Of a DNA stretch of 64,000 nt, positions 1 to 64,000 are shown piece by piece. Under the pieces are notes generated by a model. It searched no databases. It was not told the DNA's origin and was given only the letters and a program-made list of their open reading frames with translations. How positions within the stretch are numbered: position 1 is the first letter of the stretch; every line of letters begins with the position of its first letter. Source of the DNA: a virus. The translations under genes and the position numbers were made by a program. The DNA is taken from the IMG/VR virus record IMGVR_UViG_3300014911_000001, positions 111,797 to 175,796 of that record; one strand, 5' to 3'.

Positions 1-1107
1 TCCATAACTGCGGAGAAATGGGGTGTTATATGGAGTGTTGATGAGCATGTTATTAAGAACAACCAATGGGATATCCTTAAGATGTCTCTTAGGAATGCTG
101 CTCGAGCGCTTGCTAGACATAAGGAGAAGCAGGCCTATGAGCACATAAGGCATGGTGGGATAATACTATTCTCGAACTGGAGAAAGAATCATGCTGTTTT
201 CAAGAACTTCCTCAGGGGGCGTGATATAAAGTTAAGGCAGAACGGTAGCCTTTCACCGAGAGACTTTTTCCAGGGTTATGCGTACTTCCTGCAGAATGAA
301 TTTATCCCTGATGTTGTTATTATGAACTCATGGTCGTGGCTTGTATTCCTTTACTCACCTCTTACTAGAGAGATTGTTATGAATGGTAATACCATTGCGC
401 CTGACTTTACCAACTTTAACATGAGGGTCCGCAGCAGATGGCGTGAGGTATGGAACTCTCTTGGTAAGAAGGGTATTCTTGGTGGCAACAGCCCTGATGA
501 TATATTTGGTAAGATAGGTCTGAGCATTTTTGAGCCGACGAATGCTCCTTGGAGCTGGAATCCGCTTGGTGTTGAGGTTTATCATAAGCCTTCTTGGATG
601 CCGGCTGGTATAACATTCCTTATTTCACCATATGCTGATTGGTCGGCCAATGCAACTGATTACATGAATAAATACTTTAGTGGTTGGGACTTTACAGGTG
701 CTCAGTCGTGGGCAGATACGACAACTCCGAAGGACCCGCTTAATATATTTGCGCACAACGACGCTGCGAATAAGAATGATCCTACGAAGACGACAGGTTT
801 CAAAGAAGATGGTACTGTGGCAACATCACCTAGTGATGCACGTACTTATGCAGATCCGACGCTTAATCTAACCGATATAATCATGGTTGATAGTTCAGAG
901 GTTGGAATTCTTTATCAGTATTCAGATCCGACGACTACTAAGTGGTCTGATCCAATGCTGGATATACAGAATAATAAGATTGCTGAGGAATATGGCTTTG
1001 CTGTCAAGTGGGGTGGACGTGCTATAGGTATCTTTGAGGCTGTTGTCATTGATGAGCAGTATACCGCTGAGCTTGTAGCACAGAATGAAATAGCAAAACC
1101 GCTGTAA
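1..1107 (+). CDS. Major capsid protein, HK97 fold (5' end outside window)
   Basis: The frame is open from base 1 (reading S-I-T-A-E-K-W...), so this is the C-terminal 368 residues of a longer gene; the internal ATG at 82 is unlikely to be the true start. The last ~70 residues carry the pattern of HK97-type capsid proteins: a strand 'DIIMVDSSEVGILYQYS', then 'W-SDPMLDIQ', then 'EEYGFAVKWGGRAIGIFEAV'. In this family that stretch (Val-Asp...Gly-Leu-Tyr; dP..Di; e.YGf.v....aI.v) forms the axial/P-domain strands and the end of the chain. It would build the icosahedral shell. It lies directly upstream of neck-type genes, as expected. It is followed by a strong hairpin, which may set its expression apart from the low-copy neck proteins. 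The family assignment rests on pattern recognition only. Confidence 0.72.
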   Translation, partial: SITAEKWGVIWSVDEHVIKNNQWDILKMSLRNAARALARHKEKQAYEHIRHGGIILFSNWRKNHAVFKNFLRGRDIKLRQNGSLSPRDFFQGYAYFLQNEFIPDVVIMNSWSWLVFLYSPLTREIVMNGNTIAPDFTNFNMRVRSRWREVWNSLGKKGILGGNSPDDIFGKIGLSIFEPTNAPWSWNPLGVEVYHKPSWMPAGITFLISPYADWSANATDYMNKYFSGWDFTGAQSWADTTTPKDPLNIFAHNDAANKNDPTKTTGFKEDGTVATSPSDARTYADPTLNLTDIIMVDSSEVGILYQYSDPTTTKWSDPMLDIQNNKIAEEYGFAVKWGGRAIGIFEAVVIDEQYTAELVAQNEIAKPL

Positions 1108-1115
1108 TATAGATT

Positions 1116-1173
1116 AGGCCCGGTCTTCTAGCTCGTTAGACATTGTGATTCTTGTGGCTAGAAGGCCGGGCTT
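1116..1173 (+). terminator. Long hairpin between capsid gene and next gene (attenuator or processing site)
   Basis: Bases 1116-1132 pair with 1157-1173 over 17 positions with two G-U pairs (core gcccggtcttctagc against gctagaaggccgggc), leaving a 24-base loop. No U-run follows, so it is not a classic rho-independent terminator. It sits 8 bases after the capsid stop codon and ends 5 bases before the AGGAGG of the next gene. A role in trimming or protecting the abundant capsid mRNA, or in lowering downstream expression, is inference. It is too short and wrongly shaped to be a tRNA. Confidence 0.6.
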
Positions 1174-1178
1174 CCTAT

Positions 1179-1184
1179 AGGAGG
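1179..1184 (+). promoter_or_regulatory. Shine-Dalgarno that fixes a GTG start at 1191
   Basis: AGGAGG lies 6 bases before GTG 1191. This favours 1191 over the in-frame TTG at 1152, which is buried in the hairpin. Confidence 0.7.
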
Positions 1185-1190
1185 ACTATT

Positions 1191-1694
1191 GTGTATTGGG
1201 TAAAGCTATCAGGGCGCGCACCTGTAGCTACGATAACTTGTGGGCATCGTGTTGCACAGGTATCAGTCCGGTGCCCTATTTTTCCTCTTAAGGATTTTAC
1301 GCCTCATTGTATAGCTCAGTTTCAAAGACATGTTGATGTATATATCATAGAGGAGAATTTTCCTATTGATGAGGACCGGAAGGTAGAAATTTTCTCTACG
1401 CTTATAGATGGTGATATTGATATCGAACCTTCTGAGGAGGAATTCGTTATGTGGTTAATCTCCAATGGGTTCCAGCCTAAGGGTACCTATCATAAGGTTG
1501 TAGTGAAGGAAACGGAGTCAGAAGAGGAAAATATTGTGTCTCCTGAAGTAAGTGAAGAGGATGGTAAGGTTGATGATGTTTCTGTACAGGAATCTGATAC
1601 AGTTAATGAGGTAACTAGTGATGAAAAACCTAAATCGGTAGGGAAGAAGAAAGGTGCGCGTCGAGGTAGAACAAACAAGCGTAAACGTAAATGA
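1191..1694 (+). CDS. Unknown head/neck-region protein with charged, Lys/Arg-rich C-terminus
   Basis: A 167-residue protein starting at GTG 1191. Residues ~1-110 look like a compact alpha/beta domain with several Cys and His (ITCGHRV, VRCPIF, PHCIAQF). A low-complexity acidic segment rich in Glu, Ser and Val follows (~115-150), then a strongly basic end (KKKGARRGRTNKRKRK). The basic tail could bind DNA or another virion protein. I do not recognise the family. By position, directly after the capsid gene, a capsid accessory or head-completion role is plausible. Its last ~40 bases overlap the start of the next gene. Confidence 0.6.
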   Translation: MYWVKLSGRAPVATITCGHRVAQVSVRCPIFPLKDFTPHCIAQFQRHVDVYIIEENFPIDEDRKVEIFSTLIDGDIDIEPSEEEFVMWLISNGFQPKGTYHKVVVKETESEEENIVSPEVSEEDGKVDDVSVQESDTVNEVTSDEKPKSVGKKKGARRGRTNKRKRK

Positions 1695-2904
1695 TACGAT
1701 TATAATTTCATGTGATCAGACACCTGATAGTAGTACTGTAGATGAAACGACCATCCGTCTTTATTATAAAGATTATCCCCTGCCGCCTTCCTATGATTGC
1801 AGGGTCAATGGAAATAATATTGAGGTAATACCAGTTGAACCGTGGTTGGCTGGTTATACAATAATTTTAACAGTAGTTGGTGAACAGTATGGTGTTAAAT
1901 CTGTTGAAGGGGAGTCACTTGAGGAACCGGTTTATACATTTACAATAGCTGTATTACCTGCAGAGGAACCCGGCACGGCGCCTTCATATGAGCATGCATT
2001 AGTTGTAACGGCGACAATACCAGAGGATTATTATACAAATTACACGGGTAATCATATTAAATTTTTCTTCAATGTTCCTATTGATCCAAGTATCGAGGAT
2101 GCATATGAGGAACATGTTTTTATACATATTAAGCCTGTAATAGTCCTACCTCCTAATAGCCGTCTACCGGTGCCACCTCAAGGCTATCTTGCGCCTGAAG
2201 CTTATTCTGTTGATGTTGATGGTACTACAATGACTGTAACAATAGATGTGCCTATCTATAATGCAGAAATAAATGTTAAGATTGTTGATATCCATGCATT
2301 GGATATAAGTTATGTTCCTATATCAAGTTATGAAATAGTATTTACATATAGATATACGCCTCTTCTCTATACACCTGATTATTTTGAGGTTGATCTACCG
2401 GATGATGTTATCTATCGGTACATTTTGAGGGCAGAGGCAATAGCTGACACACTTTATCCGGGTATTCTTGATTGGAATGACCCTGAGTGGTGTGTTGTTA
2501 TGTTTGTTTATTATATGACGCAGCGGCTTATTTTAGAGCGTCTTTATGGCATATTAGCAATAATGGGTGGTTCATTTAGCAAGAGATTGGGCGATTTGCA
2601 GATATCGTATAATATTAGGCCTGATAATGATTTGAATAAGTTGCTAGGTCCTCTTTCTGCGTTGGTGCGTAATAGGTGTGCTAAGGTAGCTTTACATGGT
2701 GTCATACCGGGGCGTCTTGTCTACCCGATCCCATATCACCGTCCTGATGTAGCATGGCGCCGCTTCCCCATATTGAAGGATTATTTTATTGAGGAGCCTA
2801 CGGTATTTATGGGTGATCGGGCATGGGATTATGGTGTGTTTTTCAGGAAGCATATGGATCAATTGGAGACAGGTAGAGAGGTGCTTGGTGAAGAGAATGT
2901 ATGA
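1654..2904 (+). CDS. Ig-like domains fused to a head-tail adaptor-like domain
   Basis: A 416-residue protein with GTG start at 1654, 41 bases inside the previous gene. The only other in-register possibilities would cut the first beta strand of the Ig-like domain. Residues ~1-95 resemble a bacterial Ig-like (SbsA/Big_5-type) domain: 'DTIIISCDQTPDSSTVDE' and 'VEPWLAGYTIILTV'. A second beta domain spans ~105-235. Residues ~245-416 are mainly helical with 'RAEAIADTLYPG', 'YYMTQRLILERLYGI' and 'FSKRLGDLQISY'. That layout (helices, then s-k-LGd-s-y) is like gp6-type connectors that sit under the portal. The combination suggests a neck protein carrying surface-exposed Ig decorations. The adaptor assignment is inference from sequence pattern and gene order. 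Confidence 0.5.
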   Translation: MRVEVEQTSVNVNDTIIISCDQTPDSSTVDETTIRLYYKDYPLPPSYDCRVNGNNIEVIPVEPWLAGYTIILTVVGEQYGVKSVEGESLEEPVYTFTIAVLPAEEPGTAPSYEHALVVTATIPEDYYTNYTGNHIKFFFNVPIDPSIEDAYEEHVFIHIKPVIVLPPNSRLPVPPQGYLAPEAYSVDVDGTTMTVTIDVPIYNAEINVKIVDIHALDISYVPISSYEIVFTYRYTPLLYTPDYFEVDLPDDVIYRYILRAEAIADTLYPGILDWNDPEWCVVMFVYYMTQRLILERLYGILAIMGGSFSKRLGDLQISYNIRPDNDLNKLLGPLSALVRNRCAKVALHGVIPGRLVYPIPYHRPDVAWRRFPILKDYFIEEPTVFMGDRAWDYGVFFRKHMDQLETGREVLGEENV

Positions 2905-3436
2905 GAAAACTACCTTTACTGATCCGATAAATCTGCGTGTTGAGATGGATTTTTTTATGGATGGTGGAGGTGGTATAGGTCCCAAGGGACATTATGTTAT
3001 TTTACGGCATTATTTAGTTGATCAGAAGTCTGATTATTACTCGCACATAACAGGAGAAGGGCATGGCGGGCCGGCTTACAAATTTGAGGAAGCTTGTATA
3101 AAGACACGGCGAGTGCCATTTAGATCGATGCAACAGGAAGCTGACATGACTCAGATTGGTGAGGTACAGAATTATGATTATATTTACTATTTTAGATATG
3201 ATGATGTGCCGTTTGATTTACTTCCGGGTGATCATATTTATGAATTACAACCTCCTTATGATTTAGATGGTAGTGCGGATGACGAGGAATTACTCAGAGT
3301 TCCGCGTTATGCGCGTTATCGTATAGGATTTGTGCATCATTATAGAGAGCGTTCGGGGCGTGTTGAATATGTTGCAGCATTAGTAACTTATGACAGTATA
3401 GGTGGTGAAGCCCCGCTTATGAAACAAAATGGCTAA
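2897..3436 (+). CDS. Putative head-closure (stopper) protein
   Basis: 179 residues from ATG 2897, with GGTGAAGAGA just upstream; the frame is open further upstream, but there it runs inside the previous gene. The protein is rich in beta strand, Tyr and Asp, with 'LLPGDHIYEL' followed near the C-terminus by 'YRIGFVHHYRERSGRVEY'. This matches the small beta-barrel head-closure proteins (SPP1 gp16 type), where a 'd.i...' strand is followed by 'y.I..v..y....g...y'. It overlaps its neighbours by 8 bases on both sides, consistent with coupled translation of neck proteins. Alternative: another neck or collar protein. Confidence 0.45.
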   Translation: MYEKTTFTDPINLRVEMDFFMDGGGGIGPKGHYVILRHYLVDQKSDYYSHITGEGHGGPAYKFEEACIKTRRVPFRSMQQEADMTQIGEVQNYDYIYYFRYDDVPFDLLPGDHIYELQPPYDLDGSADDEELLRVPRYARYRIGFVHHYRERSGRVEYVAALVTYDSIGGEAPLMKQNG

Positions 3437-4127
3437 TAGTAATAGTACAGCGCAGTTTGTAGATCTTATTTTTGATCCACGGTTTCTTGATGCGTTGAAG
3501 TCTAATGTTATACCGAGGCCGATAAGATATGGTGAGATCTTATCCTTGTCGCAGTTATTTGGTGTTATAAAGCAGGTTATTGAGCATCTGAGGCCGCAGT
3601 GCAAGGTTTATCCGGCATATGGAAAGCATTTTTTGTATGCTTATGGTCTTGTTGATGATGAACCTGAGGCGGGCTTCAAAATTCCAGATGAGATTATCGG
3701 TTATGTACTATATAGTGCGGAGCCTGCGACGATGGGTGGTTCACAACCTGGTTCAAGTCCACAGGTGCGGCGGCCTCGTCCGGTACATAATGCTTTAACC
3801 GTAGATGTGGATTATGCTGCGCAGTTATATTACTATGCACTTGATGCGTACATTGATTTTTTCTTTTTTGCAAAGGATACACAGAGCATATATGAGTTGA
3901 TGGATTGGTTTCAGGAATTGATGTTTTCGACGCTGTCGCCTTTGTTAAAATATTTGGGTGTAGAGCAGGTTCATTTTGATTCGGCGGGCTTCGATGAATA
4001 CATGCGTTCTGTTCGACCAGAGGTTGTAATTCCGATAATGAGGTATTATTTTAGGATACAGCGTCTGTATGTTTCGTATCAGAAGATTATTAAAGCAATT
4101 TTGTTTAGTCTTATAGAGGAACAATAA
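3429..4127 (+). CDS. Putative tail terminator / tail completion protein
   Basis: 232 residues, starting within the end of the previous gene (ATG 3429). The N-terminal part (to ~100) is mixed alpha/beta, followed by a Gly/Pro/Ser linker (~100-120). A helical C-terminal half then contains 'VDYAAQLYYYALDAYIDFFFF', 'IYELMDWFQELMFSTLSPLL' and 'LGVEQVHF'. Proteins at this place, last before the sheath gene, usually cap the tail tube and join it to the neck. The helical run and final short strands fit some tail-completion proteins, but I see no diagnostic motif. Confidence 0.4.
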   Translation: MANSNSTAQFVDLIFDPRFLDALKSNVIPRPIRYGEILSLSQLFGVIKQVIEHLRPQCKVYPAYGKHFLYAYGLVDDEPEAGFKIPDEIIGYVLYSAEPATMGGSQPGSSPQVRRPRPVHNALTVDVDYAAQLYYYALDAYIDFFFFAKDTQSIYELMDWFQELMFSTLSPLLKYLGVEQVHFDSAGFDEYMRSVRPEVVIPIMRYYFRIQRLYVSYQKIIKAILFSLIEEQ

Positions 4128-4146
4128 AACATAGGAGTGGGGAAAA

Positions 4147-7100
4147 ATGCCAAGGGATATAAGAGTAAGATTCAGGCCTACGTTGGTTACCCCTCAGATA
4201 AGAGGGGGGTTTCCCACGCTAGGTGTTTTGATTATCGGTACGGCTACTGATGGCCCGACAAATGAGCCGGTTATTGTAAGGGGTCTTGAAGAAGCACAGG
4301 AGATTTTTGGCAACTTAGGTGAGGGGACTCTGCTGGAGGGTTATCATGAATTTATCACAGGTGCTTCACGTGGTGCAGACCTGCGTACTGTTGTGGGGCT
4401 TATGAGACTGGATTTCGGTGAGTATGCTAGTGTGGAGCTACCAGAGCCATCGACGGGTACAGGGCTAAGCGAGCCAATGGGTGCAACGGCGCTTACTATT
4501 AGAGCAAGATATAAAGGTGAAATATACAATATGTTTACCATATCATATAAAGCGGTAGCTGGCGGGTTTGCTGTATCTATAGTTGTGCCAGCTGAGAAAG
4601 ATCCATCAGGAAAAAGCCAAGAATATGTGCTTCTTTGTGACCCATCAGGTAGTAATACAGAGCTTATAAATAATCTTACGGAGCTGGCTAATGCTATTAA
4701 TCATCATCCAGTGCTGGCACGTTGGTTGTATGCGGAGGTAAACCTTCTTGATAGTAGATATTCAACGTATATATCCAATGGATTTTATTCGGGAGCTGGT
4801 GAGTCATTTAATGCGTGGGGTGTAGGATATAATGAGACTGATAAGGTTATAGATTTTGTGAGCCGATTTAGTGGCTCGCCTAGTAGTGATGTTTTGGATT
4901 CAGATGGTGACGATACACTAGGACAGTATCATCCTTATACGATATTTGGGACGACTCCTATCAATGTTAGGGCCACATCACTTGACAACATACAGAATAT
5001 AAGGAATTTTGGAAAACTGGCATTGTATGATGTGTCTGTGGATGCTAATACGAAGATTGCTAATTTAGGTGTCTATCCTCTTATACAGACCAAAGCCGGT
5101 GCAACAAAATTTTATCCCATAAGCGCATATAATGATTATGATGATGATGGTATGTATATTGATGTACCTAATTATCTAAGGAATTGGGACACCCCCGCGA
5201 CAGCTAAATATCTTATACCGGGTAGATTTCCTGTATCGGAGGCTGTCTTCTATATGGATGTGATTCTGAACCCCAGCGGGGCTTCAGGGGATGTGAATTA
5301 TGTCGAAACTAATATGTTCCTGCCTGTGGATGTTTATGGTGATGTATCACTAGCTAATCTTATTAATGCATCAAGTGTTAGTGATACAAGACGGTTTAGT
5401 TATAAATGGATAATACAGACAGAAGCCGGGACGGTTTATGATAGTGGGGCATCTACTTATACGGGTTGGATGTTGCCTCTTTTCCATTCTCCAATGTCAT
5501 CTATCGGTGGATTAATATTATTCCATCAGAAAGATGGATCGCCGGTTGATGAGTTGGATACGATATTTGGTTCATGGAAATATCTCTATTTAGGTGTGCC
5601 TTCACAGGTAGGTGGATCGGCGCCTGATTGGTATTCTACGACATCTGATGCAGCTACATTAAAACTTATTGATACAGGGGATAGTGAGAAGGTCCATATA
5701 GGTTTGGGTCCTGCATCAGCATTTTTCACGAAGACTGATGTAACGAGCCATTATGGTAATGAGACATCACCGGATGAGAATTATACTAATGCTATAAATA
5801 CGGATGTAAAAGATTTTGATGGTTCGTATTCAGGTAATGAGTTCAAGCTCTATTATTCAACAGATGGTTCATCTTGGCATGAAATTCCTTTGTATTATGA
5901 ATATGATGGTAAATATTGTTCTGGCCTTACATTAGAGTGGACATTTAATGGTCAAACAGATCTGGCCGCCTTAACTGACCTAAATACATTCAAGATCAAA
6001 TTCTTTGATGGGATCACATGGTCCTCGGAGGATGATCCCGAGATCAAAGAAATCCAGTCGAAGTATCCATTCCTTGAGGTTGCGAAGGATACCAGCACTG
6101 GTGAATATTATCTCGTAATAGCTGCTGGAACAAGAATAAGACTAACGGGTTATACACCGAAGGTTATGTTGAAGTACCTGCCTTCGAGGGCGGCGCTTAA
6201 TGACTGGTATGAGTATACTGTCTATCAGGATAGGATTGAGTTTGGTACACCTTATCCATACACAATTAAATTCAAGGTTCATTATCTCAAGGAGTTTGTT
6301 GAGAATGTTGATTACATATATGATTCCGCACAGGGTACATTCCAGATGCTTGACTCTGAATTGATACCACCTGATAAGCTAACATTGCTTTATATGGATT
6401 ACCAGTTTGAGCCTGAGTGGTTTGATACGTCTCGTATCTATACATTATCAGGTGGTTCATCTGGGTTTGAGAGGGCGCGGCCTCTTGAATACTATGCAAA
6501 GTTCCGTACGGCCTTGCAAGCTATAAGCACAGATGATAGATTTGACATTATAGTGCCAAAGGGTGCTTATATAGACACAGTTGATGAGGTATATGATGCA
6601 TCTATATCTTCGACGACATATGTTAATGTAGGCTATGTGGATCTCTTTGATGAGTTTACGCAGAAACGTGCTGATGATGGCAACCCAACGATTGTTATCC
6701 TAGCAGCGGAACCTTATAAACCTGAGACAGCTATTGTAGGTTATACCCGTGAGGGTATAGCTAATTGGGTAACAAGGATGACCGATACTACATCAATTGA
6801 TCCCCGTTCGCCGGCGGGCTTAATTGCCTCTGTGACTGACAATCCAATGATGTGTGTTACTGTTGTACCGATAGCACTTATAGCACCGGGCGGCGCTTAT
6901 TACATATCGGATGGAGCTGCATTCCTTGCGGGTCTTGCTGCAAGATTCCATTATGTGCCCCGCACTGCAGCTAATGAGAGTCTTTACAACCTTGCACTTC
7001 CTAATGGTGTCAGACCTGCGTTTAGATTATCGGAGTCACAGGTTGATGCATTGCTCAACATGCGTTACATAGTGTTCCACATGGGTCAGGATGGAGCGCC

Positions 7101-7431
7101 GCGGCTTATGAGAGATACAACACTTGCCCAGCCATTTAGTTCATTGAGTGCGCTAACCCACCTAGCTGTGTTGCTGCGTATTAAGCAGGGATTTATAAGA
7201 AGGCTGCGGCCTCATATCGGTAAGATCGTTAACGCTCAGACGAAGATGGAGGTTGATGCAGCTATAACATCCGAGTTGGCACTATGGCAGAAGAGTGGGA
7301 TTATACAGCAGGCTATAGTTGATATTGATTGGGCAAGTCTTGAAGGTACATTGGGAGTATTACCAGTGCATATTACGATTGTGAGATCACCCATTCTGAA
7401 GGGTGTTGAAATAGATATTGTTGTGCGGTAA
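4147..7431 (+). CDS. Tail sheath protein, very large
   Basis: 1094 residues; SD-like ggagtgggg precedes ATG 4147. The N-terminus has the typical start of contractile sheath proteins ('GVLIIGTATDGPTNEPVIV', then 'EEAQEIFGNLGEG'). The C-terminal ~300 residues carry the conserved sheath core: 'FDIIVPKGAYID', 'IVILAAEPYKPETAIVGYT', 'IAPGGAYYISDGAAFLAGL', 'RYIVFHMGQDG', 'GFIRRLRPHIGKI' and the closing 'GVLPVHITIVRSPILKGVE'. Residues ~230-790 form a long insertion of repeated beta-rich segments with no relative I recognise. Known sheaths are usually 380-700 residues. Sheath monomers form the contracting outer tube. The gene has its own spacer before it and a rho-independent terminator after it, as expected for a highly expressed protein. 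Confidence 0.9.
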   Translation: MPRDIRVRFRPTLVTPQIRGGFPTLGVLIIGTATDGPTNEPVIVRGLEEAQEIFGNLGEGTLLEGYHEFITGASRGADLRTVVGLMRLDFGEYASVELPEPSTGTGLSEPMGATALTIRARYKGEIYNMFTISYKAVAGGFAVSIVVPAEKDPSGKSQEYVLLCDPSGSNTELINNLTELANAINHHPVLARWLYAEVNLLDSRYSTYISNGFYSGAGESFNAWGVGYNETDKVIDFVSRFSGSPSSDVLDSDGDDTLGQYHPYTIFGTTPINVRATSLDNIQNIRNFGKLALYDVSVDANTKIANLGVYPLIQTKAGATKFYPISAYNDYDDDGMYIDVPNYLRNWDTPATAKYLIPGRFPVSEAVFYMDVILNPSGASGDVNYVETNMFLPVDVYGDVSLANLINASSVSDTRRFSYKWIIQTEAGTVYDSGASTYTGWMLPLFHSPMSSIGGLILFHQKDGSPVDELDTIFGSWKYLYLGVPSQVGGSAPDWYSTTSDAATLKLIDTGDSEKVHIGLGPASAFFTKTDVTSHYGNETSPDENYTNAINTDVKDFDGSYSGNEFKLYYSTDGSSWHEIPLYYEYDGKYCSGLTLEWTFNGQTDLAALTDLNTFKIKFFDGITWSSEDDPEIKEIQSKYPFLEVAKDTSTGEYYLVIAAGTRIRLTGYTPKVMLKYLPSRAALNDWYEYTVYQDRIEFGTPYPYTIKFKVHYLKEFVENVDYIYDSAQGTFQMLDSELIPPDKLTLLYMDYQFEPEWFDTSRIYTLSGGSSGFERARPLEYYAKFRTALQAISTDDRFDIIVPKGAYIDTVDEVYDASISSTTYVNVGYVDLFDEFTQKRADDGNPTIVILAAEPYKPETAIVGYTREGIANWVTRMTDTTSIDPRSPAGLIASVTDNPMMCVTVVPIALIAPGGAYYISDGAAFLAGLAARFHYVPRTAANESLYNLALPNGVRPAFRLSESQVDALLNMRYIVFHMGQDGAPRLMRDTTLAQPFSSLSALTHLAVLLRIKQGFIRRLRPHIGKIVNAQTKMEVDAAITSELALWQKSGIIQQAIVDIDWASLEGTLGVLPVHITIVRSPILKGVEIDIVVR

Positions 7432-7456
7432 GATTGGTGGAAGGAATATCAAGTAG

Positions 7457-7488
7457 AAGGCCCTCCGTATGAAGCGGGGGGCCTTTTT
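7457..7488 (+). terminator. Rho-independent terminator after the sheath gene
   Basis: An 11-bp stem (aaggccctccg pairing with cggggggcctt, one G-U) with a 7-base loop (7468-7474), followed by TTTTT and a further T-rich run (7484-7494). It is 25 bases after the sheath stop. Confidence 0.85.
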
Positions 7489-7509
7489 GTTTTGGTATGT
7501 TGTCTTGAG

Positions 7510-7743
7510 ATGAAAGATGTGAAGATATACATTGATGATGGTATTTTATATGTGGAATTTCATGAGTTCTACGATCGGGCCGATATATTGATTTATGATG
7601 TGAAGGGCCGGCTTATTCATGAAGGGACTGCGGCCGGCTTAAGCGTCTATACATATGACATGTCTCGTTATGCAAGTGGTCCTTACATTGTTGTTATTTT
7701 GGTTAGTGGTAGAAAATATAGTAAGGTAGTCACATTGCATTAG
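7510..7743 (+). CDS. Stand-alone type IX secretion C-terminal sorting-domain-like protein
   Basis: 77 residues from ATG 7510; a TTG at 7492 is possible but lies in the terminator tail, and no strong SD is visible. Nearly the whole protein matches the T9SS type A sorting domain: 'GILYVEFHEF' then 'ILIYDVKGRLIHEG', 'YTYDMSRYASGPYIVVILV' and the final 'YSKVVTLH'. In the family this reads 'v.iyD..Gr.v......~..dls.~~.GvYiv.i..~....kkv'. In cells it is the C-terminal domain of much longer secreted proteins of Bacteroidota and relatives, recognised by the T9SS outer-membrane machine. Here it has no cargo and no signal peptide, and sits between sheath and tube genes. It could be a decoy, an interface to host surface proteins, or simply a structural Ig-like domain. 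Confidence 0.65.
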   Translation: MKDVKIYIDDGILYVEFHEFYDRADILIYDVKGRLIHEGTAAGLSVYTYDMSRYASGPYIVVILVSGRKYSKVVTLH

Positions 7744-7758
7744 TATTAGGAGGTTATT

Positions 7759-8616
7759 ATGGGACTGACATTAAGTTCTAATAAATATGCTAAGACATTT
7801 AATTCCTTTTCAGGTGCCGATATATTCATAATCTTTGAAAATGCTACTGTTGGGACAATAACCCAGCTATCTTGGAATATAACGAGGGAGAAGGCCCCTC
7901 TTTATGTTCTTGGCCATGTTGATGCTGTGGGTACATCACGTGGTAAGAGAAGCATTGCTGGTTCACTTACAGGTCTAATCTTTGACCGTTGGACACTCTT
8001 TGATCTGGCATGGGGATCTGACATTACAGGTGAAGGTGGCCGTACCGGTGAGTATGCTGAGTATGCAAGGAAGACGGGTGATATCTTGGTGCCGGGTGAT
8101 TTGATGTTTGTGGATTATGCTGATATATATGGCACTGATGTAGCACCGGGTACTAGAGCATGGCCTGTAGGTGGTGGTGGGTCTGCTGAGGAAGCATGGA
8201 AAAAGATGCTTGGTTGGGAGCCTAGCAGGGTTGTGTATGCTGACCAAATGCTACCATGTGATGTAACGATTGTTGGTATTAATGAGGCAGGTAACTTTAT
8301 GGTTTCGAGGATTTTTGGTATAGATTTGCTATCAACAGGTGCTGGTATATCAATTGATGATGTAACTATGGAGGAGCAGTATACATGGTTTGCTATGTCA
8401 ATGCTACCATTTTTACCGAGGTATACAGGCGGTGAAGGTACTGGCTTAGAACTTTATAATCTCCTTAAGGAGTATTGGGGACTACCGGGTTCAGAGATGG
8501 CGTCGTTAAAGTCAGCTATGGAGACAATAGCTAGAGCAAGTCGTTCTGGTTTAGGTACTGGTAGCACTACTGGTGGAACAGGTACTGGAGGAACTGGTAC
8601 TGGTGGAGGAGGTTGA
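7759..8616 (+). CDS. Tail tube protein
   Basis: 285 residues behind a clear AGGAGG (ATG 7759). The first ~75 residues are typical of myovirus tube proteins: 'FSGADIFIIFENATVGTI' then 'ITREKAPLYVLG', 'RGKRSIAGSLTGLIF'. A second half-barrel pattern follows at ~165-220 ('LPCDVTIVGINEAGNFMVS', 'ISIDDVTMEEQYTWFA'). Between them is a Gly-rich loop (~130-145). After ~225 come a short helical segment and a Gly/Thr tail ending in GTGGGG. The protein would polymerise into the inner tube under the sheath. The codons for the final glycines also form the SD of the next gene. Confidence 0.8.
   Translation: MGLTLSSNKYAKTFNSFSGADIFIIFENATVGTITQLSWNITREKAPLYVLGHVDAVGTSRGKRSIAGSLTGLIFDRWTLFDLAWGSDITGEGGRTGEYAEYARKTGDILVPGDLMFVDYADIYGTDVAPGTRAWPVGGGGSAEEAWKKMLGWEPSRVVYADQMLPCDVTIVGINEAGNFMVSRIFGIDLLSTGAGISIDDVTMEEQYTWFAMSMLPFLPRYTGGEGTGLELYNLLKEYWGLPGSEMASLKSAMETIARASRSGLGTGSTTGGTGTGGTGTGGGG
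8605..8612 (+). promoter_or_regulatory. Shine-Dalgarno embedded in the Gly tail of the tube gene
   Basis: GGAGGAGG lies 3 bases before ATG 8616 and decides this start over the overlapping TTG at 8613. The same bases encode the last Gly-Gly-Gly of the tube protein, whose TGA shares a base with the ATG (TGATG). Confidence 0.65.
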
Positions 8617-9791
8617 TGAGATTAGAGGATGCTGAAAGCAAGCAGTATGTATTTAGTTTTAGTGGTGCTGATTATATACCATTTGCTTTTGTGGGGGGGC
8701 GGCTTCGTGCGCTCCCCCTTGTTATGACGATAACGGCTTCTTTTGTTGCTGATCAGGCGCCAGCCTTAACCCTTGGTAGTAAGGTACCACTGACAATAAG
8801 GCCCGGTCATGTTACTGTCGCGGGCTCCATTATAGGGGCTGTTAGTGATGTACATCCTCTCTTTCCATTGACATCATTGTTTGTTAGGGATGTGCGCTTC
8901 GGTACTGATGTTGCGCTAAGGACATATGAATTACCCCTTTTTGATATTATTATTGTTGGCATTAATGAGGTAGGTAGGACGACCGTTGCGAAGGTTTATG
9001 GTGCACGCATCCAGCAGGGAGGATATACGTATTCAATCCAGGATCTTTACACAGAAACAACATTTCAGTATAGGGCGCTGGATATGGATGAACCTCAGGT
9101 AGCACCTGTTATGGAAGGTGAGATGATGCATTATATTAATCCAGCCATATTTTTTGACCGGCTTAATAGGATTCCTATCTTAGCGAAGAATAAAGCGGAG
9201 GTTGGTGCTGTATTGGGTGTTATATTATCATTGCGTGCGAAACTTATTGACATCTATGACAAGATTGCTAATGCAAAGAGTATAGAAGAGCGTGAGCATT
9301 GGTTGCAGGAAGCTGAAAATGTGCAGGAAGAAATCCGCAGGTATGAGGATGCGCTTAATACGACATTGAGGTTATATTCGAGGACTGTTATATCAGGTAA
9401 TCAATTTGCGGATGCTGTATTTGGGGATTTGGTTTGGCCGCGGGATTTGAAGTATGTTGAAGTGGAGAAATCTTATGTATATCCGCAGCGTTATTATGCA
9501 TCTGTTGGGGATACACAGAAGATTGGTACCTATCAATGGCGTTCTGAACATGAGACTGATATGTGGAATATATATACCTATTTCCAACAGATTTATATAA
9601 TGTTACGAGATTCGTATCGAAAAGGAGATGTACCTATGCATGATTTATATAGGAGGTGCTTAGATTTCCGTGCGAAGTTAATAAGTGCTATGTCAACCTT
9701 TAAGGAGGATAAATATTTACATCCATATTATGGTGAAGCTTTATTGAAGCGTTATGATGAGTTAATTAAGCAGATAAGAGAGAGACTATGA
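8616..9791 (+). CDS. Second tube-type protein with helical C-terminal extension
   Basis: 391 residues. Residues ~10-150 parallel the preceding tube protein: 'FSFSGADYIPFAFVGG', 'APALTLGSKVPLTIRPGHVTVAGSIIG', then 'LPLFDIIIVGINEVGRTTVAKVYG' and 'YSIQDLYTETTFQYRA'. This is the same order of strands and the same I-V-G-I-N-E signature as its neighbour, so the two are probably paralogues. From ~180 it becomes helical, with a coiled-coil-like 'EEREHWLQEAENVQEEIRRYEDAL' stretch at ~225-250 (quoted here in outline) and a helical end. A likely role is tube initiator or baseplate-tube junction, or the distal end of the tube. It overlaps the next gene by 4 bases (ATGA). Confidence 0.55.
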   Translation: MRLEDAESKQYVFSFSGADYIPFAFVGGRLRALPLVMTITASFVADQAPALTLGSKVPLTIRPGHVTVAGSIIGAVSDVHPLFPLTSLFVRDVRFGTDVALRTYELPLFDIIIVGINEVGRTTVAKVYGARIQQGGYTYSIQDLYTETTFQYRALDMDEPQVAPVMEGEMMHYINPAIFFDRLNRIPILAKNKAEVGAVLGVILSLRAKLIDIYDKIANAKSIEEREHWLQEAENVQEEIRRYEDALNTTLRLYSRTVISGNQFADAVFGDLVWPRDLKYVEVEKSYVYPQRYYASVGDTQKIGTYQWRSEHETDMWNIYTYFQQIYIMLRDSYRKGDVPMHDLYRRCLDFRAKLISAMSTFKEDKYLHPYYGEALLKRYDELIKQIRERL

Positions 9792-11794
9792 TAGTCCGCC
9801 GTTTTGTAAATACTAACATATATAAGAATCTACAGGAGAAGCAGGGCATAACGGACAATGATGGTACTGTTTCCTATAAGCCGGCTGAGGAAACGACTTT
9901 TGATATACCTTATTTAGAGGATTTTTATACCCCTGCGCTTATTACGCTTTACTTTGATGGCATAAGGATAGCTGAGGCTGTTTTTGTGGAATATGTTTAT
10001 AATGATCAGAAGATACCTGTTTATGGTTATGGGGATCGTTATGTTCGTGCATTTGAGGAGGGGCATCATTTAATAAGCGGGCGCATGGGGTTTTTATTTA
10101 AGGAGACGGCTTATTTATCGAGTGTTATTGATTTGGTATCAGGAAGCCGGCTTATTACCACACCCGGAGGTGAAAGTGCTGTATATGCATTGCTGCAGAG
10201 AGTACTGAGCGATCCTGAGGTTAATGAAAAAGTTGAATATATGAGGCAGATTTTGACATCGGTATTTGGGTTGGAGCCCTTCAAGGTTGGGCAGCTTAAT
10301 GCTAATCAGATGATTAATTTATTAAAGATTTATAAGTCTGTTATTTATATGACTGTGAATCCCCGCTATGGCGCCACAGGTCCTTTGGTGACAGAGGCAA
10401 TGAACAGTAGCGAAGCGCTTAGTTCTCCCTCATCGCCACTGGTATGGAAGATCGGCTCGCCTCATGTTATATCGGCAATGTTAGATATGGAGGATGTCTT
10501 TGGTGAGGTGGCTATTGAAGGATTGTGGGAATCAGTGGAAGATGCATTATGGAGTAAGGAGGTGCCGGGCTTAGACATTGCACCCATCGTAGAGCATGAT
10601 TTAGGTTATACAGGTTATGGGTATGTAATATCTGACAAAACATTTGATGTTTTTATAAGGTATGGTGCTGATGGATCAAGCATTACAGACCATACAGTTG
10701 AGGTTATCAATGATGTCCATCTTGTATCAAGTGGCAAGAGCATCAATGTTGGCTCGCCTGATCTTGTTGTTGAGGTTTTGGAGTTCATAGCGCGCACTAA
10801 CAATCGGCGGCTTAATATCTACCAGCATAAACAGGTATCGGAGACGGATGAGCTTATTCCACCGCAAATGGATAGTGGTATGAGCGAGGGGAAGAAGTAT
10901 TTTAGTTATAAGAAAGAAGAAATGGAGAATGCGAGGGTCGGGGATCAGGAAAAGGAGAAATATAGAAAGCTTTCAGAAGAGGAATTGAAAGAAATGCGGG
11001 CTACCTTGTGCGGTCGTTGTATTGATGAAAGATGTAGTATCAAGGTGGGTAGTTTTGGGTTTAACACGTTGAAAGATAGCTTGTTTGAACATACAGGTAT
11101 AACATTAGATATTAGCTATCGAGGTGAGACTCATTTTGGTCCTTTGGTCATATATGAAAAACCGACATTTACTTTGAGTGTGGAGAAGACAGTTGATAAT
11201 TTGTTGGCTAATATTGCAAAATTATCGCAGGCTGCTACAAGGGGATCATTGGGTGGATTTGTAGTAGAGAAAGGTTTGTTGGAAGTTGTGTGGGGGCAGC
11301 ATCCTAAACTTGAGCAGCAGGGCCCTCATAAAGTAAGGACAGTTGGTTGTCCTTTTGCGTTTGCGGAGGCGGTTGTAGAAAATTTGAAGCCATCATTTTG
11401 TTTACGCTACTTGAATGCTCTTTTAAGGTATAGTGCCCCACCGAGTGCTATTATTGATGATTTGCGTGCTATTTTAGATTATGTTACTTCGCATTCAGGT
11501 ATCGCAAGTTTGAAGTTTCCTATAGCTATTGCTATGGCTGGTCATGGTGATGAGTTTAATAAAAACATTTCGCAATATATGAAAGGGGTTCATGTGCCAC
11601 AATTTGATGTATATGATGGATTAAAGATAAGTGTAAAAAAAGCACTACTACAAATAAATGAAGGGGAAAATACTCCTTATAAATTGGCTGTTTTGCCGTT
11701 GTACATAATTATGATTGATTTAGCTGACCGTGAATCGGTATTGAATTTTAAAAATAAGCTTGACACATGGACATTCCATCATTATTATTACTGA
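9788..11794 (+). CDS. Virion structural protein with tube-like N-terminal domain
   Basis: 668 residues. Residues ~45-120 carry 'ITLYFDGIRIAEAVFVEYVY', 'IPVYGYGDRYVRAFEEGHHLI' and 'SGRMGFLFKETAYLSSVI'. This is the 'p.yGy....~a~~~G~~li~G~~~i~f' pattern of tube or tube-associated proteins of large myophages. Residues ~240-345 resemble the matching second half (GYVISDKTFDVFIRYG, then 'VINDVHLVSSGKSINV'). Residues ~365-400 are charged and low-complexity. A Cys cluster (C408, C411, C416) could bind a metal. The C-terminal ~240 residues are unlike anything I know. It is the third tube-like gene in a row and may be a baseplate tube-junction protein. Confidence 0.45.
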   Translation: MIVRRFVNTNIYKNLQEKQGITDNDGTVSYKPAEETTFDIPYLEDFYTPALITLYFDGIRIAEAVFVEYVYNDQKIPVYGYGDRYVRAFEEGHHLISGRMGFLFKETAYLSSVIDLVSGSRLITTPGGESAVYALLQRVLSDPEVNEKVEYMRQILTSVFGLEPFKVGQLNANQMINLLKIYKSVIYMTVNPRYGATGPLVTEAMNSSEALSSPSSPLVWKIGSPHVISAMLDMEDVFGEVAIEGLWESVEDALWSKEVPGLDIAPIVEHDLGYTGYGYVISDKTFDVFIRYGADGSSITDHTVEVINDVHLVSSGKSINVGSPDLVVEVLEFIARTNNRRLNIYQHKQVSETDELIPPQMDSGMSEGKKYFSYKKEEMENARVGDQEKEKYRKLSEEELKEMRATLCGRCIDERCSIKVGSFGFNTLKDSLFEHTGITLDISYRGETHFGPLVIYEKPTFTLSVEKTVDNLLANIAKLSQAATRGSLGGFVVEKGLLEVVWGQHPKLEQQGPHKVRTVGCPFAFAEAVVENLKPSFCLRYLNALLRYSAPPSAIIDDLRAILDYVTSHSGIASLKFPIAIAMAGHGDEFNKNISQYMKGVHVPQFDVYDGLKISVKKALLQINEGENTPYKLAVLPLYIIMIDLADRESVLNFKNKLDTWTFHHYYY

Positions 11795-11809
11795 TGTTAA
11801 ATCTTAACA
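11795..11809. repeat. Short inverted repeat in a 27-base intergenic spacer
   Basis: TGTTAA-ATC-TTAACA, a 6-bp stem with a 3-base spacer, in one of the few real gaps of the window, ahead of the chaperone/tape-measure genes. It could be an operator-like or mRNA-processing element. The evidence is only the symmetry. Confidence 0.25.
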
Positions 11810-11821
11810 AAGGGGTGGTAT

Positions 11822-12499
11822 ATGGATCCCAAAGAGTATAAACAGCAGCATGGTGTTGATATTTTTGCGGTTGGTTGTAATGTTCTGAAAAATACTTATA
11901 AGGCATATTTTCCTATTATGTCTGTTGCTGATCTTACGACTGATGTTATGTATAATGACCCTGCGCGGGTTCATCTATTAAATGTTGTCCGTAACCTTGT
12001 TGAAAAGATAAGTTTAGGAACGATGACTGATGATGATTTGGTTGCTGTCATGGGTGGTTGCATTCATCTCGAAAAGAATATGCAACCTATTGATCCGATG
12101 TCTGTAGAGAATGCTATAGCTAAGCTCTTAGCTGAACGGTGGATTACTGCGATGGGCTTCTTTGATACACCGCGGGTTTATGTTGCTGAGGTGGATGGGC
12201 AAACATGCGATGTTGTTGAAACTGTTTATGCAGGTAAGGTTTACAAAATTTATCTAAAGCCTATATCAGGTGACAATGATCCTCGTATTGAGCATGTGTT
12301 GAAGGTCTTGGGTAGAGAGTATACGATTGATCAGACATATGATGTATTTAGAAGCTCGGTTGTGAAGGTTGAAGCCGCGCCCTTTGGGCAGCTATCGTTT
12401 GAGGATGTTGAACTTAATGATAAAGTGCTGTTTGCAAGTGCTGTTATGGCGTGGATTGAGAATACAGGTAGCATTGAATATGATTACGAAATTATATAA
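11822..12499 (+). CDS. Probable tail assembly chaperone (first of two)
   Basis: 225 residues, starting at ATG 11822 behind aaaggggtgg. It is an alpha/beta protein with no membrane segment and no secretion signal. The helical part (~35-110) is followed by a beta-rich part with 'YVAEVDGQTCDVVETVYAGKV', and the end is acidic. It is placed after the tube genes and immediately before a short gene and a giant gene, which is the usual site of the gpG/gpGT-type chaperones that coat the tape measure. It ends at TAATG, so the next gene is translationally coupled. No overlapping frame suited to a programmed frameshift is present. The function is inferred from gene order only. Confidence 0.4.
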   Translation: MDPKEYKQQHGVDIFAVGCNVLKNTYKAYFPIMSVADLTTDVMYNDPARVHLLNVVRNLVEKISLGTMTDDDLVAVMGGCIHLEKNMQPIDPMSVENAIAKLLAERWITAMGFFDTPRVYVAEVDGQTCDVVETVYAGKVYKIYLKPISGDNDPRIEHVLKVLGREYTIDQTYDVFRSSVVKVEAAPFGQLSFEDVELNDKVLFASAVMAWIENTGSIEYDYEII

Positions 12500-12876
12500 T
12501 GAATCTTATACGTATTAAGTATGAGGATACCACCTATGAATTTAATTATCCCACCCTATTTGATTACTACTTGTTTATTGATGGTCAAAAAGTTCGGGTA
12601 TTTGATCGCCTCGCATTAAAGGATTATAGTATTCCATCAATTAAGAAGGTGCGCATTATAACCATCCTCTTTCGTCACTTCCCCGCCTTTGCTACAGAGG
12701 ATGAGGTATTTTCCAATATACCGGATGCTGGTGGTTTGATTTATTTAATTCGGGCATTTGGATATAAACCTCACGAATTATTGCAGTTAAATCCTTATGA
12801 GCTTGATTTTGCGGTAAGGTTGGCGGAATATATAAACAATCCAAAACTAGAGAATGACAGTAGTCCGCAGGAATAA
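12499..12876 (+). CDS. Probable second tail assembly chaperone
   Basis: 125 residues, start coupled to the previous stop (TAATG). Short beta N-terminus ('IRIKYEDTTYEFNYPTLFDY'), then helices, ending with 'HELLQLNPYELDFAVRLAEYI'. The 'l..l.~~e~~~a~~l~~~~' ending is common in chaperones and small proteins upstream of tape measures. It overlaps the following giant gene by 23 bases. As with its partner, the role rests on position. Confidence 0.4.
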   Translation: MNLIRIKYEDTTYEFNYPTLFDYYLFIDGQKVRVFDRLALKDYSIPSIKKVRIITILFRHFPAFATEDEVFSNIPDAGGLIYLIRAFGYKPHELLQLNPYELDFAVRLAEYINNPKLENDSSPQE

Positions 12877-15800
12877 GCCCTTTCTTTTCCAGAGTGATTT
12901 AGCACGCATACGCACAGATGAGACATTGCGCAGCCGTTATGGGTGGGGTCGTACACTTTTGCGTTTTGGAGTGGCGATGGCTTCCTTTGCTGTTTTGTCT
13001 TATGGTGCGCGTTCCTTATCGCGTGCATGGCGTGCATTGGCCACATCTGGAGCATTATCACGGAAGTTTGTTGAAGGCGTTAAGGTAGTAAAGAAGTTAG
13101 GGCTTGAGCAGGGTAACTTACTTGATGTAATATTATCAGTATCTAGGCGTGCGCGTCGAGTTGCTTATAAATATGTTAAGTGGTCGCAAGATTATAGGGA
13201 TGCGTCGCGGCTTCTGCATTTTGGTAAGGCATTAAGGAAAATATGGAGCGGTGGTAAAGCATCATTAAAGGGTTTTAGGAAGGCGCGTGAGGCTTATCGA
13301 CGGGTTGGATTACGAGGTGCATTGTTTGGTGCCTTTTTGCGTGGTGCAGAAAGAGGTGTTGGATTTGCGATTTTATCTTCGGCTGCTGATGCATTAACAC
13401 ATTCATTTATAACACCTGCGGATAGAGAGAAGACAAGAAAGTATGGTCCTGTTGCTCGTGTGAAGCGTTTTTTCACTGATGCTGTCCTATTTAGTGGATT
13501 ACAAGGACTTTGGGGTGTATCAAAAGTTGCCTTTCCTACCTATATACATAGGTATAGCCCACAAATACAGCGTTTTCTTACCCGCATTGGAGCGCCTACT
13601 TATGTGGCTAAGTTTTATGGATGGAGGCGTCGCTTCTATGATTATCTAATTCGTGCTATAGAATATAAGCAGAAGTTTACTCAGAAATTGCAAGGTGCTA
13701 ATATATGGCAGCACATAAAGCAGCAGATGAAGGAGCATCCCGGGTTAGGTGCTATTGCAACCTATTTGCGGGAGCAGATAAGGGAAGCTCATCTACATGC
13801 TAAGAAATCGTTTAGGAGGCCGGGTGGATTTCCACCAAGGAGTGGTTATGATACGGTTATAACAATGATGAATTATGCGAAAGAGGTTAATGTTAAGGAT
13901 CCTAAGTTTGCAGCGGAGATTGCAGCTCAAGCTGTTGGACGTTATAAAGGTGTGAGTAAGTGGCGGCGGCTTCTTAATATCGAACGTGAAAGGTTGACCA
14001 AGAAGCAGGCTGTTGCTTTCAGGGAGATGCTTGAGAAAATGGGGTTTAGCAAGTCATGGATCGAGACATTAAAGGGGGAGGAACGCAAGTTTTATGAGAA
14101 TCTGTATTACCGTGTGATGAGGGGACCATTGTTCCATGGTCCCGGATGGTTTGAAGTAGCCGGGCAAAAGTTTTCACAGTATGAGACGCGTTATTTTGTA
14201 AAAGGAATTCTCCAGAATCTATATGCTGGTCGATGGAGGGGGGTTACACGCATTTTGGCTTCTGCGGCGGGCTTAGACCTCTATGCCAACCGCAGACCTG
14301 TATTTATCTTCCATCCTACCATGGATATTCCGATGAGCGTTCCTATACCGACTGATGAGGGTGTTCGTATGCTACGCTTGGTAACCGAACGTGGTAATGA
14401 TCGGGTTCGTCATGGGATTGTATTCTTACAGAATAAATTGTACAGATTATCGCCGACAGAGGAGGGTGGTGAATATTTTGTGGATAGGGTTATAGAGAAT
14501 GTTAAATTATATGAGAGCCCGGCTTATAACATATTAAAGAGGGAGTTAACGCAGTATTATATCAAGCAGAGGCGGCGCACGGATGAGATAGGTTTGCGTC
14601 CACCCGGTGAATATGTTAGGGATATAATCAGGAAATTATCGCGGGGTGTTGATAAGGCTAGCTTAGAGGAATTGGTTAATGTATATAAGTCAACCCGTTC
14701 GACGGCCCATATTATCTTTGGTAAATTGTTATCAAAGAAGGAGGTCCGTGAGGTTGCATCGCAGATCTTGGAGCAATTAGGCGCGAGTAGAGCGCAAAGG
14801 ATCTTGCAGATGGATGAGGCATCATTAATCAGGGAACTTGAGAAGGTTATAGAAAAGCCTGCACAGGTAACGGAGCGGCTTCGTAACAAGTTTATCTATC
14901 TTATAAATGCATCACGGAGTAGGATGAGGACTATGAAGGATCTTTTGAATCAGGAGTTTATAGGTTCTGGATATGCAGAAGCACGGGCTAGGCATGTTAT
15001 TGAGTCGTTCTTAATTGAGCAGCATTTGACACCAGAAATAAGGGCGAAATTCTTTAGCAGGCTTGCTGAGGAGCAGTTGATCGGGAAGTGGATAAGGAAG
15101 CCGGCTTATACACATTTCTTCAAAGCATTAGCAGAGCTAGCACCTGTTGAGATGGATGCAGAAGCTCTAAGGTCTACTATAAAGGGCGCGCTTAATGATA
15201 TTGTAGTCGGTTGGAAAAAATTACCTACAGTTGATCCATTTAGGCCGATATCTGCCTTATTCCAGTATGGTGGATTGGGTATCCACAGGTTATTTGAACC
15301 TACCATAGAAGGTATACGGGTAATGGGTACTACAGTACCATTTACTGTTGTTAGAGAAGGTATGAGTCCATTTAAACGGTATACGGTAACAAGTTTATTG
15401 TTTTCCCATCACTTACGGCGCATATGGGGATTTATGGATTATGTAAGCAAAGCTCCTCGCAAGTTTCCTATTATCAGGCATTTATTAAGGCGATTAGACC
15501 CTAGATTGGCTGATACGGCGCATATCTTTCCATTTGAGACTAATACTACTGGTTGGACGGCTTCAGATATGATAAAGAATTTATGGAAGCCGGCGGCTAC
15601 ATTATTGGCATTAGGTGTAGGATATAAGGCTGTTGATACATTCTTTGATGAAAGTGGTTTATTTGAAGGGACTGCATTAGGAGAGGGGTTGACACCTGCT
15701 ATACTGGATGCATATGCATTAGGTCGTCTTTCCTTGGCAAGAGTATTGGATATTGCAGGTGTAACTGATGCAGCGCGGTATTTAGAGGGATTAATGCCGG

Positions 15801-18685
15801 GGTCTACGACATGGTTGCCGGGTGCACTATATGGCGTATGGAAGTTTGCACCTGCGGGGCCGGCGGCTTCCGCTATGGGTGCATTAATAATGGGTGCTGT
15901 TAATAAAATGTTAGCGCCATTTTTGCCTGATTTAACAAAGAGTTATGATCAACTGAAAAGGATATATAGAGGTGAGGAGTATGTGCCTGTAAGGAGAGCA
16001 AGGTATTGGCCTCTATCTTTAACTCCTTGGGAGGGTTATGATATTGAATATTGGCGGCCTTCTCTATGGTTCATTGTAAGACAGCAGGCAAAATACACTC
16101 CTGATATAAGTGGTAGCAAGATACAGTCCTTGTTACAGGGTGACTGGTTGTTTGGTTATAATCCATTGCGTATGTTTGATCCATATGCTAAGGAAAGACA
16201 GCATTATTTCTCTAGGCCGGCGCCTCTCACACAGTTGCCATTTTGGGATGTGCCAGTTATAGGGCCGTTTTTAGCTTTAACTGTTGGGCAGGTATTGAAA
16301 CCACAGCAGATGATGCATACAGCCTTTTTGAAGGAGATGTATCCCGGTGAGTATGGTGTGCCGAAGGGTGAAGTTGTCACACCGGAGGATTTATCTAATC
16401 CTGATCAATATGTATCAGCTATGCAATCCAATCAAGCTGTTGCAATGTTAATGAATAGATATGCGGGGCGGGCTTACAGGCATGTCACAGGAGATATGCT
16501 TAATAGAGGTATAACAGAAACTCTGTATAGATCGATGGAGATGGCGGGCTTAAGAGGTTACCTAACATCGTTATTATTAGGAACACAGACACCGCTTAAT
16601 TTCAGTAGGTATCTAGAAATGTATGGTGAAAACGAAGGGTTTTTATCTGAGTACTGGAACATGGAGCTTAATGATGTAGCTGGTGGATTGTCTGAGATGA
16701 TAAGAAGATTCCGGCCTGACAAGCGGATAAATACAGTTAACCCTATCCCCAACCTTATGGCACAATTTTTACCCGAAGGAGAGTATGGTGGTAGCGATTT
16801 TCTACATGGTGATCCTTATACTAAAATTCCTATGGGTTTCATAAGATTGCCAGGGACTGGATATGAAGCAACACATAATGTAATGCATACATTTCCTGCA
16901 TCGTTAAGAATGTTGGGTAAGACAGTAACAGAGATAAGGGACATTATGGCCGGGTGGGAGGATATTATTGAGGAGAGAACGGAACGGGAGCTAAATCAAT
17001 TTTATGATGCCAAAAAGATTGTGCAGGGATTGCTTGAGATATCAGGACAGAATGTTGAGATGGATGTGCAGATTTACGATCCATATAACAACATTGTTGG
17101 TACCGTTGATGCAGTTGTGAGGAGAGGGCGATTTAGGCAACCTATTATTATACGTCCTGTTAGTGAGGAGGAATTTAGGGAGCTTGTTGCCCCGAAGGAG
17201 GAGCATGCGAGTCAGGTAAATTTTGCTATGAAGTTTTTTGGTGCGAAGACGGGTAAATTGATTTATGTGAATGTAAGATCGCCTGAACAGATTAAGACAT
17301 ATACCATCTTTTTTGATCCATCAAGGTTAAGAGAGGATATAAGTGCATTAAAGAGGGCGAGGGAACAGGCTGGTGAGTTGTTAAGGGCAGGAGCTGTTTT
17401 TGATTATGGTCGTAGTTATAGCTGGTTTGATAGATATAGAATTTTAGCTGATGTTGCTCCTTTATCTGATCAATATAAGCAGGCGCGTGCTATTGTATTG
17501 AAGCAATTGCAACAGGGATTTTTGCCACCTGAGTTATGGGATGAGGTGCATGAGATTGAGCGAAGGCGGCGGCTTCAGCTTTTAAAATATCCTATGTATG
17601 TGCGTCGTTTTACTGGTGAAAATGTTGTTGAAACGGTGCAGAAGCTTTTGCATCCGCCTAGGCTTTCCGGCAGGGAGTTATCGCTATCTTTGAATCCATA
17701 TTTAAGGTCGCCTGATGAATACAGTTTACCAGAAAGGATCGTAGGTAGTATCTGGGAGACATTTACACATTTACCAACACCTTATAATAGGAAATTCTTT
17801 TTCCAGTATTCACCGTCAGAGATTTATAAGTATTTCCATTTATATGATCGGGAGTATAAAGCATGGACGCGGCCTATTGAGGATTGGGTTAAGCCACAGG
17901 TTAGGACGATGCTTGCTTCACAAGGCGTAATGGAGGGCGCGGCTTCATGGGCTACAGCAGGTTATGCTGTTGGTAGGTTATACGGCGGGCTTATAGGTGC
18001 AGTGGCTGGATCCATATATGGGTTGATACCTAAGCCGCCGATGATACCGGAGGATGTGGAGAAGGCGCGCGAGGCTTATTCGTATTATGATAAATTGAAA
18101 TATGCACGTAACATGCAGTTTTATGTTATGACAGGTAATAGAATATATGAGGAGCGTGCTGAGCGGACCTTATTGGGTGCGAAGAACTTACGTGATTATG
18201 TAAGAGCATTACCACGTTTTGAGCGCCCATTTACTGTAGCGTTTATGAACATAACTGATGAGAGTGAAAGAGAAAGGATAAGGCAGATTATATCACCTGA
18301 GGCGCGTCGTGCCTTGGATGCAGCATGGGCGAGACGTGAATTGCGGTATAGTGTTGAAGAAGGTGGTTATGAAGAGGTACCGAGAACACCAGCTAATTGG
18401 GCTGGTTGGATTTTTGCGATACCTGATGAGGATATTTATGTGAAGGAGCTTGAGCAGCGGGGTGTTGATCCTCTAGATTTTGGTTATGGTTATCATGGTC
18501 AGGCAGCTGCTGTACGCCGTCTATCTGAAGATTTTGCTATACCTGATCAAACTGTAGACGTCGTAAATATTATGGATGTACAGGAAACGATAGTAAGGTC
18601 ATTGCAGGCGCAGGGTATTAATGCTTCTGTATCCATCATGGGATTTGATAATAGTAGAAGAGTTGATGTTGTTATTTATAAATAA
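12854..18685 (+). CDS. Probable tape measure protein (1943 aa)
   Basis: Starts 23 bases inside the chaperone-like gene. The N-terminus is basic with a hydrophobic helix (~35-58, 'LLRFGVAMASFAVLSYGARS'). A long, mainly helical, Arg/Lys-rich body follows. A hydrophobic region around 910-990 includes 'AATLLALGVGYKAVD' and 'GPAASAMGALIMGAVNKML'. A Trp/Tyr/Pro-rich stretch at ~1050-1160 contains 'LSLTPWEGYDIEYWRPSLWF' and 'GYNPLRMFDPYAKERQHYF'. A glycine zipper at ~1695-1720 reads 'GYAVGRLYGGLIGAVAGSIY'. The C-terminus ends in a beta strand pair (SVSIMGFDNSRRVDVVIYK). Size, helicity, hydrophobic patches and position after the chaperones fit a tape measure that sets tail length and later enters the cell envelope. 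Alternatively it and the next protein are both ejected cargo proteins. Confidence 0.5.
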   Translation: MTVVRRNKPFLFQSDLARIRTDETLRSRYGWGRTLLRFGVAMASFAVLSYGARSLSRAWRALATSGALSRKFVEGVKVVKKLGLEQGNLLDVILSVSRRARRVAYKYVKWSQDYRDASRLLHFGKALRKIWSGGKASLKGFRKAREAYRRVGLRGALFGAFLRGAERGVGFAILSSAADALTHSFITPADREKTRKYGPVARVKRFFTDAVLFSGLQGLWGVSKVAFPTYIHRYSPQIQRFLTRIGAPTYVAKFYGWRRRFYDYLIRAIEYKQKFTQKLQGANIWQHIKQQMKEHPGLGAIATYLREQIREAHLHAKKSFRRPGGFPPRSGYDTVITMMNYAKEVNVKDPKFAAEIAAQAVGRYKGVSKWRRLLNIERERLTKKQAVAFREMLEKMGFSKSWIETLKGEERKFYENLYYRVMRGPLFHGPGWFEVAGQKFSQYETRYFVKGILQNLYAGRWRGVTRILASAAGLDLYANRRPVFIFHPTMDIPMSVPIPTDEGVRMLRLVTERGNDRVRHGIVFLQNKLYRLSPTEEGGEYFVDRVIENVKLYESPAYNILKRELTQYYIKQRRRTDEIGLRPPGEYVRDIIRKLSRGVDKASLEELVNVYKSTRSTAHIIFGKLLSKKEVREVASQILEQLGASRAQRILQMDEASLIRELEKVIEKPAQVTERLRNKFIYLINASRSRMRTMKDLLNQEFIGSGYAEARARHVIESFLIEQHLTPEIRAKFFSRLAEEQLIGKWIRKPAYTHFFKALAELAPVEMDAEALRSTIKGALNDIVVGWKKLPTVDPFRPISALFQYGGLGIHRLFEPTIEGIRVMGTTVPFTVVREGMSPFKRYTVTSLLFSHHLRRIWGFMDYVSKAPRKFPIIRHLLRRLDPRLADTAHIFPFETNTTGWTASDMIKNLWKPAATLLALGVGYKAVDTFFDESGLFEGTALGEGLTPAILDAYALGRLSLARVLDIAGVTDAARYLEGLMPGSTTWLPGALYGVWKFAPAGPAASAMGALIMGAVNKMLAPFLPDLTKSYDQLKRIYRGEEYVPVRRARYWPLSLTPWEGYDIEYWRPSLWFIVRQQAKYTPDISGSKIQSLLQGDWLFGYNPLRMFDPYAKERQHYFSRPAPLTQLPFWDVPVIGPFLALTVGQVLKPQQMMHTAFLKEMYPGEYGVPKGEVVTPEDLSNPDQYVSAMQSNQAVAMLMNRYAGRAYRHVTGDMLNRGITETLYRSMEMAGLRGYLTSLLLGTQTPLNFSRYLEMYGENEGFLSEYWNMELNDVAGGLSEMIRRFRPDKRINTVNPIPNLMAQFLPEGEYGGSDFLHGDPYTKIPMGFIRLPGTGYEATHNVMHTFPASLRMLGKTVTEIRDIMAGWEDIIEERTERELNQFYDAKKIVQGLLEISGQNVEMDVQIYDPYNNIVGTVDAVVRRGRFRQPIIIRPVSEEEFRELVAPKEEHASQVNFAMKFFGAKTGKLIYVNVRSPEQIKTYTIFFDPSRLREDISALKRAREQAGELLRAGAVFDYGRSYSWFDRYRILADVAPLSDQYKQARAIVLKQLQQGFLPPELWDEVHEIERRRRLQLLKYPMYVRRFTGENVVETVQKLLHPPRLSGRELSLSLNPYLRSPDEYSLPERIVGSIWETFTHLPTPYNRKFFFQYSPSEIYKYFHLYDREYKAWTRPIEDWVKPQVRTMLASQGVMEGAASWATAGYAVGRLYGGLIGAVAGSIYGLIPKPPMIPEDVEKAREAYSYYDKLKYARNMQFYVMTGNRIYEERAERTLLGAKNLRDYVRALPRFERPFTVAFMNITDESERERIRQIISPEARRALDAAWARRELRYSVEEGGYEEVPRTPANWAGWIFAIPDEDIYVKELEQRGVDPLDFGYGYHGQAAAVRRLSEDFAIPDQTVDVVNIMDVQETIVRSLQAQGINASVSIMGFDNSRRVDVVIYK

Positions 18686-21600
18686 TGGCAGTTATAAGGA
18701 AAAAACATACATATTTGCGTACTTTTACACGCAGGAAGGAGCGGGAGAAGGGCAACCGTTTTGCGAAGTTTGGACTGGGGGTTGCTGCTCTTGTGCCCAT
18801 TGTTTATTTGGTCAGGGGGCGCGGCTTCGAAAGGCTACATGATTTTCTTAAGACCTTTGCTGAGGCTTCATATAAGAAAGAGGCGCGGGCTTCAGAAGCA
18901 TCTCTATGGGCATATGGGCCTCTTGATAGGATAAAAAAGGCATTTATGGATAATCCATTTTTATCGGTACTGGGTACTGTTACCAAAAAGGAAGCACAAG
19001 GAAGGTCTGTAAGGGAGGTATTGAATAAATTAAAGGATATTGTCGAGCTCTTGCGTGAATATTATTCGGTAGCTGAAATAAGAAAATTATTTAATGAGGA
19101 TATTATTCCTTATGCTGATAAAGCGTCTAAGCTTATTGTTGAGGAGGAAAAGCAATTAGTATATAAGTATCAGTTAATGTTTGAGCGGGCGCTTAAAATT
19201 CTCACGAGGAAGATTAATGAAAAAGGGTGGCTTCCGCGAGACCCATTTCATTTTCGTCTCCTAAGTAAGTATTTACCACATAGCTACAAATTTGGATTGT
19301 TTTATGGTACGATGCCGAGTTTTTCGGCGCCTCTATTTGAGATTTCTACAGCTAGTGAGCAGTTTGCACAGATTTTCCAAAGGGAGATAAAGAATCTATC
19401 AGAAAGTGAGGTTTTACTTGGTCAACATGTTGAGCAGGTTATAAAAGATTATGTAAAAAAGCATGTAGTTGTAAATCCTGAGTGGGAGCTTGCTGCTAGT
19501 GAGGTGTTTAAGCATCTATCAGCTGAGGAGCATTTACAGGTCCGAAATCTTGTTACAAGAATTACAGAGCAGGTAGCTAAGTGGTTGCATCGTCATGCCG
19601 GTATTGATGCAACAGATTTGCCTGATGTGCATGTTGTTATAAAGGCGCAGCGTTATTATGATGTTCCTATGCTAGTTGCTCAGCTGTCGGTTGTTGATCT
19701 GCGTGGGGTCAAAAGGAGTATAGAGATCAAGCTTGGTGTTCCCCAGAAAAGTGGATTGATGGCAGCTATAGGAAATTATCCAACAGCAAATGTCAGATTT
19801 GCTCAAGGTAACAGGGTAAGGTCGATCTTTTCCTTGAAGCTGGAGCGCTTAGGCGAGATGTTTGAGCATGCCTTGAACGATTTATACGAAGGGAAGTCAG
19901 AGGATTATGTTACCAGACGCATTCATAGAATCATTGGACGATATGATTTATATGGAACTGGGCGTAATGATAAAGCATTCCAGTTGGTGCATTCCATTGT
20001 TGATAAGGACTTTAAGGATTATGCGGCTTATAATGCTAAAAAGAGATTTTTGAAGCGCGCTGCTGAGTTGGTGCTTGGTGTGAGAAAAGGCAAGTATCGG
20101 GTGTTTATGGATGCTGAGTGGGTTATGGCTGGTATATCGAGTACTGGGACTCAATATGCAGTGACTGAATCCCGCCGGCGCTTGATATGGAGTTTTGCCA
20201 TACAAGTTTTTGATGATCTTGGTAATGAGGTTGATAAGTTGGTTGTATTTATAGATCCGAAGACGATAAGCGATGAGTTCTTCATGTCGCAGGTGCGTCG
20301 TTTTGGATTATCAAAGGCAGCTGCTGAGGAGGCATTAAAAGCGGTTAGAGGTCGTGTTGCGATGCCTGCTGGATATGTCAGAGTTGATAGTGAGATGGAA
20401 GCCAGCCGGCTTATATGCAAGAAAATAAAAGACATAATTAATAAATATGGTAAGGATGATCTACTTGTTATGGGTAAGAACTTCTGGAGCTCAGAGGTTG
20501 CATTGTTGGAGCGGGCCTTTAAAGCTGACAGTAATATATTAAATTATATCAAAAGAAAGTTAGTTGATATAGAGGATATATATAGGTTGGTATATGGTGC
20601 TAAGGCTATTAACAGGTCATTAAGTGTTGAGGCTATTCTCGATTATGTAAAGGTATCGGATGAAGGATCGAAGCTATTGGGCCGGCTTCTTAATTATGAA
20701 CCGAGGGTTGAGGTCCAAGCGTTTGCTAATTTAGTTAGGTCGCTACATTTTGGTGAGCAAGATAACAGGATTGCATACATCCTATCAAAAATTGCGGAGA
20801 GCATGGTTAATAATGATCCTGAGTTGCGTGAGAGAGTACTAAGGATTTATGATATTGTAGCGAAGTCACAGGGAGCTGTTTTATCATTTACAACGCAGCA
20901 GGAGTTCATGCAGCGGGCTTACAATTATGTAAAGGAGCAATTGAAATCTGTTGGTGTTGGTTCGCCTAATGCTGCGCGTAAGTGGCGTTTTGAATATCCG
21001 TTTAATCCGGCTGATTGGGTTCCGCTATTTGTTCCCACCTTGGAGAAACAGAGGTATCAGTTAGGCCGCGGCTTACCTTTATCGGAGGCGTCGAAAAGAT
21101 TGCTTGAAACTCTTAAGAAGGAATATGCTAGGCGCGTATTAGGGTTGGGTGAGGCTGATATCAATTATCTAGGACCGGCGCTTATTTCTATGCCATTTAA
21201 GAGATTCCTAGAACAGCAGATGTTATATAATGTCCGTAGTGTATTTACGATACCTGTCTTCTCAACATTTTTCCCATTTGCTGGCGAAGGACATATGTTT
21301 ATACACAGGAGACTTACTGAGCTATCGACAGTAGTGCAGGAGGTGATTAGTCAGAAAATTCCGATAAGTAGGTTGGAGAATATGGATGCTCGTATGCAGT
21401 TGTGGGTGAAGCTTTTTGAATCTGCCATGGAGGCTGTTAAGACATCTCCGAAGTTGGGTGAGTTAATTAAAAGCAAATTTAATAATGATATTGTTAAGTT
21501 TTTGAGAGCTGTAGATTTGTCGATTGTTATTGGTAGATATCGTGGATGGATAAAGGATTCTGAGCGGTTGGCTAATGTTTTAGTGCAGTTGTTTCCGGGG

Positions 21601-24600
21601 TTTCCTATCAAGCGTTTTGTTGGTCATGCTATTGGTAGGAATCTAAGAGGTCTTACTATAAAGCAGTATATGGCACTGCGCCGCGGTGTGAGTGCACCAA
21701 AAATAAATTTGGGGGATATATGGAAGGAGATATTTAGCGACAAAGCAGCTGCTCATCCATTATACGACATGTTGAGTAATGATAATATGTTGAAACTTGG
21801 ATTGATGGATGAGTCTGCTCAGGCAGGTTATGCACAATGTGCATTAATAAGGGAAATCTTTAATAGATTGGTAGAATCGGGGCTTCATCTTACCAACCCA
21901 GAGCAGTACATCAAGTATGGTACTTTCGTAATGACGGACCGGCTTCAGCTTGGTGATAAGGTTGTAAAAATTGGTTATAATGGTAAATTGGTTTTTAATA
22001 AAATAATTACATCTTATGATCTTACAGGTGTACCTTCATTAGATTTTTCACTTACCTATGAGATAGTTTTGCCAACTCCCTTAAAGTGGGTTACATATTA
22101 TCAAAAAGGTATGGGGACAGCACAGCGCTGGTCCTTAAGCCAATTTCCATATTATCTTATAGAACCGGCACGTTTTATGGAGCGTGGTGAATTGGGCATC
22201 TTTATAGAGACAGAGATGACCCGGCTAAAGGAGGCATTAATTAAAAAATATGGTGTGCGGGAAGCCGCCAATGTTATGTCAAAGATGACAAAGGACCTCA
22301 ATGATTATATGAATAGAGTGGTTAATTACGCTATTAAGGAGCACGGGCTTCCCATCAAACTTACCAGTCCGTTGTTTATATTCAATCCCAAAATGATGGC
22401 AATAGAGGGCAATTATGATTTGTTTAACACATTGACAACAGAACAAAAGGGATTATTGTGGACAGTATTTTTGGAGGGTTTACCTGAGAAGGTGGGAAAG
22501 ATTGGTGGATATCCAAGCTTGTTTGATTATCTTGAGGCTAAATTCAAGGAGCATGGTATTGTTGTAACTCCCCAAGAAAGGAGGATATTCAGAAGATATG
22601 TACAGAAACAATATGCGTTGTATAAGAACAAAAAGATAAGCGAAAAGGAATTTTTTGAAACAGTCTTGCTGAAGGACATAGCTGATGAGAGGATACGAAA
22701 CTGGTTTAGCAGATTATATTATGGAGATGATAGGGAGCAGCTGGCGCGCTTATTCGATATATATCAGATAAAATTAGGTAAAAGGGTTGTTGAGCTTATT
22801 GGTTTGGGCCGTCATAGCCCCTTTGGGTTGGGTGATACGGCTCTAACTAGTACCTACAAAAGTTTTGTTCGTATACCAATGCAGATGTATTGGGATATCC
22901 ATCGCTGGCCTCATTTAGAGGGTATGGCTCAATTTATTGATGCCTTCCAAGCTCAGAATCTACCTATTTATGAGACACTTCTTAAGATGGCTGATATGCT
23001 AAAAATGAGTCAGTCATCTATTGATGAGTTGGTGAAGGCAGGGGGTATCTATGCTGTACCGGTGCGGCGCTTCTTTGACTTTGTGCGCAAACATATGAAT
23101 CTTCTTAGGTCAATAAGGGAGGATATATATGTACCAGAAAAGATATTAGAGGAGGCTCATGGTGATATGGTTCGTGCTGTCCAAATGATGCTTGATCTGG
23201 GTGTATCGTTAACGGATTTTAAGGAGAATGCTATAAAGTTTGAAGGCGCGCAGGTCCGTGCGCAGGTTGCCAAGGAAGTGCAGGATTTCCTCAGACAGAT
23301 ATTTGAGGAGGCGCAAGGGAAGCGCGTTGTTATCGATGTAGGCAGGGCAATGTCTGTTTCCTATAAGAACCTTGAGTCGATGATTGGTCAGAATGATGCT
23401 ATTATTAGGGATCTTATAAAATATTTAGAGAGAATGGGTTACAACAAGCTGAAGTATATACCATTGGGGACAAGGGAATTTTGGGATCTGTCATTCCACC
23501 AGATTGGTAGAGACCAAGTTATTGTTGAGCCTCAGGTTAAGAAGTTGCTGCAATTAATGGCATCGATTGCATCAATTAAGGGTAAGGTGCAAGCAACTGG
23601 TGTGCCATCGGCGCAGGTTAAATTTGAAGAGAGAAATGTATTTTATAAGCAGTTTGTTAATTATCTTGGTTCTATAGCTAGTAGCTTTATAGGCCGGCAA
23701 TCCTTATGGGCACGCACTGCTGTAACACATCTTCCTGGTGTTGAGGGTGTTGGACTTCCGTCCTTCTTGCTTTTTAATAAGTCGCGGCTTCTTGACACAG
23801 TTGTATGGGAGCCATTTACGACCTATGTTGATGCTTCTGTTATTGAGAATCTCAGAGGTATGTTGGAAGCCGCCGGCTTCTCCAAGGAATTTATCGATGC
23901 TTTTTACAAGGGCAGTCCTAATGTAGCATTTTTAGGTATGCCCGGACGTATGCCATTCCACCCCGGTATGGGATTGATAGGATTTATAAAGAGTTTAACC
24001 AAGCAGCAGAAGAAACATGTTTCATCTGTAAGCGATGCCGTTAAAATATATATGGATCCTTTATTGATAACGAAGGTTCTATTAGGTGACTGGGATACAG
24101 ATAGATTGATGGCGTTACTAACAATGACATCTCCGAAGGGTGCTGAGGATATAACAAGGATATGGAAGTGGGTCTATGGTTTATCAGATCAGGATGTTGC
24201 ATTTCTTATGTCGTATGGTAAGTTTAGAGCTGGTGACAGGAAGGCTATAGGTGAATTGCAGACATTTTTTACGTCTGTTTTTGAGAAGATGACAAAAGAG
24301 CAGAAGGAGGCATATATACAGAGCAAAGAGTTTGAGGATATGCTCCACAAAAGATTATCAGCCATTGTTGCAAGAATGAAGGAAGGATATTTGAGCTGGT
24401 TTGGTAAGTCTGAGGCAGAAGAGTTAAGCGAGCGGGTCGAGTTTTTAGTGACAGGTGATGTGACGAAGATACCGACAACGGAGGGTAAGGTTATTTATTT
24501 ACCGACTATATTAGCGCAGATGCGTGGTTATACGATGAAGATTGAAAAAATGTGGCCATTTATACAGGAGGCCAAGGAAATTGCGAGGAAGGAAGGAATT

Positions 24601-25746
24601 CCATTCAAGGAGGCATTAGCTAAGCATATGGCTGACATTTTTGCTAATAGGGAGCTTAGGAATGTACTGGGTACATCGATGGCTGGTAAAGCTGATGTGA
24701 TAAGAACAGGGTATGCATTAGCATTGCAGCATATATATAAATTAAGAGCTGAAGGGCTTTCATATCAGGATATAAGTAAGATCATGGGATTAAGCATTCC
24801 AGAAGCATTTGGTCAAGTATTTGATAAATGGATTGCGGCGGGTTCTGAAAGACAGAAGATGATTCTTACATTTGAAAGGGAAATACTCGATAAGGTATTA
24901 AAGATGAAGCGTGGTGGTTCTCCAGAGGCGATGGCTGAAGCAATAAATAATCTTGCTAATGAGTTGCTGGAGTATAGTAAGGTTTCATCATCTGTTGCGA
25001 AGAAAGGACATGAGTTAATAGATAAATTTGTTGCAGAAATTGATTGGGAGAAGATGGGATTGAAGCCGCGTGATGCTTTATACATGATGGGGTGGTTATT
25101 AAGAAACACGCAATGGACTATCCGTAATTCCAGTTATCTTGTTACGAGACAATCGATAAATAGAGGTCTTATTGAAGCATATGCGATGTTTGCATCCCGT
25201 TTGCTGAGTCAACCGACGGGTCCTACGGTAAGCCCGACATTGTTAGATGCATTGTCGGGTGAGGTATTAAGGGGCATGGCAAGGGAGCCGAAGCCATTGA
25301 ATGAATTACTTGGCGAGCAAACAGCAAATATGAGGTTTAGGGAGGCATTGGCGGGCTTCCTTACAAAAACATTTGAGAATTTATCTAAATCAAGAAAACA
25401 TAGATTGCTATTAGCAGGTGCATTGGCTGGGATAGCGGGATATATATTAAGCGGGCCGAAATTAAGAGGAGATATATTTTCATTTGGTATCGATATAGGC
25501 ACAGTGCATGGATTGGAGCCGAGCTTCTTTGATGGTAGATGGACATACCCTGAGTTGCCCCGAGGGGAGGATATAAGGGGTTTGGAGAATCCATATCATA
25601 AAAGGAAAATTTATATTCTACGTAATATAAGGCGCAGGAACCCTGCATTATTTAATGAGTTAAGGAGGCGCGGTATAATTCAAGAGTGGGAAATGTCGGC
25701 GCCTTATGATTACCCACGCAGAGAAAGGAAGGTGATCTATGTATGA
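18685..25746 (+). CDS. Giant virion protein with RNA-polymerase-like (DPBB) and exonuclease-like regions
   Basis: 2353 residues, TAATG-coupled to the previous gene. The N-terminus is basic with one hydrophobic segment (~30-46, 'LGVAALVPIVYLVRG'). Residues ~473-700 resemble a DEDD exonuclease fold (F-M-D476-A-E478-W, then 'LLVMGKNFWSSEVALLERAF'), but the usual later Asp residues look replaced. Residues ~1545-1810 resemble the catalytic double-psi beta-barrel region of QDE-1/YonO-type RNA polymerases found as virion proteins in crAss-like phages: 'VAFLGMPGRMPFHPGMG', then 'IYMDPLLITKVLLGDWDTDRL'. Asp1802, Asp1804 and Asp1806 stand where the metal-binding D-x-D-G-D triad would be, with Thr in place of Gly. 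Downstream helices with 'MAGKADVIRTGYALALQHIY' also fit. The C-terminus has a hydrophobic helix (~2255-2275). It would be packaged and injected. The polymerase call is a hypothesis from motif order. Confidence 0.45.
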   Translation: MAVIRKKHTYLRTFTRRKEREKGNRFAKFGLGVAALVPIVYLVRGRGFERLHDFLKTFAEASYKKEARASEASLWAYGPLDRIKKAFMDNPFLSVLGTVTKKEAQGRSVREVLNKLKDIVELLREYYSVAEIRKLFNEDIIPYADKASKLIVEEEKQLVYKYQLMFERALKILTRKINEKGWLPRDPFHFRLLSKYLPHSYKFGLFYGTMPSFSAPLFEISTASEQFAQIFQREIKNLSESEVLLGQHVEQVIKDYVKKHVVVNPEWELAASEVFKHLSAEEHLQVRNLVTRITEQVAKWLHRHAGIDATDLPDVHVVIKAQRYYDVPMLVAQLSVVDLRGVKRSIEIKLGVPQKSGLMAAIGNYPTANVRFAQGNRVRSIFSLKLERLGEMFEHALNDLYEGKSEDYVTRRIHRIIGRYDLYGTGRNDKAFQLVHSIVDKDFKDYAAYNAKKRFLKRAAELVLGVRKGKYRVFMDAEWVMAGISSTGTQYAVTESRRRLIWSFAIQVFDDLGNEVDKLVVFIDPKTISDEFFMSQVRRFGLSKAAAEEALKAVRGRVAMPAGYVRVDSEMEASRLICKKIKDIINKYGKDDLLVMGKNFWSSEVALLERAFKADSNILNYIKRKLVDIEDIYRLVYGAKAINRSLSVEAILDYVKVSDEGSKLLGRLLNYEPRVEVQAFANLVRSLHFGEQDNRIAYILSKIAESMVNNDPELRERVLRIYDIVAKSQGAVLSFTTQQEFMQRAYNYVKEQLKSVGVGSPNAARKWRFEYPFNPADWVPLFVPTLEKQRYQLGRGLPLSEASKRLLETLKKEYARRVLGLGEADINYLGPALISMPFKRFLEQQMLYNVRSVFTIPVFSTFFPFAGEGHMFIHRRLTELSTVVQEVISQKIPISRLENMDARMQLWVKLFESAMEAVKTSPKLGELIKSKFNNDIVKFLRAVDLSIVIGRYRGWIKDSERLANVLVQLFPGFPIKRFVGHAIGRNLRGLTIKQYMALRRGVSAPKINLGDIWKEIFSDKAAAHPLYDMLSNDNMLKLGLMDESAQAGYAQCALIREIFNRLVESGLHLTNPEQYIKYGTFVMTDRLQLGDKVVKIGYNGKLVFNKIITSYDLTGVPSLDFSLTYEIVLPTPLKWVTYYQKGMGTAQRWSLSQFPYYLIEPARFMERGELGIFIETEMTRLKEALIKKYGVREAANVMSKMTKDLNDYMNRVVNYAIKEHGLPIKLTSPLFIFNPKMMAIEGNYDLFNTLTTEQKGLLWTVFLEGLPEKVGKIGGYPSLFDYLEAKFKEHGIVVTPQERRIFRRYVQKQYALYKNKKISEKEFFETVLLKDIADERIRNWFSRLYYGDDREQLARLFDIYQIKLGKRVVELIGLGRHSPFGLGDTALTSTYKSFVRIPMQMYWDIHRWPHLEGMAQFIDAFQAQNLPIYETLLKMADMLKMSQSSIDELVKAGGIYAVPVRRFFDFVRKHMNLLRSIREDIYVPEKILEEAHGDMVRAVQMMLDLGVSLTDFKENAIKFEGAQVRAQVAKEVQDFLRQIFEEAQGKRVVIDVGRAMSVSYKNLESMIGQNDAIIRDLIKYLERMGYNKLKYIPLGTREFWDLSFHQIGRDQVIVEPQVKKLLQLMASIASIKGKVQATGVPSAQVKFEERNVFYKQFVNYLGSIASSFIGRQSLWARTAVTHLPGVEGVGLPSFLLFNKSRLLDTVVWEPFTTYVDASVIENLRGMLEAAGFSKEFIDAFYKGSPNVAFLGMPGRMPFHPGMGLIGFIKSLTKQQKKHVSSVSDAVKIYMDPLLITKVLLGDWDTDRLMALLTMTSPKGAEDITRIWKWVYGLSDQDVAFLMSYGKFRAGDRKAIGELQTFFTSVFEKMTKEQKEAYIQSKEFEDMLHKRLSAIVARMKEGYLSWFGKSEAEELSERVEFLVTGDVTKIPTTEGKVIYLPTILAQMRGYTMKIEKMWPFIQEAKEIARKEGIPFKEALAKHMADIFANRELRNVLGTSMAGKADVIRTGYALALQHIYKLRAEGLSYQDISKIMGLSIPEAFGQVFDKWIAAGSERQKMILTFEREILDKVLKMKRGGSPEAMAEAINNLANELLEYSKVSSSVAKKGHELIDKFVAEIDWEKMGLKPRDALYMMGWLLRNTQWTIRNSSYLVTRQSINRGLIEAYAMFASRLLSQPTGPTVSPTLLDALSGEVLRGMAREPKPLNELLGEQTANMRFREALAGFLTKTFENLSKSRKHRLLLAGALAGIAGYILSGPKLRGDIFSFGIDIGTVHGLEPSFFDGRWTYPELPRGEDIRGLENPYHKRKIYILRNIRRRNPALFNELRRRGIIQEWEMSAPYDYPRRERKVIYV

Positions 25747-25910
25747 AAATTATAGTTAGAGTACCACCAAATGCAGATATTGTTCGTGTTGAAGCGGCAA
25801 TACGTAATGCTTTGATGGCGTATGATTTAGATGTACGGTCGATACAAGTGGTAACAACAGCTTTCGGACAGGAGGAGTATGCCAGAGGACTCGAAAAAAC
25901 CGAGGCTTGA
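25743..25910 (+). CDS. Small 55-aa protein overlapping both giant neighbours
   Basis: ATG 25743 overlaps the TGA of the 2353-aa gene (ATGA) and runs in frame to TGA 25908-25910, 32 bases into the next gene. It fills the otherwise empty 132-base gap between the two giant genes. The product starts 'MKIIVRVPPNADIVRVEAAI', continues 'RNALMAYDLDVRSIQVV' and ends in a charged tail. The beta-alpha-beta pattern resembles the C-terminal end of the tape-measure-like protein (IVRSLQAQGINASVSIM), so it may be a detached copy of that small module. Function unknown. The compact coupling argues that it is a real gene. Confidence 0.55.
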   Translation: MKIIVRVPPNADIVRVEAAIRNALMAYDLDVRSIQVVTTAFGQEEYARGLEKTEA

Positions 25911-28900
25911 TTACAGGACAGCTATTATAGGTACTGTTCCTGTGATTGTTACAGATTTTAGAGTTGTTGAGAATTTTTCCTACCAGCAGATACAGACGCT
26001 ACGTATGGATAATAATGTTATTTACCAGATACCCGGAAGGAATTTGTATGTTATTATTGGATTAGAATTTCCTGATGGTTATTCCATTAATACAGGACTG
26101 CGTGAGCTCCATGCCATGATGTTTCTTGCTCCCATTGTACCTATTTATAGTCCGTGGCTTAATGACATGGTTATTGCATCGTTTGATCAATATAGAGGGC
26201 TTGCTGAATTAATGGGTGTTAATACAGATGTAAACATTTATGCATTGCGTCGTTTAACGATGAGATCTGTTGAGTCGCCTTATGCTATTGGTGTTGAGAT
26301 GGAGATTGCTCCTATGGATTTAGATGCGGCGCGGCTTAAACCCCAATTCCTTGTGGATGAAGAGGCAGCGCGGGCTAAATCTGAATTTATAGCGAGGTTG
26401 TTTGAGTTATATGAAACGATGAAGAGAAGTGAGGACCCGCTGGCTTATTTGGATGGCTTTACATCTATCTACAATGATTACAAGAGGGCTGTTGCTAATA
26501 AGGTTGTCGACTTCCTATGGCAGTCAGAATTATTTAAAAGGTGGATAAGCATAATGTATCCTGAGGGTGATAAGTCACTTTTACCAGTTCAAGGGGTGCG
26601 GCTTAAGCGGCAGCTTGGCATATGGCGGCAGACACCGTTTGCTAATATTGTTATTCATTATCTTCATATGGCTGATGATATCGTATCGTTGCGAGATGAA
26701 ATCCATAAGTATGTTTCAGATGTGGCTAGTAGTACAGCGAAAATGATCCGTGATTATGTAGCTGATTACGAACAAATTCAGCAGGTTGGCGCGCCTCGAC
26801 GATTTTTTCAAGTATTACAGACATTATATAATAGCATTAAAGGTGGCATACGCACCCGTGTTGATAGTTCATTAATGGGTACTATAGCGTTTGGTAATCA
26901 GATAAGAGAGATGTTACTTGAGGTTGCGTTACGCATGGATAATGGGCAGAGGGGTAAGTTTACTAACTATGTGCAAAGGATTCTATCTCTGACGGCGGGG
27001 CCTAATCTAGTAGTCCCTGAGATGATGATGGAGGGTGAGTCAGCTATTGTTACCATGTCTGATTTTCTTACTAGATTTTTTGCGGAATTAGGTAAGAAGT
27101 TAGATACGGATTCATACAAAATTTTTGTTGATTTATTTGCTGATGTTATGTCTGAACGTATTGCGTATTGGGAGTTGTTTTCAAAGGTGATGAAATATGA
27201 GACATTTGATTTTGGTAAGTATCGTGCTACTCCAACCAGATGGGAATATACCGTAACTAATAAATTCGTACCTCTGAGGATTGGTGATGCAGTAGCTCCC
27301 TTGTTGCAACATCTTGGTACTGACAGTCCTATATTTAGGGTGCAATATGCATGTGGTGATGGTCTGGCCATAAGGCAGCTAAAACAGTTAAGAGATGATG
27401 TTGATAAGGCTGTGCAACAGATAAATGAAATAGGGTCGTATTTCCCTTGGATTACGAGATATATAGAGCCTATAATATTATCCTCAACGGACGGCTTAAT
27501 TGAATTTCTGGGCATGCAGCATGCGGTTTTAGATTCAGTAAGTATTAATCCGATGGAAGAAGCCGCGATGGTTGCTGAGGCTACATGTACATTTGTTGCC
27601 TCTGATATAACGATTTTTGATTACGAGCAGTTTGAGTTTGCCGATACTGTTGGTGCCAATAATTTATCATGTCTATTATTATTCTATGCATTGCGTAAAT
27701 GGTACCAGGAAATTTTTGGCAAAGACCTTCCTCCGAGTGGTACTGTTGCAGAGACGGTGCAGCCATTAAAGGAAGGTGAAGATATTTCGAAGCTAAGGAT
27801 TCCGTTTAAATTGTTTGATGTTATGGATTCACAGAATGTAACGAAGCGTGCATTTCAGTATGCGATGACATTATCCAAAGCTGAGAATCAGAATTATTAT
27901 AACTTCACTATCTATAATTCAGATAAAAAGGCTGTATATGCATTAAATGAGGGTGTGGTTACTAACGTAACTAATAATCTGGTTGATGGTTATATAGTTC
28001 GTGTGAAAAACGGTGATTTTGTAACGGAGTATAGGAATCTGGGGAAATTGGCAGAGGATATTAAGCCGGGCGAAAAGGTGTTGGGTGGACAATATTTAGG
28101 GGAGGCGCGCTTCTTTGCTAGTGGAACATATCCAACCGAAGTACAGGAAAAAGAAGTTAAAATGCTACCTAACCTATTAGGATTAGGGGTGCCTGAGGTT
28201 GTTCAAGAATACAAGAAGAAAGTAAAAACATCTGGTCCTGCGCCTTATGGGGTGTTTGTATTATTTATGTATAAAAATATTCCATTGGACCTAGAAATTT
28301 ATAAAGGTAAGGAGGTTTTTGAAAAAGCAGCTAATATATCTGCGCCCACAGATATATATGCATATTTTTGGACCCATACTAAGGATGATAAAATAACATG
28401 GGCTGGGCATACCTATGATGTGAAAAATAATCCTTATGTCCAAGGATATGTAAATAGTGTCTTAGGTGGGATACCTATTTTAGAATCAATTTCGAATCGT
28501 GTTTTTGATGAGAAGACATTTTTTGATGTCCTTATTCGATTACTGATGGAGAAATGTATGACATGTGTATCGTCATTTGATATTGCTGGCTTGGAGCAGA
28601 AGCTTGCAAATGAATTGGGTATGGAGCCGGCTTCTGCAACTGATAAAGCTGTTCCAACACAGGAGGAATATGTGCCCGTTCTTGGCCGTCCATACTTTAC
28701 CCACCCATCATTGGAAGAGATGAAACTACCAGAGCCACAATTACCTCCTAAGGTAACTCCGGCACCAGAGGAAGGAAAAATGGAAGTACCTGAGGAGAAA
28801 GTAGAGAAACCGCAGCTTTCTGCACCAAAAGAATTACCTGAGGAGGCCCCGCCAGTAGAGGTGCCGCCTAGTGAACCACCAATGATAGAAGAAGGTGAAA

Positions 28901-31275
28901 AAGAGGAGGGTGATCTTTTAAATAGACTCATAGCACGTTACATGGCGCTTGTATCGCAAGATATGAAATATTTACAGCAGTTACCACCTACCCCTATAGT
29001 TGATATGGAAGCGGTGCCTACTGATGATGAACTTATACATAGGAAAAATAGTGGTTTATGGGAGCATTTAAAGCAGCATTACACAGAGTTTGTAAAATTG
29101 GAAGCTGTATTGTCACAGAAATTTGGTGATGAATTCTTTAAGGATTTTGATGAACGGGTAAAAGCTGAGCGTGAGGAATTACGGAAACTAGAAGGTGGTG
29201 GATTATACCGTTGGGTTGTTGCAGATCGCTACCGTGAAATAATTAATGATGAATATGTGACATATGGTATACCGTGGCAAAGTTTGAAGGATCAGGCACC
29301 CTTTGATGAATTGTTGCCATTGGTAAAACAGAGACATGCTGTTGTTGTCAGTCTTATGAGGAATTTGTTTGAACTAGGAAAGAATTCTTCTGAGCATGAT
29401 TTCTGGGCCGCGGCTTCTTCAAGATTTGAAAATAGGCTGTCCTTCTTTAACAATGGTCTTGATCAGATCGCTGCTGAATACGGTGATAATTCAATGGAGA
29501 TAATTGAATTTTATGATAATGCTTTGGTGAAGGAGCAGGATTATTTATCAGCTCTCGAAGAGGCTTATGAGAGTCAGTTGGTTAGGGAGGAAAAGAAAGA
29601 ATCTATAGAGAAAAAGGATATGCCATCCAGTACTATACCACCAGCTGGTACTCCAAATCGTCTGCCTGAGTTAGAAGCAAAATATAAGGAGATCATAGGA
29701 TATGAACGAGATCTATTAGAAGCGGCACAGGATTTAAAAGATCCTTATTGGAAGAATGCATTGGAGGAGTTTAACAAGCGTGTGGCTAATTATGAGGGAG
29801 ATATTAAGGAGGCCGCGGGCCCAGATTTAGAAAAAATTTATGAGAATGCTATAGCTTATGAGACAATGATGCTTGATAATTATAAGACCAAATATCAGAA
29901 GCAGAGGGCTATTGGGGATTATACGAAGCCGCCAATGCCCCAGCATGTGGCGCCGGTAACAGTGCCAAAAGCAAAAGTAGTACCACCTCCTAAGGAGATG
30001 ATTATTGTTCCGGATGATGAGATTGAAATGTGGCGTGATTTGTTAGATTTTGTGGCTGATCATTGGATCGGTTCTAGTAAGTTTAGGGATATTGATTTAA
30101 CAGAAAAGATAGATGCTACTGATATAGACCATTCTTTCCAGAGTATAAAATCGGCGTTACGCGAGGCTTGGAATCGTTATAGTGAGATAGATCTGAGAGC
30201 TATTGCTGTGCATGTAACTGATAGCCATCCAGCTAGTGATAGCTATCTGGTAGGATCATCATTGTGTAGGCCATTTCTTATAGAGGGTCAAGAGGAAAAG
30301 ACAAATCGTAAAGAGGGAGGTGCATATACAATTTATCATATAATGATTGGTAATGGGTTTAGTAGAAATATTGATCATGAGATAATAGGTTATGATACGC
30401 ATTATGATGGCAGGATAATGACAAGTCGACCATTAACCCAAAAAGCATATCATGTAGGTGGATTGAATCATCTTGCTGTTGCGGTTGCATGGGTAGGTGC
30501 TACATTTGCGGATATAAGAAGCCCTAATGTACAATCTTTTGCAACAGTTTGGGGAATACAAACAGTTACACCATATGCTTTTATATCATTTTGGGATAAT
30601 GTTATCGAACCAGCTTTACATTCATTGGAAACACCAACATATGATACATTGAGGGAAAGAGCATTTGATGTATTAAGTGATTCTGGATGGATTGATAGTA
30701 ACTTCTTCACTAATAAGAAAACAAAGGGAGTTGTACCTTTTACAGAGAAATTCTATGAAGTTGCACCTGTATATGATTTTACTTATTATTTAAAAAATGA
30801 GTTAGAGGTTGCATGGCCTGGGTATGGGGAATTGCTTTCACCTGGCAAAATGTCTGCTAAAGGTTGTGCGTGGAAGCGTGGTGTCAGAGAGGCAGGGGTA
30901 TATGTAGAAAAACATGCAGGGAAATGGCGGCTTGGCACTATATATGGTATGAGTAGAATGGCTTGGGATAGATTAGTAAAGACAGTAGGTATTCTCAATA
31001 TGTTATTTAGACAGGCATTAGGTAAGGATATTATTATAGCGGGTCATTCGGAATTATATGGATTTATACCCTCATCATTGGGGCAAAAAGGTAAGGTTTG
31101 TCCAGGATTTAATTTACGTGGTAATCGTAGAGGCAATAATGACTTATTATCAGATATAAAATATGCGAAGGCATATTTACCAGATTTGGGTTATGAGTTA
31201 TGGCTATCACCAACCGCAGAGAAATATTGGGAGAAATATTTTAAAGCTGTTATTAAGGCTATAGGAGAATCATAA
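25879..31275 (+). CDS. Tail-associated cell-wall hydrolase with C-terminal Zn amidase (1798 aa)
   Basis: ATG 25879 follows AGGAGGAG. Residues ~1-150 have a baseplate-hub-like beta layout ('TLRMDNNVIYQIPGRNLYVII', quoted in outline, then 'PYAIGVEMEIAPMD'). Helical regions follow. Residues ~675-760 match a LytM/M23 fold ('AVYALNEGVVTNV', 'DGYIVRVKNGDFVTEYRNLG', 'IKPGEKVLGGQYLGEA'), but the catalytic His of 'Y.HL' is Arg-Asn, so it is probably inactive. A Pro/Glu-rich linker spans ~940-1015 and coiled-coil-like helices ~1015-1370. Residues ~1440-1798 form an N-acetylmuramoyl-L-alanine amidase (Amidase_2/PGRP type): H1445 in 'AIAVHVTDSHP', 'YHIMIGNGF', 'AYHVGGLNHLAVAVAWVG', H1723 in 'IAGHSELYG' and C1741 in 'KVCPGFNLRGNRR', the expected His/His/Cys zinc ligands. 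It would open peptidoglycan during entry. Long inserts separate the ligands. Confidence 0.75.
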   Translation: MPEDSKKPRLDYRTAIIGTVPVIVTDFRVVENFSYQQIQTLRMDNNVIYQIPGRNLYVIIGLEFPDGYSINTGLRELHAMMFLAPIVPIYSPWLNDMVIASFDQYRGLAELMGVNTDVNIYALRRLTMRSVESPYAIGVEMEIAPMDLDAARLKPQFLVDEEAARAKSEFIARLFELYETMKRSEDPLAYLDGFTSIYNDYKRAVANKVVDFLWQSELFKRWISIMYPEGDKSLLPVQGVRLKRQLGIWRQTPFANIVIHYLHMADDIVSLRDEIHKYVSDVASSTAKMIRDYVADYEQIQQVGAPRRFFQVLQTLYNSIKGGIRTRVDSSLMGTIAFGNQIREMLLEVALRMDNGQRGKFTNYVQRILSLTAGPNLVVPEMMMEGESAIVTMSDFLTRFFAELGKKLDTDSYKIFVDLFADVMSERIAYWELFSKVMKYETFDFGKYRATPTRWEYTVTNKFVPLRIGDAVAPLLQHLGTDSPIFRVQYACGDGLAIRQLKQLRDDVDKAVQQINEIGSYFPWITRYIEPIILSSTDGLIEFLGMQHAVLDSVSINPMEEAAMVAEATCTFVASDITIFDYEQFEFADTVGANNLSCLLLFYALRKWYQEIFGKDLPPSGTVAETVQPLKEGEDISKLRIPFKLFDVMDSQNVTKRAFQYAMTLSKAENQNYYNFTIYNSDKKAVYALNEGVVTNVTNNLVDGYIVRVKNGDFVTEYRNLGKLAEDIKPGEKVLGGQYLGEARFFASGTYPTEVQEKEVKMLPNLLGLGVPEVVQEYKKKVKTSGPAPYGVFVLFMYKNIPLDLEIYKGKEVFEKAANISAPTDIYAYFWTHTKDDKITWAGHTYDVKNNPYVQGYVNSVLGGIPILESISNRVFDEKTFFDVLIRLLMEKCMTCVSSFDIAGLEQKLANELGMEPASATDKAVPTQEEYVPVLGRPYFTHPSLEEMKLPEPQLPPKVTPAPEEGKMEVPEEKVEKPQLSAPKELPEEAPPVEVPPSEPPMIEEGEKEEGDLLNRLIARYMALVSQDMKYLQQLPPTPIVDMEAVPTDDELIHRKNSGLWEHLKQHYTEFVKLEAVLSQKFGDEFFKDFDERVKAEREELRKLEGGGLYRWVVADRYREIINDEYVTYGIPWQSLKDQAPFDELLPLVKQRHAVVVSLMRNLFELGKNSSEHDFWAAASSRFENRLSFFNNGLDQIAAEYGDNSMEIIEFYDNALVKEQDYLSALEEAYESQLVREEKKESIEKKDMPSSTIPPAGTPNRLPELEAKYKEIIGYERDLLEAAQDLKDPYWKNALEEFNKRVANYEGDIKEAAGPDLEKIYENAIAYETMMLDNYKTKYQKQRAIGDYTKPPMPQHVAPVTVPKAKVVPPPKEMIIVPDDEIEMWRDLLDFVADHWIGSSKFRDIDLTEKIDATDIDHSFQSIKSALREAWNRYSEIDLRAIAVHVTDSHPASDSYLVGSSLCRPFLIEGQEEKTNRKEGGAYTIYHIMIGNGFSRNIDHEIIGYDTHYDGRIMTSRPLTQKAYHVGGLNHLAVAVAWVGATFADIRSPNVQSFATVWGIQTVTPYAFISFWDNVIEPALHSLETPTYDTLRERAFDVLSDSGWIDSNFFTNKKTKGVVPFTEKFYEVAPVYDFTYYLKNELEVAWPGYGELLSPGKMSAKGCAWKRGVREAGVYVEKHAGKWRLGTIYGMSRMAWDRLVKTVGILNMLFRQALGKDIIIAGHSELYGFIPSSLGQKGKVCPGFNLRGNRRGNNDLLSDIKYAKAYLPDLGYELWLSPTAEKYWEKYFKAVIKAIGES

Positions 31276-34200
31276 TGCCAGAGGATAGAACAAATATTAT
31301 CTCCGATCCAAGCTCTAAGCCTACTGGAGATGGGAAGACTAAAGATAAGGGTTATGGGATGTTGCCTCTAACAGCTAATTTGTTTTTAGATGATATGCTT
31401 CAATTTACGAATGAAGCATTTCCTCTTGCATCTGCGATGTCTATATTGAGTGGTGATTATCATTTTATTGTGCGTAATTGGACGACGGCTTACCCAGATA
31501 GGTATATACCTGACAGGATTTTAAATAAGAGGGGGTCGACGCCTCTATTCTACTATGATAGTGATATAGGAATTAACAATAAAGTTATACGTGCTCTTGT
31601 TAATGAGACTCGGTATCAGGCTAATATGATTCTTAATCAGTTGGCGGCGTTTACTAATATGCCGGAGGATCTTATTGAATCTATTAAGCAACAATTAAAG
31701 AAATTTTATGGACCTGAGGCCGCCAATAAGTTTGAAAATGAAATTAAAAAACATACTTACGGGAAGAAGTTAGATTTAAAGGAATACAGGAAATTTCTTG
31801 AACAATTTAAAGAGCTTTATTTAGATGATTCGCGGCTTCAGTACTTGCTTGACTCATCGGATAAGCAGACAAGCAAGTTGTTAGGTGGCTTGGATGCGCG
31901 GCTTGGTCTATTATCATGGTTAAATGTCCGCAATTACGCGCGCTTATACATTAAGCTTTTGGAGCTCAAGGAGATATTGGAGCAGATTGGAAAGGGAGAG
32001 GGAGCCGTGCCTCCTGATGCTGATGCGCTTAATCTTATAAAGGCGATGATAATAGCTAAGTACAAGGTTGATAATCCCAAGGCATCAGAAGCAGATATTT
32101 CAGCTAAGGCTGCTGAGATAGATGCTGCTTTTGGTGATGAAGCAAAGTTAGCACAAGTGTTGACAAAATATGGTAAGGAGCTCGCTGACATATATAGTTC
32201 ATATGATAAATTAAGTAAGTTTGTCGATAAGCTTATTAATGTTTGGACAAATGATCCATTTTTTAGCGGGTTGTTATCGGCGTATAGGGCAGAGAATAGA
32301 AGTATTACTGAAATTTTATGGTTGGCAAGGGATATTGCCCATGTTGATGCCGTGTTTGCGGCTAAAAATGTAGAAGATGCTGTGAATACCTATTTCCAGC
32401 ATTCCCTTATGGTGGGTCCTAAAGAATTTGAAACACAGTTAGATATTTTGTACCGCATTCTGGTTACATATCCTCTAGAGGTTGCCTATAAAGTGAACCG
32501 AATTTATCCAACATTCAGGATTTTCCTTGTTCATCCGGGTACGGGGCTTATTTACTCATTCAGAGACTTTTATTCACCAAAGGCTGTTGAGAGTATTGAT
32601 ATTTATAGAGACAAGTTAGGCACGGCAGATGTATGTCGTATAACGGTTTCCAATCGGGGTGGTCAGTTTGTAACAGATCTCCCAGCATTTCTTGAGCCAC
32701 ATGATATTATTGATGCAGGGGGTGCAAGGACACCTCTTATGTTGAAGCCCGGCATGTATCTTATTGTAAAATTAGGTTATGCTAATTTGGAGAATGATCT
32801 TAGGACTAGGTTTATAGGGCGCATAACAGATGTACAAATGCAGGAAGGGCGCATTGTTGTTATGGCACAAGGTCTTGGTACTCAGTTGTTGATGGTACCC
32901 GGGCAGGATGAGGATCATAAGGGTGAGATTAAAGTCAAAGATGGCGGAATATTAAGGTTATTGGGGTTTGGTTCTATTATAAGTAGTTATGGGGCGCTTA
33001 TTGCTCATTTATTATTGCAGACGCGCGGGCTTGGTGATCTAGGTCGCCGTGTGAGTTTATTCCGTAGGTGGGAGCTAGGGTATCGTGGAGGTATATATAA
33101 GACACATCGCGGGCCTATCATGTTTAGTTTGTCCAATGCATTAAATAGACTTCTTCATAATACGGCGCATCTTTTACCGTTTTTTGCTAAAAAAATAGTA
33201 GGTGTTTTTAAACATTCACCATTATATCATTTTCTGCCTGCGAAAACGCGTGAGAATATAGATAAAATGATTGATGCCTTGCCTTTATTGCCAACTATAA
33301 TGGATGCATACCGTCATTATCGAGATGTAACACATAATATTGGTGCGCTTATGGAGAATATTTATATTGATGCTGGTGTTGGTGGGGCTAGTACATATAC
33401 AGGCGCGGGTAAGTTTGCGTGGGATATATGGGCTCAATACTTGAGAAGTATATTTGGTGGTATTGGACGTGGGCGTTCAGCTAAAGACATTCAATCGCAG
33501 CAGAGACCTATTAATAGTGAGGTGGTTCCATGGGGTATTGAGTACTATACTCGTGCAAAGTCCCTATATGATTGCTTGAAGGAAGTAGCATGGTTCTTCC
33601 CCGGATATATTTTATATACACCGTTTTATAATGAGGATTTTGTGTATAGTGCGCGGGCCACTATATTTATAGGTCAGAAGACATTTTATTACAGATACAG
33701 AGATGATTTATATTCAAGGGTTGAGGATGGTCCTGTTATCAAGAAAGCATTATTGGAAATCATTGATGATGCGATACAGAATATAGGTAAATTAAAGAAA
33801 GTTGACTGGGTTTATCGTTATGGGCAATTGTTTTATCTATTTCCTGATATAAATTCCATCTTGGGCAAGTACAGCTCTTCACGTATGAGGTCATTGCCGA
33901 CAACACAGCCAGGGAAACTTCCCGGTTATTTAGATCTAGTTTCTGGCGGTCGTGCACATGCTGTTCCACAAACGGTAACAGAAAGTAAAGGTGATATAAC
34001 CGGGGAGGAGTTTAGGGTTCAATTGCAGGATCTTAGGACTCTTATCGAAACAGAGGGTGAATCATTACATAAAACGGAGAAGAACATCTTCCACTTAAAG
34101 TTCTTGTTTAGACCTGAAAATTATTCTCCCGATGTTTATAACTATGTATTATCGATGAAGCCGGAGGTTGCGTTGCATATGGTATCAGCGCGCCCGCTTC

Positions 34201-35288
34201 AAAAAACCCACTTTATTAATAGTGAAGAGGATATTATAGCCAACAATCTTGCCGCCAATGCAACTGATATGCATAATGCGGTGGCTTATTATTTCCCCCA
34301 CGATCCATTTATGTGGGCTCCGGGGATAGCAGTGCCGGGGCCTGATGAAAATAAATTTGATAACTTCTTTATGTATGTGTTGGATGATTCGATTCCTGAT
34401 GATATATTAACACCTGTTGAATTTTATGAGCCGAATTCCGATCCCAATGTATGGTTTGACTGGCGTCGCAGTTTGGCATTCAAGAAGCGTGTAAAGAAAA
34501 AAATTCTGGAGCCAAAGGATCTATTAGAAGCATTCCAATTTTTGCCGGCTTACATGATGCAGCCGCTTAACAAACTTATGGAAGAGATTGCTAAGATGTA
34601 TGCGGGTGAAGTCATTATTGTTGGTATGCCCACAATCGATCCGTGGGATATAGTTTACATGATGGATCTAACTAATGATATGGTTGGTTTACTAGAAGTA
34701 GAAGGGGTTACTGAGCATTTTAGTGTTGAGACTGGTTATGTTACCGTCATACATCCATCACTTTATACTACTATTGATATGCTTGATAAGTATAGGGCGA
34801 GTGTATTGCATCGTGTGTTTCATACAGTTTATGCGTCGACATTAAAAGGTGCTATTTTAAAGGCGGTATTGACGGCTTTTGGATTAGCCATATTTGGACC
34901 ATTCATAGGTGCGGCGGCCGCCTTCATAGGTATATCAGCTGGTTGGTTGCTGATACCATTAATCATATATAAAGTAACCACAGGTGTTTATAAGACTTTG
35001 AAGGAACATACAAGTCTGATGGTATTTAATGCAGCTAGGGTTATGTTAAGGAATGCTTTATCATTTATACCTGTATGGTATAAGGGATTCCCATATGTGG
35101 CAGGGATACAGGGTTACAGAAGAGATACCATAGAGGTTATGATGTTGGATAAGTATCGTAATAATCCTGTGATACGGACGTTCATTGGCATAGATCCGTA
35201 TCGGCTGTGGTATAATCAGGGGAAAATAGATAATTGGTATATATTTGGGACATTCTTTAAGTCTTTAATTGGATTTTATCCATTCTGA
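31275..35288 (+). CDS. Baseplate hub protein with hydrophobic C-terminal hairpin (1337 aa)
   Basis: TAATG-coupled; its first residues (MPED) repeat those of the previous protein. The N-terminal 430 residues are largely helical with an Ala/Asp-rich stretch (~255-300). Residues ~435-545 carry the hub barrel signature of gpD/gp27/gp44-type proteins: 'AVESIDIYRDKLGTADVCRI', 'LKPGMYLIVKLGY', 'RTRFIGRITDVQMQEGRIVV', 'AQGLGTQLL'. Residues ~1193-1235 are strongly hydrophobic ('TAFGLAIFGPFIGAAAAFIG', then 'GWLLIPLIIYKV') and could form two membrane-spanning helices. Such a segment is unusual for a hub. The protein would form the centre of the baseplate around the spike, perhaps with membrane-penetrating activity. 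It precedes the spike-like and gp25-like genes, as expected. Confidence 0.65.
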   Translation: MPEDRTNIISDPSSKPTGDGKTKDKGYGMLPLTANLFLDDMLQFTNEAFPLASAMSILSGDYHFIVRNWTTAYPDRYIPDRILNKRGSTPLFYYDSDIGINNKVIRALVNETRYQANMILNQLAAFTNMPEDLIESIKQQLKKFYGPEAANKFENEIKKHTYGKKLDLKEYRKFLEQFKELYLDDSRLQYLLDSSDKQTSKLLGGLDARLGLLSWLNVRNYARLYIKLLELKEILEQIGKGEGAVPPDADALNLIKAMIIAKYKVDNPKASEADISAKAAEIDAAFGDEAKLAQVLTKYGKELADIYSSYDKLSKFVDKLINVWTNDPFFSGLLSAYRAENRSITEILWLARDIAHVDAVFAAKNVEDAVNTYFQHSLMVGPKEFETQLDILYRILVTYPLEVAYKVNRIYPTFRIFLVHPGTGLIYSFRDFYSPKAVESIDIYRDKLGTADVCRITVSNRGGQFVTDLPAFLEPHDIIDAGGARTPLMLKPGMYLIVKLGYANLENDLRTRFIGRITDVQMQEGRIVVMAQGLGTQLLMVPGQDEDHKGEIKVKDGGILRLLGFGSIISSYGALIAHLLLQTRGLGDLGRRVSLFRRWELGYRGGIYKTHRGPIMFSLSNALNRLLHNTAHLLPFFAKKIVGVFKHSPLYHFLPAKTRENIDKMIDALPLLPTIMDAYRHYRDVTHNIGALMENIYIDAGVGGASTYTGAGKFAWDIWAQYLRSIFGGIGRGRSAKDIQSQQRPINSEVVPWGIEYYTRAKSLYDCLKEVAWFFPGYILYTPFYNEDFVYSARATIFIGQKTFYYRYRDDLYSRVEDGPVIKKALLEIIDDAIQNIGKLKKVDWVYRYGQLFYLFPDINSILGKYSSSRMRSLPTTQPGKLPGYLDLVSGGRAHAVPQTVTESKGDITGEEFRVQLQDLRTLIETEGESLHKTEKNIFHLKFLFRPENYSPDVYNYVLSMKPEVALHMVSARPLQKTHFINSEEDIIANNLAANATDMHNAVAYYFPHDPFMWAPGIAVPGPDENKFDNFFMYVLDDSIPDDILTPVEFYEPNSDPNVWFDWRRSLAFKKRVKKKILEPKDLLEAFQFLPAYMMQPLNKLMEEIAKMYAGEVIIVGMPTIDPWDIVYMMDLTNDMVGLLEVEGVTEHFSVETGYVTVIHPSLYTTIDMLDKYRASVLHRVFHTVYASTLKGAILKAVLTAFGLAIFGPFIGAAAAFIGISAGWLLIPLIIYKVTTGVYKTLKEHTSLMVFNAARVMLRNALSFIPVWYKGFPYVAGIQGYRRDTIEVMMLDKYRNNPVIRTFIGIDPYRLWYNQGKIDNWYIFGTFFKSLIGFYPF

Positions 35289-35878
35289 TGGTTGTCGATT
35301 ATGTAAATAAGTTAGAGTTTTATGATGCTGATCGGATGCTCGGGCTCTTTAGGGTAAGGCAAGGGCTTTATGTTGGTTATGTGATCAATTTACGCCTTGG
35401 TCAAAAGTTTGATGATGCTGATTTATTTTTATGGTTTCATTCGGAGAATCCCAGTCCTTATGATGGTAATAAACCTGTTGATGAGACAGATCATTTAGAT
35501 CCCCCTCATTACATAAGTTTACTTTTACCTGTTTTTACTCATGGTATAAAGGGGACGACTGTTTCACCATTAGAGGCATCGATTGTTAGTGCGCCTTCTG
35601 CATATGGTTCAAAGGATAGTGCATCAGTAACGGATGGTGAGGGCCACGGCTTATTCGTAAGTAATAATACAGTAACAATCAATGCAGAAGATGCTGGCAT
35701 TACACTTGGGCGTGACGGTATTTATATAAAAGGTAGAGTATTGTTTGAGGAGCCATCCAATACTTATGGATGGTTCAGGAAAAACCCTATGGCAATAATA
35801 CCTTCTACTGTTGTTACTCCGTTTCCTGATTTATCGATTGATGTTGAGATGTTAAGCAAGCTAATACCGGGCTTATAA
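35288..35878 (+). CDS. Putative baseplate spike / gpV-like protein
   Basis: 196 residues, coupled by TGATG to the hub gene and by TAATG to the wedge gene. The N-terminal half may form a small beta barrel ('FRVRQGLYVGYVINLRLGQ', 'HYISLLLPVFTHGIKGTTVS'). It is followed by short repeating strands of spike type ('NNTVTINAEDAGITLGRDGI', then 'YIKGRVLFEEP'), similar to OB-fold plus beta-helix spikes. The position between hub and gp25-type wedge is that of gpV/gp5-type spike proteins in contractile tails. It lacks the usual long C-terminal needle. The assignment is by position and strand pattern. Confidence 0.5.
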   Translation: MVVDYVNKLEFYDADRMLGLFRVRQGLYVGYVINLRLGQKFDDADLFLWFHSENPSPYDGNKPVDETDHLDPPHYISLLLPVFTHGIKGTTVSPLEASIVSAPSAYGSKDSASVTDGEGHGLFVSNNTVTINAEDAGITLGRDGIYIKGRVLFEEPSNTYGWFRKNPMAIIPSTVVTPFPDLSIDVEMLSKLIPGL

Positions 35879-36357
35879 TGGTGGATTTGCACATAAATCA
35901 TTTAGGATTGCTCGGTGATGATGTTTTTATCGATACTGATAAGAACGAGTATCTTGCTGATTTTATCGCATTTTTGTTGCGCACTACTCCCGGAAGTATT
36001 GATATTTATCCAGAGCTGGGTGTAGGTGTTTATGATATGATCGGTGAATTCTGGTCCAAGGAGAAGAAAAAGCACATTACATTGGCTATAAAAAGGAAGC
36101 TTAATGATCTGCCTCAGATAGGAAACAGAGTCGCTCGTATTACTGTGTCAAGGGTTGTGGAAAAGGGTGATACCTATTTATTCATTGGTATAACGCTTAT
36201 TACTGGCGAACGATATTTTTACACATTAGTTATGAATGAACATGGATTAAGGTTATCGAAAGGGGGTAGGGATGAGGTGTATGATGAATATGTAGAAATG
36301 TTGGCAAAGGTAGAGTTTAAGGATGAAGATTTCAATAGCATTATGGAGCTATTATGA
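35878..36357 (+). CDS. Baseplate wedge protein, gp25/gpW family
   Basis: 159 residues. The core matches gp25-like wedge proteins: 'DFIAFLLRTTPGSIDIYPELG', quoted in outline, then 'GVYDMIGEFWSKEKKKHIT' and 'IKRKLNDLPQIGNRVARITV', ending with a strand pair 'DTYLFIGITLITGERYFY'. In this family the pattern is 'pe.G.gl...i.e........i...i...l...p.i....v..v.v'. It forms the inner ring of the baseplate with the J protein that follows. It overlaps that gene by 4 bases (ATGA). Confidence 0.75.
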   Translation: MVDLHINHLGLLGDDVFIDTDKNEYLADFIAFLLRTTPGSIDIYPELGVGVYDMIGEFWSKEKKKHITLAIKRKLNDLPQIGNRVARITVSRVVEKGDTYLFIGITLITGERYFYTLVMNEHGLRLSKGGRDEVYDEYVEMLAKVEFKDEDFNSIMELL

Positions 36358-37448
36358 TTACCAAAACGGCAATCAAAAATATATTAGCTGATGCTGGCTT
36401 TGACACAACAGATGGTTCACATCTGGATAGGCTGGTTGATGCTATGTATGATGTTACGCAGCAGCTGTTTTCTTCATGGGATATAAATCTTGATGCTTTT
36501 AATGTTGATGCTCTTTCTGGTGGTGATCTTGATCGAGTTGGTGATTTCTTTGGTATAACACGGTTACCTGCATTGAGAGCAAGTGATCCATTGGGTGTGA
36601 TTTTAAAGGTAACCAATGAAACTGATGATCCTATTACATTGCCAACGGGGGTATTAGTTAGGTCAGCTGATTGTAATTATGTTTTAACAAATGAAGCCGC
36701 CATTACCATCGAACCACATGATTCAGTATTTGTTCCATTTGAGGCATTAATTGAGGGGACAGTAGGTAATGCTGCTGTTGGTGAGGTTAACAGCATTGAT
36801 TATGTAGGTTTATCCGTAACTAATGTATTACCTATTTTGACTGGTCGTGATGAAGAACCTGATGATTCATACCGTTATCGTCTATCGTTAGTGCGTCATA
36901 TGCGCATGGGTGTTACTGCTACGGCATTAGAGGCGCTTGCATATACATTTCCATATGTAGCTAATGCTAGTGTTGATACAGTAGGCGCGGGCTTAATAAC
37001 CGTTTTTGTTGAACCAGTTATAGGTTATTATGACCCAGCATTGTCCTATTATGTTAAACTATATTTGCAGCGTTTTACGGCAGCTGGCGATTTATTAACG
37101 GTTCTTATGCCATCTGTAAAGGTTGTTGAATTAGATATAGCATACAAATCACGGACTGATTATACTGCAGAAATCTATAACATTGTTGTTGATTATTTAT
37201 TGAATCAAACATGGTCATTTTCAATTACTGAGATAATAGAAAGAATTTATGATTCCGTCGGGCCTATTGATCTATATATAAGGTCTTGTTATGTTGGTGA
37301 TTTGGATCTTAAGACAATGACTGTTTACAACAGGATACCTATTATTGATGAGTATTTACCTGAACGACGGGAGGAACCTGAGGTGCCTGTTTTCTCATCT
37401 GTGCGGTTTTATACCAATTCAGATTTTATTAAGATAACTAGATTATGA
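36354..37448 (+). CDS. Baseplate J-like wedge protein
   Basis: 364 residues. Clear baseplate-J pattern: helical start with 'LSGGDLDRVGDFFGITRLPA', beta barrel 'TLPTGVLVRSADCNYVLTNE', 'VPFEALIEGTVGNAAVGEVN' and 'VTNVLPILTGRDEEPDDSYR', then 'MRMGVTATALEALAYTFPYV' and 'GAGLITVFVEP'. This protein (gp6/gpJ type) makes the wedge iris that holds hub and sheath. The length and order gp25, J are standard. It overlaps both neighbours by ATGA. Confidence 0.88.
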   Translation: MITKTAIKNILADAGFDTTDGSHLDRLVDAMYDVTQQLFSSWDINLDAFNVDALSGGDLDRVGDFFGITRLPALRASDPLGVILKVTNETDDPITLPTGVLVRSADCNYVLTNEAAITIEPHDSVFVPFEALIEGTVGNAAVGEVNSIDYVGLSVTNVLPILTGRDEEPDDSYRYRLSLVRHMRMGVTATALEALAYTFPYVANASVDTVGAGLITVFVEPVIGYYDPALSYYVKLYLQRFTAAGDLLTVLMPSVKVVELDIAYKSRTDYTAEIYNIVVDYLLNQTWSFSITEIIERIYDSVGPIDLYIRSCYVGDLDLKTMTVYNRIPIIDEYLPERREEPEVPVFSSVRFYTNSDFIKITRL

Positions 37449-39805
37449 GAGCTGTAATTTCTAAGTATAGAGGTTTAGTATCTGATAGCGTAATGCGCAG
37501 AGCATTTCCGCCGTGGGTATATGTCGAACCTGGCGGGCCTCTCTACACGCTTATTGGTACACTATTATCCCTTGCTGAGTCATATGCAAGATATGCTCGC
37601 TATTTACGTCGTAATGATCCATTAAAATCATCATTGCAAGATTTAGTTAATTTGTATTATAAAGCAGTACCTGAAAAGCCTGAATTCTGTAATGTTCGTG
37701 TTGGTGACAATGTATTTAAGATAGCTGTTACGGATGACCACATAGAATTTCTGGGAGCTGATGTAGGATATATTGCACCTGTGGGTGTAATAAGGGTACC
37801 GGAAGGGGTACAAGATTTTATTATTTACAGAAAGGATATGGAGCTTTACCTTGATGTTGTGACATCAAGTGAGCATTATTCGACTAAGTATCCCTTTGAG
37901 GTATTTAAGAAAATGTCTCCGTTTATAGCGGGGACTGTGGTGAAGCGCGGGCTTATCATCACTCCTAAATACACAACCTATACCAAACTTGATACCTTTG
38001 AGGAATCAAAGTCCGATCCTTATTTTACTATCACAAAGAAGATTAAAGTTATTGACCCGTTTCATAAAAGAGATGGAATTTCATTATCATGGGTTCTTAA
38101 TGATGGTGAGGTTATAGAGCATAATTTAGTTGACCCAGCAACATATGAAGCCGCGCCGCTTACTGTTTCTAACTTTATGTTTCCTTATACAGATGACATT
38201 ACTCCTTACAAGTTCCGCATTGAATTTGATAATGGTATAGTCCAGTTGTATAATCCTGTTTCACCGTTTTATATAATTTATGAATATGGATCACCAACAC
38301 CATATATATCGTTTAATCAGTCATATGATTACATCCAAGAGGAAATGGTAACAGATTATCCTGATGAGGTTATTTCTGATGGTACTACGGGGGATATGCA
38401 TCTTGAGGGAAATCATATGGTTGTTGATGTTACATTGAATAATATGGTATCGAGTTGTGATCTCTTAGTAGCGCGGCTTATTTCCCATGCTTATCTGGGT
38501 GACCCCGATGGAATAGAACCAAATGAATCTGATGATGAAGGTCACTATTATAAATTTACTTTCAATCCAGAGCCTTCCGATCCTTATGAATATGGTAATG
38601 GGGAAAACGATAGAGGCCTATTATTTGAGGTTATTTTACAGCGTGCAGAAGCAAGAGTTGATCTGCATGATGCATCGATGACTGATGTAGTTACGTTTCC
38701 TGCTGGTACTGATTTAAAGGATTATTTTACGGTCTCACATGAAGGGTTAGCTATATCCATAAAGCCTAACGGGGCACTACTTGAGACAGCTGAGTATGGA
38801 ACCAGCGACTTTAAGTTTGCATTTACATTTAAGTATGTATTAATATATACAGTAGAAGGTAGTGTGCCGACTGTGGGGCGCTTGCAGTACCTTGATGAGG
38901 TTATAAATTGGGAGGATCCTAATGCATGGGTGATTGGTCCTATGACAGCATATATTGATCATGTTCCTGAGGGTTATGGCGAGCGCTTCATTTTCACTGG
39001 TGGGTTAACGGACTATAAGGTTGTATTGCAAGCGGATGTGCATGAGTATGATCCATCGCATCCCGATATACCTGGACCTGTATTATATGCGAGTGGTACT
39101 GATATAACAGACCTTGTTGAACTGGAGGTATGCGAGGATTATATGCGGTTTGTGCCCAAGATAGAGTTATCATTTAATGGTTTTGAATTCCGAAACTTAA
39201 GTGCAACAGTACCACCTATAAGGGTGCAGGGTACATTGCGTATTGAAACTTTGAACTTTTATACACTTACACCAACTCCAGAGAACACAGTATACATGTC
39301 ATTATCATTATATCCATTTGCAGACAGGACAAAGAATGCGATTTTAAGTAAATATAGTAGATTTACATCGAATGTAAAGATTACGAGTGTAAGGGTTTAT
39401 AACTTTCTTGAATATATTGATAATGTTCTTATTGAGGACGATATTACAGTTCAGGCATTGGGGCCGGTGCGGGCTTATGTGTTAAAGGCATATCCGACGC
39501 GCCTGTTTTTATATTACATGGGGACCAATGATGTAGAATATAGAGATTTTGATAGTAGCATTCGTAGTATTACCCACTTTGATGGATATATTTTTATTGC
39601 ACTTGATGATGGTATTTATGCATATGATTTATATGCTGCTGAGGTAACAAAACTGAGTGATGTTGTGGCTGATAGGATACGTATCGGTCCTGATAACAAG
39701 TTATATATTCTTAAGGGTTCAAGAATCACAGTATGTGAGTTAGTAAGAAATAGAGCTTTTTATAATGGTGCAGAGATAGTATCATTTTATTCTATTGTAG
39801 AATAA
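37445..39805 (+). CDS. Baseplate periphery protein in the gpI position, with beta-rich body
   Basis: 786 residues. The first ~75 are helical ('FPPWVYVEPGGPLYTLIGTL', then 'YARYARYLRRNDPLKSSLQD') and could anchor it to the J protein as the N-terminus of gpI/gp7-type proteins does. The rest is mainly beta with many Tyr, Asp and Pro. The end (~715-786) looks like one or two beta-propeller blades: 'SIRSITHFDGYIFIALDDGI' then 'YAYDLYAAEV' and 'IRIGPDNKLYILKGSRITV'. No catalytic motif seen. Probable structural link between baseplate and fibres. Confidence 0.4.
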   Translation: MRAVISKYRGLVSDSVMRRAFPPWVYVEPGGPLYTLIGTLLSLAESYARYARYLRRNDPLKSSLQDLVNLYYKAVPEKPEFCNVRVGDNVFKIAVTDDHIEFLGADVGYIAPVGVIRVPEGVQDFIIYRKDMELYLDVVTSSEHYSTKYPFEVFKKMSPFIAGTVVKRGLIITPKYTTYTKLDTFEESKSDPYFTITKKIKVIDPFHKRDGISLSWVLNDGEVIEHNLVDPATYEAAPLTVSNFMFPYTDDITPYKFRIEFDNGIVQLYNPVSPFYIIYEYGSPTPYISFNQSYDYIQEEMVTDYPDEVISDGTTGDMHLEGNHMVVDVTLNNMVSSCDLLVARLISHAYLGDPDGIEPNESDDEGHYYKFTFNPEPSDPYEYGNGENDRGLLFEVILQRAEARVDLHDASMTDVVTFPAGTDLKDYFTVSHEGLAISIKPNGALLETAEYGTSDFKFAFTFKYVLIYTVEGSVPTVGRLQYLDEVINWEDPNAWVIGPMTAYIDHVPEGYGERFIFTGGLTDYKVVLQADVHEYDPSHPDIPGPVLYASGTDITDLVELEVCEDYMRFVPKIELSFNGFEFRNLSATVPPIRVQGTLRIETLNFYTLTPTPENTVYMSLSLYPFADRTKNAILSKYSRFTSNVKITSVRVYNFLEYIDNVLIEDDITVQALGPVRAYVLKAYPTRLFLYYMGTNDVEYRDFDSSIRSITHFDGYIFIALDDGIYAYDLYAAEVTKLSDVVADRIRIGPDNKLYILKGSRITVCELVRNRAFYNGAEIVSFYSIVE

Positions 39806-39806
39806 T

Positions 39807-41432
39807 ATGAGAAGTGCTGGTTATTTAAATATAGCGGCTTATTTTGATGCGGTACCAAATAGGGAGCTACAACAAGCAGAGATATCATACTTGTGGAGGC
39901 GTATTGGTGGTGCGCCTCTGACGCTTCATTATATGTCGCTGAATCGCATATTGATGGCGTTCTTGATGAAGGATTTTGATGTTATTAATTACCGTTTTCC
40001 ATTTAGAGTTGATAGATTATCATTATTTGCTTATAGGAAAAGGGGTAAAGATTGGAAATATAAAGTATATGAGGATATTGAAGCCGCCGCCTCCCTTATA
40101 GATAAATATGAAGAGGGCGATGACTATCCATTCTTTCCCGTAAGGACCGAAAATTCATACATGATTGTACCTTATCCGGGGTATGAGATCCTTTATATTG
40201 GTGATAATGGTCAAGAACTTTTTGAAGCGCCAGCTCCATCGACAGATAGATTGGTTTATTCAGCATTGTATTGGGCCTTGTTATATGCTGATGATTATGG
40301 GTATTTACCTAAATCAATTGAGGAGCATATTATTAATTGTTTGTTAAAGAGACCAACGACGATGGCGGGCTTCGAACCTTATGCTTATGACGTGGCTGAA
40401 TATGATGTTAATATGGGTTCCTATCCTCTTATGACTGGAGCCCGTGTTGCGTATCCTGATAAGGATTTTAATATTGATACATCTAAGCCGGCGCCCGGCT
40501 TATGCTTCGGTCTGGAGGTGGATGACATAGAGGTTGATGCTGAGGATTATCGTTTTGTTATGACTGACGGCGGCTTCATCATAGGCGGCCGCTTCCTACA
40601 CACAGGATTATATGATGTTTATGTTTATGATATTTCTAAATATGAATGGGACGACGGAGAAGGTACATGGATACCAGTCGGGCCATATGAAGAGCCGATA
40701 GATCTGAAATTATCAGTCCCTCTTTCATTTCCTCACCTTATTTTTGCTTTTGAGAAACCATATATGTTTTCTCACCACTATGTTCGTATTGATCCGGCGC
40801 CCGGTGATAGCTTTGAAGTGCCATTTATGGATCCTCCGTTGCCTTATTCGTTGGAGGGGGCTTATACGCCTTATTCCGGATCATATCACGATGCCATGTA
40901 CGGTAATCCAACCGTTTTAGATGAGCATCTTTTGAAGTGTGTCGATCCGGATCATCCTGAGCGTTACAGTTATTCGATCCTTGATGTAGATCTTATTAGG
41001 ATTCATCATTGTGGATACAGGACATACATTTATATATTTATTCTGCGGCATGATGAGCTACAAAAGTTAAATAAAAGCGTTGATAGTGTTAAATATGATG
41101 TTTTGGATGGATTAACATTAGGGGTTGTTGGTATTGATGATGACTTTTCAGATACTACCATAGAGATTAAAGGTAATCCTGATCCGTTATATTTATCGTC
41201 TAGTTATGAGTGGTTGACATTAAAGGTAAAGAAGGATGGTGTGTTTTTAGATGCTGTTGTTGTTAAAGCATATGATGATTCAGATAGCCGTATTGTAATG
41301 CATCATGCCAATCTTGCTCCTGATTACGGTGCATCTGATGTCTATCCTATTATGACAACATGGTTTGGGTATGCTTTAGTAGGTGTTGAGGATAGTTCAC
41401 GTATTGATCATTTTGTGGTTGAAAAGATTTAA
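39807..41432 (+). CDS. Unknown tail/baseplate structural protein (541 aa)
   Basis: Starts one base after the previous stop. A short helical N-terminus ('LQQAEISYLWRRIGGAPLTL', 'SLNRILMAFLMKDFDVI') is followed by a Tyr/Asp/Pro-rich, beta-dominated body with 'DVAEYDVNMGSYPLMTGARV' and 'PHLIFAFEKPYMFSHHYV'. There is no signal peptide or membrane segment. I recognise no family. By context it is part of the outer baseplate. Confidence 0.4.
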   Translation: MRSAGYLNIAAYFDAVPNRELQQAEISYLWRRIGGAPLTLHYMSLNRILMAFLMKDFDVINYRFPFRVDRLSLFAYRKRGKDWKYKVYEDIEAAASLIDKYEEGDDYPFFPVRTENSYMIVPYPGYEILYIGDNGQELFEAPAPSTDRLVYSALYWALLYADDYGYLPKSIEEHIINCLLKRPTTMAGFEPYAYDVAEYDVNMGSYPLMTGARVAYPDKDFNIDTSKPAPGLCFGLEVDDIEVDAEDYRFVMTDGGFIIGGRFLHTGLYDVYVYDISKYEWDDGEGTWIPVGPYEEPIDLKLSVPLSFPHLIFAFEKPYMFSHHYVRIDPAPGDSFEVPFMDPPLPYSLEGAYTPYSGSYHDAMYGNPTVLDEHLLKCVDPDHPERYSYSILDVDLIRIHHCGYRTYIYIFILRHDELQKLNKSVDSVKYDVLDGLTLGVVGIDDDFSDTTIEIKGNPDPLYLSSSYEWLTLKVKKDGVFLDAVVVKAYDDSDSRIVMHHANLAPDYGASDVYPIMTTWFGYALVGVEDSSRIDHFVVEKI

Positions 41433-41463
41433 ATTTTATGTATAATAATATTGGAGGGTTAAC

Positions 41464-44400
41464 ATGGGTTTCTCAATAATACCATCGGATCATTATATAA
41501 AGCCCGGTCGGATAACAGCGGCAGATATTAACCGGGCGTTTGATGATATAAATAATAGGCTTGGTGGCTCAAATTATGTTTTGCCGCTCCTTGTTGCAGA
41601 TACCAATATTATTTATCTTTCGCGTATTAGTGAATGGGGTCCTGATGATGTTGAGGTGCATGTAAGGGATGTCACACCTTATTCTGTTGATCCAGCAACA
41701 AGAACAGGTACACTTAAGATATTACCAAGCATCCCTACCGGTAGTTGTGTAAAGGATACCTCCACATGGGAGGTTACTATTGAAGGTACAACGATCGGAT
41801 CCGGGACATTCGATGGAGCAACACATGAGTTTAGTGGTATAGCTTTATATGGTAAGACAATAACAGTACATTTTCATTTTGATTTTGATGATACAGTTGG
41901 ATTTTTAGACGTAAGGGAGAAGGTTTTATTTAATTTCCAGCTTGCTGTAGAAGCGTTGACTGATGCTACTGATAAGCCTTGGAGTTATTATACAATTGTT
42001 GGACGTGCCGAACCGCTGCCTTCATTTGCGTCTTCATATCCCCATGTGCTTGTCAGATTTGATTCGAGGGTTGTTGAGACAGATGCTACAGGAACGGCTA
42101 TGGTTACCGGTACTGTATATTTTTCATGGGGTAGTGATACGACAGGTACACATTGGGAAATTTATAAGGTTATTGATGGCGCAGAGACACTAATATCATC
42201 GGGAACTGATGCCATATCAGAAAAAGATTTTAGTTTTAATGTTACTCTTACGGATGAGCGGGAGAAGGAGGTTATTTTAAAGGTTATTCTTGGTAATAGT
42301 ACATTCCCTAATGTGACCTTTACTGATAAGTGTTGGGTGATAACTGATGTATCTGATGCCTTACCTTTAATTGAACAGATACCTTCATGTGTTGTTATGC
42401 CTCCATTGTGGGAATCATTCTATACTGTCGGTTCAAATACTTATGTCTATACATTCTATCTAACTACATCAGCTACCCATTGGGTTGGTATCGATGATGA
42501 TAAGCGCGCGCTTAAATTAAATATAGAAAACGACGATTACGAAATCAAGAAGACTGATGGTACATGGGCAACAATTGCTGATGCCGTTGAGAAGGTAATA
42601 GCTATTGCACATACGCGTAATACAAGTGGTGGCGAGAGTGTTTATGTATATGATCCTTATACATTAGATAGCTATATTTATGCGGGTGATGGTACCATAC
42701 CTTCTGGGGAAACTCTACTATATGTTGATTTCCTTGTAATGTTATCGAAGCAATATGATTACAGTTATATCAAATCACCCGGTGGTACTTATACTTATAA
42801 CGATAGCCCTATAGAATTTTTATATACAATCGCTGAGCATGATACCAGCTTCATGGTTATTGGTAGTAGATCGCATACAACACATGTTCATTATTATCCC
42901 ATTTTATCATCTTGTATTGCATTTTTCGATCCTACTAATGTGAGTATGGAAAGTGGTAGTGCCGCCAGTACCCTTAGGGCTATTATTCTAAATGCTCCAC
43001 TACAAGAAGCTGATCTTGTGCGATATGGGTTTATTAGTGGATCTGCATCACCAACATCGAAAATTGAGTATCAATATGTTATATCATGTTTGGAGGCTCC
43101 TGCAGGGGTTACTGTTGAAATATATGATGATAGTGATGATAATTGGCACCCTATTACATCAAGTAGTTATACTATTAGTATAGGCGAACTTGATGCCGTG
43201 CCGGCTTATTATAGTTTTCCTGTACGAGTTATTGGTAGTGCTACGGCTAATATTCTGTTCAATGTTGAATTAGTTGCAAAGTATCATGATGCATCAGGTA
43301 CCGAATCGACTGTGCTAATAGAGCGCAGGCATATTGCATTGGCTACATTTTTGTCTGGAGGCGCGGCGGCTTATGCAACCTCCCTTTCGTTACCCCGTAC
43401 CAATTTTATGGTCTATGTTGGTGGGTATGGTATGGGCATACCAACAATTTCGAAACCAGATATTAGTGATGTCTATTTAGATAGTAGTACTCATTTATAT
43501 TATCTTGGGTTAATTGCGCGGGAACCATTGAAGATCATTTATGGAGATACCACAGGAGATATTGTAGGAGGCGAATCGAGGCTTGGTGGCGTAACACTGG
43601 AGGACATGTCGGCATCTATGCTTGGGTATCGTCTTGATACAGATATCCTGTTACCAGCAGGGGTATTAAAGAGTGAGATCTATGTTGCTTATGACCCATC
43701 ATCAAAGCATATAATAATAAGTAGTGAGTTTACAGGTGGTTGCATTCCAATAGGTGTACTAATAATCGAGCGTTATGCTGAAAATCTGTATCCATCATTG
43801 AAATTCATTCCCTATGTACATACATATGTATATGAGGCAACACGTGGTTTAGAGGTCGGCCGCTTCGGTTTAGTAGATAAGGTTGGAGTAGATAGTCCTG
43901 TTATTGTTGCGACGACGCATTTTGAGAATGCTGATGATTTGACAAACTTGCTTGCGCTTATGAATACTGGTGACAGTTGTTTGCTTATTGGTGAGAATTA
44001 TGCGAGTAGCGATTCCTTAAGATTCCCTTATGTAATGGGTGTAAGGAAACTTGCTGAAGATAAGGTGAAGCTTACGATGCTTACTGATGTGGGTATGGCA
44101 ACTGTTTTAATGGAGAGTGCAAGCAGATATGTCTATCCAGTTCTTGATGTCTTTAGAATTTATTATGTAGATGCTAGCGGTAATTTTAGTGCCACGCCGC
44201 CACCTCCGACAGCGGTCTATCATGCTGTAGGCCCTCCAGGGAGTATAATTAGTACCAGTGTGCTGGGAGATGATGCAAAGATTTTTGAGAATATTGGCAA
44301 TCAACTTATTATTCTAGTAGAGCCATACATTTATGTTGATAAAACATTACTTCCTGATCCCAGTGTTAATATAGTAGGCATGCAAGTTGTTGGTGGTGGT

Positions 44401-44583
44401 CAATATATGGGAGGATTCTTAATGCTTTCCCATTATATATTATTGACGGATGATCATGGGAGTGGTTATTTCCTGTCAGTACCAGCGAGGATAATAGTAT
44501 TTGGCTCTATGTATCATGCCCTTGGTGGTTGGGGTGCACCGAGTACACCTGGTAGTCCATTTACACCGACAGCACATGATTAA
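41464..44583 (+). CDS. Large beta-rich tail protein (1039 aa)
   Basis: One of the few genes in this half with its own spacer (31 bases) and a strong SD (TTGGAGGG, 7 bases before ATG 41464). The N-terminus 'IKPGRITAADINRAFDDINN' is a helix often seen at the virion-attachment end of fibre proteins. It is followed by at least four Ig-like or jelly-roll-like beta segments rich in Ser, Thr, Asp and Tyr, with Pro/Gly turns. The end is Pro/Gly/Thr-rich (GGWGAPSTPGSPFTPTAHD). No enzyme motif seen. Probably a tail-fibre or baseplate-fibre component. Confidence 0.45.
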   Translation: MGFSIIPSDHYIKPGRITAADINRAFDDINNRLGGSNYVLPLLVADTNIIYLSRISEWGPDDVEVHVRDVTPYSVDPATRTGTLKILPSIPTGSCVKDTSTWEVTIEGTTIGSGTFDGATHEFSGIALYGKTITVHFHFDFDDTVGFLDVREKVLFNFQLAVEALTDATDKPWSYYTIVGRAEPLPSFASSYPHVLVRFDSRVVETDATGTAMVTGTVYFSWGSDTTGTHWEIYKVIDGAETLISSGTDAISEKDFSFNVTLTDEREKEVILKVILGNSTFPNVTFTDKCWVITDVSDALPLIEQIPSCVVMPPLWESFYTVGSNTYVYTFYLTTSATHWVGIDDDKRALKLNIENDDYEIKKTDGTWATIADAVEKVIAIAHTRNTSGGESVYVYDPYTLDSYIYAGDGTIPSGETLLYVDFLVMLSKQYDYSYIKSPGGTYTYNDSPIEFLYTIAEHDTSFMVIGSRSHTTHVHYYPILSSCIAFFDPTNVSMESGSAASTLRAIILNAPLQEADLVRYGFISGSASPTSKIEYQYVISCLEAPAGVTVEIYDDSDDNWHPITSSSYTISIGELDAVPAYYSFPVRVIGSATANILFNVELVAKYHDASGTESTVLIERRHIALATFLSGGAAAYATSLSLPRTNFMVYVGGYGMGIPTISKPDISDVYLDSSTHLYYLGLIAREPLKIIYGDTTGDIVGGESRLGGVTLEDMSASMLGYRLDTDILLPAGVLKSEIYVAYDPSSKHIIISSEFTGGCIPIGVLIIERYAENLYPSLKFIPYVHTYVYEATRGLEVGRFGLVDKVGVDSPVIVATTHFENADDLTNLLALMNTGDSCLLIGENYASSDSLRFPYVMGVRKLAEDKVKLTMLTDVGMATVLMESASRYVYPVLDVFRIYYVDASGNFSATPPPPTAVYHAVGPPGSIISTSVLGDDAKIFENIGNQLIILVEPYIYVDKTLLPDPSVNIVGMQVVGGGQYMGGFLMLSHYILLTDDHGSGYFLSVPARIIVFGSMYHALGGWGAPSTPGSPFTPTAHD

Positions 44584-45632
44584 TGTATAAGTATGTTGAC
44601 ATAGAGGAAGCCGGCAGCAATGTTATCCCTTTGTTTACGATGCATGGGCATACTATGCCGTGGGTTGTGCATAATGTATTTGCTAGTGAAGAGGGCTATG
44701 CTGCAACGGGTTATTACCTCCATCCATTTGATGTCAGTGGTATTAAATATTACTTTTATCATGAGCTTCCATCGGTGCCATCTACATTGAATGTTTATAG
44801 AATTGATGGGGTGCCATTGATTGAACATGTTGATTATGATTTAGTTGGTAATAGAGTTTATCTTGATTGGTATTGGAGGTATGAGTCTATTATTATTGAA
44901 GCCGATGGTGTGAAGTTAGCTGCTGATTGGATACCATATGAATTGTCAACAGATCCGGTGGCTGATGCTAAGCGACATCATTTTCTTGTTCCTGTTGGAG
45001 ATATAATCGAATTTGACGGTTCGGAAGCGGGGCTTCACTATTATTATCCGCGTCTTATCCCTAGGAAGGTTTCGATGCCGCCTGTTTATTATGACAGGTT
45101 TGATTTAGTCTGGACGCCGCCTTCTGATACCACATTATATGTTAAAGCGAAGCGGAAGAGATTTATAATTTATCAAACGGTGCCATATGTGACGCTAGAT
45201 TTGGCACACTATTATACATGGGATGGTTCTACATATGTTGAGCATGATGTTAGTGATGTATTATATTTTAGGAACACTGGAGAGATAAAGTTTGATGATT
45301 ATGTGCCATATGATGAAATAAGTTTCAAGGTTGTATCTATCGACGGGATTGTTATGAATTTAAATATAAATCCTTCAAATCTTGAGTTATTGTCGAGAAC
45401 TGAGTACATGCCGTCATTTTTAGTTGGTTATGCCATTACATCTGATGAGTTTATTGTATCAGTTAGAGGATTTGACCACCACATTCATTACTATGATTTT
45501 GGAGATATTAGGTCTGAGTTACATGGTATTACTGATGTTTTTTGGTTGTGTGAATATAGATTATTAGATCCTTTGAAACGGTTGATGATGGTAAAGCATG
45601 ATGTCCATCGAAGGAGAGGAGGGTATGTATAG
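44583..45632 (+). CDS. Unknown beta-rich tail protein (349 aa)
   Basis: TAATG-coupled to the preceding large gene. Beta-rich with frequent Tyr, His and Asp; segments such as 'GIKYYFYHELPSVPSTLNVY' and 'YDEISFKVVSIDGIVMNLNI' suggest stacked sandwich domains. The C-terminus is short and basic (KHDVHRRRGGYV). It begins a run of small overlapping genes and is probably a member of the same peripheral assembly. Confidence 0.4.
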   Translation: MYKYVDIEEAGSNVIPLFTMHGHTMPWVVHNVFASEEGYAATGYYLHPFDVSGIKYYFYHELPSVPSTLNVYRIDGVPLIEHVDYDLVGNRVYLDWYWRYESIIIEADGVKLAADWIPYELSTDPVADAKRHHFLVPVGDIIEFDGSEAGLHYYYPRLIPRKVSMPPVYYDRFDLVWTPPSDTTLYVKAKRKRFIIYQTVPYVTLDLAHYYTWDGSTYVEHDVSDVLYFRNTGEIKFDDYVPYDEISFKVVSIDGIVMNLNINPSNLELLSRTEYMPSFLVGYAITSDEFIVSVRGFDHHIHYYDFGDIRSELHGITDVFWLCEYRLLDPLKRLMMVKHDVHRRRGGYV

Positions 45633-46044
45633 TATTGGCGAGACAGCCATTATACCGGTTTTATTTTTTGATGAATCGTATAGTTTGATGGATCCTGTTG
45701 AATTGGAAGGAGAGTGTGTTACTCTTACGATGTATCGTCTTGATGCAGCGCCGTCCGTAGCAAAGTTTATTGATGACTTTAGATGGATACACACAGGAGC
45801 TGCGGGCTTATATGATCTGGAGGTCATTGTTGAAGAAAATATACTAAGTGGTGGAGATTATTATATTGGGGCAACGAGATATGATGTGGGTATTTATGCA
45901 TTGAAGGTTAAGCCGCGGCTTCCTGGCACTTATTATATTGTTGTAGAGGCTCATGCATCTGGTCTTGCTAGCGAATGTGTTTTACAAACCTTTACTGTAA
46001 GATTCATAGAGAAGAGAGATCCATCATTATTATTAATGGAATGA
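45625..46044 (+). CDS. Small Ig-like tail protein (139 aa)
   Basis: ATG 45625 is preferred over the in-frame ATGs at 45598/45601 because a strong purine-rich SD (GGAGAGGAGGG, 45613-45623) lies just before it. A single Ig-like sandwich is visible: 'IIPVLFFDESYSLMDPVELE', 'ECVTLTMYRLD', 'AAGLYDLEVIVEENILSGGD' and 'PGTYYIVVEAHASG', finishing 'LQTFTVRF'. This resembles cohesin-like or invasion-type Ig domains. Overlaps the next gene by ATGA. Confidence 0.5.
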   Translation: MYSIGETAIIPVLFFDESYSLMDPVELEGECVTLTMYRLDAAPSVAKFIDDFRWIHTGAAGLYDLEVIVEENILSGGDYYIGATRYDVGIYALKVKPRLPGTYYIVVEAHASGLASECVLQTFTVRFIEKRDPSLLLME

Positions 46045-46445
46045 GTGAGTTATCAACAGCGCGCGGGCTTCACCGTATAGTAATATCATTACCTGATGAT
46101 ACATATACGGCAACTATAAAGCGATTTAAGGATTCGTTATTGTATGAGGAGTCAGTTAATCTCGAGAAGCTTGATACAGAAAAATATCTTCTGGAATTCG
46201 TTGATAAATCGAGTGATGACGGCTTGATATTTATCCAAGTTGTTAATTCTGTTGGTGATGTAGTGGCTTTTGAGGCTATTGGGGTGAGTGAGGTAAAAAC
46301 GGATGTGTTGTGGTTAGTTGGTTATGCAGATACCTATGGTGTGCGTTATCCATTGGCAAAGGATGCATTTGTTATATTAAATCATAGTGATTTACATTAT
46401 CTGATAAGGAAGAAATTAAAAGGTAACAGGTTTGGGAGGTCATAA
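46041..46445 (+). CDS. Unknown small tail protein (134 aa)
   Basis: ATG 46041 overlaps the previous TGA; the frame stays open upstream but only inside the previous gene. It is a beta-rich domain ('GLHRIVISLPDDTYTATIKR', 'GLIFIQVVNSVGDVV') with a helical, basic end 'LHYLIRKKLKGNRFGRS'. It has the size and pattern of a single sandwich domain. No family recognised. TAATG-coupled to the next gene. Confidence 0.4.
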   Translation: MSELSTARGLHRIVISLPDDTYTATIKRFKDSLLYEESVNLEKLDTEKYLLEFVDKSSDDGLIFIQVVNSVGDVVAFEAIGVSEVKTDVLWLVGYADTYGVRYPLAKDAFVILNHSDLHYLIRKKLKGNRFGRS

Positions 46446-46942
46446 TGAATGTTGCGGTTGATAGATTCGTTGTCTTGCCTATAACATTTAGAACTAGTGG
46501 TGGGTATGCTACATTAGATCCATCTACGAATATAGATGTGGACATCACATATCTTCCGAATTTCGATAGTGATGATGGATCGACGGCAGTCAGTACATAT
46601 AATATTTTTAACCCCCTAAGTGACCCGAATGTTTGCATTCTATCCTTCCTGTCATCGAAGAGGGGCATCTATATGGTAAAGGTAACATATACAGGGACTG
46701 AAGTATTATCAGAACCACCAACTAAGTATTTTGTTGTAACATGTGGTAATGATTATGATCCACCGCTAAAGCATACATATGTATATAATCCTCTAACTGG
46801 TAACGTATCTGAGGTTCATACAGATTATTATAAAGATAGTGAGAGTACCGAAACCATCTTCAGGAAGAAGATTGTTGGTTTCGTCTATGAAGAGGATGGT
46901 GGTGAAGCACGGCTTAATGAGGTGACGGATAAGAACGAATGA
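46445..46942 (+). CDS. Small Ig-like tail protein (165 aa)
   Basis: Beta-rich, with an Ig-type arrangement: 'VLPITFRTSGGYATLDPSTN', 'VDITYLPNF', 'CILSFLSSKRGIYMVKVTYT', 'TKYFVVTCG'. An extended acidic C-terminal arm follows (~115-165). The pattern resembles the 139-aa protein two genes upstream, suggesting related building blocks. Coupled to both neighbours. Confidence 0.4.
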   Translation: MNVAVDRFVVLPITFRTSGGYATLDPSTNIDVDITYLPNFDSDDGSTAVSTYNIFNPLSDPNVCILSFLSSKRGIYMVKVTYTGTEVLSEPPTKYFVVTCGNDYDPPLKHTYVYNPLTGNVSEVHTDYYKDSESTETIFRKKIVGFVYEEDGGEARLNEVTDKNE

Positions 46943-47172
46943 TACGTAAGGAAAGAGAGACATATGCTGGGGCTGTCTATGTAACTGGTATACCGATGCC
47001 TCTGACACCGAGGGCATTTGATGGATTATACATTGGGGGGCTTCTTTTGCCTTACTATGTCCCTAATGAGTTCTATGATCGGTTGCAAACAGATGCTGTT
47101 AACTTTATAAATTCTGTTTTTGACTTCTGGAGGCCGGCGGGCTTATGTCGCTACATCTATTTGAAAGATTAG
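46939..47172 (+). CDS. Unknown 77-aa tail protein
   Basis: ATGA-coupled to the previous gene and overlapping the next by 28 bases. Compact sequence with 'AGAVYVTGIPMPLTPRAFDG' and a helix 'EFYDRLQTDAVNFINSVFDF'. No signal peptide or clear membrane segment. The short open frame is supported by tight coupling on both sides. Confidence 0.5.
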   Translation: MIRKERETYAGAVYVTGIPMPLTPRAFDGLYIGGLLLPYYVPNEFYDRLQTDAVNFINSVFDFWRPAGLCRYIYLKD

Positions 47173-48356
47173 GTCTAGGAACAACAGATATAGATCGGAC
47201 GATCGATATCCTATTAGAGTTGCGCGATGCGCTTCAGCAGCTATCTAGGTGCGAGAAGCGCAAGCTATTAGAATCATATACTGATTTTGGTGGTTATCCA
47301 TCTGATTTCAAGGAGCTTGTTGCCTTATTAACAAAGATCGAGGCATATGTTGAACTGATTGAACAGCGTTATCCTGTATTTAAGCAGTTCATCGATGATG
47401 TTCTTCGGTCACTTTATGATGTAAGACATCTTACATCTAGTGCTGTTTTTTCCTATATGGATGGTATTAATATCGATTATTACCCAGCGCCTCATCTGTC
47501 ATCTGTAACCGAAGAGGTTGATGTTAATGATATAGATGTTAGCGTTGTACCTTATACAGAGGATATTGAAATTGGTGAACATTTTATTGCATGTAGTCTT
47601 GAGCGTCAGGATAACATACAGAAGATTATATTATCTTTTAAATCTCCTATAAAGGCAACGCGGATATGGATGCCGATTTTTGGTGCTAAGGTTAAGAGGT
47701 TACTTATTAATACAGTAAGCGCGGGCTTCGATTACTGGTATGGATACATTGTACCTATACATAGGGTTATTAATGCTGATGATAAGGTAACTATTGTTGT
47801 GGAAATGATGATGAAGCCGCGCTTCGAGGCTGTTAAGAAGCCGGCTGATGTGTGGAAATTATATAAAAAGCCTACTTGGATTGGAGATGCGGTTATTTTG
47901 AAGCCGCGCTTGGTATTAGATATATCATCAGGCGCGGGGCTTCTTGAAACAACAACACTACCCATGGTATTTGGCGATAATGGTAGTGTTGTGCCGTTTG
48001 TTAAGGTAAATGGAATTTATTTCCCTGCGATTGGTCGTGAATATAATGGGTTACCATTTCCATTTCACTATGATGGGCGATATTATTATTTCCCTATTTA
48101 TACATCTGGTGATTTCACATCTAGTACGCCTCTTATGGGATATCGTACTGAATACAGGTTATTTAAATCATCATCGCTTCCAGAATTATCATATGAGGTC
48201 GATTTTTCAGGATTTACACACTGGGTTTTTTGGAACCCTTGGAAAAATAAAATTGAGGCATATCCTTCGGAGGGATTGTTTGCTATACCTCATCTTGAGA
48301 GTGAGTTGATTATGATGCCGCCTCCTCCGACAGAATTGCCAGAGGAGCATGAGTAG
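47145..48356 (+). CDS. Tail protein: N-terminal helical stalk plus beta domains (403 aa)
   Basis: Starts 28 bases inside the previous gene; one copy of the dispersed GCGGGCTT motif lies immediately before the ATG. Residues ~12-105 are helical and heptad-like ('DIDRTIDILLELRDALQQLS', 'LVALLTKIEAYVELIEQRYP'). A jelly-roll-like body (~110-375) follows, with 'NIQKIILSFKSPIKATRIWM', and the end is Pro/Glu-rich. This helical-stalk-then-sandwich plan recurs in three later genes and fits trimeric fibre or receptor-contact proteins. No family recognised. Confidence 0.45.
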   Translation: MSLHLFERLGLGTTDIDRTIDILLELRDALQQLSRCEKRKLLESYTDFGGYPSDFKELVALLTKIEAYVELIEQRYPVFKQFIDDVLRSLYDVRHLTSSAVFSYMDGINIDYYPAPHLSSVTEEVDVNDIDVSVVPYTEDIEIGEHFIACSLERQDNIQKIILSFKSPIKATRIWMPIFGAKVKRLLINTVSAGFDYWYGYIVPIHRVINADDKVTIVVEMMMKPRFEAVKKPADVWKLYKKPTWIGDAVILKPRLVLDISSGAGLLETTTLPMVFGDNGSVVPFVKVNGIYFPAIGREYNGLPFPFHYDGRYYYFPIYTSGDFTSSTPLMGYRTEYRLFKSSSLPELSYEVDFSGFTHWVFWNPWKNKIEAYPSEGLFAIPHLESELIMMPPPPTELPEEHE

Positions 48357-48364
48357 AGGCTAAA

Positions 48365-48766
48365 ATGGCAATAGATATTGAATATAGAACATATGAGCCA
48401 TATGAGATACCGCGTGAAGTCAGTCCTATATGGGTTGCGCCCCATATTGGCGACTTCGATGCTTATAGTATTTATAACTATTATTTATCCTATATTGTTG
48501 AGAAGGTTTTGAGGTTACCATATGTTGATATTAAGGATGAGGTAGTACAACAGGGGCCGGGCTTATTCATCCCCGGTAAATATATCTTCCGTATCAAGCG
48601 TTTTGTTGCTGATGATGCAGTACCGGTTTATAGATTAAGAAAGGGCATTATTTATGTTTATGAGGAGATTAATAATATTCAAGTTTTAGAGGCTATTGTT
48701 TTGGATGAGGTTAAGTATGCGGCGGGCTTAATCAATGATGGAACATTTGGACCTTATATAAAATGA
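48365..48766 (+). CDS. Unknown small tail protein (133 aa)
   Basis: Begins 9 bases after the previous stop. Mixed composition: 'EPYEIPREVSPIWVAPHIGD', a helix 'YSIYNYYLSYIVEKVLRLPY' and a beta end 'YVYEEINNIQVLEAIVLDEV'. It may link the two stalk-type proteins on either side. ATGA overlap with the next gene. Confidence 0.4.
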   Translation: MAIDIEYRTYEPYEIPREVSPIWVAPHIGDFDAYSIYNYYLSYIVEKVLRLPYVDIKDEVVQQGPGLFIPGKYIFRIKRFVADDAVPVYRLRKGIIYVYEEINNIQVLEAIVLDEVKYAAGLINDGTFGPYIK

Positions 48767-49488
48767 AGGTTTACAGAAAAATAGATGCGTTTCCCATAGG
48801 TGATGTCCTAACAGAGCTTTCTTCGATGATGTACGATGTAGACCAGACTGTTGGCCGTTTATCTCATGTTGTAGACCGCATTGATGGTATTTCTGATTTA
48901 TTTGATGAATATATAAAATTATTGCAGACAGTAGCAATTTATACAGAGGATCTTATAGGATTTGGGACATTTGAGAATATTCCCTTGGATGCTGTTGAAA
49001 CGAATGGTACTGTGATAAATGGCAAACTCTATCCCTATGTTCCTATTGACAGTAAATGGATTGTTAAGACGACTGTTGAAGGTCATTTATATATGGATGG
49101 TAGTGAAGTACCAATACCAAGTGAGTGTGTTGCTGAAGGGCACATAGTATTTTATGAAGGTGGTACTACAGAAGTACTAAATCCGACAAATGTTGGGATG
49201 CTGTTTGATCGTGATATAAGCAAAGCATATCATTTGGAGGTTGCTGTTCCGGTAAATTATGAAGGAAGGATGGCACGTATTGCTGATGCATTATTTAAGA
49301 TTAATCTGCAGCCAAGGGATGGCATGGTTTTTGTTGGTGAGCTGAGAATCTATGTTAAAAGTGGTAAGATCAAAGATATTTTAGTTAATGGAGTATCAAG
49401 AATAGTTGATTTAAAGTTTAAGGAACCATATATGGTATTAGAGGTTTTTGATGAGGTGGGAGACATATGGGTGCACCTAGTTACATAA
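48763..49488 (+). CDS. Tail protein: helical stalk plus beta domain (241 aa)
   Basis: Residues ~10-70 are helical ('DVLTELSSMMYDVDQTVGRL', 'DGISDLFDEYIKLLQTVAIY'). A beta body then includes 'GTVINGKLYPYVPIDSKWIV' and 'VFVGELRIYVKSGKIKDILV'. It follows the same plan as the 403-aa protein, but shorter. Overlaps the next gene by 22 bases. Confidence 0.42.
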   Translation: MKVYRKIDAFPIGDVLTELSSMMYDVDQTVGRLSHVVDRIDGISDLFDEYIKLLQTVAIYTEDLIGFGTFENIPLDAVETNGTVINGKLYPYVPIDSKWIVKTTVEGHLYMDGSEVPIPSECVAEGHIVFYEGGTTEVLNPTNVGMLFDRDISKAYHLEVAVPVNYEGRMARIADALFKINLQPRDGMVFVGELRIYVKSGKIKDILVNGVSRIVDLKFKEPYMVLEVFDEVGDIWVHLVT

Positions 49489-51578
49489 GACGCATGCTGG
49501 CGCCGGCTCCGTATGCTCCTGTTCCATTAGTTAAGCTTGATAGATCTATACAGGATAAGTTATGGAGTAATTTTTTTAATGATTATATAACAAAGGGGCA
49601 TGATGATTGGCGTTTAGCATTTTGCATATGTGAGGTAGTAGAAGGGCGGATTTATGGATTCCAATATTATGATTTTGGTGATGAAGGAGATTGGTGGGGG
49701 CCTCATAAAATATTGCAGGATTATAGCGATGATATCTATGCAAGCATATGGAAATATCTTGAAAAAAGCATTAGATTAGTGTATGTCTTGTTTGATCTAA
49801 TACCTCATAACGATGCTCGGTATGTTGGCAATTTTCAAGGCTCGGGAAGATTGGGTGGTATTCCAAGATTTTTTTATCTAGATGAAGATTCAACTTTTTT
49901 CCCATCTTCATTTAAGTTATTTTCTCCTACTAGATTTGCCGTAAGAGGTGGACGGTTTGGTTATGAGTCTCTATCGGATCCTTATTGGGTGTACTCTACT
50001 GATACATTGTATGTGCATGGGGATGTCGTCTATAATCTCGATATACCTATTGGTAGTACACTGCAATATTTCTTACCATTTGTGCCATTATTGGGGAAAA
50101 TTACAGGGGGAAAGTTGTGTGATGTTGATAACCAGAAGCTAATATGTCTTGATGACCAAAGGGGCGGGTTAAATCGTGGTGTTGGATGTATAAGGTCCGG
50201 TGTTGAGGACATAAGTGATAAAAGGGAGCCACTGAAGTTGTATGCATTCGATCTTATGAATGATATATCATGGGAGGATTTGTTATTTGAGGGAGGTTTG
50301 CCTTGTGTGGTACCAAGTAAGGTAAGAGTTGAATTTGTAAATGAGCCCCGGCCTATCAGTTGGGGTGAATTAGAGGGTACCACATGGTGGTATACGACAG
50401 CTCATCATATTCCTTATGCTGATGCTAAAAGCATTTGGATGTTATTATATAATATAGCTGGCAAGCATATTTATTGGAATATTGTATCATCATTTCCATA
50501 TTATCATGTTGAGACAGTAGAGTCGATAGAAACACATGAGGTTCTCACTACAGATGAAGAGATCCAACCTATATGGGTAGATTCTAAAGTACTCGAGTAT
50601 GATTTTTCCAGTCTTTTTAATTATACGGGAATCTATAAAGTTAGTGGTACATTTATGCTTAAAAATACGGGGCCTATAAATGTTGTGGGTTGGTCATGCC
50701 CATTTACAATTGGGGTTCTTCATATAGGTGATGTTGATATTAGTATCAGTAAAAAAACGTATGTTAATACAGGCACCACAATTGTTACATATACTATTGA
50801 CCGTGGATTCATTGATTTAGATAACTTGAAGTATGAAATAATATGGTTGGATGGTGGAGTTGAAAAGAACTTTGAATTGAGATACCCTGTGGGGCAACTT
50901 TCTGCATCGAGGACATCAACAGATTTTAAACTATGCATTTATTACAATGATGAATTGGTTAAAACGATTGATATAACAGATATTAATGAGGTAACAATCG
51001 GTGATGTACCCCTGCCAATTGCCTATTACATATCCAGTGAAAATCGAGTGCATGTTGAATGGGATAATGAGACATATGAATGTTATGAAAGACTCGTTAA
51101 TATAACGGGTACTACATCATGGGTTGCCTTATCATCATCTCCTTATGATTGGTATCCTGCCGTTGGTGTTAACCTTGCTGCTATTTATAAACTTAAGCAT
51201 AGGACACTGGGGATAGAGGGACCGAGTATTACAGTAGAAATTAATAATGAGTTAGTGCGTACTGAGATTGTTAATGTCAATCGCGAATACATAGAAGTTG
51301 GCGAGGTTGAGATTGACGCTTATGCGCGCAGGCCTCAGCTTTATTTTGTCTATGATACAGTTATCCCCAATGGGGCGGCGGGCTTCAACTTCTTAGTATA
51401 TGGTGACTTTGACGAAACTAATTTATCTTACAGTTTTGATGGGGTACACTTCCAGCCATTTACCATGGGTGATATTATCTATTTCCCTGAGGTACCCAAT
51501 TTAGATCATCTATGGGTACGGTTTGAATCAAGTAATGTTAGATACGTGCAAAGTGCATATATTAAGTTTATCTTTTAA
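49467..51578 (+). CDS. Large beta-rich tail protein (703 aa)
   Basis: Starts inside the previous gene behind gtgggaga. The N-terminal region is rich in Trp, Asp and aromatic residues ('HDDWRLAFCICEVVEGRIYG', 'WWGPHKILQDYSDDIY'), an arrangement often found in carbohydrate-binding surfaces. The middle and end hold several Ig-like sandwiches ('YNYTGIYK'-type turns, 'RPQLYFVYDTVIPNGAAGFN', 'VPNLDHLWVRFESSNVRYVQ'). A receptor- or polysaccharide-binding role is conceivable but unproven. Confidence 0.42.
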   Translation: MGAPSYIRRMLAPAPYAPVPLVKLDRSIQDKLWSNFFNDYITKGHDDWRLAFCICEVVEGRIYGFQYYDFGDEGDWWGPHKILQDYSDDIYASIWKYLEKSIRLVYVLFDLIPHNDARYVGNFQGSGRLGGIPRFFYLDEDSTFFPSSFKLFSPTRFAVRGGRFGYESLSDPYWVYSTDTLYVHGDVVYNLDIPIGSTLQYFLPFVPLLGKITGGKLCDVDNQKLICLDDQRGGLNRGVGCIRSGVEDISDKREPLKLYAFDLMNDISWEDLLFEGGLPCVVPSKVRVEFVNEPRPISWGELEGTTWWYTTAHHIPYADAKSIWMLLYNIAGKHIYWNIVSSFPYYHVETVESIETHEVLTTDEEIQPIWVDSKVLEYDFSSLFNYTGIYKVSGTFMLKNTGPINVVGWSCPFTIGVLHIGDVDISISKKTYVNTGTTIVTYTIDRGFIDLDNLKYEIIWLDGGVEKNFELRYPVGQLSASRTSTDFKLCIYYNDELVKTIDITDINEVTIGDVPLPIAYYISSENRVHVEWDNETYECYERLVNITGTTSWVALSSSPYDWYPAVGVNLAAIYKLKHRTLGIEGPSITVEINNELVRTEIVNVNREYIEVGEVEIDAYARRPQLYFVYDTVIPNGAAGFNFLVYGDFDETNLSYSFDGVHFQPFTMGDIIYFPEVPNLDHLWVRFESSNVRYVQSAYIKFIF

Positions 51579-51589
51579 GGGATAGAGAT

Positions 51590-53011
51590 ATGACGGAAGA
51601 TAGGTTACTACAACTAATACATAATGGGGAGTTTGATGATTATATTGAAACGCTGGATCTCAGAATCAAGAAGTTGCGCAATATAGCTGATGATTATGCA
51701 AGATTAATGGATGCGATAGAAACAAGTTTTATGTATGACTTAGATATTATCCAAAAGTGGAGCATACATGTCCTACGTGACTATCTGAGGAAGAGATTTG
51801 ATGTTGTATGGGAGTGGAAGATCTCTGATTGGGATTTGGCTAATATAAAGGCGCAGTTAGCTCACAGTATTGTTGTTGATGGTGTGATGGTTAAGGATCT
51901 TTATATTTTAAATGGCAGAAGGGTTACATTTGAAGGTACATATCATAATTTAACGGATGTTAATGAAGATACATATTTTCGTATTCACGGTTACCGTCAG
52001 GCAGCTGTAGCTTTTCAGATACAAATTAGTAAAGGGGTAAAATATTTAGCAATAAACATGTTCCCCCGTTGGCATCAGTATGTATATTTAATGTCGACTG
52101 ATGGACGAAGGTTATCTAATACAGTTCTCAATGCCGGAATTGTTCTTATACCAGTAAAGGAGCCCGGCGATTATTTCCTTGTTGTTGGTGAGTTATTTGA
52201 TAGAGAAAGCATCATAATGATATCAGATATTATTGCATTAGGGGAATATCAGGATGTACCAGAGGTTACGTTATCATGGAAGCCGGCGGGCTTCTACAAT
52301 TACTTCTTTGTTTATCCATTACTTGCCGGAAAAACGGCTTTGAAGGTAACCGATGGTACTAATAGTGTGGATATTTCATATGGTATTAACTTTATACAAA
52401 AGTGGATGGTTGAGGAGTCTGAAGCCCGCGCTTCGACCAGCATTGATTACTTAGGGACCCATTATAATAAGGCTTATTTAGTGGATTCAATATCACCTAT
52501 TGTTGCCAAGAAGACGGAGGGGGAGCGGCTTATTTATTATTTCCCCAAGTTAACTACTGTTAAAGGAAGCGGGCGGCTTCTACAGCTCGACAGAACATGG
52601 AGGTTCACGCGTCCTATTGACATTGATGGTGAAAAATCATTGATCGGAGTTTTCAAATCCGATGGTAGTGATTTTGAGATTGATGGTATTTATCTGGCAT
52701 TCAGCAAGCCTTTATACTTTATTGATAAGGACTATTTTTATGTAAAGGATAGCAGAGGACATATATATCTTGTATTTAGGCGTAATCCAAGCGAACTAGA
52801 AGCTGGTGATGCGATATACTGGTATAATCTAAAGGATATGAGCATTAAAGTTAAAGCAACACATGGTGGTGTGTTGTTCATGGGTTCGGATAACACATTG
52901 TTACCATTGGCACCTAAGCGTCCAATCAATTTTGAGTTAGGTGGTTATGGTGAAGGTCCATTATCAGCTCCTGGTGGAACTCCTATGGAGGAAGAAGAGG
53001 AAATATCATGA
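51590..53011 (+). CDS. Tail protein: helical stalk plus beta body (473 aa)
   Basis: Residues ~1-60 are helical with heptads ('DDYIETLDLRIKKLRNIADD'), then a second helix. Beta domains follow with 'AAVAFQIQISKGVKYLAINM' and 'GDYFLVVGELF', and then a segment with repeated 'FYVKDSRGHIYLVFRR'-type strands. The end is Gly/Pro-rich and acidic (MEEEEEIS). Same architecture as the 403-aa and 241-aa proteins. ATGA overlap with the next gene. Confidence 0.42.
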   Translation: MTEDRLLQLIHNGEFDDYIETLDLRIKKLRNIADDYARLMDAIETSFMYDLDIIQKWSIHVLRDYLRKRFDVVWEWKISDWDLANIKAQLAHSIVVDGVMVKDLYILNGRRVTFEGTYHNLTDVNEDTYFRIHGYRQAAVAFQIQISKGVKYLAINMFPRWHQYVYLMSTDGRRLSNTVLNAGIVLIPVKEPGDYFLVVGELFDRESIIMISDIIALGEYQDVPEVTLSWKPAGFYNYFFVYPLLAGKTALKVTDGTNSVDISYGINFIQKWMVEESEARASTSIDYLGTHYNKAYLVDSISPIVAKKTEGERLIYYFPKLTTVKGSGRLLQLDRTWRFTRPIDIDGEKSLIGVFKSDGSDFEIDGIYLAFSKPLYFIDKDYFYVKDSRGHIYLVFRRNPSELEAGDAIYWYNLKDMSIKVKATHGGVLFMGSDNTLLPLAPKRPINFELGGYGEGPLSAPGGTPMEEEEEIS

Positions 53012-54024
53012 AGATTGATGCACAATATTTTGAAAATTATTTCAAGCAATATGCTGCACTTGCGCATGATATCTCCAATCTTGTTGCTTATTACCAAAAT
53101 ATAACAAACATATATGATGCATTTGGAAGTGCTTTATCTGTGTTCTTCCCTGTTGAAAAGGATGAGTATTTTGTAGCTAACAAAACATTAAGGACCGTTG
53201 GATCAATTTTATCTCTCACACACCATGTGGAAACCGAGCTATCTTTTATCCGCCTAAGTACCAGTACTAACTTGAGAGTCATTCCAGCAGTTGAAAGAAC
53301 TATTGGTATTAGTAGTGTCAGAGAAGCACATGGTGTTACAACATCTATAACATATGGCGCAATGAGCCGTGAGCCATTATCGCTGATAAACAGAATCTTT
53401 GTAGACGAATCACTTTATTGTGAATTATTGTCACCATATACGGACCAATGGATTCTTGATGTAGGGTTTACACTTATGGAGACGACTCATTGGAATACAC
53501 TAAAAGTTTTGCAGGTCCCACCGATTGTTGTTAATATAGACAGCATTGAAGTTGGTGGTATTAGTTATGAGCCTTATAATAAGCAGTATCCGCATCTATT
53601 CCAGCTTCCTGATACAGCAATTAATGCATTTAAAATTATAGGTTCATCTGCTGAAGTGACTGCGGGCGGGGCTTCAGCTTCAATCATCGGATTCACACAT
53701 ATAGGGGTTTATTATAGGCGTTATCATACATATGGTGTATTTAATGCTTATTTCCATAATGATACAGATAGAGAGGTATCTGTAAGTCCTGTGTATTATA
53801 TACCACCTCAGCTGTATGAGGATTATGATACTGATAGTGATATTATCATTGTAAAGTTATATAAAACAAGTACCTCACCATCGGGATTTGAACTGATTTG
53901 GACATCTCTATCACCGACATCGATTATCCTTGATGCTGATAGTGATATATATGTTGAGGTTGAGTTAAGAGGGAATGAAAAATATACGCCTTTATTTTAT
54001 GGCATCAAACTTATAGAGGTCTAA
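53008..54024 (+). CDS. Tail protein: helical stalk plus beta body (338 aa)
   Basis: The N-terminal helix (~5-45, 'FENYFKQYAALAHDISNLVA') is followed by beta sandwiches with 'HHVETELSFIRLSTSTNLRV', 'STSPSGFELIWTSLSPTSII' and a closing 'PLFYGIKLIEV'. Fourth member of the stalk-sandwich series. No enzyme signature. Confidence 0.42.
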   Translation: MKIDAQYFENYFKQYAALAHDISNLVAYYQNITNIYDAFGSALSVFFPVEKDEYFVANKTLRTVGSILSLTHHVETELSFIRLSTSTNLRVIPAVERTIGISSVREAHGVTTSITYGAMSREPLSLINRIFVDESLYCELLSPYTDQWILDVGFTLMETTHWNTLKVLQVPPIVVNIDSIEVGGISYEPYNKQYPHLFQLPDTAINAFKIIGSSAEVTAGGASASIIGFTHIGVYYRRYHTYGVFNAYFHNDTDREVSVSPVYYIPPQLYEDYDTDSDIIIVKLYKTSTSPSGFELIWTSLSPTSIILDADSDIYVEVELRGNEKYTPLFYGIKLIEV

Positions 54025-54025
54025 C

Positions 54026-54328
54026 ATGACGGATAGTGATTTCACAGCTTTGCAGCAGCGTGTTGCTCAATTGGAAGAAACCGTTTTGGAGTGCATAACA
54101 ATCGTGCGTTCATTGAGTGGAGTAATAGAATTATTACAGCAACGTATTGCTGATTTGGAAGATAAATCATCATTACTAGAGAAGGAGGGGGTTTTACTGA
54201 GTAATGATGATTATCAGCGTTATAAGGATATGTGGAATCGTTTGCTTATATTAGAGCAAAAGTATCGTGAATACTTAGCAAAATTACTGCGCAGTTTGAG
54301 AGAAAAGCATGTGGATCCTCTCGAATAG
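54026..54328 (+). CDS. Coiled-coil protein (100 aa)
   Basis: Almost entirely helical with regular heptads: 'ALQQRVAQLEETVLECITIV', 'ELLQQRIADLEDKSSLLEKE' and 'LLILEQKYREYLAKLLRSLR'. It is likely an oligomeric stalk or adaptor between tail components. GAGGT upstream serves as SD. Overlaps the next gene by 20 bases. Confidence 0.6.
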   Translation: MTDSDFTALQQRVAQLEETVLECITIVRSLSGVIELLQQRIADLEDKSSLLEKEGVLLSNDDYQRYKDMWNRLLILEQKYREYLAKLLRSLREKHVDPLE

Positions 54329-55583
54329 TTATATTGAGAGTGATAAGGCAACTGTTTTCTATGCGGCTTCGGATGATGAGTTACCAGCAATTTTATTCAA
54401 GGTTAATGATCATTATGAATGTGTGTATGTGCATGGGAGAGGCCGGCCGGCTTCACTAACATCTGGTTATGTAAGACTCCCCCATGCTAGTACTCGTTAT
54501 TATCACATAAGAGCGAAATCTATTGACAGAAATATTTACGAAGTTGTCCTACCACGTCCACGGACCGGGGTTGTTGCATTATATGATTTGCAATCAGATA
54601 CATTTGTGCATGAGCTGCATTTATCAGAGCCAACAACTGATTTTGAGCATATTGTTGTTGATATTGTTGATAATATATTACGCATCCACATTCCCGATAA
54701 GGTATATGGTGATTGTTATGTTACATATCATAGCACATCTACACCACCCTCGAAGCCTACTATTGTAACATCGTTTCCTATTGTGAAAAGTGGGACTTAC
54801 AATGTTGAGATAACGGAGCCGGGCCTCTACAACATTTATGTTAGGGATAAATCAGGCAATCTGTTAGGGCCTCATGCTGCTTATTATGATCCAACATTTG
54901 ATAAAAAGATTGTTCTATCATCCTTAAGGCAGGTAAGTGGGGTTGTTGTGGGCACTGTTAAAAGCAATTATTATCCTGTCGTTGTTTTTAGGTGGATGGG
55001 TGAATTAGATCGGTATGTATATTTAACGACATTATTCGAGGGGCAGGATTATTTTGTAGATGAGGATCCATTCTTTGGGCAGAACATTTATGCATGTGGT
55101 TACACGAAGGAGGGTGAGGCATTTCTTGTATCTTCAGCTAGTTTGGTATTTTATCCTTGTGAGTATCTTACTGCTCCATTTCTATCCGTTGCTAGATTAA
55201 GTGAGGAGGATTTATACATGGAAGTAACAAGGATTATTGAGCATGTTATTGTCAGAGATGGGCTACGCACGGCACGCGTTACTGTTTATCCCAATCCCGA
55301 TGCAAGTGGTTCGTACACAGTTCTTGATGATAGTACTGATTATCCACTCTCTCACTATGGTGATGTATTAGTCGACAGGAAATATGTTTTTGTTATTAAT
55401 AGATCTGGCACATCTATTTATGTCGCCCCCAATACAGTATCAGGAGACGATATCATTTCAACAGGCATAGAGATTCCTAATAATACTTATAAGATATTGG
55501 AGATAGAGACACTTCCGATGCTTTTCAGACTTTCTAGTAGCCCATCGGCAGGTGGTAAGGTAATTATATGGGAGGTTGGCTAA
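54309..55583 (+). CDS. Beta-rich tail protein (424 aa)
   Basis: Starts within the end of the coiled-coil gene. Several small beta domains: 'DKATVFYAASDDELPAILFK', 'NILRIHIPDKVYGDCYVTYH', 'GTYNVEITEPGLYNIYVRDK' (an Ig or fibronectin-like pattern), and an end domain 'GTSIYVAPNTVSGDDIISTG' of adhesin type. No catalytic motif. Partner of the coiled-coil protein by overlap. Confidence 0.42.
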   Translation: MWILSNSYIESDKATVFYAASDDELPAILFKVNDHYECVYVHGRGRPASLTSGYVRLPHASTRYYHIRAKSIDRNIYEVVLPRPRTGVVALYDLQSDTFVHELHLSEPTTDFEHIVVDIVDNILRIHIPDKVYGDCYVTYHSTSTPPSKPTIVTSFPIVKSGTYNVEITEPGLYNIYVRDKSGNLLGPHAAYYDPTFDKKIVLSSLRQVSGVVVGTVKSNYYPVVVFRWMGELDRYVYLTTLFEGQDYFVDEDPFFGQNIYACGYTKEGEAFLVSSASLVFYPCEYLTAPFLSVARLSEEDLYMEVTRIIEHVIVRDGLRTARVTVYPNPDASGSYTVLDDSTDYPLSHYGDVLVDRKYVFVINRSGTSIYVAPNTVSGDDIISTGIEIPNNTYKILEIETLPMLFRLSSSPSAGGKVIIWEVG

Positions 55584-55813
55584 TGATTGGATTTGCGCGG
55601 GTTAATGAGTTTTTTGATGTTACAGAAAAGAATGGTATAGCTAATAAACTATCCGATGCAGTAATAAGGCAAATAGCGATGGAGAAGCCGGCTTCATATA
55701 GATTAGATGGGCATGAGCTTAAGGTTGAATATATCGTTGATGATGGCTACGGATTACTTATCCTATTCCGTCCCAATATGCAACAGTTAGTGTATATTAG
55801 AGATGGGAGATAA
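55583..55813 (+). CDS. Unknown 76-aa protein
   Basis: ATG 55583 is chosen because it forms a TAATG junction with the previous gene and GGGAGG lies 7 bases upstream; an in-frame ATG at 55568 has no such SD. Small alpha/beta protein: helix 'NGIANKLSDAVIRQIAMEKP' then strands 'HELKVEYIVDDGYGLLILFR'. No signal or membrane segment. Function unknown. Confidence 0.5.
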   Translation: MIGFARVNEFFDVTEKNGIANKLSDAVIRQIAMEKPASYRLDGHELKVEYIVDDGYGLLILFRPNMQQLVYIRDGR

Positions 55814-56141
55814 GGATAACATCAGGTTATTATTAGAGGAGATGTTAAGTCGTCTTGGTGATAAGCATATTAGTAATGGTGATGCTGAGATTATAGCTAG
55901 GGCTATTACGTCCCGTCTGAAACCGTTTTTTGATAATGTAATACTACGCACAGTACAGAAGGTATCAGGCAGTGGCGATGTTTCCAAAGAGATCCAGGAA
56001 TTACATGATTTGATCAATGACAAGTTTGCCGAGTTACAGGTTGAGGTTGTGAAGAAGAAGGATACGATTTATTTATTAGCTAATTTAATTGCGCTTCTTG
56101 CCAATGTTATCTTGTTGGTTTTTAATTTGATGCCGAAGTAA
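55803..56141 (+). CDS. Coiled-coil protein with C-terminal membrane anchor (112 aa)
   Basis: Helical throughout. An amphipathic, charged region (~1-80, 'IQELHDLINDKFAELQVEVV') is followed by a single hydrophobic C-terminal segment (~87-110, 'TIYLLANLIALLANVILLVF') ending NLMPK. Tail-anchored topology with the bulk facing the cytoplasm is likely. Candidates are a holin or holin-like pore protein, a fibre-assembly factor, or a membrane-interacting tail component. It has only one membrane segment and no typical holin charge pattern, and no endolysin gene lies beside it, so the role is open. Confidence 0.5.
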   Translation: MGDKDNIRLLLEEMLSRLGDKHISNGDAEIIARAITSRLKPFFDNVILRTVQKVSGSGDVSKEIQELHDLINDKFAELQVEVVKKKDTIYLLANLIALLANVILLVFNLMPK

Positions 56142-56146
56142 AGGAG

Positions 56147-56159
56147 CCCTCTATGAGGG
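56147..56159 (+). promoter_or_regulatory. Small hairpin in the spacer before the 792-aa gene
   Basis: CCCTC-TAT-GAGGG forms a 5-bp stem in a 30-base spacer and covers the GAGGG that is the only SD-like sequence ahead of ATG 56172. It could modulate initiation. Support is limited to the pairing. Confidence 0.25.
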
Positions 56160-56171
56160 TATAAAAATGCG

Positions 56172-58550
56172 ATGCTTTTATTATGGACAAATATCCCGGA
56201 AGCACGGGGATATATTGTTTATAAAGCCCCGCACTTTGTCTATCCGACAGGAAAGTTGTCAGAACCAAAGTGTGTCTGTAAAGGGGATAGTGATACATCG
56301 GACCCGGGCTTCAGCGTACCCTCCTATGTTGACGATGGATTAAAGGGGTTTTTAAGCCCGCCAGAAGGTTATAATTTTTATGCCTATACCGAAAGCAATC
56401 ATTTGGAGGTTGATACAGGTGTTTATGTAGTTGTTGCGATTAATGGTATTTGTGCATCAAGTTATTCAAATCCTGTTAGCATTGTTTCTGAGTTGGAGGA
56501 AAAAACCATATCAGTAGCTATAAGGGAGGTGCCTGTTGATGATACTGTTGTAGCCAAGCGTTTCTGTCGGTGGGGTGTATTTTTAACAAAAGTGCATTGG
56601 AATTTTAATATTGATAGCATTATAAGTACTGACTATAATGTTGACATTGAATTCAGCACTCTAACCAGCGGTTCCTTTGTACTTACTGGTGTACCTCCTA
56701 CTGGTAGTGAGGATGTATCAGGTAGGTCATTTTATAAGTATGCTTTCGAGCCATTGGTCATAAAGGTCAGTACTGATGGCTGTTCTATCAGTCAAGTAAA
56801 TATTGCTATTGATGTTGTTTTGATTGAATACCCGCTAGATGTTATAAGGGCTGCCTTGGAGAAAACAACGGTTATAGATCGTTTTGATAAACCTGAGCCA
56901 TCCTTAGATTATGTCACAACGGGTTATCTTAGGAAGCCGTTGATATTAGATTGGATTTATGTCGACACATCTGGTTCTTTAGATGCATATTTATTATTGC
57001 ATAAGCGCGGGCTTTATCATCATTATGATTTGTCATTGGATAATAAGTTTAAGCCGCCGCTTGTTTTAAGTGATATGGATGATCTAGCACTATATACTAA
57101 AGGTGACACAGGTTCTGTAGTTATGGTAAGTGAAGGCCCGCTTCAGGTAAAGCAAGATAAATTACCTGACATGAAGGATGTTTATTTTGAGGGCGGCTTC
57201 CTCTTAGGGCATGATAGAGAGATAAGGCGTATATATCTGTTCAAGGGGGCAATCAAACATATTGATGTCCAATTTTACAAGCAGCATGATGATGCCGAAC
57301 TGACGGTTTATACACCACAGGCGGGGCTTCAAACATTTTTCATCCCTAAGGATATTTTATCTGCACAGTTCGTTACTGACATTCCATTTGATGCTGGTTC
57401 ATATATAGTAATAAGTTCAACAGAAGAGCATCCTATTACTGTGGATTGTGATGTGCGCATTGAGATATGGAGAGAGTATCCACCTTGCATATGTGAAGTT
57501 GCTGTTGAGGAAGAGGAAGAGGAGGGCGCGCGGCCTCTAATTTACGACGGCACCTATTTTGAAGGCGGGGCTAATGGCTGGCGCTACAAGACATATCCTT
57601 TCCAAGCACATCTATCCAAAGTAATGTTCCTTGGACACGATTTATTTGATGTACCCGTGCGATACAACTTCTATGTTAATGGGGACCTAGTAAAGACGTA
57701 TGATCTTAATTTCTCAACTAGCCGGCTTCTACAATTTGATTTAGATATAACAGTCCCGTCTAATGGTGTCCTTGTTATTGAGCAGATTATTATGGATCGT
57801 ACAATGTATGAGGTTACAAGGGATGTTGATGTCATATGGTCGCTTACCTTCGAGGGTGAAGGAGCATATGTAGCAACATACACGGCGGCTGATTCTGTAC
57901 TCCTGAATTCACCATCATCTAATAGTACAACAGAATTCCAGCTTATTGATGCTATTACATTTCCACATGCTGTTCATTTGACGGGCATGAGTGCTTCGGC
58001 GGCTTCTGGTAGCGATAATGCTATATACAAGGTTGAAATACCGGATTTAGATGTTAGCTATGAATTTACAAGTACATATCTATGTGATCCTGTTGTAGAG
58101 GTGCCGCCTTACACTGCTATAAGGGCTTATTATAAGGTCAATGATCCTGAAGGGGATGAGGTTGCATACCCACAAGTCCTTTTGCATATAGGCTTTTTGG
58201 CTGAACGTGAGGAGTTTGTTGATCTTGATAATGTGGGTATATTTTGGTTGAGGGAGCATAGCGGGAGTCTGTATGACACTATTACTCATCAGCTTGCTCT
58301 GCCAAGTGGTACCTATAGGTGCATCTTCTTGCAGGCATCTGTTTACCAAACGCCGTTGGATGAAGCAGATATTATTATTGATATAGGAGGAAGCGGAGAT
58401 ACTCTTAATGTGAAGCCGGGGCTTCATAACATTTACAAAACAACGGATTTCACCTTTGGTAATATGGATACAGTTACAGTAAGTTCAAGTGACCCGCGGC
58501 TTATGCACGGTATTGTTATCATGGCTATCTATCAGAAGGTTGAGACATGA
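56172..58550 (+). CDS. Fibronectin-III-like and beta-sandwich tail protein (792 aa)
   Basis: ATG 56172 begins directly in an FN3-like domain ('LLLWTNIPEARGYIVYKAPH', closing 'VYVVVAINGICASSYSNPVS'), residues ~1-105. Further sandwich domains follow. The middle contains an acidic spacer (EEEEEEGARP, ~450-460), and the later part has repeated 'lp-sGtY-rciflqA' type strands. FN3 domains are common on exposed parts of phage tails, where they are thought to touch host surfaces weakly. No enzyme motif. Confidence 0.5.
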   Translation: MLLLWTNIPEARGYIVYKAPHFVYPTGKLSEPKCVCKGDSDTSDPGFSVPSYVDDGLKGFLSPPEGYNFYAYTESNHLEVDTGVYVVVAINGICASSYSNPVSIVSELEEKTISVAIREVPVDDTVVAKRFCRWGVFLTKVHWNFNIDSIISTDYNVDIEFSTLTSGSFVLTGVPPTGSEDVSGRSFYKYAFEPLVIKVSTDGCSISQVNIAIDVVLIEYPLDVIRAALEKTTVIDRFDKPEPSLDYVTTGYLRKPLILDWIYVDTSGSLDAYLLLHKRGLYHHYDLSLDNKFKPPLVLSDMDDLALYTKGDTGSVVMVSEGPLQVKQDKLPDMKDVYFEGGFLLGHDREIRRIYLFKGAIKHIDVQFYKQHDDAELTVYTPQAGLQTFFIPKDILSAQFVTDIPFDAGSYIVISSTEEHPITVDCDVRIEIWREYPPCICEVAVEEEEEEGARPLIYDGTYFEGGANGWRYKTYPFQAHLSKVMFLGHDLFDVPVRYNFYVNGDLVKTYDLNFSTSRLLQFDLDITVPSNGVLVIEQIIMDRTMYEVTRDVDVIWSLTFEGEGAYVATYTAADSVLLNSPSSNSTTEFQLIDAITFPHAVHLTGMSASAASGSDNAIYKVEIPDLDVSYEFTSTYLCDPVVEVPPYTAIRAYYKVNDPEGDEVAYPQVLLHIGFLAEREEFVDLDNVGIFWLREHSGSLYDTITHQLALPSGTYRCIFLQASVYQTPLDEADIIIDIGGSGDTLNVKPGLHNIYKTTDFTFGNMDTVTVSSSDPRLMHGIVIMAIYQKVET

Positions 58551-59461
58551 AAAAGATAATTTTTATAATATTGATTATGGTGGTGGCTTCCATATCACAG
58601 ATTATCAGCGTTGGTGAGGATAGAGCGATTATCAACTTTGGTTCTTATGAAGGCGCAAAACTGTTGATCTATGATGATGTCCATGAGCTGTACTGGTATG
58701 ACGGTTCTTGGAGCAATGATCCTAATGAGCTGGAGGGTTATACATCAATACAGTACCCTATGGAAATAACAGGGTTGGTACCGGGCAGAAAATATTGTTT
58801 AAAGGTAGTTGGATTATCAGGTACTGCTTATAATGCACTTTCATCCACCTATTGTTTCAACACACTTGTTAAACCTATCAAAAGGTTTACAAGTTGGGAT
58901 AGCATTTATGTGGATGTAGGTGTTTTCGATACCATAAAAGGGAATTTTATGATGTTTTTCCCTTATAATATGGAGCCACCTCATATAAGCGGGCTTCTCT
59001 ATTTAAAGAGATCTGGTGATGTTGATACGCTTATGTATTGGAATGGGGTTCGTTGGGTTAAACTTGTGGAAGTAGGAAGTGCGGGGCTTCACACATTATA
59101 TGATGGTTCTGGCATCCGTGGTGGTGCTTATAATGGTACATCTGATGTGACATGGTATATTGAACCGAGTGCAACTATTGATACTCTTGGTGATAGTATT
59201 TTTGTTAAGGATAATTCCATAGATAGTATAAAAATAAAAGATAAGTCAATTGCGACATCTGATATTGCACCGACGGGTGAAAATGGGCAGGTATTAATGA
59301 TTGAAGATGGTAATGTTACATGGAGCAATGCTTCTGGTACAGCTCCAAGTGACCATAGCTTTGATGTGCTTATAACTAATGAATCATTAGAGAAAGAGTG
59401 GAGAACACAGCCGGGCTTAAAGAGAGCAATGACAACAAATTTTGTTATATATAGATATTAA
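58547..59461 (+). CDS. Signal-peptide fibre-like protein (304 aa)
   Basis: ATGA-coupled to the previous gene. The N-terminus 'MKKIIFIILIMVVASISQII' is a classical Sec signal peptide, odd for a virion protein. Residues ~30-110 form an FN3-like domain; residues ~195-260 contain a 'IKDKSIATSDIAPTGENGQV' stretch followed by 'VTWSN', a motif frequent in fibre proteins and in secreted proteins of FCB-group bacteria. The chain ends 'TTNFVIYRY', a tail shared in pattern with the next two proteins. It may be an exported adhesin, or a fibre whose N-terminal hydrophobic segment anchors it. Confidence 0.55.
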   Translation: MKKIIFIILIMVVASISQIISVGEDRAIINFGSYEGAKLLIYDDVHELYWYDGSWSNDPNELEGYTSIQYPMEITGLVPGRKYCLKVVGLSGTAYNALSSTYCFNTLVKPIKRFTSWDSIYVDVGVFDTIKGNFMMFFPYNMEPPHISGLLYLKRSGDVDTLMYWNGVRWVKLVEVGSAGLHTLYDGSGIRGGAYNGTSDVTWYIEPSATIDTLGDSIFVKDNSIDSIKIKDKSIATSDIAPTGENGQVLMIEDGNVTWSNASGTAPSDHSFDVLITNESLEKEWRTQPGLKRAMTTNFVIYRY

Positions 59462-59473
59462 TAGGAGGTAATA

Positions 59474-61429
59474 ATGAAAATATTAAAAATAGTAGGAGCT
59501 ATCTTACTGTTGTCATCGGTGGTGTTAGGTGTTGTACCAAGCAAGCTTATGTATATGGGAAGGTTGGCTGATGCTGATAATCATGTTGTTAATGGATATG
59601 TAGAGATGAGGTTTAAGTTTTATTCAGACAGTACAGGGACAACGCCTTTTAAAACGATTGAATTTGTTGGTGATGATTCCATTGAGGTTTCGGCGGGTTA
59701 CTTCTTTGTTGTTATGGATTTATCAGATGTTATTGATTCACTTAACCAGACGGTCTATCTTGAGGTTGATATTTATAACAAAAGCACATCAAGTTGGGAA
59801 ACATCTGCAGAGAGGGAGAGGCTTGTAGCGCAGGTACCATATACAATATGGGCCCACCGATCGGCTGTGGCTGAAACTGCAAATGTTATTAGTTCTGGTG
59901 CTGTGCAGACAAGTACACCTATAACAGGTGATGGAACCTCTAGTAGTCCTATTTCGCTTACATATGGATCGGGGCTTACACTTTCAGGATCTGTTTTGAT
60001 CGTAGATTTTGATAATAGTACTATTGATACTAATTCAGCAGGTAAGATAAGAGTTAAACCCAGTGGTATTACATCAACAGAGATTAATGATGATGTTGTG
60101 TTTTCCAAGGTGCAGAATGCTTCTGGGACATTACAATTTGCAGTTACTGATGGTAATGCAGCATTACAGTTTGCGGCTTCGGGTATGAATTCAGTTTCAT
60201 TCGATTCGGATAACCATAGAGTGACATATACCGCAACAGCTAATACCAATGTTCCTATTACAGGAAATGGTACATCCGGATCTCCTCTTAGTTTAAACTA
60301 TGGTACTGGACTTACATTATCGGGATCGGATCTTATTATTAATGAGAGTGATATTCCATATACGCCGTCAGATGTATCTGATTGGAGTGGTAGTGTGGAT
60401 CCCGGGGATGTAAATGATGCATTAGACCAATTGGCTAGTAGAACTACCAATCTTGAAAGTGGTAGCAATAATAATTATATTCGTAATCAATATTCATCTG
60501 CACAATCAGCAAGTTTTTGGATTAGTGGAAAGGGCAAAGCCAGTCAGTTAATTGCTGTGGATACTTTATTCCTAGGTGATATTTTAAAAATATATTTGAA
60601 GGGAGATACAATATTCTATGCATCTGATTCAGTATTAGATTTTGGCGGCGGCTTAATAATTGAGAAAGATAATGATGTGAAGGTAACAGCTGATCTTTAT
60701 ATTCCGAGTGCAACAGTGAATACTGCGGCAAGTACATTGTTAGCTATAACAAATGGCAAAGTAGAAAAAATTCTAAAATCAAGTGTGACGGCTGGTGTAT
60801 CTTCTATTACCGGTGGTCTTGGTCTAGAACCTGATGATGCATCAACTGGTGATGTTACAATGACTGTTGATATGACGGAGCTTCATCTTAAAGGGTTGGT
60901 TGCAACCACATATGATTCGTTGAGGGTAAAAATAGATGGTAATACAATATGTTTTGGTGGCTCTAATGAATTACAGGTTTGTTATGGTGGTATATCAACA
61001 AATCATATCAGTGACGGTACAATTATTGATAATGATATATCTTCCAGTGCAGCTATACAGTGGACGAAGATAAGTAAATCAGGATCTTCCATAGATGATT
61101 TAGGTGATGTAAATACGAGTTCAGCGGCTTCAGGGGATATTTTGTATTATGATGGTAGTAAGTGGACGATTCTTTCGGCTGGTACAAGTGGCTATGTACT
61201 TCATACGAATGGAGCTGGGGCGGCGCCTTCATGGGGTACAATGGCTGATTTAATAGCAGGAGATGGTCTAAAATATACATCAGCTGGAAATTATAATGGT
61301 ATAGATGATAAAACACTTCAAATAGATATAGCAGATTCATCTCTAACATTTTCTGGTTCTAAGTTAAAGGTTTCATTAGGCAAGGCGACCTTGACAACAA
61401 CGAATTATAAAATATATAGAAATTATTAA
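59474..61429 (+). CDS. Signal-peptide fibre-like protein, paralogue A (651 aa)
   Basis: AGGAGG SD precedes ATG 59474. Sec-type signal peptide (~1-20, 'MKILKIVGAILLLSSVVLGV'). Residues ~22-130 form a beta domain beginning 'VPSKLMYMGRLADADNHVVN' and ending 'QVPYTIWAHRSAVAETANVI', the pattern of many secreted proteins in FCB-like phyla ('g.l.d..g.p..g.....f.iYd...' to 'vPYa..A..a..a'). The remaining ~500 residues are Ser/Thr/Gly/Asp-rich repeats typical of trimeric fibres, with 'GSPLSLNYGTGLTLSGSDLI', 'ISDGTIIDNDISSSAAIQWT' and 'IDDLGDVNTSSAASGDILYY'. The end is 'TTTNYKIYRNY'. It is a tandem duplicate of the next gene, of equal length. Confidence 0.6.
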   Translation: MKILKIVGAILLLSSVVLGVVPSKLMYMGRLADADNHVVNGYVEMRFKFYSDSTGTTPFKTIEFVGDDSIEVSAGYFFVVMDLSDVIDSLNQTVYLEVDIYNKSTSSWETSAERERLVAQVPYTIWAHRSAVAETANVISSGAVQTSTPITGDGTSSSPISLTYGSGLTLSGSVLIVDFDNSTIDTNSAGKIRVKPSGITSTEINDDVVFSKVQNASGTLQFAVTDGNAALQFAASGMNSVSFDSDNHRVTYTATANTNVPITGNGTSGSPLSLNYGTGLTLSGSDLIINESDIPYTPSDVSDWSGSVDPGDVNDALDQLASRTTNLESGSNNNYIRNQYSSAQSASFWISGKGKASQLIAVDTLFLGDILKIYLKGDTIFYASDSVLDFGGGLIIEKDNDVKVTADLYIPSATVNTAASTLLAITNGKVEKILKSSVTAGVSSITGGLGLEPDDASTGDVTMTVDMTELHLKGLVATTYDSLRVKIDGNTICFGGSNELQVCYGGISTNHISDGTIIDNDISSSAAIQWTKISKSGSSIDDLGDVNTSSAASGDILYYDGSKWTILSAGTSGYVLHTNGAGAAPSWGTMADLIAGDGLKYTSAGNYNGIDDKTLQIDIADSSLTFSGSKLKVSLGKATLTTTNYKIYRNY

Positions 61430-61441
61430 GGGGGTGGAACA

Positions 61442-63397
61442 ATGAAACGCTATATAGCCATAATTGTTTTGTTGTCCTTTACGCTATCATTTGCTCTTGT
61501 GCCCATGAAAATTGTGTATAAAGGGCGGCTTACTGATGCTAATAATAAAGTGCTGAATGGTACTTATGACATGATATTTAGAATTTATGATGGTGGTTGT
61601 AATAGTGATTGCTCGGAGTGTACAGGTACCAAGCTTACCGATGATACGGTATCTGTTGAAGTGAATGATGGTTACTTCCATCATGTTATTGATCTATCGT
61701 CTGTATCATTAGAAAAATTAAATAAGCAACTGTTTTTGGAAATATGGGTTAAATATGGAGATTTTGAAAGGCTGTGCCCTCGCGAGACGCTATACACGCG
61801 GGCTCCTTATACTATATGGGCGAGATCAAGTGCTGTGGCTGAGACAGCAAATGTAGTGGGGAGCGGGGCTGTTAATACAAGTGCGCCTGTTGCAGGTGAT
61901 GGGACAGCAAGCAGTCCTATAACATTATCATATGGAGGCGGGCTTACCCTATCAGGTAGTGCATTGATAATCGCATTTGATAATAGTACTATTGATACCA
62001 ATTCTGCTGGTAAGGTTCGTGTTAAACCCGGTGGCATTACATCGACGGAAATTAATGATGGAGTTGTATTTTCATCTATACAAAATAGTTCTGGTACTGA
62101 ACAGTTTACTGTTACTGATGGCAATACCGCATTACAATTTGCTGCATCGGGGATGAATTCCGTTTCGTTTAATTCAACTTATAACCGTATTACTTATACA
62201 GCGACGGCTTCAGTAAGTGCTCCTATCACAGGTAATGGAACATCAGGATCGCCTATAGGCTTAAACTATAGTACGGGGCTTACATTATCTGGTTCCAGTT
62301 TGATTATAGATGAAAATAATATCCCATATACTCCTAGTGATCTAACGGATTGGAATGGTAGTGCTGATCCGGGCGATGTTGATGATGGTTTAGATCAATT
62401 AGCTGATCGTGTGAAGTCTATTGAAGGTGGTAATAATACGAACTATATTCAAAATCAGTATGGTACAGCTCAGTCAGCTAATTTCTGGATTGGTGGAAAA
62501 GGCAAGGCTGGTCAGCTTACTGCTATTGATACATTGTTCCTTAATAATGTGCTAAAGATTTACCTAAGTGGAAATACAATATATTATGCCTCGGATTCCG
62601 TTTTAGATTTTGGCGGTGGCTTAATAATTGAAAAGGACAACGATGTGAAAGTTAATGCTGATCTTTATGTTCCGAATGCATCAGTGAATTCATCGGCAGA
62701 AACGCTATTGGCTATAACAGGTGGTAAGGTAGAAAAGATATTGAGGTCTAGCGTTACAGCTGGCGTATCGTCTATCACTGGTGGTTTAGGTCTCAATCCT
62801 GATGCTGTGACAGAGGGTGATGTTGTAATGACTGTTGATATGACAGAGCTTCGTCTTAAGGGATTGGTGGCAACTACATATGATTCACTAAGGGTCAAGG
62901 TAGATGGCAATACTATATGTTTTGGTGGTTCTAATGAGTTGAAGGTTTGTACTGGTGGAATATCAACGACTCACATTAGTGATGGAACTATAGTTGATAA
63001 TGACATAAGCGCCACAGCTAATATAGCATGGAGTAAAATTAACAAATCTGGTTCATCGATAGATGATATAGGGGATGTTAGTACATCAGGGGCAGCAAAC
63101 GGTGCGCTTCTTTACTATAATGGATCATCATGGGTTGATTTATCCCCAGGTACAAGCGGTTATGTCCTAAGAACTAATGGAGCAGGCTCGGCGCCTTCAT
63201 GGAGCACACTAAATAGTTTATCAGCAGGTGATGGACTTACATATGTTTCAGGTGGGCCATATAATGGTATGAGTGATCTGACGCTAAAGGTTGATATAGC
63301 TGATTCATCTCTTACTATTATAGGTGGCAAGCTTGCTGTTACCCATGGAAGCCCGGTGGCTACGTCTAGTAATTTCAAGTTATATAATAATCATTAA
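61442..63397 (+). CDS. Signal-peptide fibre-like protein, paralogue B (651 aa)
   Basis: AGGGGGTGG precedes ATG 61442. Signal peptide 'MKRYIAIIVLLSFTLSFA'. The N-terminal beta domain (~19-130) differs clearly from paralogue A and has extra Cys ('GGCNSDCSECTG', 'ERLCPRETLYTRAPYTIWA'). From ~135 on it is closely similar to A along its whole length (e.g. 'DFDNSTIDTNSAGK' against 'AFDNSTIDTNSAGK'). This pattern, variable head and conserved stem, suggests different binding specificities on a common stalk. It ends 'SSNFKLYNNH'. Codons differ widely between the copies, so the duplication is not recent. Confidence 0.6.
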   Translation: MKRYIAIIVLLSFTLSFALVPMKIVYKGRLTDANNKVLNGTYDMIFRIYDGGCNSDCSECTGTKLTDDTVSVEVNDGYFHHVIDLSSVSLEKLNKQLFLEIWVKYGDFERLCPRETLYTRAPYTIWARSSAVAETANVVGSGAVNTSAPVAGDGTASSPITLSYGGGLTLSGSALIIAFDNSTIDTNSAGKVRVKPGGITSTEINDGVVFSSIQNSSGTEQFTVTDGNTALQFAASGMNSVSFNSTYNRITYTATASVSAPITGNGTSGSPIGLNYSTGLTLSGSSLIIDENNIPYTPSDLTDWNGSADPGDVDDGLDQLADRVKSIEGGNNTNYIQNQYGTAQSANFWIGGKGKAGQLTAIDTLFLNNVLKIYLSGNTIYYASDSVLDFGGGLIIEKDNDVKVNADLYVPNASVNSSAETLLAITGGKVEKILRSSVTAGVSSITGGLGLNPDAVTEGDVVMTVDMTELRLKGLVATTYDSLRVKVDGNTICFGGSNELKVCTGGISTTHISDGTIVDNDISATANIAWSKINKSGSSIDDIGDVSTSGAANGALLYYNGSSWVDLSPGTSGYVLRTNGAGSAPSWSTLNSLSAGDGLTYVSGGPYNGMSDLTLKVDIADSSLTIIGGKLAVTHGSPVATSSNFKLYNNH

Positions 63398-63412
63398 TAA
63401 GGAGTAGTTGAT

Positions 63413-64000
63413 ATGAAGCCGCGGCTTCTTCTACTCATCAGCATTCTTATGATTATTAATACATGTTTAGCAGGTGTGCCTAAGGTATTGATGATAAAGA
63501 GGCAACTGGCCAGTAGTGATGGATCTGTCATAAATGGGGATACGACTATTGCCATATGTATATATGATGTTGGATGTAGTGGTAGTGATTGTCCTGATGC
63601 ATGTACGGGCAGTCCTATAGTATGTGATACGCAGGTAGTAACTGTAAGCGGCGGCTACTTCTACTTCAAATTAGATTTATCATCAGTGGATGATTCATAT
63701 TTATCAGATACTCTCTATCTTATGGTTTCAGTAAAAAATGGTGGATCTTATGAGGATCTATGTCCTAGGGAGACTCTTTATGCGACGCATACATATGCAC
63801 TGAGTTCACATATTGCAGATAAATCATATAATAGTGATAGTTTGGGCGGACATCCACCGAGCTATTATTTAGACAATACAGTTGACACATTTATAGCATA
63901 CTGGAGTTATATAAGGGAAATGCCTTCAGGTTTCGCCGATGGGATAGATGATACAGGTCACTATGAACCCAAAGATACTTTTATAGCATACTGGGATAGC
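63413..64000 (+). CDS. Signal-peptide fibre-like protein, third in series (3' end outside window)
   Basis: Opens at ATG 63413 behind AAGGAG and remains open to the window edge (196 residues seen). Signal peptide 'MKPRLLLLISILMIINTCLA', then the same N-terminal domain type as paralogues A and B: 'GVPKVLMIKRQLASSDGSVI', a Cys-rich stretch 'CSGSDCPDACTG' and 'EDLCPRETLYATHTYALSSH'. It then continues 'DSLGGHPPSYYLDNTVDTFI' and a second 'DTFIAYWDS' repeat, a different stem from A and B. The signal peptide's Arg-Leu codons contain another GC-rich ...CGGCTT motif copy. Confidence 0.6.
   Translation, partial: MKPRLLLLISILMIINTCLAGVPKVLMIKRQLASSDGSVINGDTTIAICIYDVGCSGSDCPDACTGSPIVCDTQVVTVSGGYFYFKLDLSSVDDSYLSDTLYLMVSVKNGGSYEDLCPRETLYATHTYALSSHIADKSYNSDSLGGHPPSYYLDNTVDTFIAYWSYIREMPSGFADGIDDTGHYEPKDTFIAYWDS

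Follow-up and report, generated by a model that had tools for sequence, protein, structure and literature searches.

A short word, GCGGGCTT, recurs throughout a 64,000-nucleotide stretch of phage DNA, and the question raised by this locus is which unit the word belongs to and what keeps it there. The stretch (hereafter the window) covers positions 111,797-175,796 of a virus record of 175,796 bp (G000). A preliminary description had taken the word for a highly iterated, frame-independent and strand-polar motif. Iteration and frame independence have both held: exact search of the window recovered all 25 plus-strand and two minus-strand copies at the coordinates first read by eye, against a mean of 1.03 and a maximum of 3 in the dinucleotide-shuffled window (both strands summed), near variants are likewise strongly over-represented, and copies fall in all three reading phases (24/21/10 for sense copies genome-wide). 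The next base is A or C in all but two cases, as reported, the exceptions lying at 33025 (G) and 57007 (T). Polarity has held in part. The whole record carries 72 copies on both strands; relative to their own gene, 55 are sense and 12 antisense. The one-sided look of the window comes from its genes, nearly all of which are on the plus strand.

The phage record

The record belongs to a myovirus-like tailed phage, with matches to tail sheath, baseplate wedge, major head protein, terminase, B-family polymerase, primase-helicase and ribonucleotide reductase. About 200 genes are found in the 176-kb genome, including those for a nuclease of Cas4/AddB type, several helicases and a recombinase of RecA/UvsX type. 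A contig of a relative (G001) spans both ends of the 175,796-bp record, which is therefore probably a nearly complete, circularly permuted genome. A sigma-factor-like gene and numerous AAGGAGG ribosome sites (CCTCCTT on the opposite strand) point to a bacterial host.

Several genes show features of their own. The terminase large subunit is apparently split by an intein, with Hint-domain matches at about residues 192-272, between the N- and C-terminal terminase matches (record positions 100351-102897, locus L014:351-2897). Three successive genes at window positions 7759-8616, 8613-9791 and 9788-11794 all match the major-head-protein family phrog_9206, which suggests duplicated or split capsid proteins. 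Neighbouring 651-aa proteins encoded at 59474-61429 and 61442-63397 have similar N-termini and signal-peptide-like starts, and are probably duplicated tail or fibre proteins. One gene of the record (loci L012-L013) matches IS605 OrfB/TnpB with a Cas12f-like domain; if this TnpB-type gene is taken, as we assume, to be the 414-aa gene at 74808-76052, it holds 6 SSSGGCTT sites against 2.4 expected.

A palindrome with a G/C centre

The word GCGGGCTT is not itself the unit, as first thought: unconstrained motif fitting and a peak in spacer length identify it as only the centre and right half of a 14-bp palindrome, approximately GARGC-SSSS-GCYTC (S being G or C, either accepted), of which half-sites are common. 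Each of the 25 forward copies (3669-61945, plus strand) supplies the S-run centre and the GGCTT right half, as seen from exact search and flanking sequence. Full palindromic sites in the window include GAGGCGCGGGCTTC at 18880-18893, which contains the forward copy at 18885; GAAGCCGCCGCCTC at 40080-40093; GAAGCCCGCGCTTC at 52421-52434, which contains the reverse copy at 52422; GAAGCCGGGGCTTC at 58412-58425; and GAAGCCGCGGCTTC at 63415-63428, the commonest 14-mer of the record (9 places). The other reverse copy found by exact search lies at 56354-56361 on the minus strand. Half-sites are exemplified by GCGGGGCTTCA, with a near-variant centre, at 5276-5286 on the plus strand and at 3406-3416 on the minus strand.

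Upstream of GGCTTC, the share of G or C at the five adjoining bases is 88, 88, 85, 80 and 66%, neither base being much preferred over the other, and the mirror-image pattern surrounds GAAGCC. The distance between the arms is nearly fixed: AAG-S(n)-CTT occurs 7, 20, 36, 12 and 11 times for n = 4 to 8, with a sharp peak at n = 6, and GAAG-S(n)-CTTC occurs 3, 10, 20, 3 and 2 times. In the opposite arrangement, CTT-S6-AAG has no occurrence within genes of the record, and the reversed pattern CTTCGGSSS stands only at background level. Motif fitting by EM, with a third-order background and the number of sites set to 150, ended on the same palindrome (G-R-R-G-C-S-S-S-S-G-C-Y-Y-C) from an asymmetric half-site and from a symmetric start; the fitted motif, GARGCSSSSGCYTC, is a GC-rich palindrome, as are the highly iterated palindromes (HIPs) discussed below, and weaker A and T preferences appear two bases outside the 14 bp. 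Among random starts, the half-site was recovered unprompted in 1 of 15, the others giving codon-like TGATG repeats; a run with free site number drifted to generic G/C-rich sequence and was discarded. At 400 sites the GGCTTC arm stays sharp and the opposite arm fades to purines, and most sites therefore consist of a strong half and a weak half. By strict count there are 277 half-sites and far fewer full palindromes, 40 sites having AAG upstream at the correct distance.

Iteration over the genome

Both the whole window (1-64000) and the remaining 111.8 kb of the record carry the motif in dispersed form; by PWM scan, most of the genome has 14-23 sites per 10 kb that score as palindromes. When all forms are merged, the record holds 431 sites with a mean spacing of 401 bp and a largest gap of 2,427 bp, and genes and the DNA between them are about equally dense in sites. 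The record has 216 copies of SSSGGCTTC against 5.0 in dinucleotide shuffles, and its 8.3 kb of intergenic DNA has 13 where 0.27 are expected, an excess in coding and non-coding DNA alike that is characteristic of HIP elements. SSSSGGCTTCA has 25 matches in the window where 0.18 are expected, the half-site at 5276-5286 being one of them, and a symmetric-matrix scan gave 119 sites at ≥14 bits against 1.0 in shuffles. Site spacing has neither helical (10.5-bp) nor codon periodicity. Strongly even spacing was considered and rejected, spacing being no more than weakly even (CV 0.87 once sites within 14 bp had been merged, a step that itself lowers the CV), and binned site counts are not below Poisson.

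Codon usage, gene strand and protein sequence

A synonymous shuffle had been proposed as the test that could explain the word away. Synonymous third-base shuffles gave 2.7 sense copies of GCGGGCTT against 49 observed, and 7.0 even with the next two bases fixed, with all phases enriched; codon usage and codon context are thus rejected as causes, in agreement with the preliminary description, which had also correctly denied that a protein motif accounts for the word. For SSSGGCTTM in genes, the synonymous null predicts 9.9 sense and 8.1 antisense copies, and 197 and 82 are found; under a stricter synonymous null the enrichment is 7.5-fold in sense and 5.8-fold in antisense. G/C runs in general also exceed codon nulls (S≥8, 272 vs 144).

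Because both strands are enriched and, as shown below, equally conserved, most of the polarity is attributed to gene orientation and codon constraint. A roughly twofold residual sense excess is not accounted for by a symmetric element; it may come from codon constraint beyond the reach of the shuffle, or orientation may be somewhat relevant. Sites number 133 sense and 44 antisense on plus-strand genes, and 80 and 43 on minus-strand genes, so that orientation is set by gene strand on both strands and not by replication direction, as it would be for KOPS.

The motif also skews protein sequence itself. Where composition predicts 8.6 occurrences, Ala-Gly-Phe has 28 (3.3 times as many) and the reversed Phe-Gly-Ala 5; Glu-Ala-Ala has 31 against 11.2. 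These expectations use residue frequencies only, and any one excess may owe something to ordinary protein sequence; the over-represented peptides are nevertheless those that the motif would encode in particular frames, and the contrast between forward and reversed peptides recurs over several triplets.

Conservation in relatives

Six records from other samples, with overall identities of about 93-98%, were aligned to the phage, and expected changes were computed from background rates for the same record, codon position and type of base change. Since relatives share ancestry, the substitution counts are not fully independent, contrasts between classes being less affected. Motif-breaking changes numbered 87 against 233 expected (0.37 of background), whereas motif-preserving G/C swaps stood at background (6 vs 5.9, 1.0; small numbers). 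Near-miss sequences gained the motif 21 times against 10.0 expected (2.1) and changed to another non-matching base 16 times against 15.9, and in polarised examples gains and losses were about equal in number. Breaking changes were reduced in both directions, S-to-W to 0.38 and W-to-S, at the two T positions, to 0.26, a result not foreseen by mutation or repair bias that acts in one direction. For the same reason, together with the neutrality of G/C swaps, mutation-cold or deamination-protected G/C runs were rejected as the source of the pattern.

The rate of motif-breaking was similar in sense (0.39), antisense (0.34) and intergenic (0.46) contexts, and half-sites (0.39) were nearly as well kept as full palindromes (0.32). 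The footprint of reduced change comprises the motif and little else. In one relative (G006), 2.9% of third-position G/C had changed at motif bases and 10.1% elsewhere; 93% of its motifs were retained against 78% of scrambled-core controls, and 74% against 49% in G001. The position four bases downstream of GGCTTC had 6 changes against 19.0 expected, which may be chance among the 46 positions tested or part of the footprint. In DNA unique to one record (23 kb in total), 0.99 sites per kb were found, compared with about 1.8 in DNA that records share; a reversed control gave 0.04. Recently acquired genes seem to be poorer in sites, which would fit a gradual accumulation of sites in the genome.

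Occurrence in hosts and other viruses

In a complete scan of 84,980 bacterial and archaeal species genomes, the W-flanked core palindrome was found at 74 loci, with at most two per genome; the phage has 3 in 176 kb, a density that predicts about 34 in a 2-Mb host. Ten genomes with such loci had motif counts near background, and 297 genomes of one phylum held at most 5 GAAGCSSSSGCTTC each. A complete W-flanked scan of IMG/VR found the core palindrome repeated only in the lineage of this phage, and among the matches listed in an unflanked scan, enrichment was likewise limited to that lineage. Searches for distant relatives by terminase, primase and RNR returned only records of the same lineage, a 21-kb piece of a Moorella phage (nearest terminase in the phage collection) had no comparable motif, and a literature search found no paper carrying the motif sequence. 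Pfam scans of most phage proteins detected no DNA methyltransferase; one weak match to a methyltransferase family was obtained with PHROG (1.2e-4).

Two other contigs showed repeats of different kinds. One 171-kb virus contig (IMGVR_UViG_3300003690_000003, 42% GC at positions 157783-170861, locus L107) has long G/C runs at about three times expectation and many GC-only palindromes (CCGCGG, GGCGCGCC) lacking AAG/CTT flanks, possibly a second iterated element. A GC-rich contig of an unrelated virus (IMGVR_UViG_3300046789_000068, locus L118) has 36 copies of GAGCTC, both strands counted, in 9 kb where 3.3 are expected, and this is a candidate iterated palindrome.

What maintains the motif

We consider it probable that the motif represents palindromic double-stranded DNA sites, maintained by selection, that a putative symmetric and probably dimeric DNA-binding factor recognises; the phage would then carry an element akin to HIP1. 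What is observed is a palindrome that is iterated, exceeds codon and dinucleotide nulls, does not depend on frame or strand, and is conserved while gains and losses balance; from this we infer the factor, that it is dimeric, where it comes from and what it serves. The GARG/CYTC arms would be read base by base, and the central four to six bases would need only to be G or C, a G/C-only centre suggesting indirect readout (stiffness or groove shape) rather than base contacts. Hundreds of full and half copies would be kept by selection through this recognition. The numbers of half-sites and their near-equal conservation (0.39 vs 0.32) would also be compatible with asymmetric half-site recognition. 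The near-even, gene-independent coverage suggests a role at the scale of the whole genome rather than in local gene regulation, and organising, condensing, partitioning or marking phage DNA as self are candidates; a modification target, a replication mark or a packaging mark, all named in the preliminary description, are further possible roles of the palindrome. The putative factor is probably phage-encoded, an origin favoured because no bacterial genome examined repeats the motif. A more specific form of this proposal is put forward tentatively: the phage would have its own self-marking or genome-organising system, with palindromic sites every few hundred bases and a putative phage-encoded dimeric protein, selection on the sites altering codon choice and amino-acid sequence, and the motif being absent from the host and every other virus examined.

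The main rival is a HIP-like repair by-product, in which a palindrome-reading methylase or mismatch nickase biases repair so that near-motif sequences become the motif and changes within it are undone, the sites needing no function, as in Elhai's proposal for HIP1. The closest described phenomenon is of just this sort: palindromes rich in G/C crowd both genes and intergenic DNA, and alternate forms (GCSGC) are linked to methyltransferases (PMC4390886). The surplus of gains and the shortage of losses relative to background are as compatible with biased repair as with selection, and very short accessory stretches already stand at about half the motif density. We nevertheless regard this by-product as unlikely, weakened as it is by the lack of a recognised methyltransferase in Pfam scans of most phage proteins, although the enzyme could be unrecognised or host-encoded, and by G/C swaps that are not suppressed (in small numbers); the saturation expected from it leaves the amino-acid skew unexplained on its own, though a strong drive could produce that skew. 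More doubtful still is a Chi-like recombination or nuclease-control signal, with a helicase-nuclease of host or phage reading the half-site on one strand and sparing or processing the DNA. The sites are indeed dense, short, GC-rich, frame-independent and above codon nulls, half-sites exceed full palindromes in number, and the phage encodes suitable enzymes (the Cas4/AddB-type nuclease, helicases and RecA/UvsX-type recombinase). However, known Chi sites are specific asymmetric words, and here the arms are mirror-symmetric, the spacer is fixed and the centre takes G or C freely; orientation tracks genes on both strands and not one replication direction, and the motif-rich genome that a host Chi predicts was absent among the 84,980 scanned. 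The Chi/KOPS-like polar signal listed among the earlier suggestions is also at odds with the equal conservation of sense, antisense and intergenic sites.

That equality largely refutes an RNA-level signal in transcripts (a hairpin, processing or pausing site), to which we give very little credence: sense copies in genes do exceed antisense ones by about 2.4 to 1, and a 5-bp stem closing a 4-base loop could form from GAAGC-SSSS-GCTTC, but half-sites unable to form the stem are conserved too, and an all-G/C loop is not what selection for a hairpin would yield. Least credible of all is a plain mutation bias (the preliminary description had named a context-dependent one), or a clustering of G/C by composition with no recognition of particular sites. 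G/C runs do exceed codon nulls in general, and those away from the motif are mildly conserved (transitions 0.76), but the idea is contradicted by losses suppressed at T and G/C positions alike with motif-preserving changes at background, and it runs against the background level of CTTCGGSSS, the absence of CTT-S6-AAG in genes and a spacer fixed at 6.

Comparison with known systems

Chi sites (RecBCD/AddAB) are asymmetric specific words that act on one strand and are rich in the host. The phage motif shares with them, including host Chi as used by phages, the character of a short, dense, GC-rich, frame-independent and over-represented word; unlike them it is symmetric, degenerate at the centre and enriched in no bacterial genome examined. 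Sites of Noc, SlmA and MatP are palindromes of 13-14 bp, bound by a dimeric protein, spread over the replicon and serving whole-chromosome functions, with tens of copies per several megabases in regional patterns. The phage motif, with its putative dimeric factor, would resemble them in form and reach, and has hundreds of copies in 0.18 Mb and no regional pattern. The stoperators of cluster A mycobacteriophages offer another case of one motif repeated across a phage genome: sites of a repressor, they lie mostly away from promoters and mostly in the orientation of transcription. They number 20-30 per genome, lack dyad symmetry and are bound by a monomer (PMC6550527). The phage motif differs in its roughly 430 merged sites with dyad symmetry, conserved in both orientations.

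HIP1 of cyanobacteria is the highly iterated palindrome GCGATCGC, and alternate HIPs include S-containing forms such as GCSGC (PMC4390886). The phage motif is found in a tailed phage and not in a cyanobacterial chromosome, is 14 bp long with a degenerate G/C centre and without GATC or CGATCG, has no methyltransferase recognised in Pfam scans of most phage proteins, and is not shared by any bacterial genome examined. In cyanobacterial genomes HIPs have gone unexplained for decades, both selection and repair bias having been put forward. With a 176-kb phage and its close relatives, gains, losses and neutral changes can be counted in a small system that evolves fast, and the search space for the binding factor is reduced to some 200 genes of the phage or to one host. 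Should the factor be phage-encoded, the motif would be a dispersed whole-genome DNA mark, which phages are not known to keep, and a DNA-level constraint would have been shown able to reshape protein sequence. Like HIP1 and the alternate HIPs, the phage motif is a short GC-rich palindrome, far above composition in and between genes, and its spacing falls in the same class of roughly one per several hundred to a thousand bases (PMC4390886).

Follow-up and report, generated by a model that had tools for sequence, protein, structure and literature searches.

The window analysed here spans 64,000 nucleotides, from base 111797 to base 175796 of a virus record that is 175,796 bp long. The record encodes a large terminase (PHROG E 5e-29), a portal, a tail sheath and a baseplate wedge, as well as a primase/helicase, a DNA polymerase and a ribonucleotide reductase, and is a genuine tailed phage of the myovirus-like type. 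A PF00589 integrase was not found anywhere in the record. Relatives in other metagenome contigs are mostly 90-99% identical. A terminase search of genome contigs returned 0 relatives and no integrated copy, and therefore names neither a host nor a prophage.

Downstream of the sheath and baseplate genes, in the tail/late module, the first-pass annotation had reported four consecutive genes starting at 58547, 59474, 61442 and 63413; the ORFs were confirmed at these positions (Table 1). The cassette is co-directional and tightly packed, with gaps of -4, 12, 12 and 15 bp from the upstream gene through gene 4, and purine-rich ribosome-binding sequences precede genes 2-4. The upstream gene and gene 1, which lie on the same strand, probably belong to the same late operon. 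Searches of Pfam, NCBIfam and PHROG identified no family for any of the four proteins.

The contig ends within gene 4, but a complete copy is present in a sister contig, IMGVR_UViG_3300021492_000002 (L009), which spans the join and encodes a protein of 697 aa (L009:13930-16023). The gene 4 repeats continue in the first kilobase of our record, where a direct join would be out of frame, so that repeat copies are probably missing. Given the repeats at both record ends and the whole gene in L009, the assembly probably broke or collapsed within gene 4. When more viral contigs with the cassette were sought with three proteins, only L009 was found.

Table 1. Coordinates of the cassette, its upstream neighbour and their features within the window
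Feature	Positions	Strand	Description	Basis
Upstream tail-region gene	56172..58550	+	792 aa, no signal peptide; 4-bp overlap with gene 1	
Gene 1	58547..59461	+	304 aa; signal peptide, weak fn3-like region, repetitive fibre-like C-terminus (end TTNFVIYRY)	
Gene 1 signal peptide	58547..58612	+	about 21-22 aa, MKKIIFIILIMVVASISQIIS	heuristic
Gene 2	59474..61429	+	651 aa; signal peptide, secreted-protein domain, fibre-type repeats	
Gene 2 signal peptide	59474..59530	+	19 aa, predicted cut ...VVLG/VVP	heuristic
Gene 2 secreted-protein N-terminal domain	59531..59860	+		A1 and A4 models
Gene 2 fibre module	61115..61234	+	GDILYYDGSKW...LHTNGAGAAPSW	pelagiphage and cellular matches
Gene 3	61442..63397	+	651 aa; gene 2 paralogue (67% identity)	
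Gene 3 signal peptide	61442..61495	+	18 aa, ...LSFA/LVP	heuristic
Gene 3 secreted-protein N-terminal domain	61496..61834	+		mixed alignment
Gene 4, 5' part	63413..64000	+	196 aa; contig end cuts DTFIAYWDSIRNIP..GFADG repeat	
Gene 4 signal peptide	63413..63472	+	20 aa, ...NTCLA/GVP	heuristic
Gene 4 secreted-protein N-terminal domain	63473..63784	+		mixed alignment

Signal peptides in the cassette and elsewhere in the record

Signal peptides were called with a home-made heuristic (positive n-region, h-region and -3/-1 rule), which selected 19 of the record's 211 ORFs; shuffled N-termini gave an expectation of 2.6. All four cassette genes were called, in agreement with the earlier claim that each begins with a clear signal peptide. 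Only one further ORF of the structural module, w25879, was called; the call is weak and seems spurious. By reading, a canonical lipobox is absent from the four N-termini; gene 4 has only INTC, which is INAC in the sister phage. An outer-membrane barrel was not found in the four proteins. A link to a type of secretion known as T9SS had also been proposed, and it is unsupported for genes 1-4, none of which matched Por_Secre_tail or any other T9SS sorting domain. Cysteine makes up 1.86% of the mature signal-peptide proteins and 0.90% of the others, but a parity check showed no preference for even cysteine counts in the former; disulphide pairing is thus unsupported by parity, and oxidative folding has no more than weak support.

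Further ORFs with such N-termini occur elsewhere. Six lie far from the tail module at record 18362-26976 (L003/L004; 18362, 19738, 19986, 21010, 21417 and 23893); five are signal-peptide-like calls and 19738 was recognised by eye. They are cysteine-rich and some contain fibre-like stretches. Small signal-peptide ORFs at record 2553-3026, 3571-4059 and 76871-77413 resemble outer-membrane barrels; two end in F, one has a weak DUF2715 match, and the predicted structure of the protein at 2553 has a pLDDT of 29. A convergent homologous pair with signal peptides (record 81141-81830, + strand, and 81831-82538, - strand; 38% identity) shows, on inspection by eye, a C-terminal likeness to the last part of T9SS sorting domains (DxRGRR..VY); NCBIfam gave it no T9SS match. 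An 83-aa ORF at window positions 7492-7743, situated between the tail sheath gene and the virion gene that comes next, matches DUF3244 (E 1.8e-7, passing the cut-off) and, below the cut-off, Por_Secre_tail.

The N-terminal domain and its cellular relatives

Genes 2-4 have in common a domain of about 110 residues that is absent from gene 1. The gene 3 copy is modelled as a beta-sandwich (pLDDT about 90 over residues 1-100). With this model, Foldseek gave 0 matches at E <= 0.001, and its non-significant matches were only Ig-like and macroglobulin-type sandwiches. The domain matches neither a Pfam family nor a PHROG virion-attachment family, and tblastn of phage and plasmid records recovered no relative of it. 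In three near-identical siphovirus-like contigs (L066, L067 and L068), which are unrelated to this phage, a signal-peptide gene with the same domain sits between capsid and tail genes.

Relatives of the domain are widespread in cellular genomes. The first-pass annotation was right that the last three genes share an N-terminal domain, but its description as typical of the FCB group is too narrow, as HMM searches found relatives in several phyla, including records of Omnitrophota, Eisenbacteria, Chloroflexota and Planctomycetota. Of 12 bacterial genomes pre-selected for holding a relative, 11 gave a hit with a profile built from the phage domains alone (best E 6e-12). In the phylum to which the Eisenbacteria locus belongs, the same profile, at a strict cut-off, detected the domain in 5 genomes out of 47. 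With a wider profile, it was detected in 22 genomes out of 117 from the phylum that includes the Omnitrophota locus, and in 8/8 genomes of another group. The heuristic places a signal peptide immediately ahead of the domain in all three phage genes and in 70 of the 75 cellular ORFs (71 distinct in all). The cellular arrangement is ...A/[VI]P..INYQGRLTD, and the spacing from cleavage site to domain is identical in genes 2-4. Recognisable neighbours of the cellular genes, judged by eye, are chromosomal (for example, hydrogenase subunits and glycine hydroxymethyltransferase) and not phage genes. The phage genes resemble this unnamed family of secreted proteins in signal peptide, spacing, domain and some fibre-like modules, but differ from it in their tail-operon location, their long branch and, for genes 3 and 4, extra cysteines in the domain.

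Phylogenetic analysis places the three phage domains in one clade (100/94 support) on a long branch, in a tree that is unrooted, is based on 106 columns with one row (VIR_L067) shortened by hand, and names no donor. This topology fits one acquisition and later duplication, and genes 2-4 probably go back to a single captured gene that was then duplicated within the phage. For the direction of transfer, we rely on how broad the cellular family is. The suggestion that the proteins were captured from a host is therefore well supported as capture from cells, for genes 2-4 only, because signal peptide, spacing and some downstream modules match cellular proteins whose neighbours are chromosomal. From these comparisons the phage appears to hold, in genes 2-4, the whole export unit of a class of secreted surface proteins.

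The values of dN/dS relative to the sister phage (0.11-0.15 for the four genes, with gene 1 at 0.15) indicate that all four are under purifying selection between the two phages. The domain is the slowest-changing part and the remainder changes two to ten times faster; changes in the signal peptides are few and conservative.

Fibre-type modules and the adjoining gene

The earlier label of fibre-like holds for genes 2-4, which have module matches; for gene 1 it applies only by virtue of a repetitive C-terminus and weak sub-cut-off matches (fn3 E 0.16, failing the cut-off). The gene 2 module (GDILYYDG...NGAGSAPSW) is also found in small proteins of pelagiphages (HTVC048P, HTVC024P and MedDCM-OCT-S30-C28) whose genes lie close to that of the tail fibre and which, unlike gene 2, have neither the secreted-protein domain nor a signal peptide. 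The modules of gene 3 were assigned by its paralogy to gene 2. Gene 4 matches the PDB tail fibre gp9 (E 9e-6) through the common motif PTNSQDAATKAYVDA (AATKAYVD motif); a PDB sequence search with gene 2 returned nothing. Behind the domain, cellular secreted proteins carry GFADG repeats and an AATKAYVD-type stretch as in gene 4, and one carries the GDILYY.GS.W module of gene 2. Therefore, the modules alone do not prove a virion protein. None of the phage's own proteins without a signal peptide has the fibre modules of genes 2-4, and direct paralogy to a virion fibre, of which the cassette would be a decoy copy, is accordingly unsupported.

The next gene after gene 4 lies outside the window (record 1102-2520) and lacks a signal peptide; its counterpart in the sister phage contains a DNRLRE domain. 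Identity between the two is about 95% in the first 80 residues and 17-42% across most of the C-terminal part. A conserved N-terminus with a hypervariable C-terminus is the usual pattern of virion receptor-binding proteins. Given this pattern and the lack of a signal peptide, the gene is a better candidate for that role than the cassette genes, and its product is probably the receptor-binding protein of the virion. Next come the barrel-like signal-peptide ORFs at record 2553 and 3571 and a putative holin at 3036 (by eye). Small holin-like proteins are encoded at two distant sites in this phage genome (record 3036-3275 and 74429-74824), and the two are homologous.

Where the fibre-like products may act

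Signal peptides in all four proteins, joined in three of them to a domain of secreted proteins, suggest that the products are probably on the surface of the infected cell and not in the virus particle. We propose that the four genes are a late, co-directional cassette, presumably expressed late, whose fibre-like products would leave the cytoplasm through the Sec system of the host and be cleaved by signal peptidase. Once mature, the proteins would work in the periplasm or on the outside of the infected cell, and their fibre modules may bind surface glycans or receptors. Our best guess at the benefit is that phages would be kept from adsorbing again to cells already infected and to the debris of lysis (superinfection exclusion or receptor masking). 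We give a probability of roughly 0.58 to this reading, in which the cassette encodes late Sec-exported envelope proteins, perhaps with a receptor-masking role like that of T5 Llp. The first-pass annotation had listed export to the infected cell surface among several outcomes; it stands as the likeliest consequence of the signal peptides and the cellular secreted-protein match, rather than as something observed. The annotation's uncleaved N-terminal segment, serving as an anchor for the fibre-like proteins, is possible.

Alternatively, the products could be ordinary virion tail fibres assembled in the cytoplasm, with a hydrophobic N-terminus that is inert or kept as a membrane-active or anchoring segment. 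The cassette lies between baseplate/tail and holin-like genes, the usual place of virion fibres; its N-termini are conserved and its C-termini faster-changing, and the pelagiphage modules and the AATKAYVD motif, as in a solved tail fibre, are in keeping with such a role. However, the N-terminus retains its charge, hydrophobic core and a cleavage site at the cellular spacing, and is called as an export signal by the heuristic, unlike that of a cytoplasmic fibre protein. The domain behind it has matches among secreted proteins but in no PHROG virion-attachment family, three separate paralogues have kept both signal peptide and domain, and a better receptor-binding candidate without a signal peptide adjoins (record 1102-2520). 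We regard virion fibres as the main, if tentative, alternative, less probable than export to the envelope.

It is improbable that the cassette consists of moron-type genes, which would be independent of the lytic cycle and would benefit a cell that carries the phage for long, or as a lysogen, by making it adhere or by converting its surface. The domain gene of L066-L068 does occupy a moron-like position between capsid and tail genes, but no PF00589 integrase was found in our record, the terminase search of genome contigs found no integrated copy, and the cassette is tightly spaced within the tail operon, where a separate transcription unit was not seen. Slightly less probable still is that the fibres are Sec-exported, folded outside the cytoplasm and attached to virions no earlier than in the periplasm or after lysis; if so, part of the adsorption apparatus of a tailed phage would be assembled extracytoplasmically.

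For the preferred reading, envelope export, the closest parallels are T5 Llp and T1-type Cor, which are likewise phage-encoded and are exported to the envelope, as is predicted for the cassette products (PMC9586334). The llp gene is adjacent to that of the receptor-binding protein pb5 (PMC9586334), and this arrangement suggests the adsorption-blocking role. Llp differs in being a small periplasmic lipoprotein, whereas the cassette proteins are large, fibre-like and without a canonical lipobox. PblA and PblB of Streptococcus phage SM1 are phage proteins that act on the bacterial surface as adhesins, but they reach it via holin/lysin permeabilisation of a Gram-positive host, whereas the cassette proteins have their own predicted Sec signal (PMC2920869). 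In the openly licensed literature we found no description of fibre proteins with a Sec signal in tailed phages.

A wider phage programme acting on the host surface, as had been suggested, is plausible, because further predicted signal-peptide genes lie outside the window and some resemble outer-membrane barrels. The known exported phage proteins that alter the host surface are mostly small lipoproteins or membrane proteins. If our reading is true, a cassette of large fibre-like proteins equipped with the secretion unit of a cell, and lying in the tail operon of a tailed phage, would link the 'fibre-like' secreted proteins of cells to phage fibres, and would make it possible to test concretely whether infected cells carry decoy fibres of phage origin.
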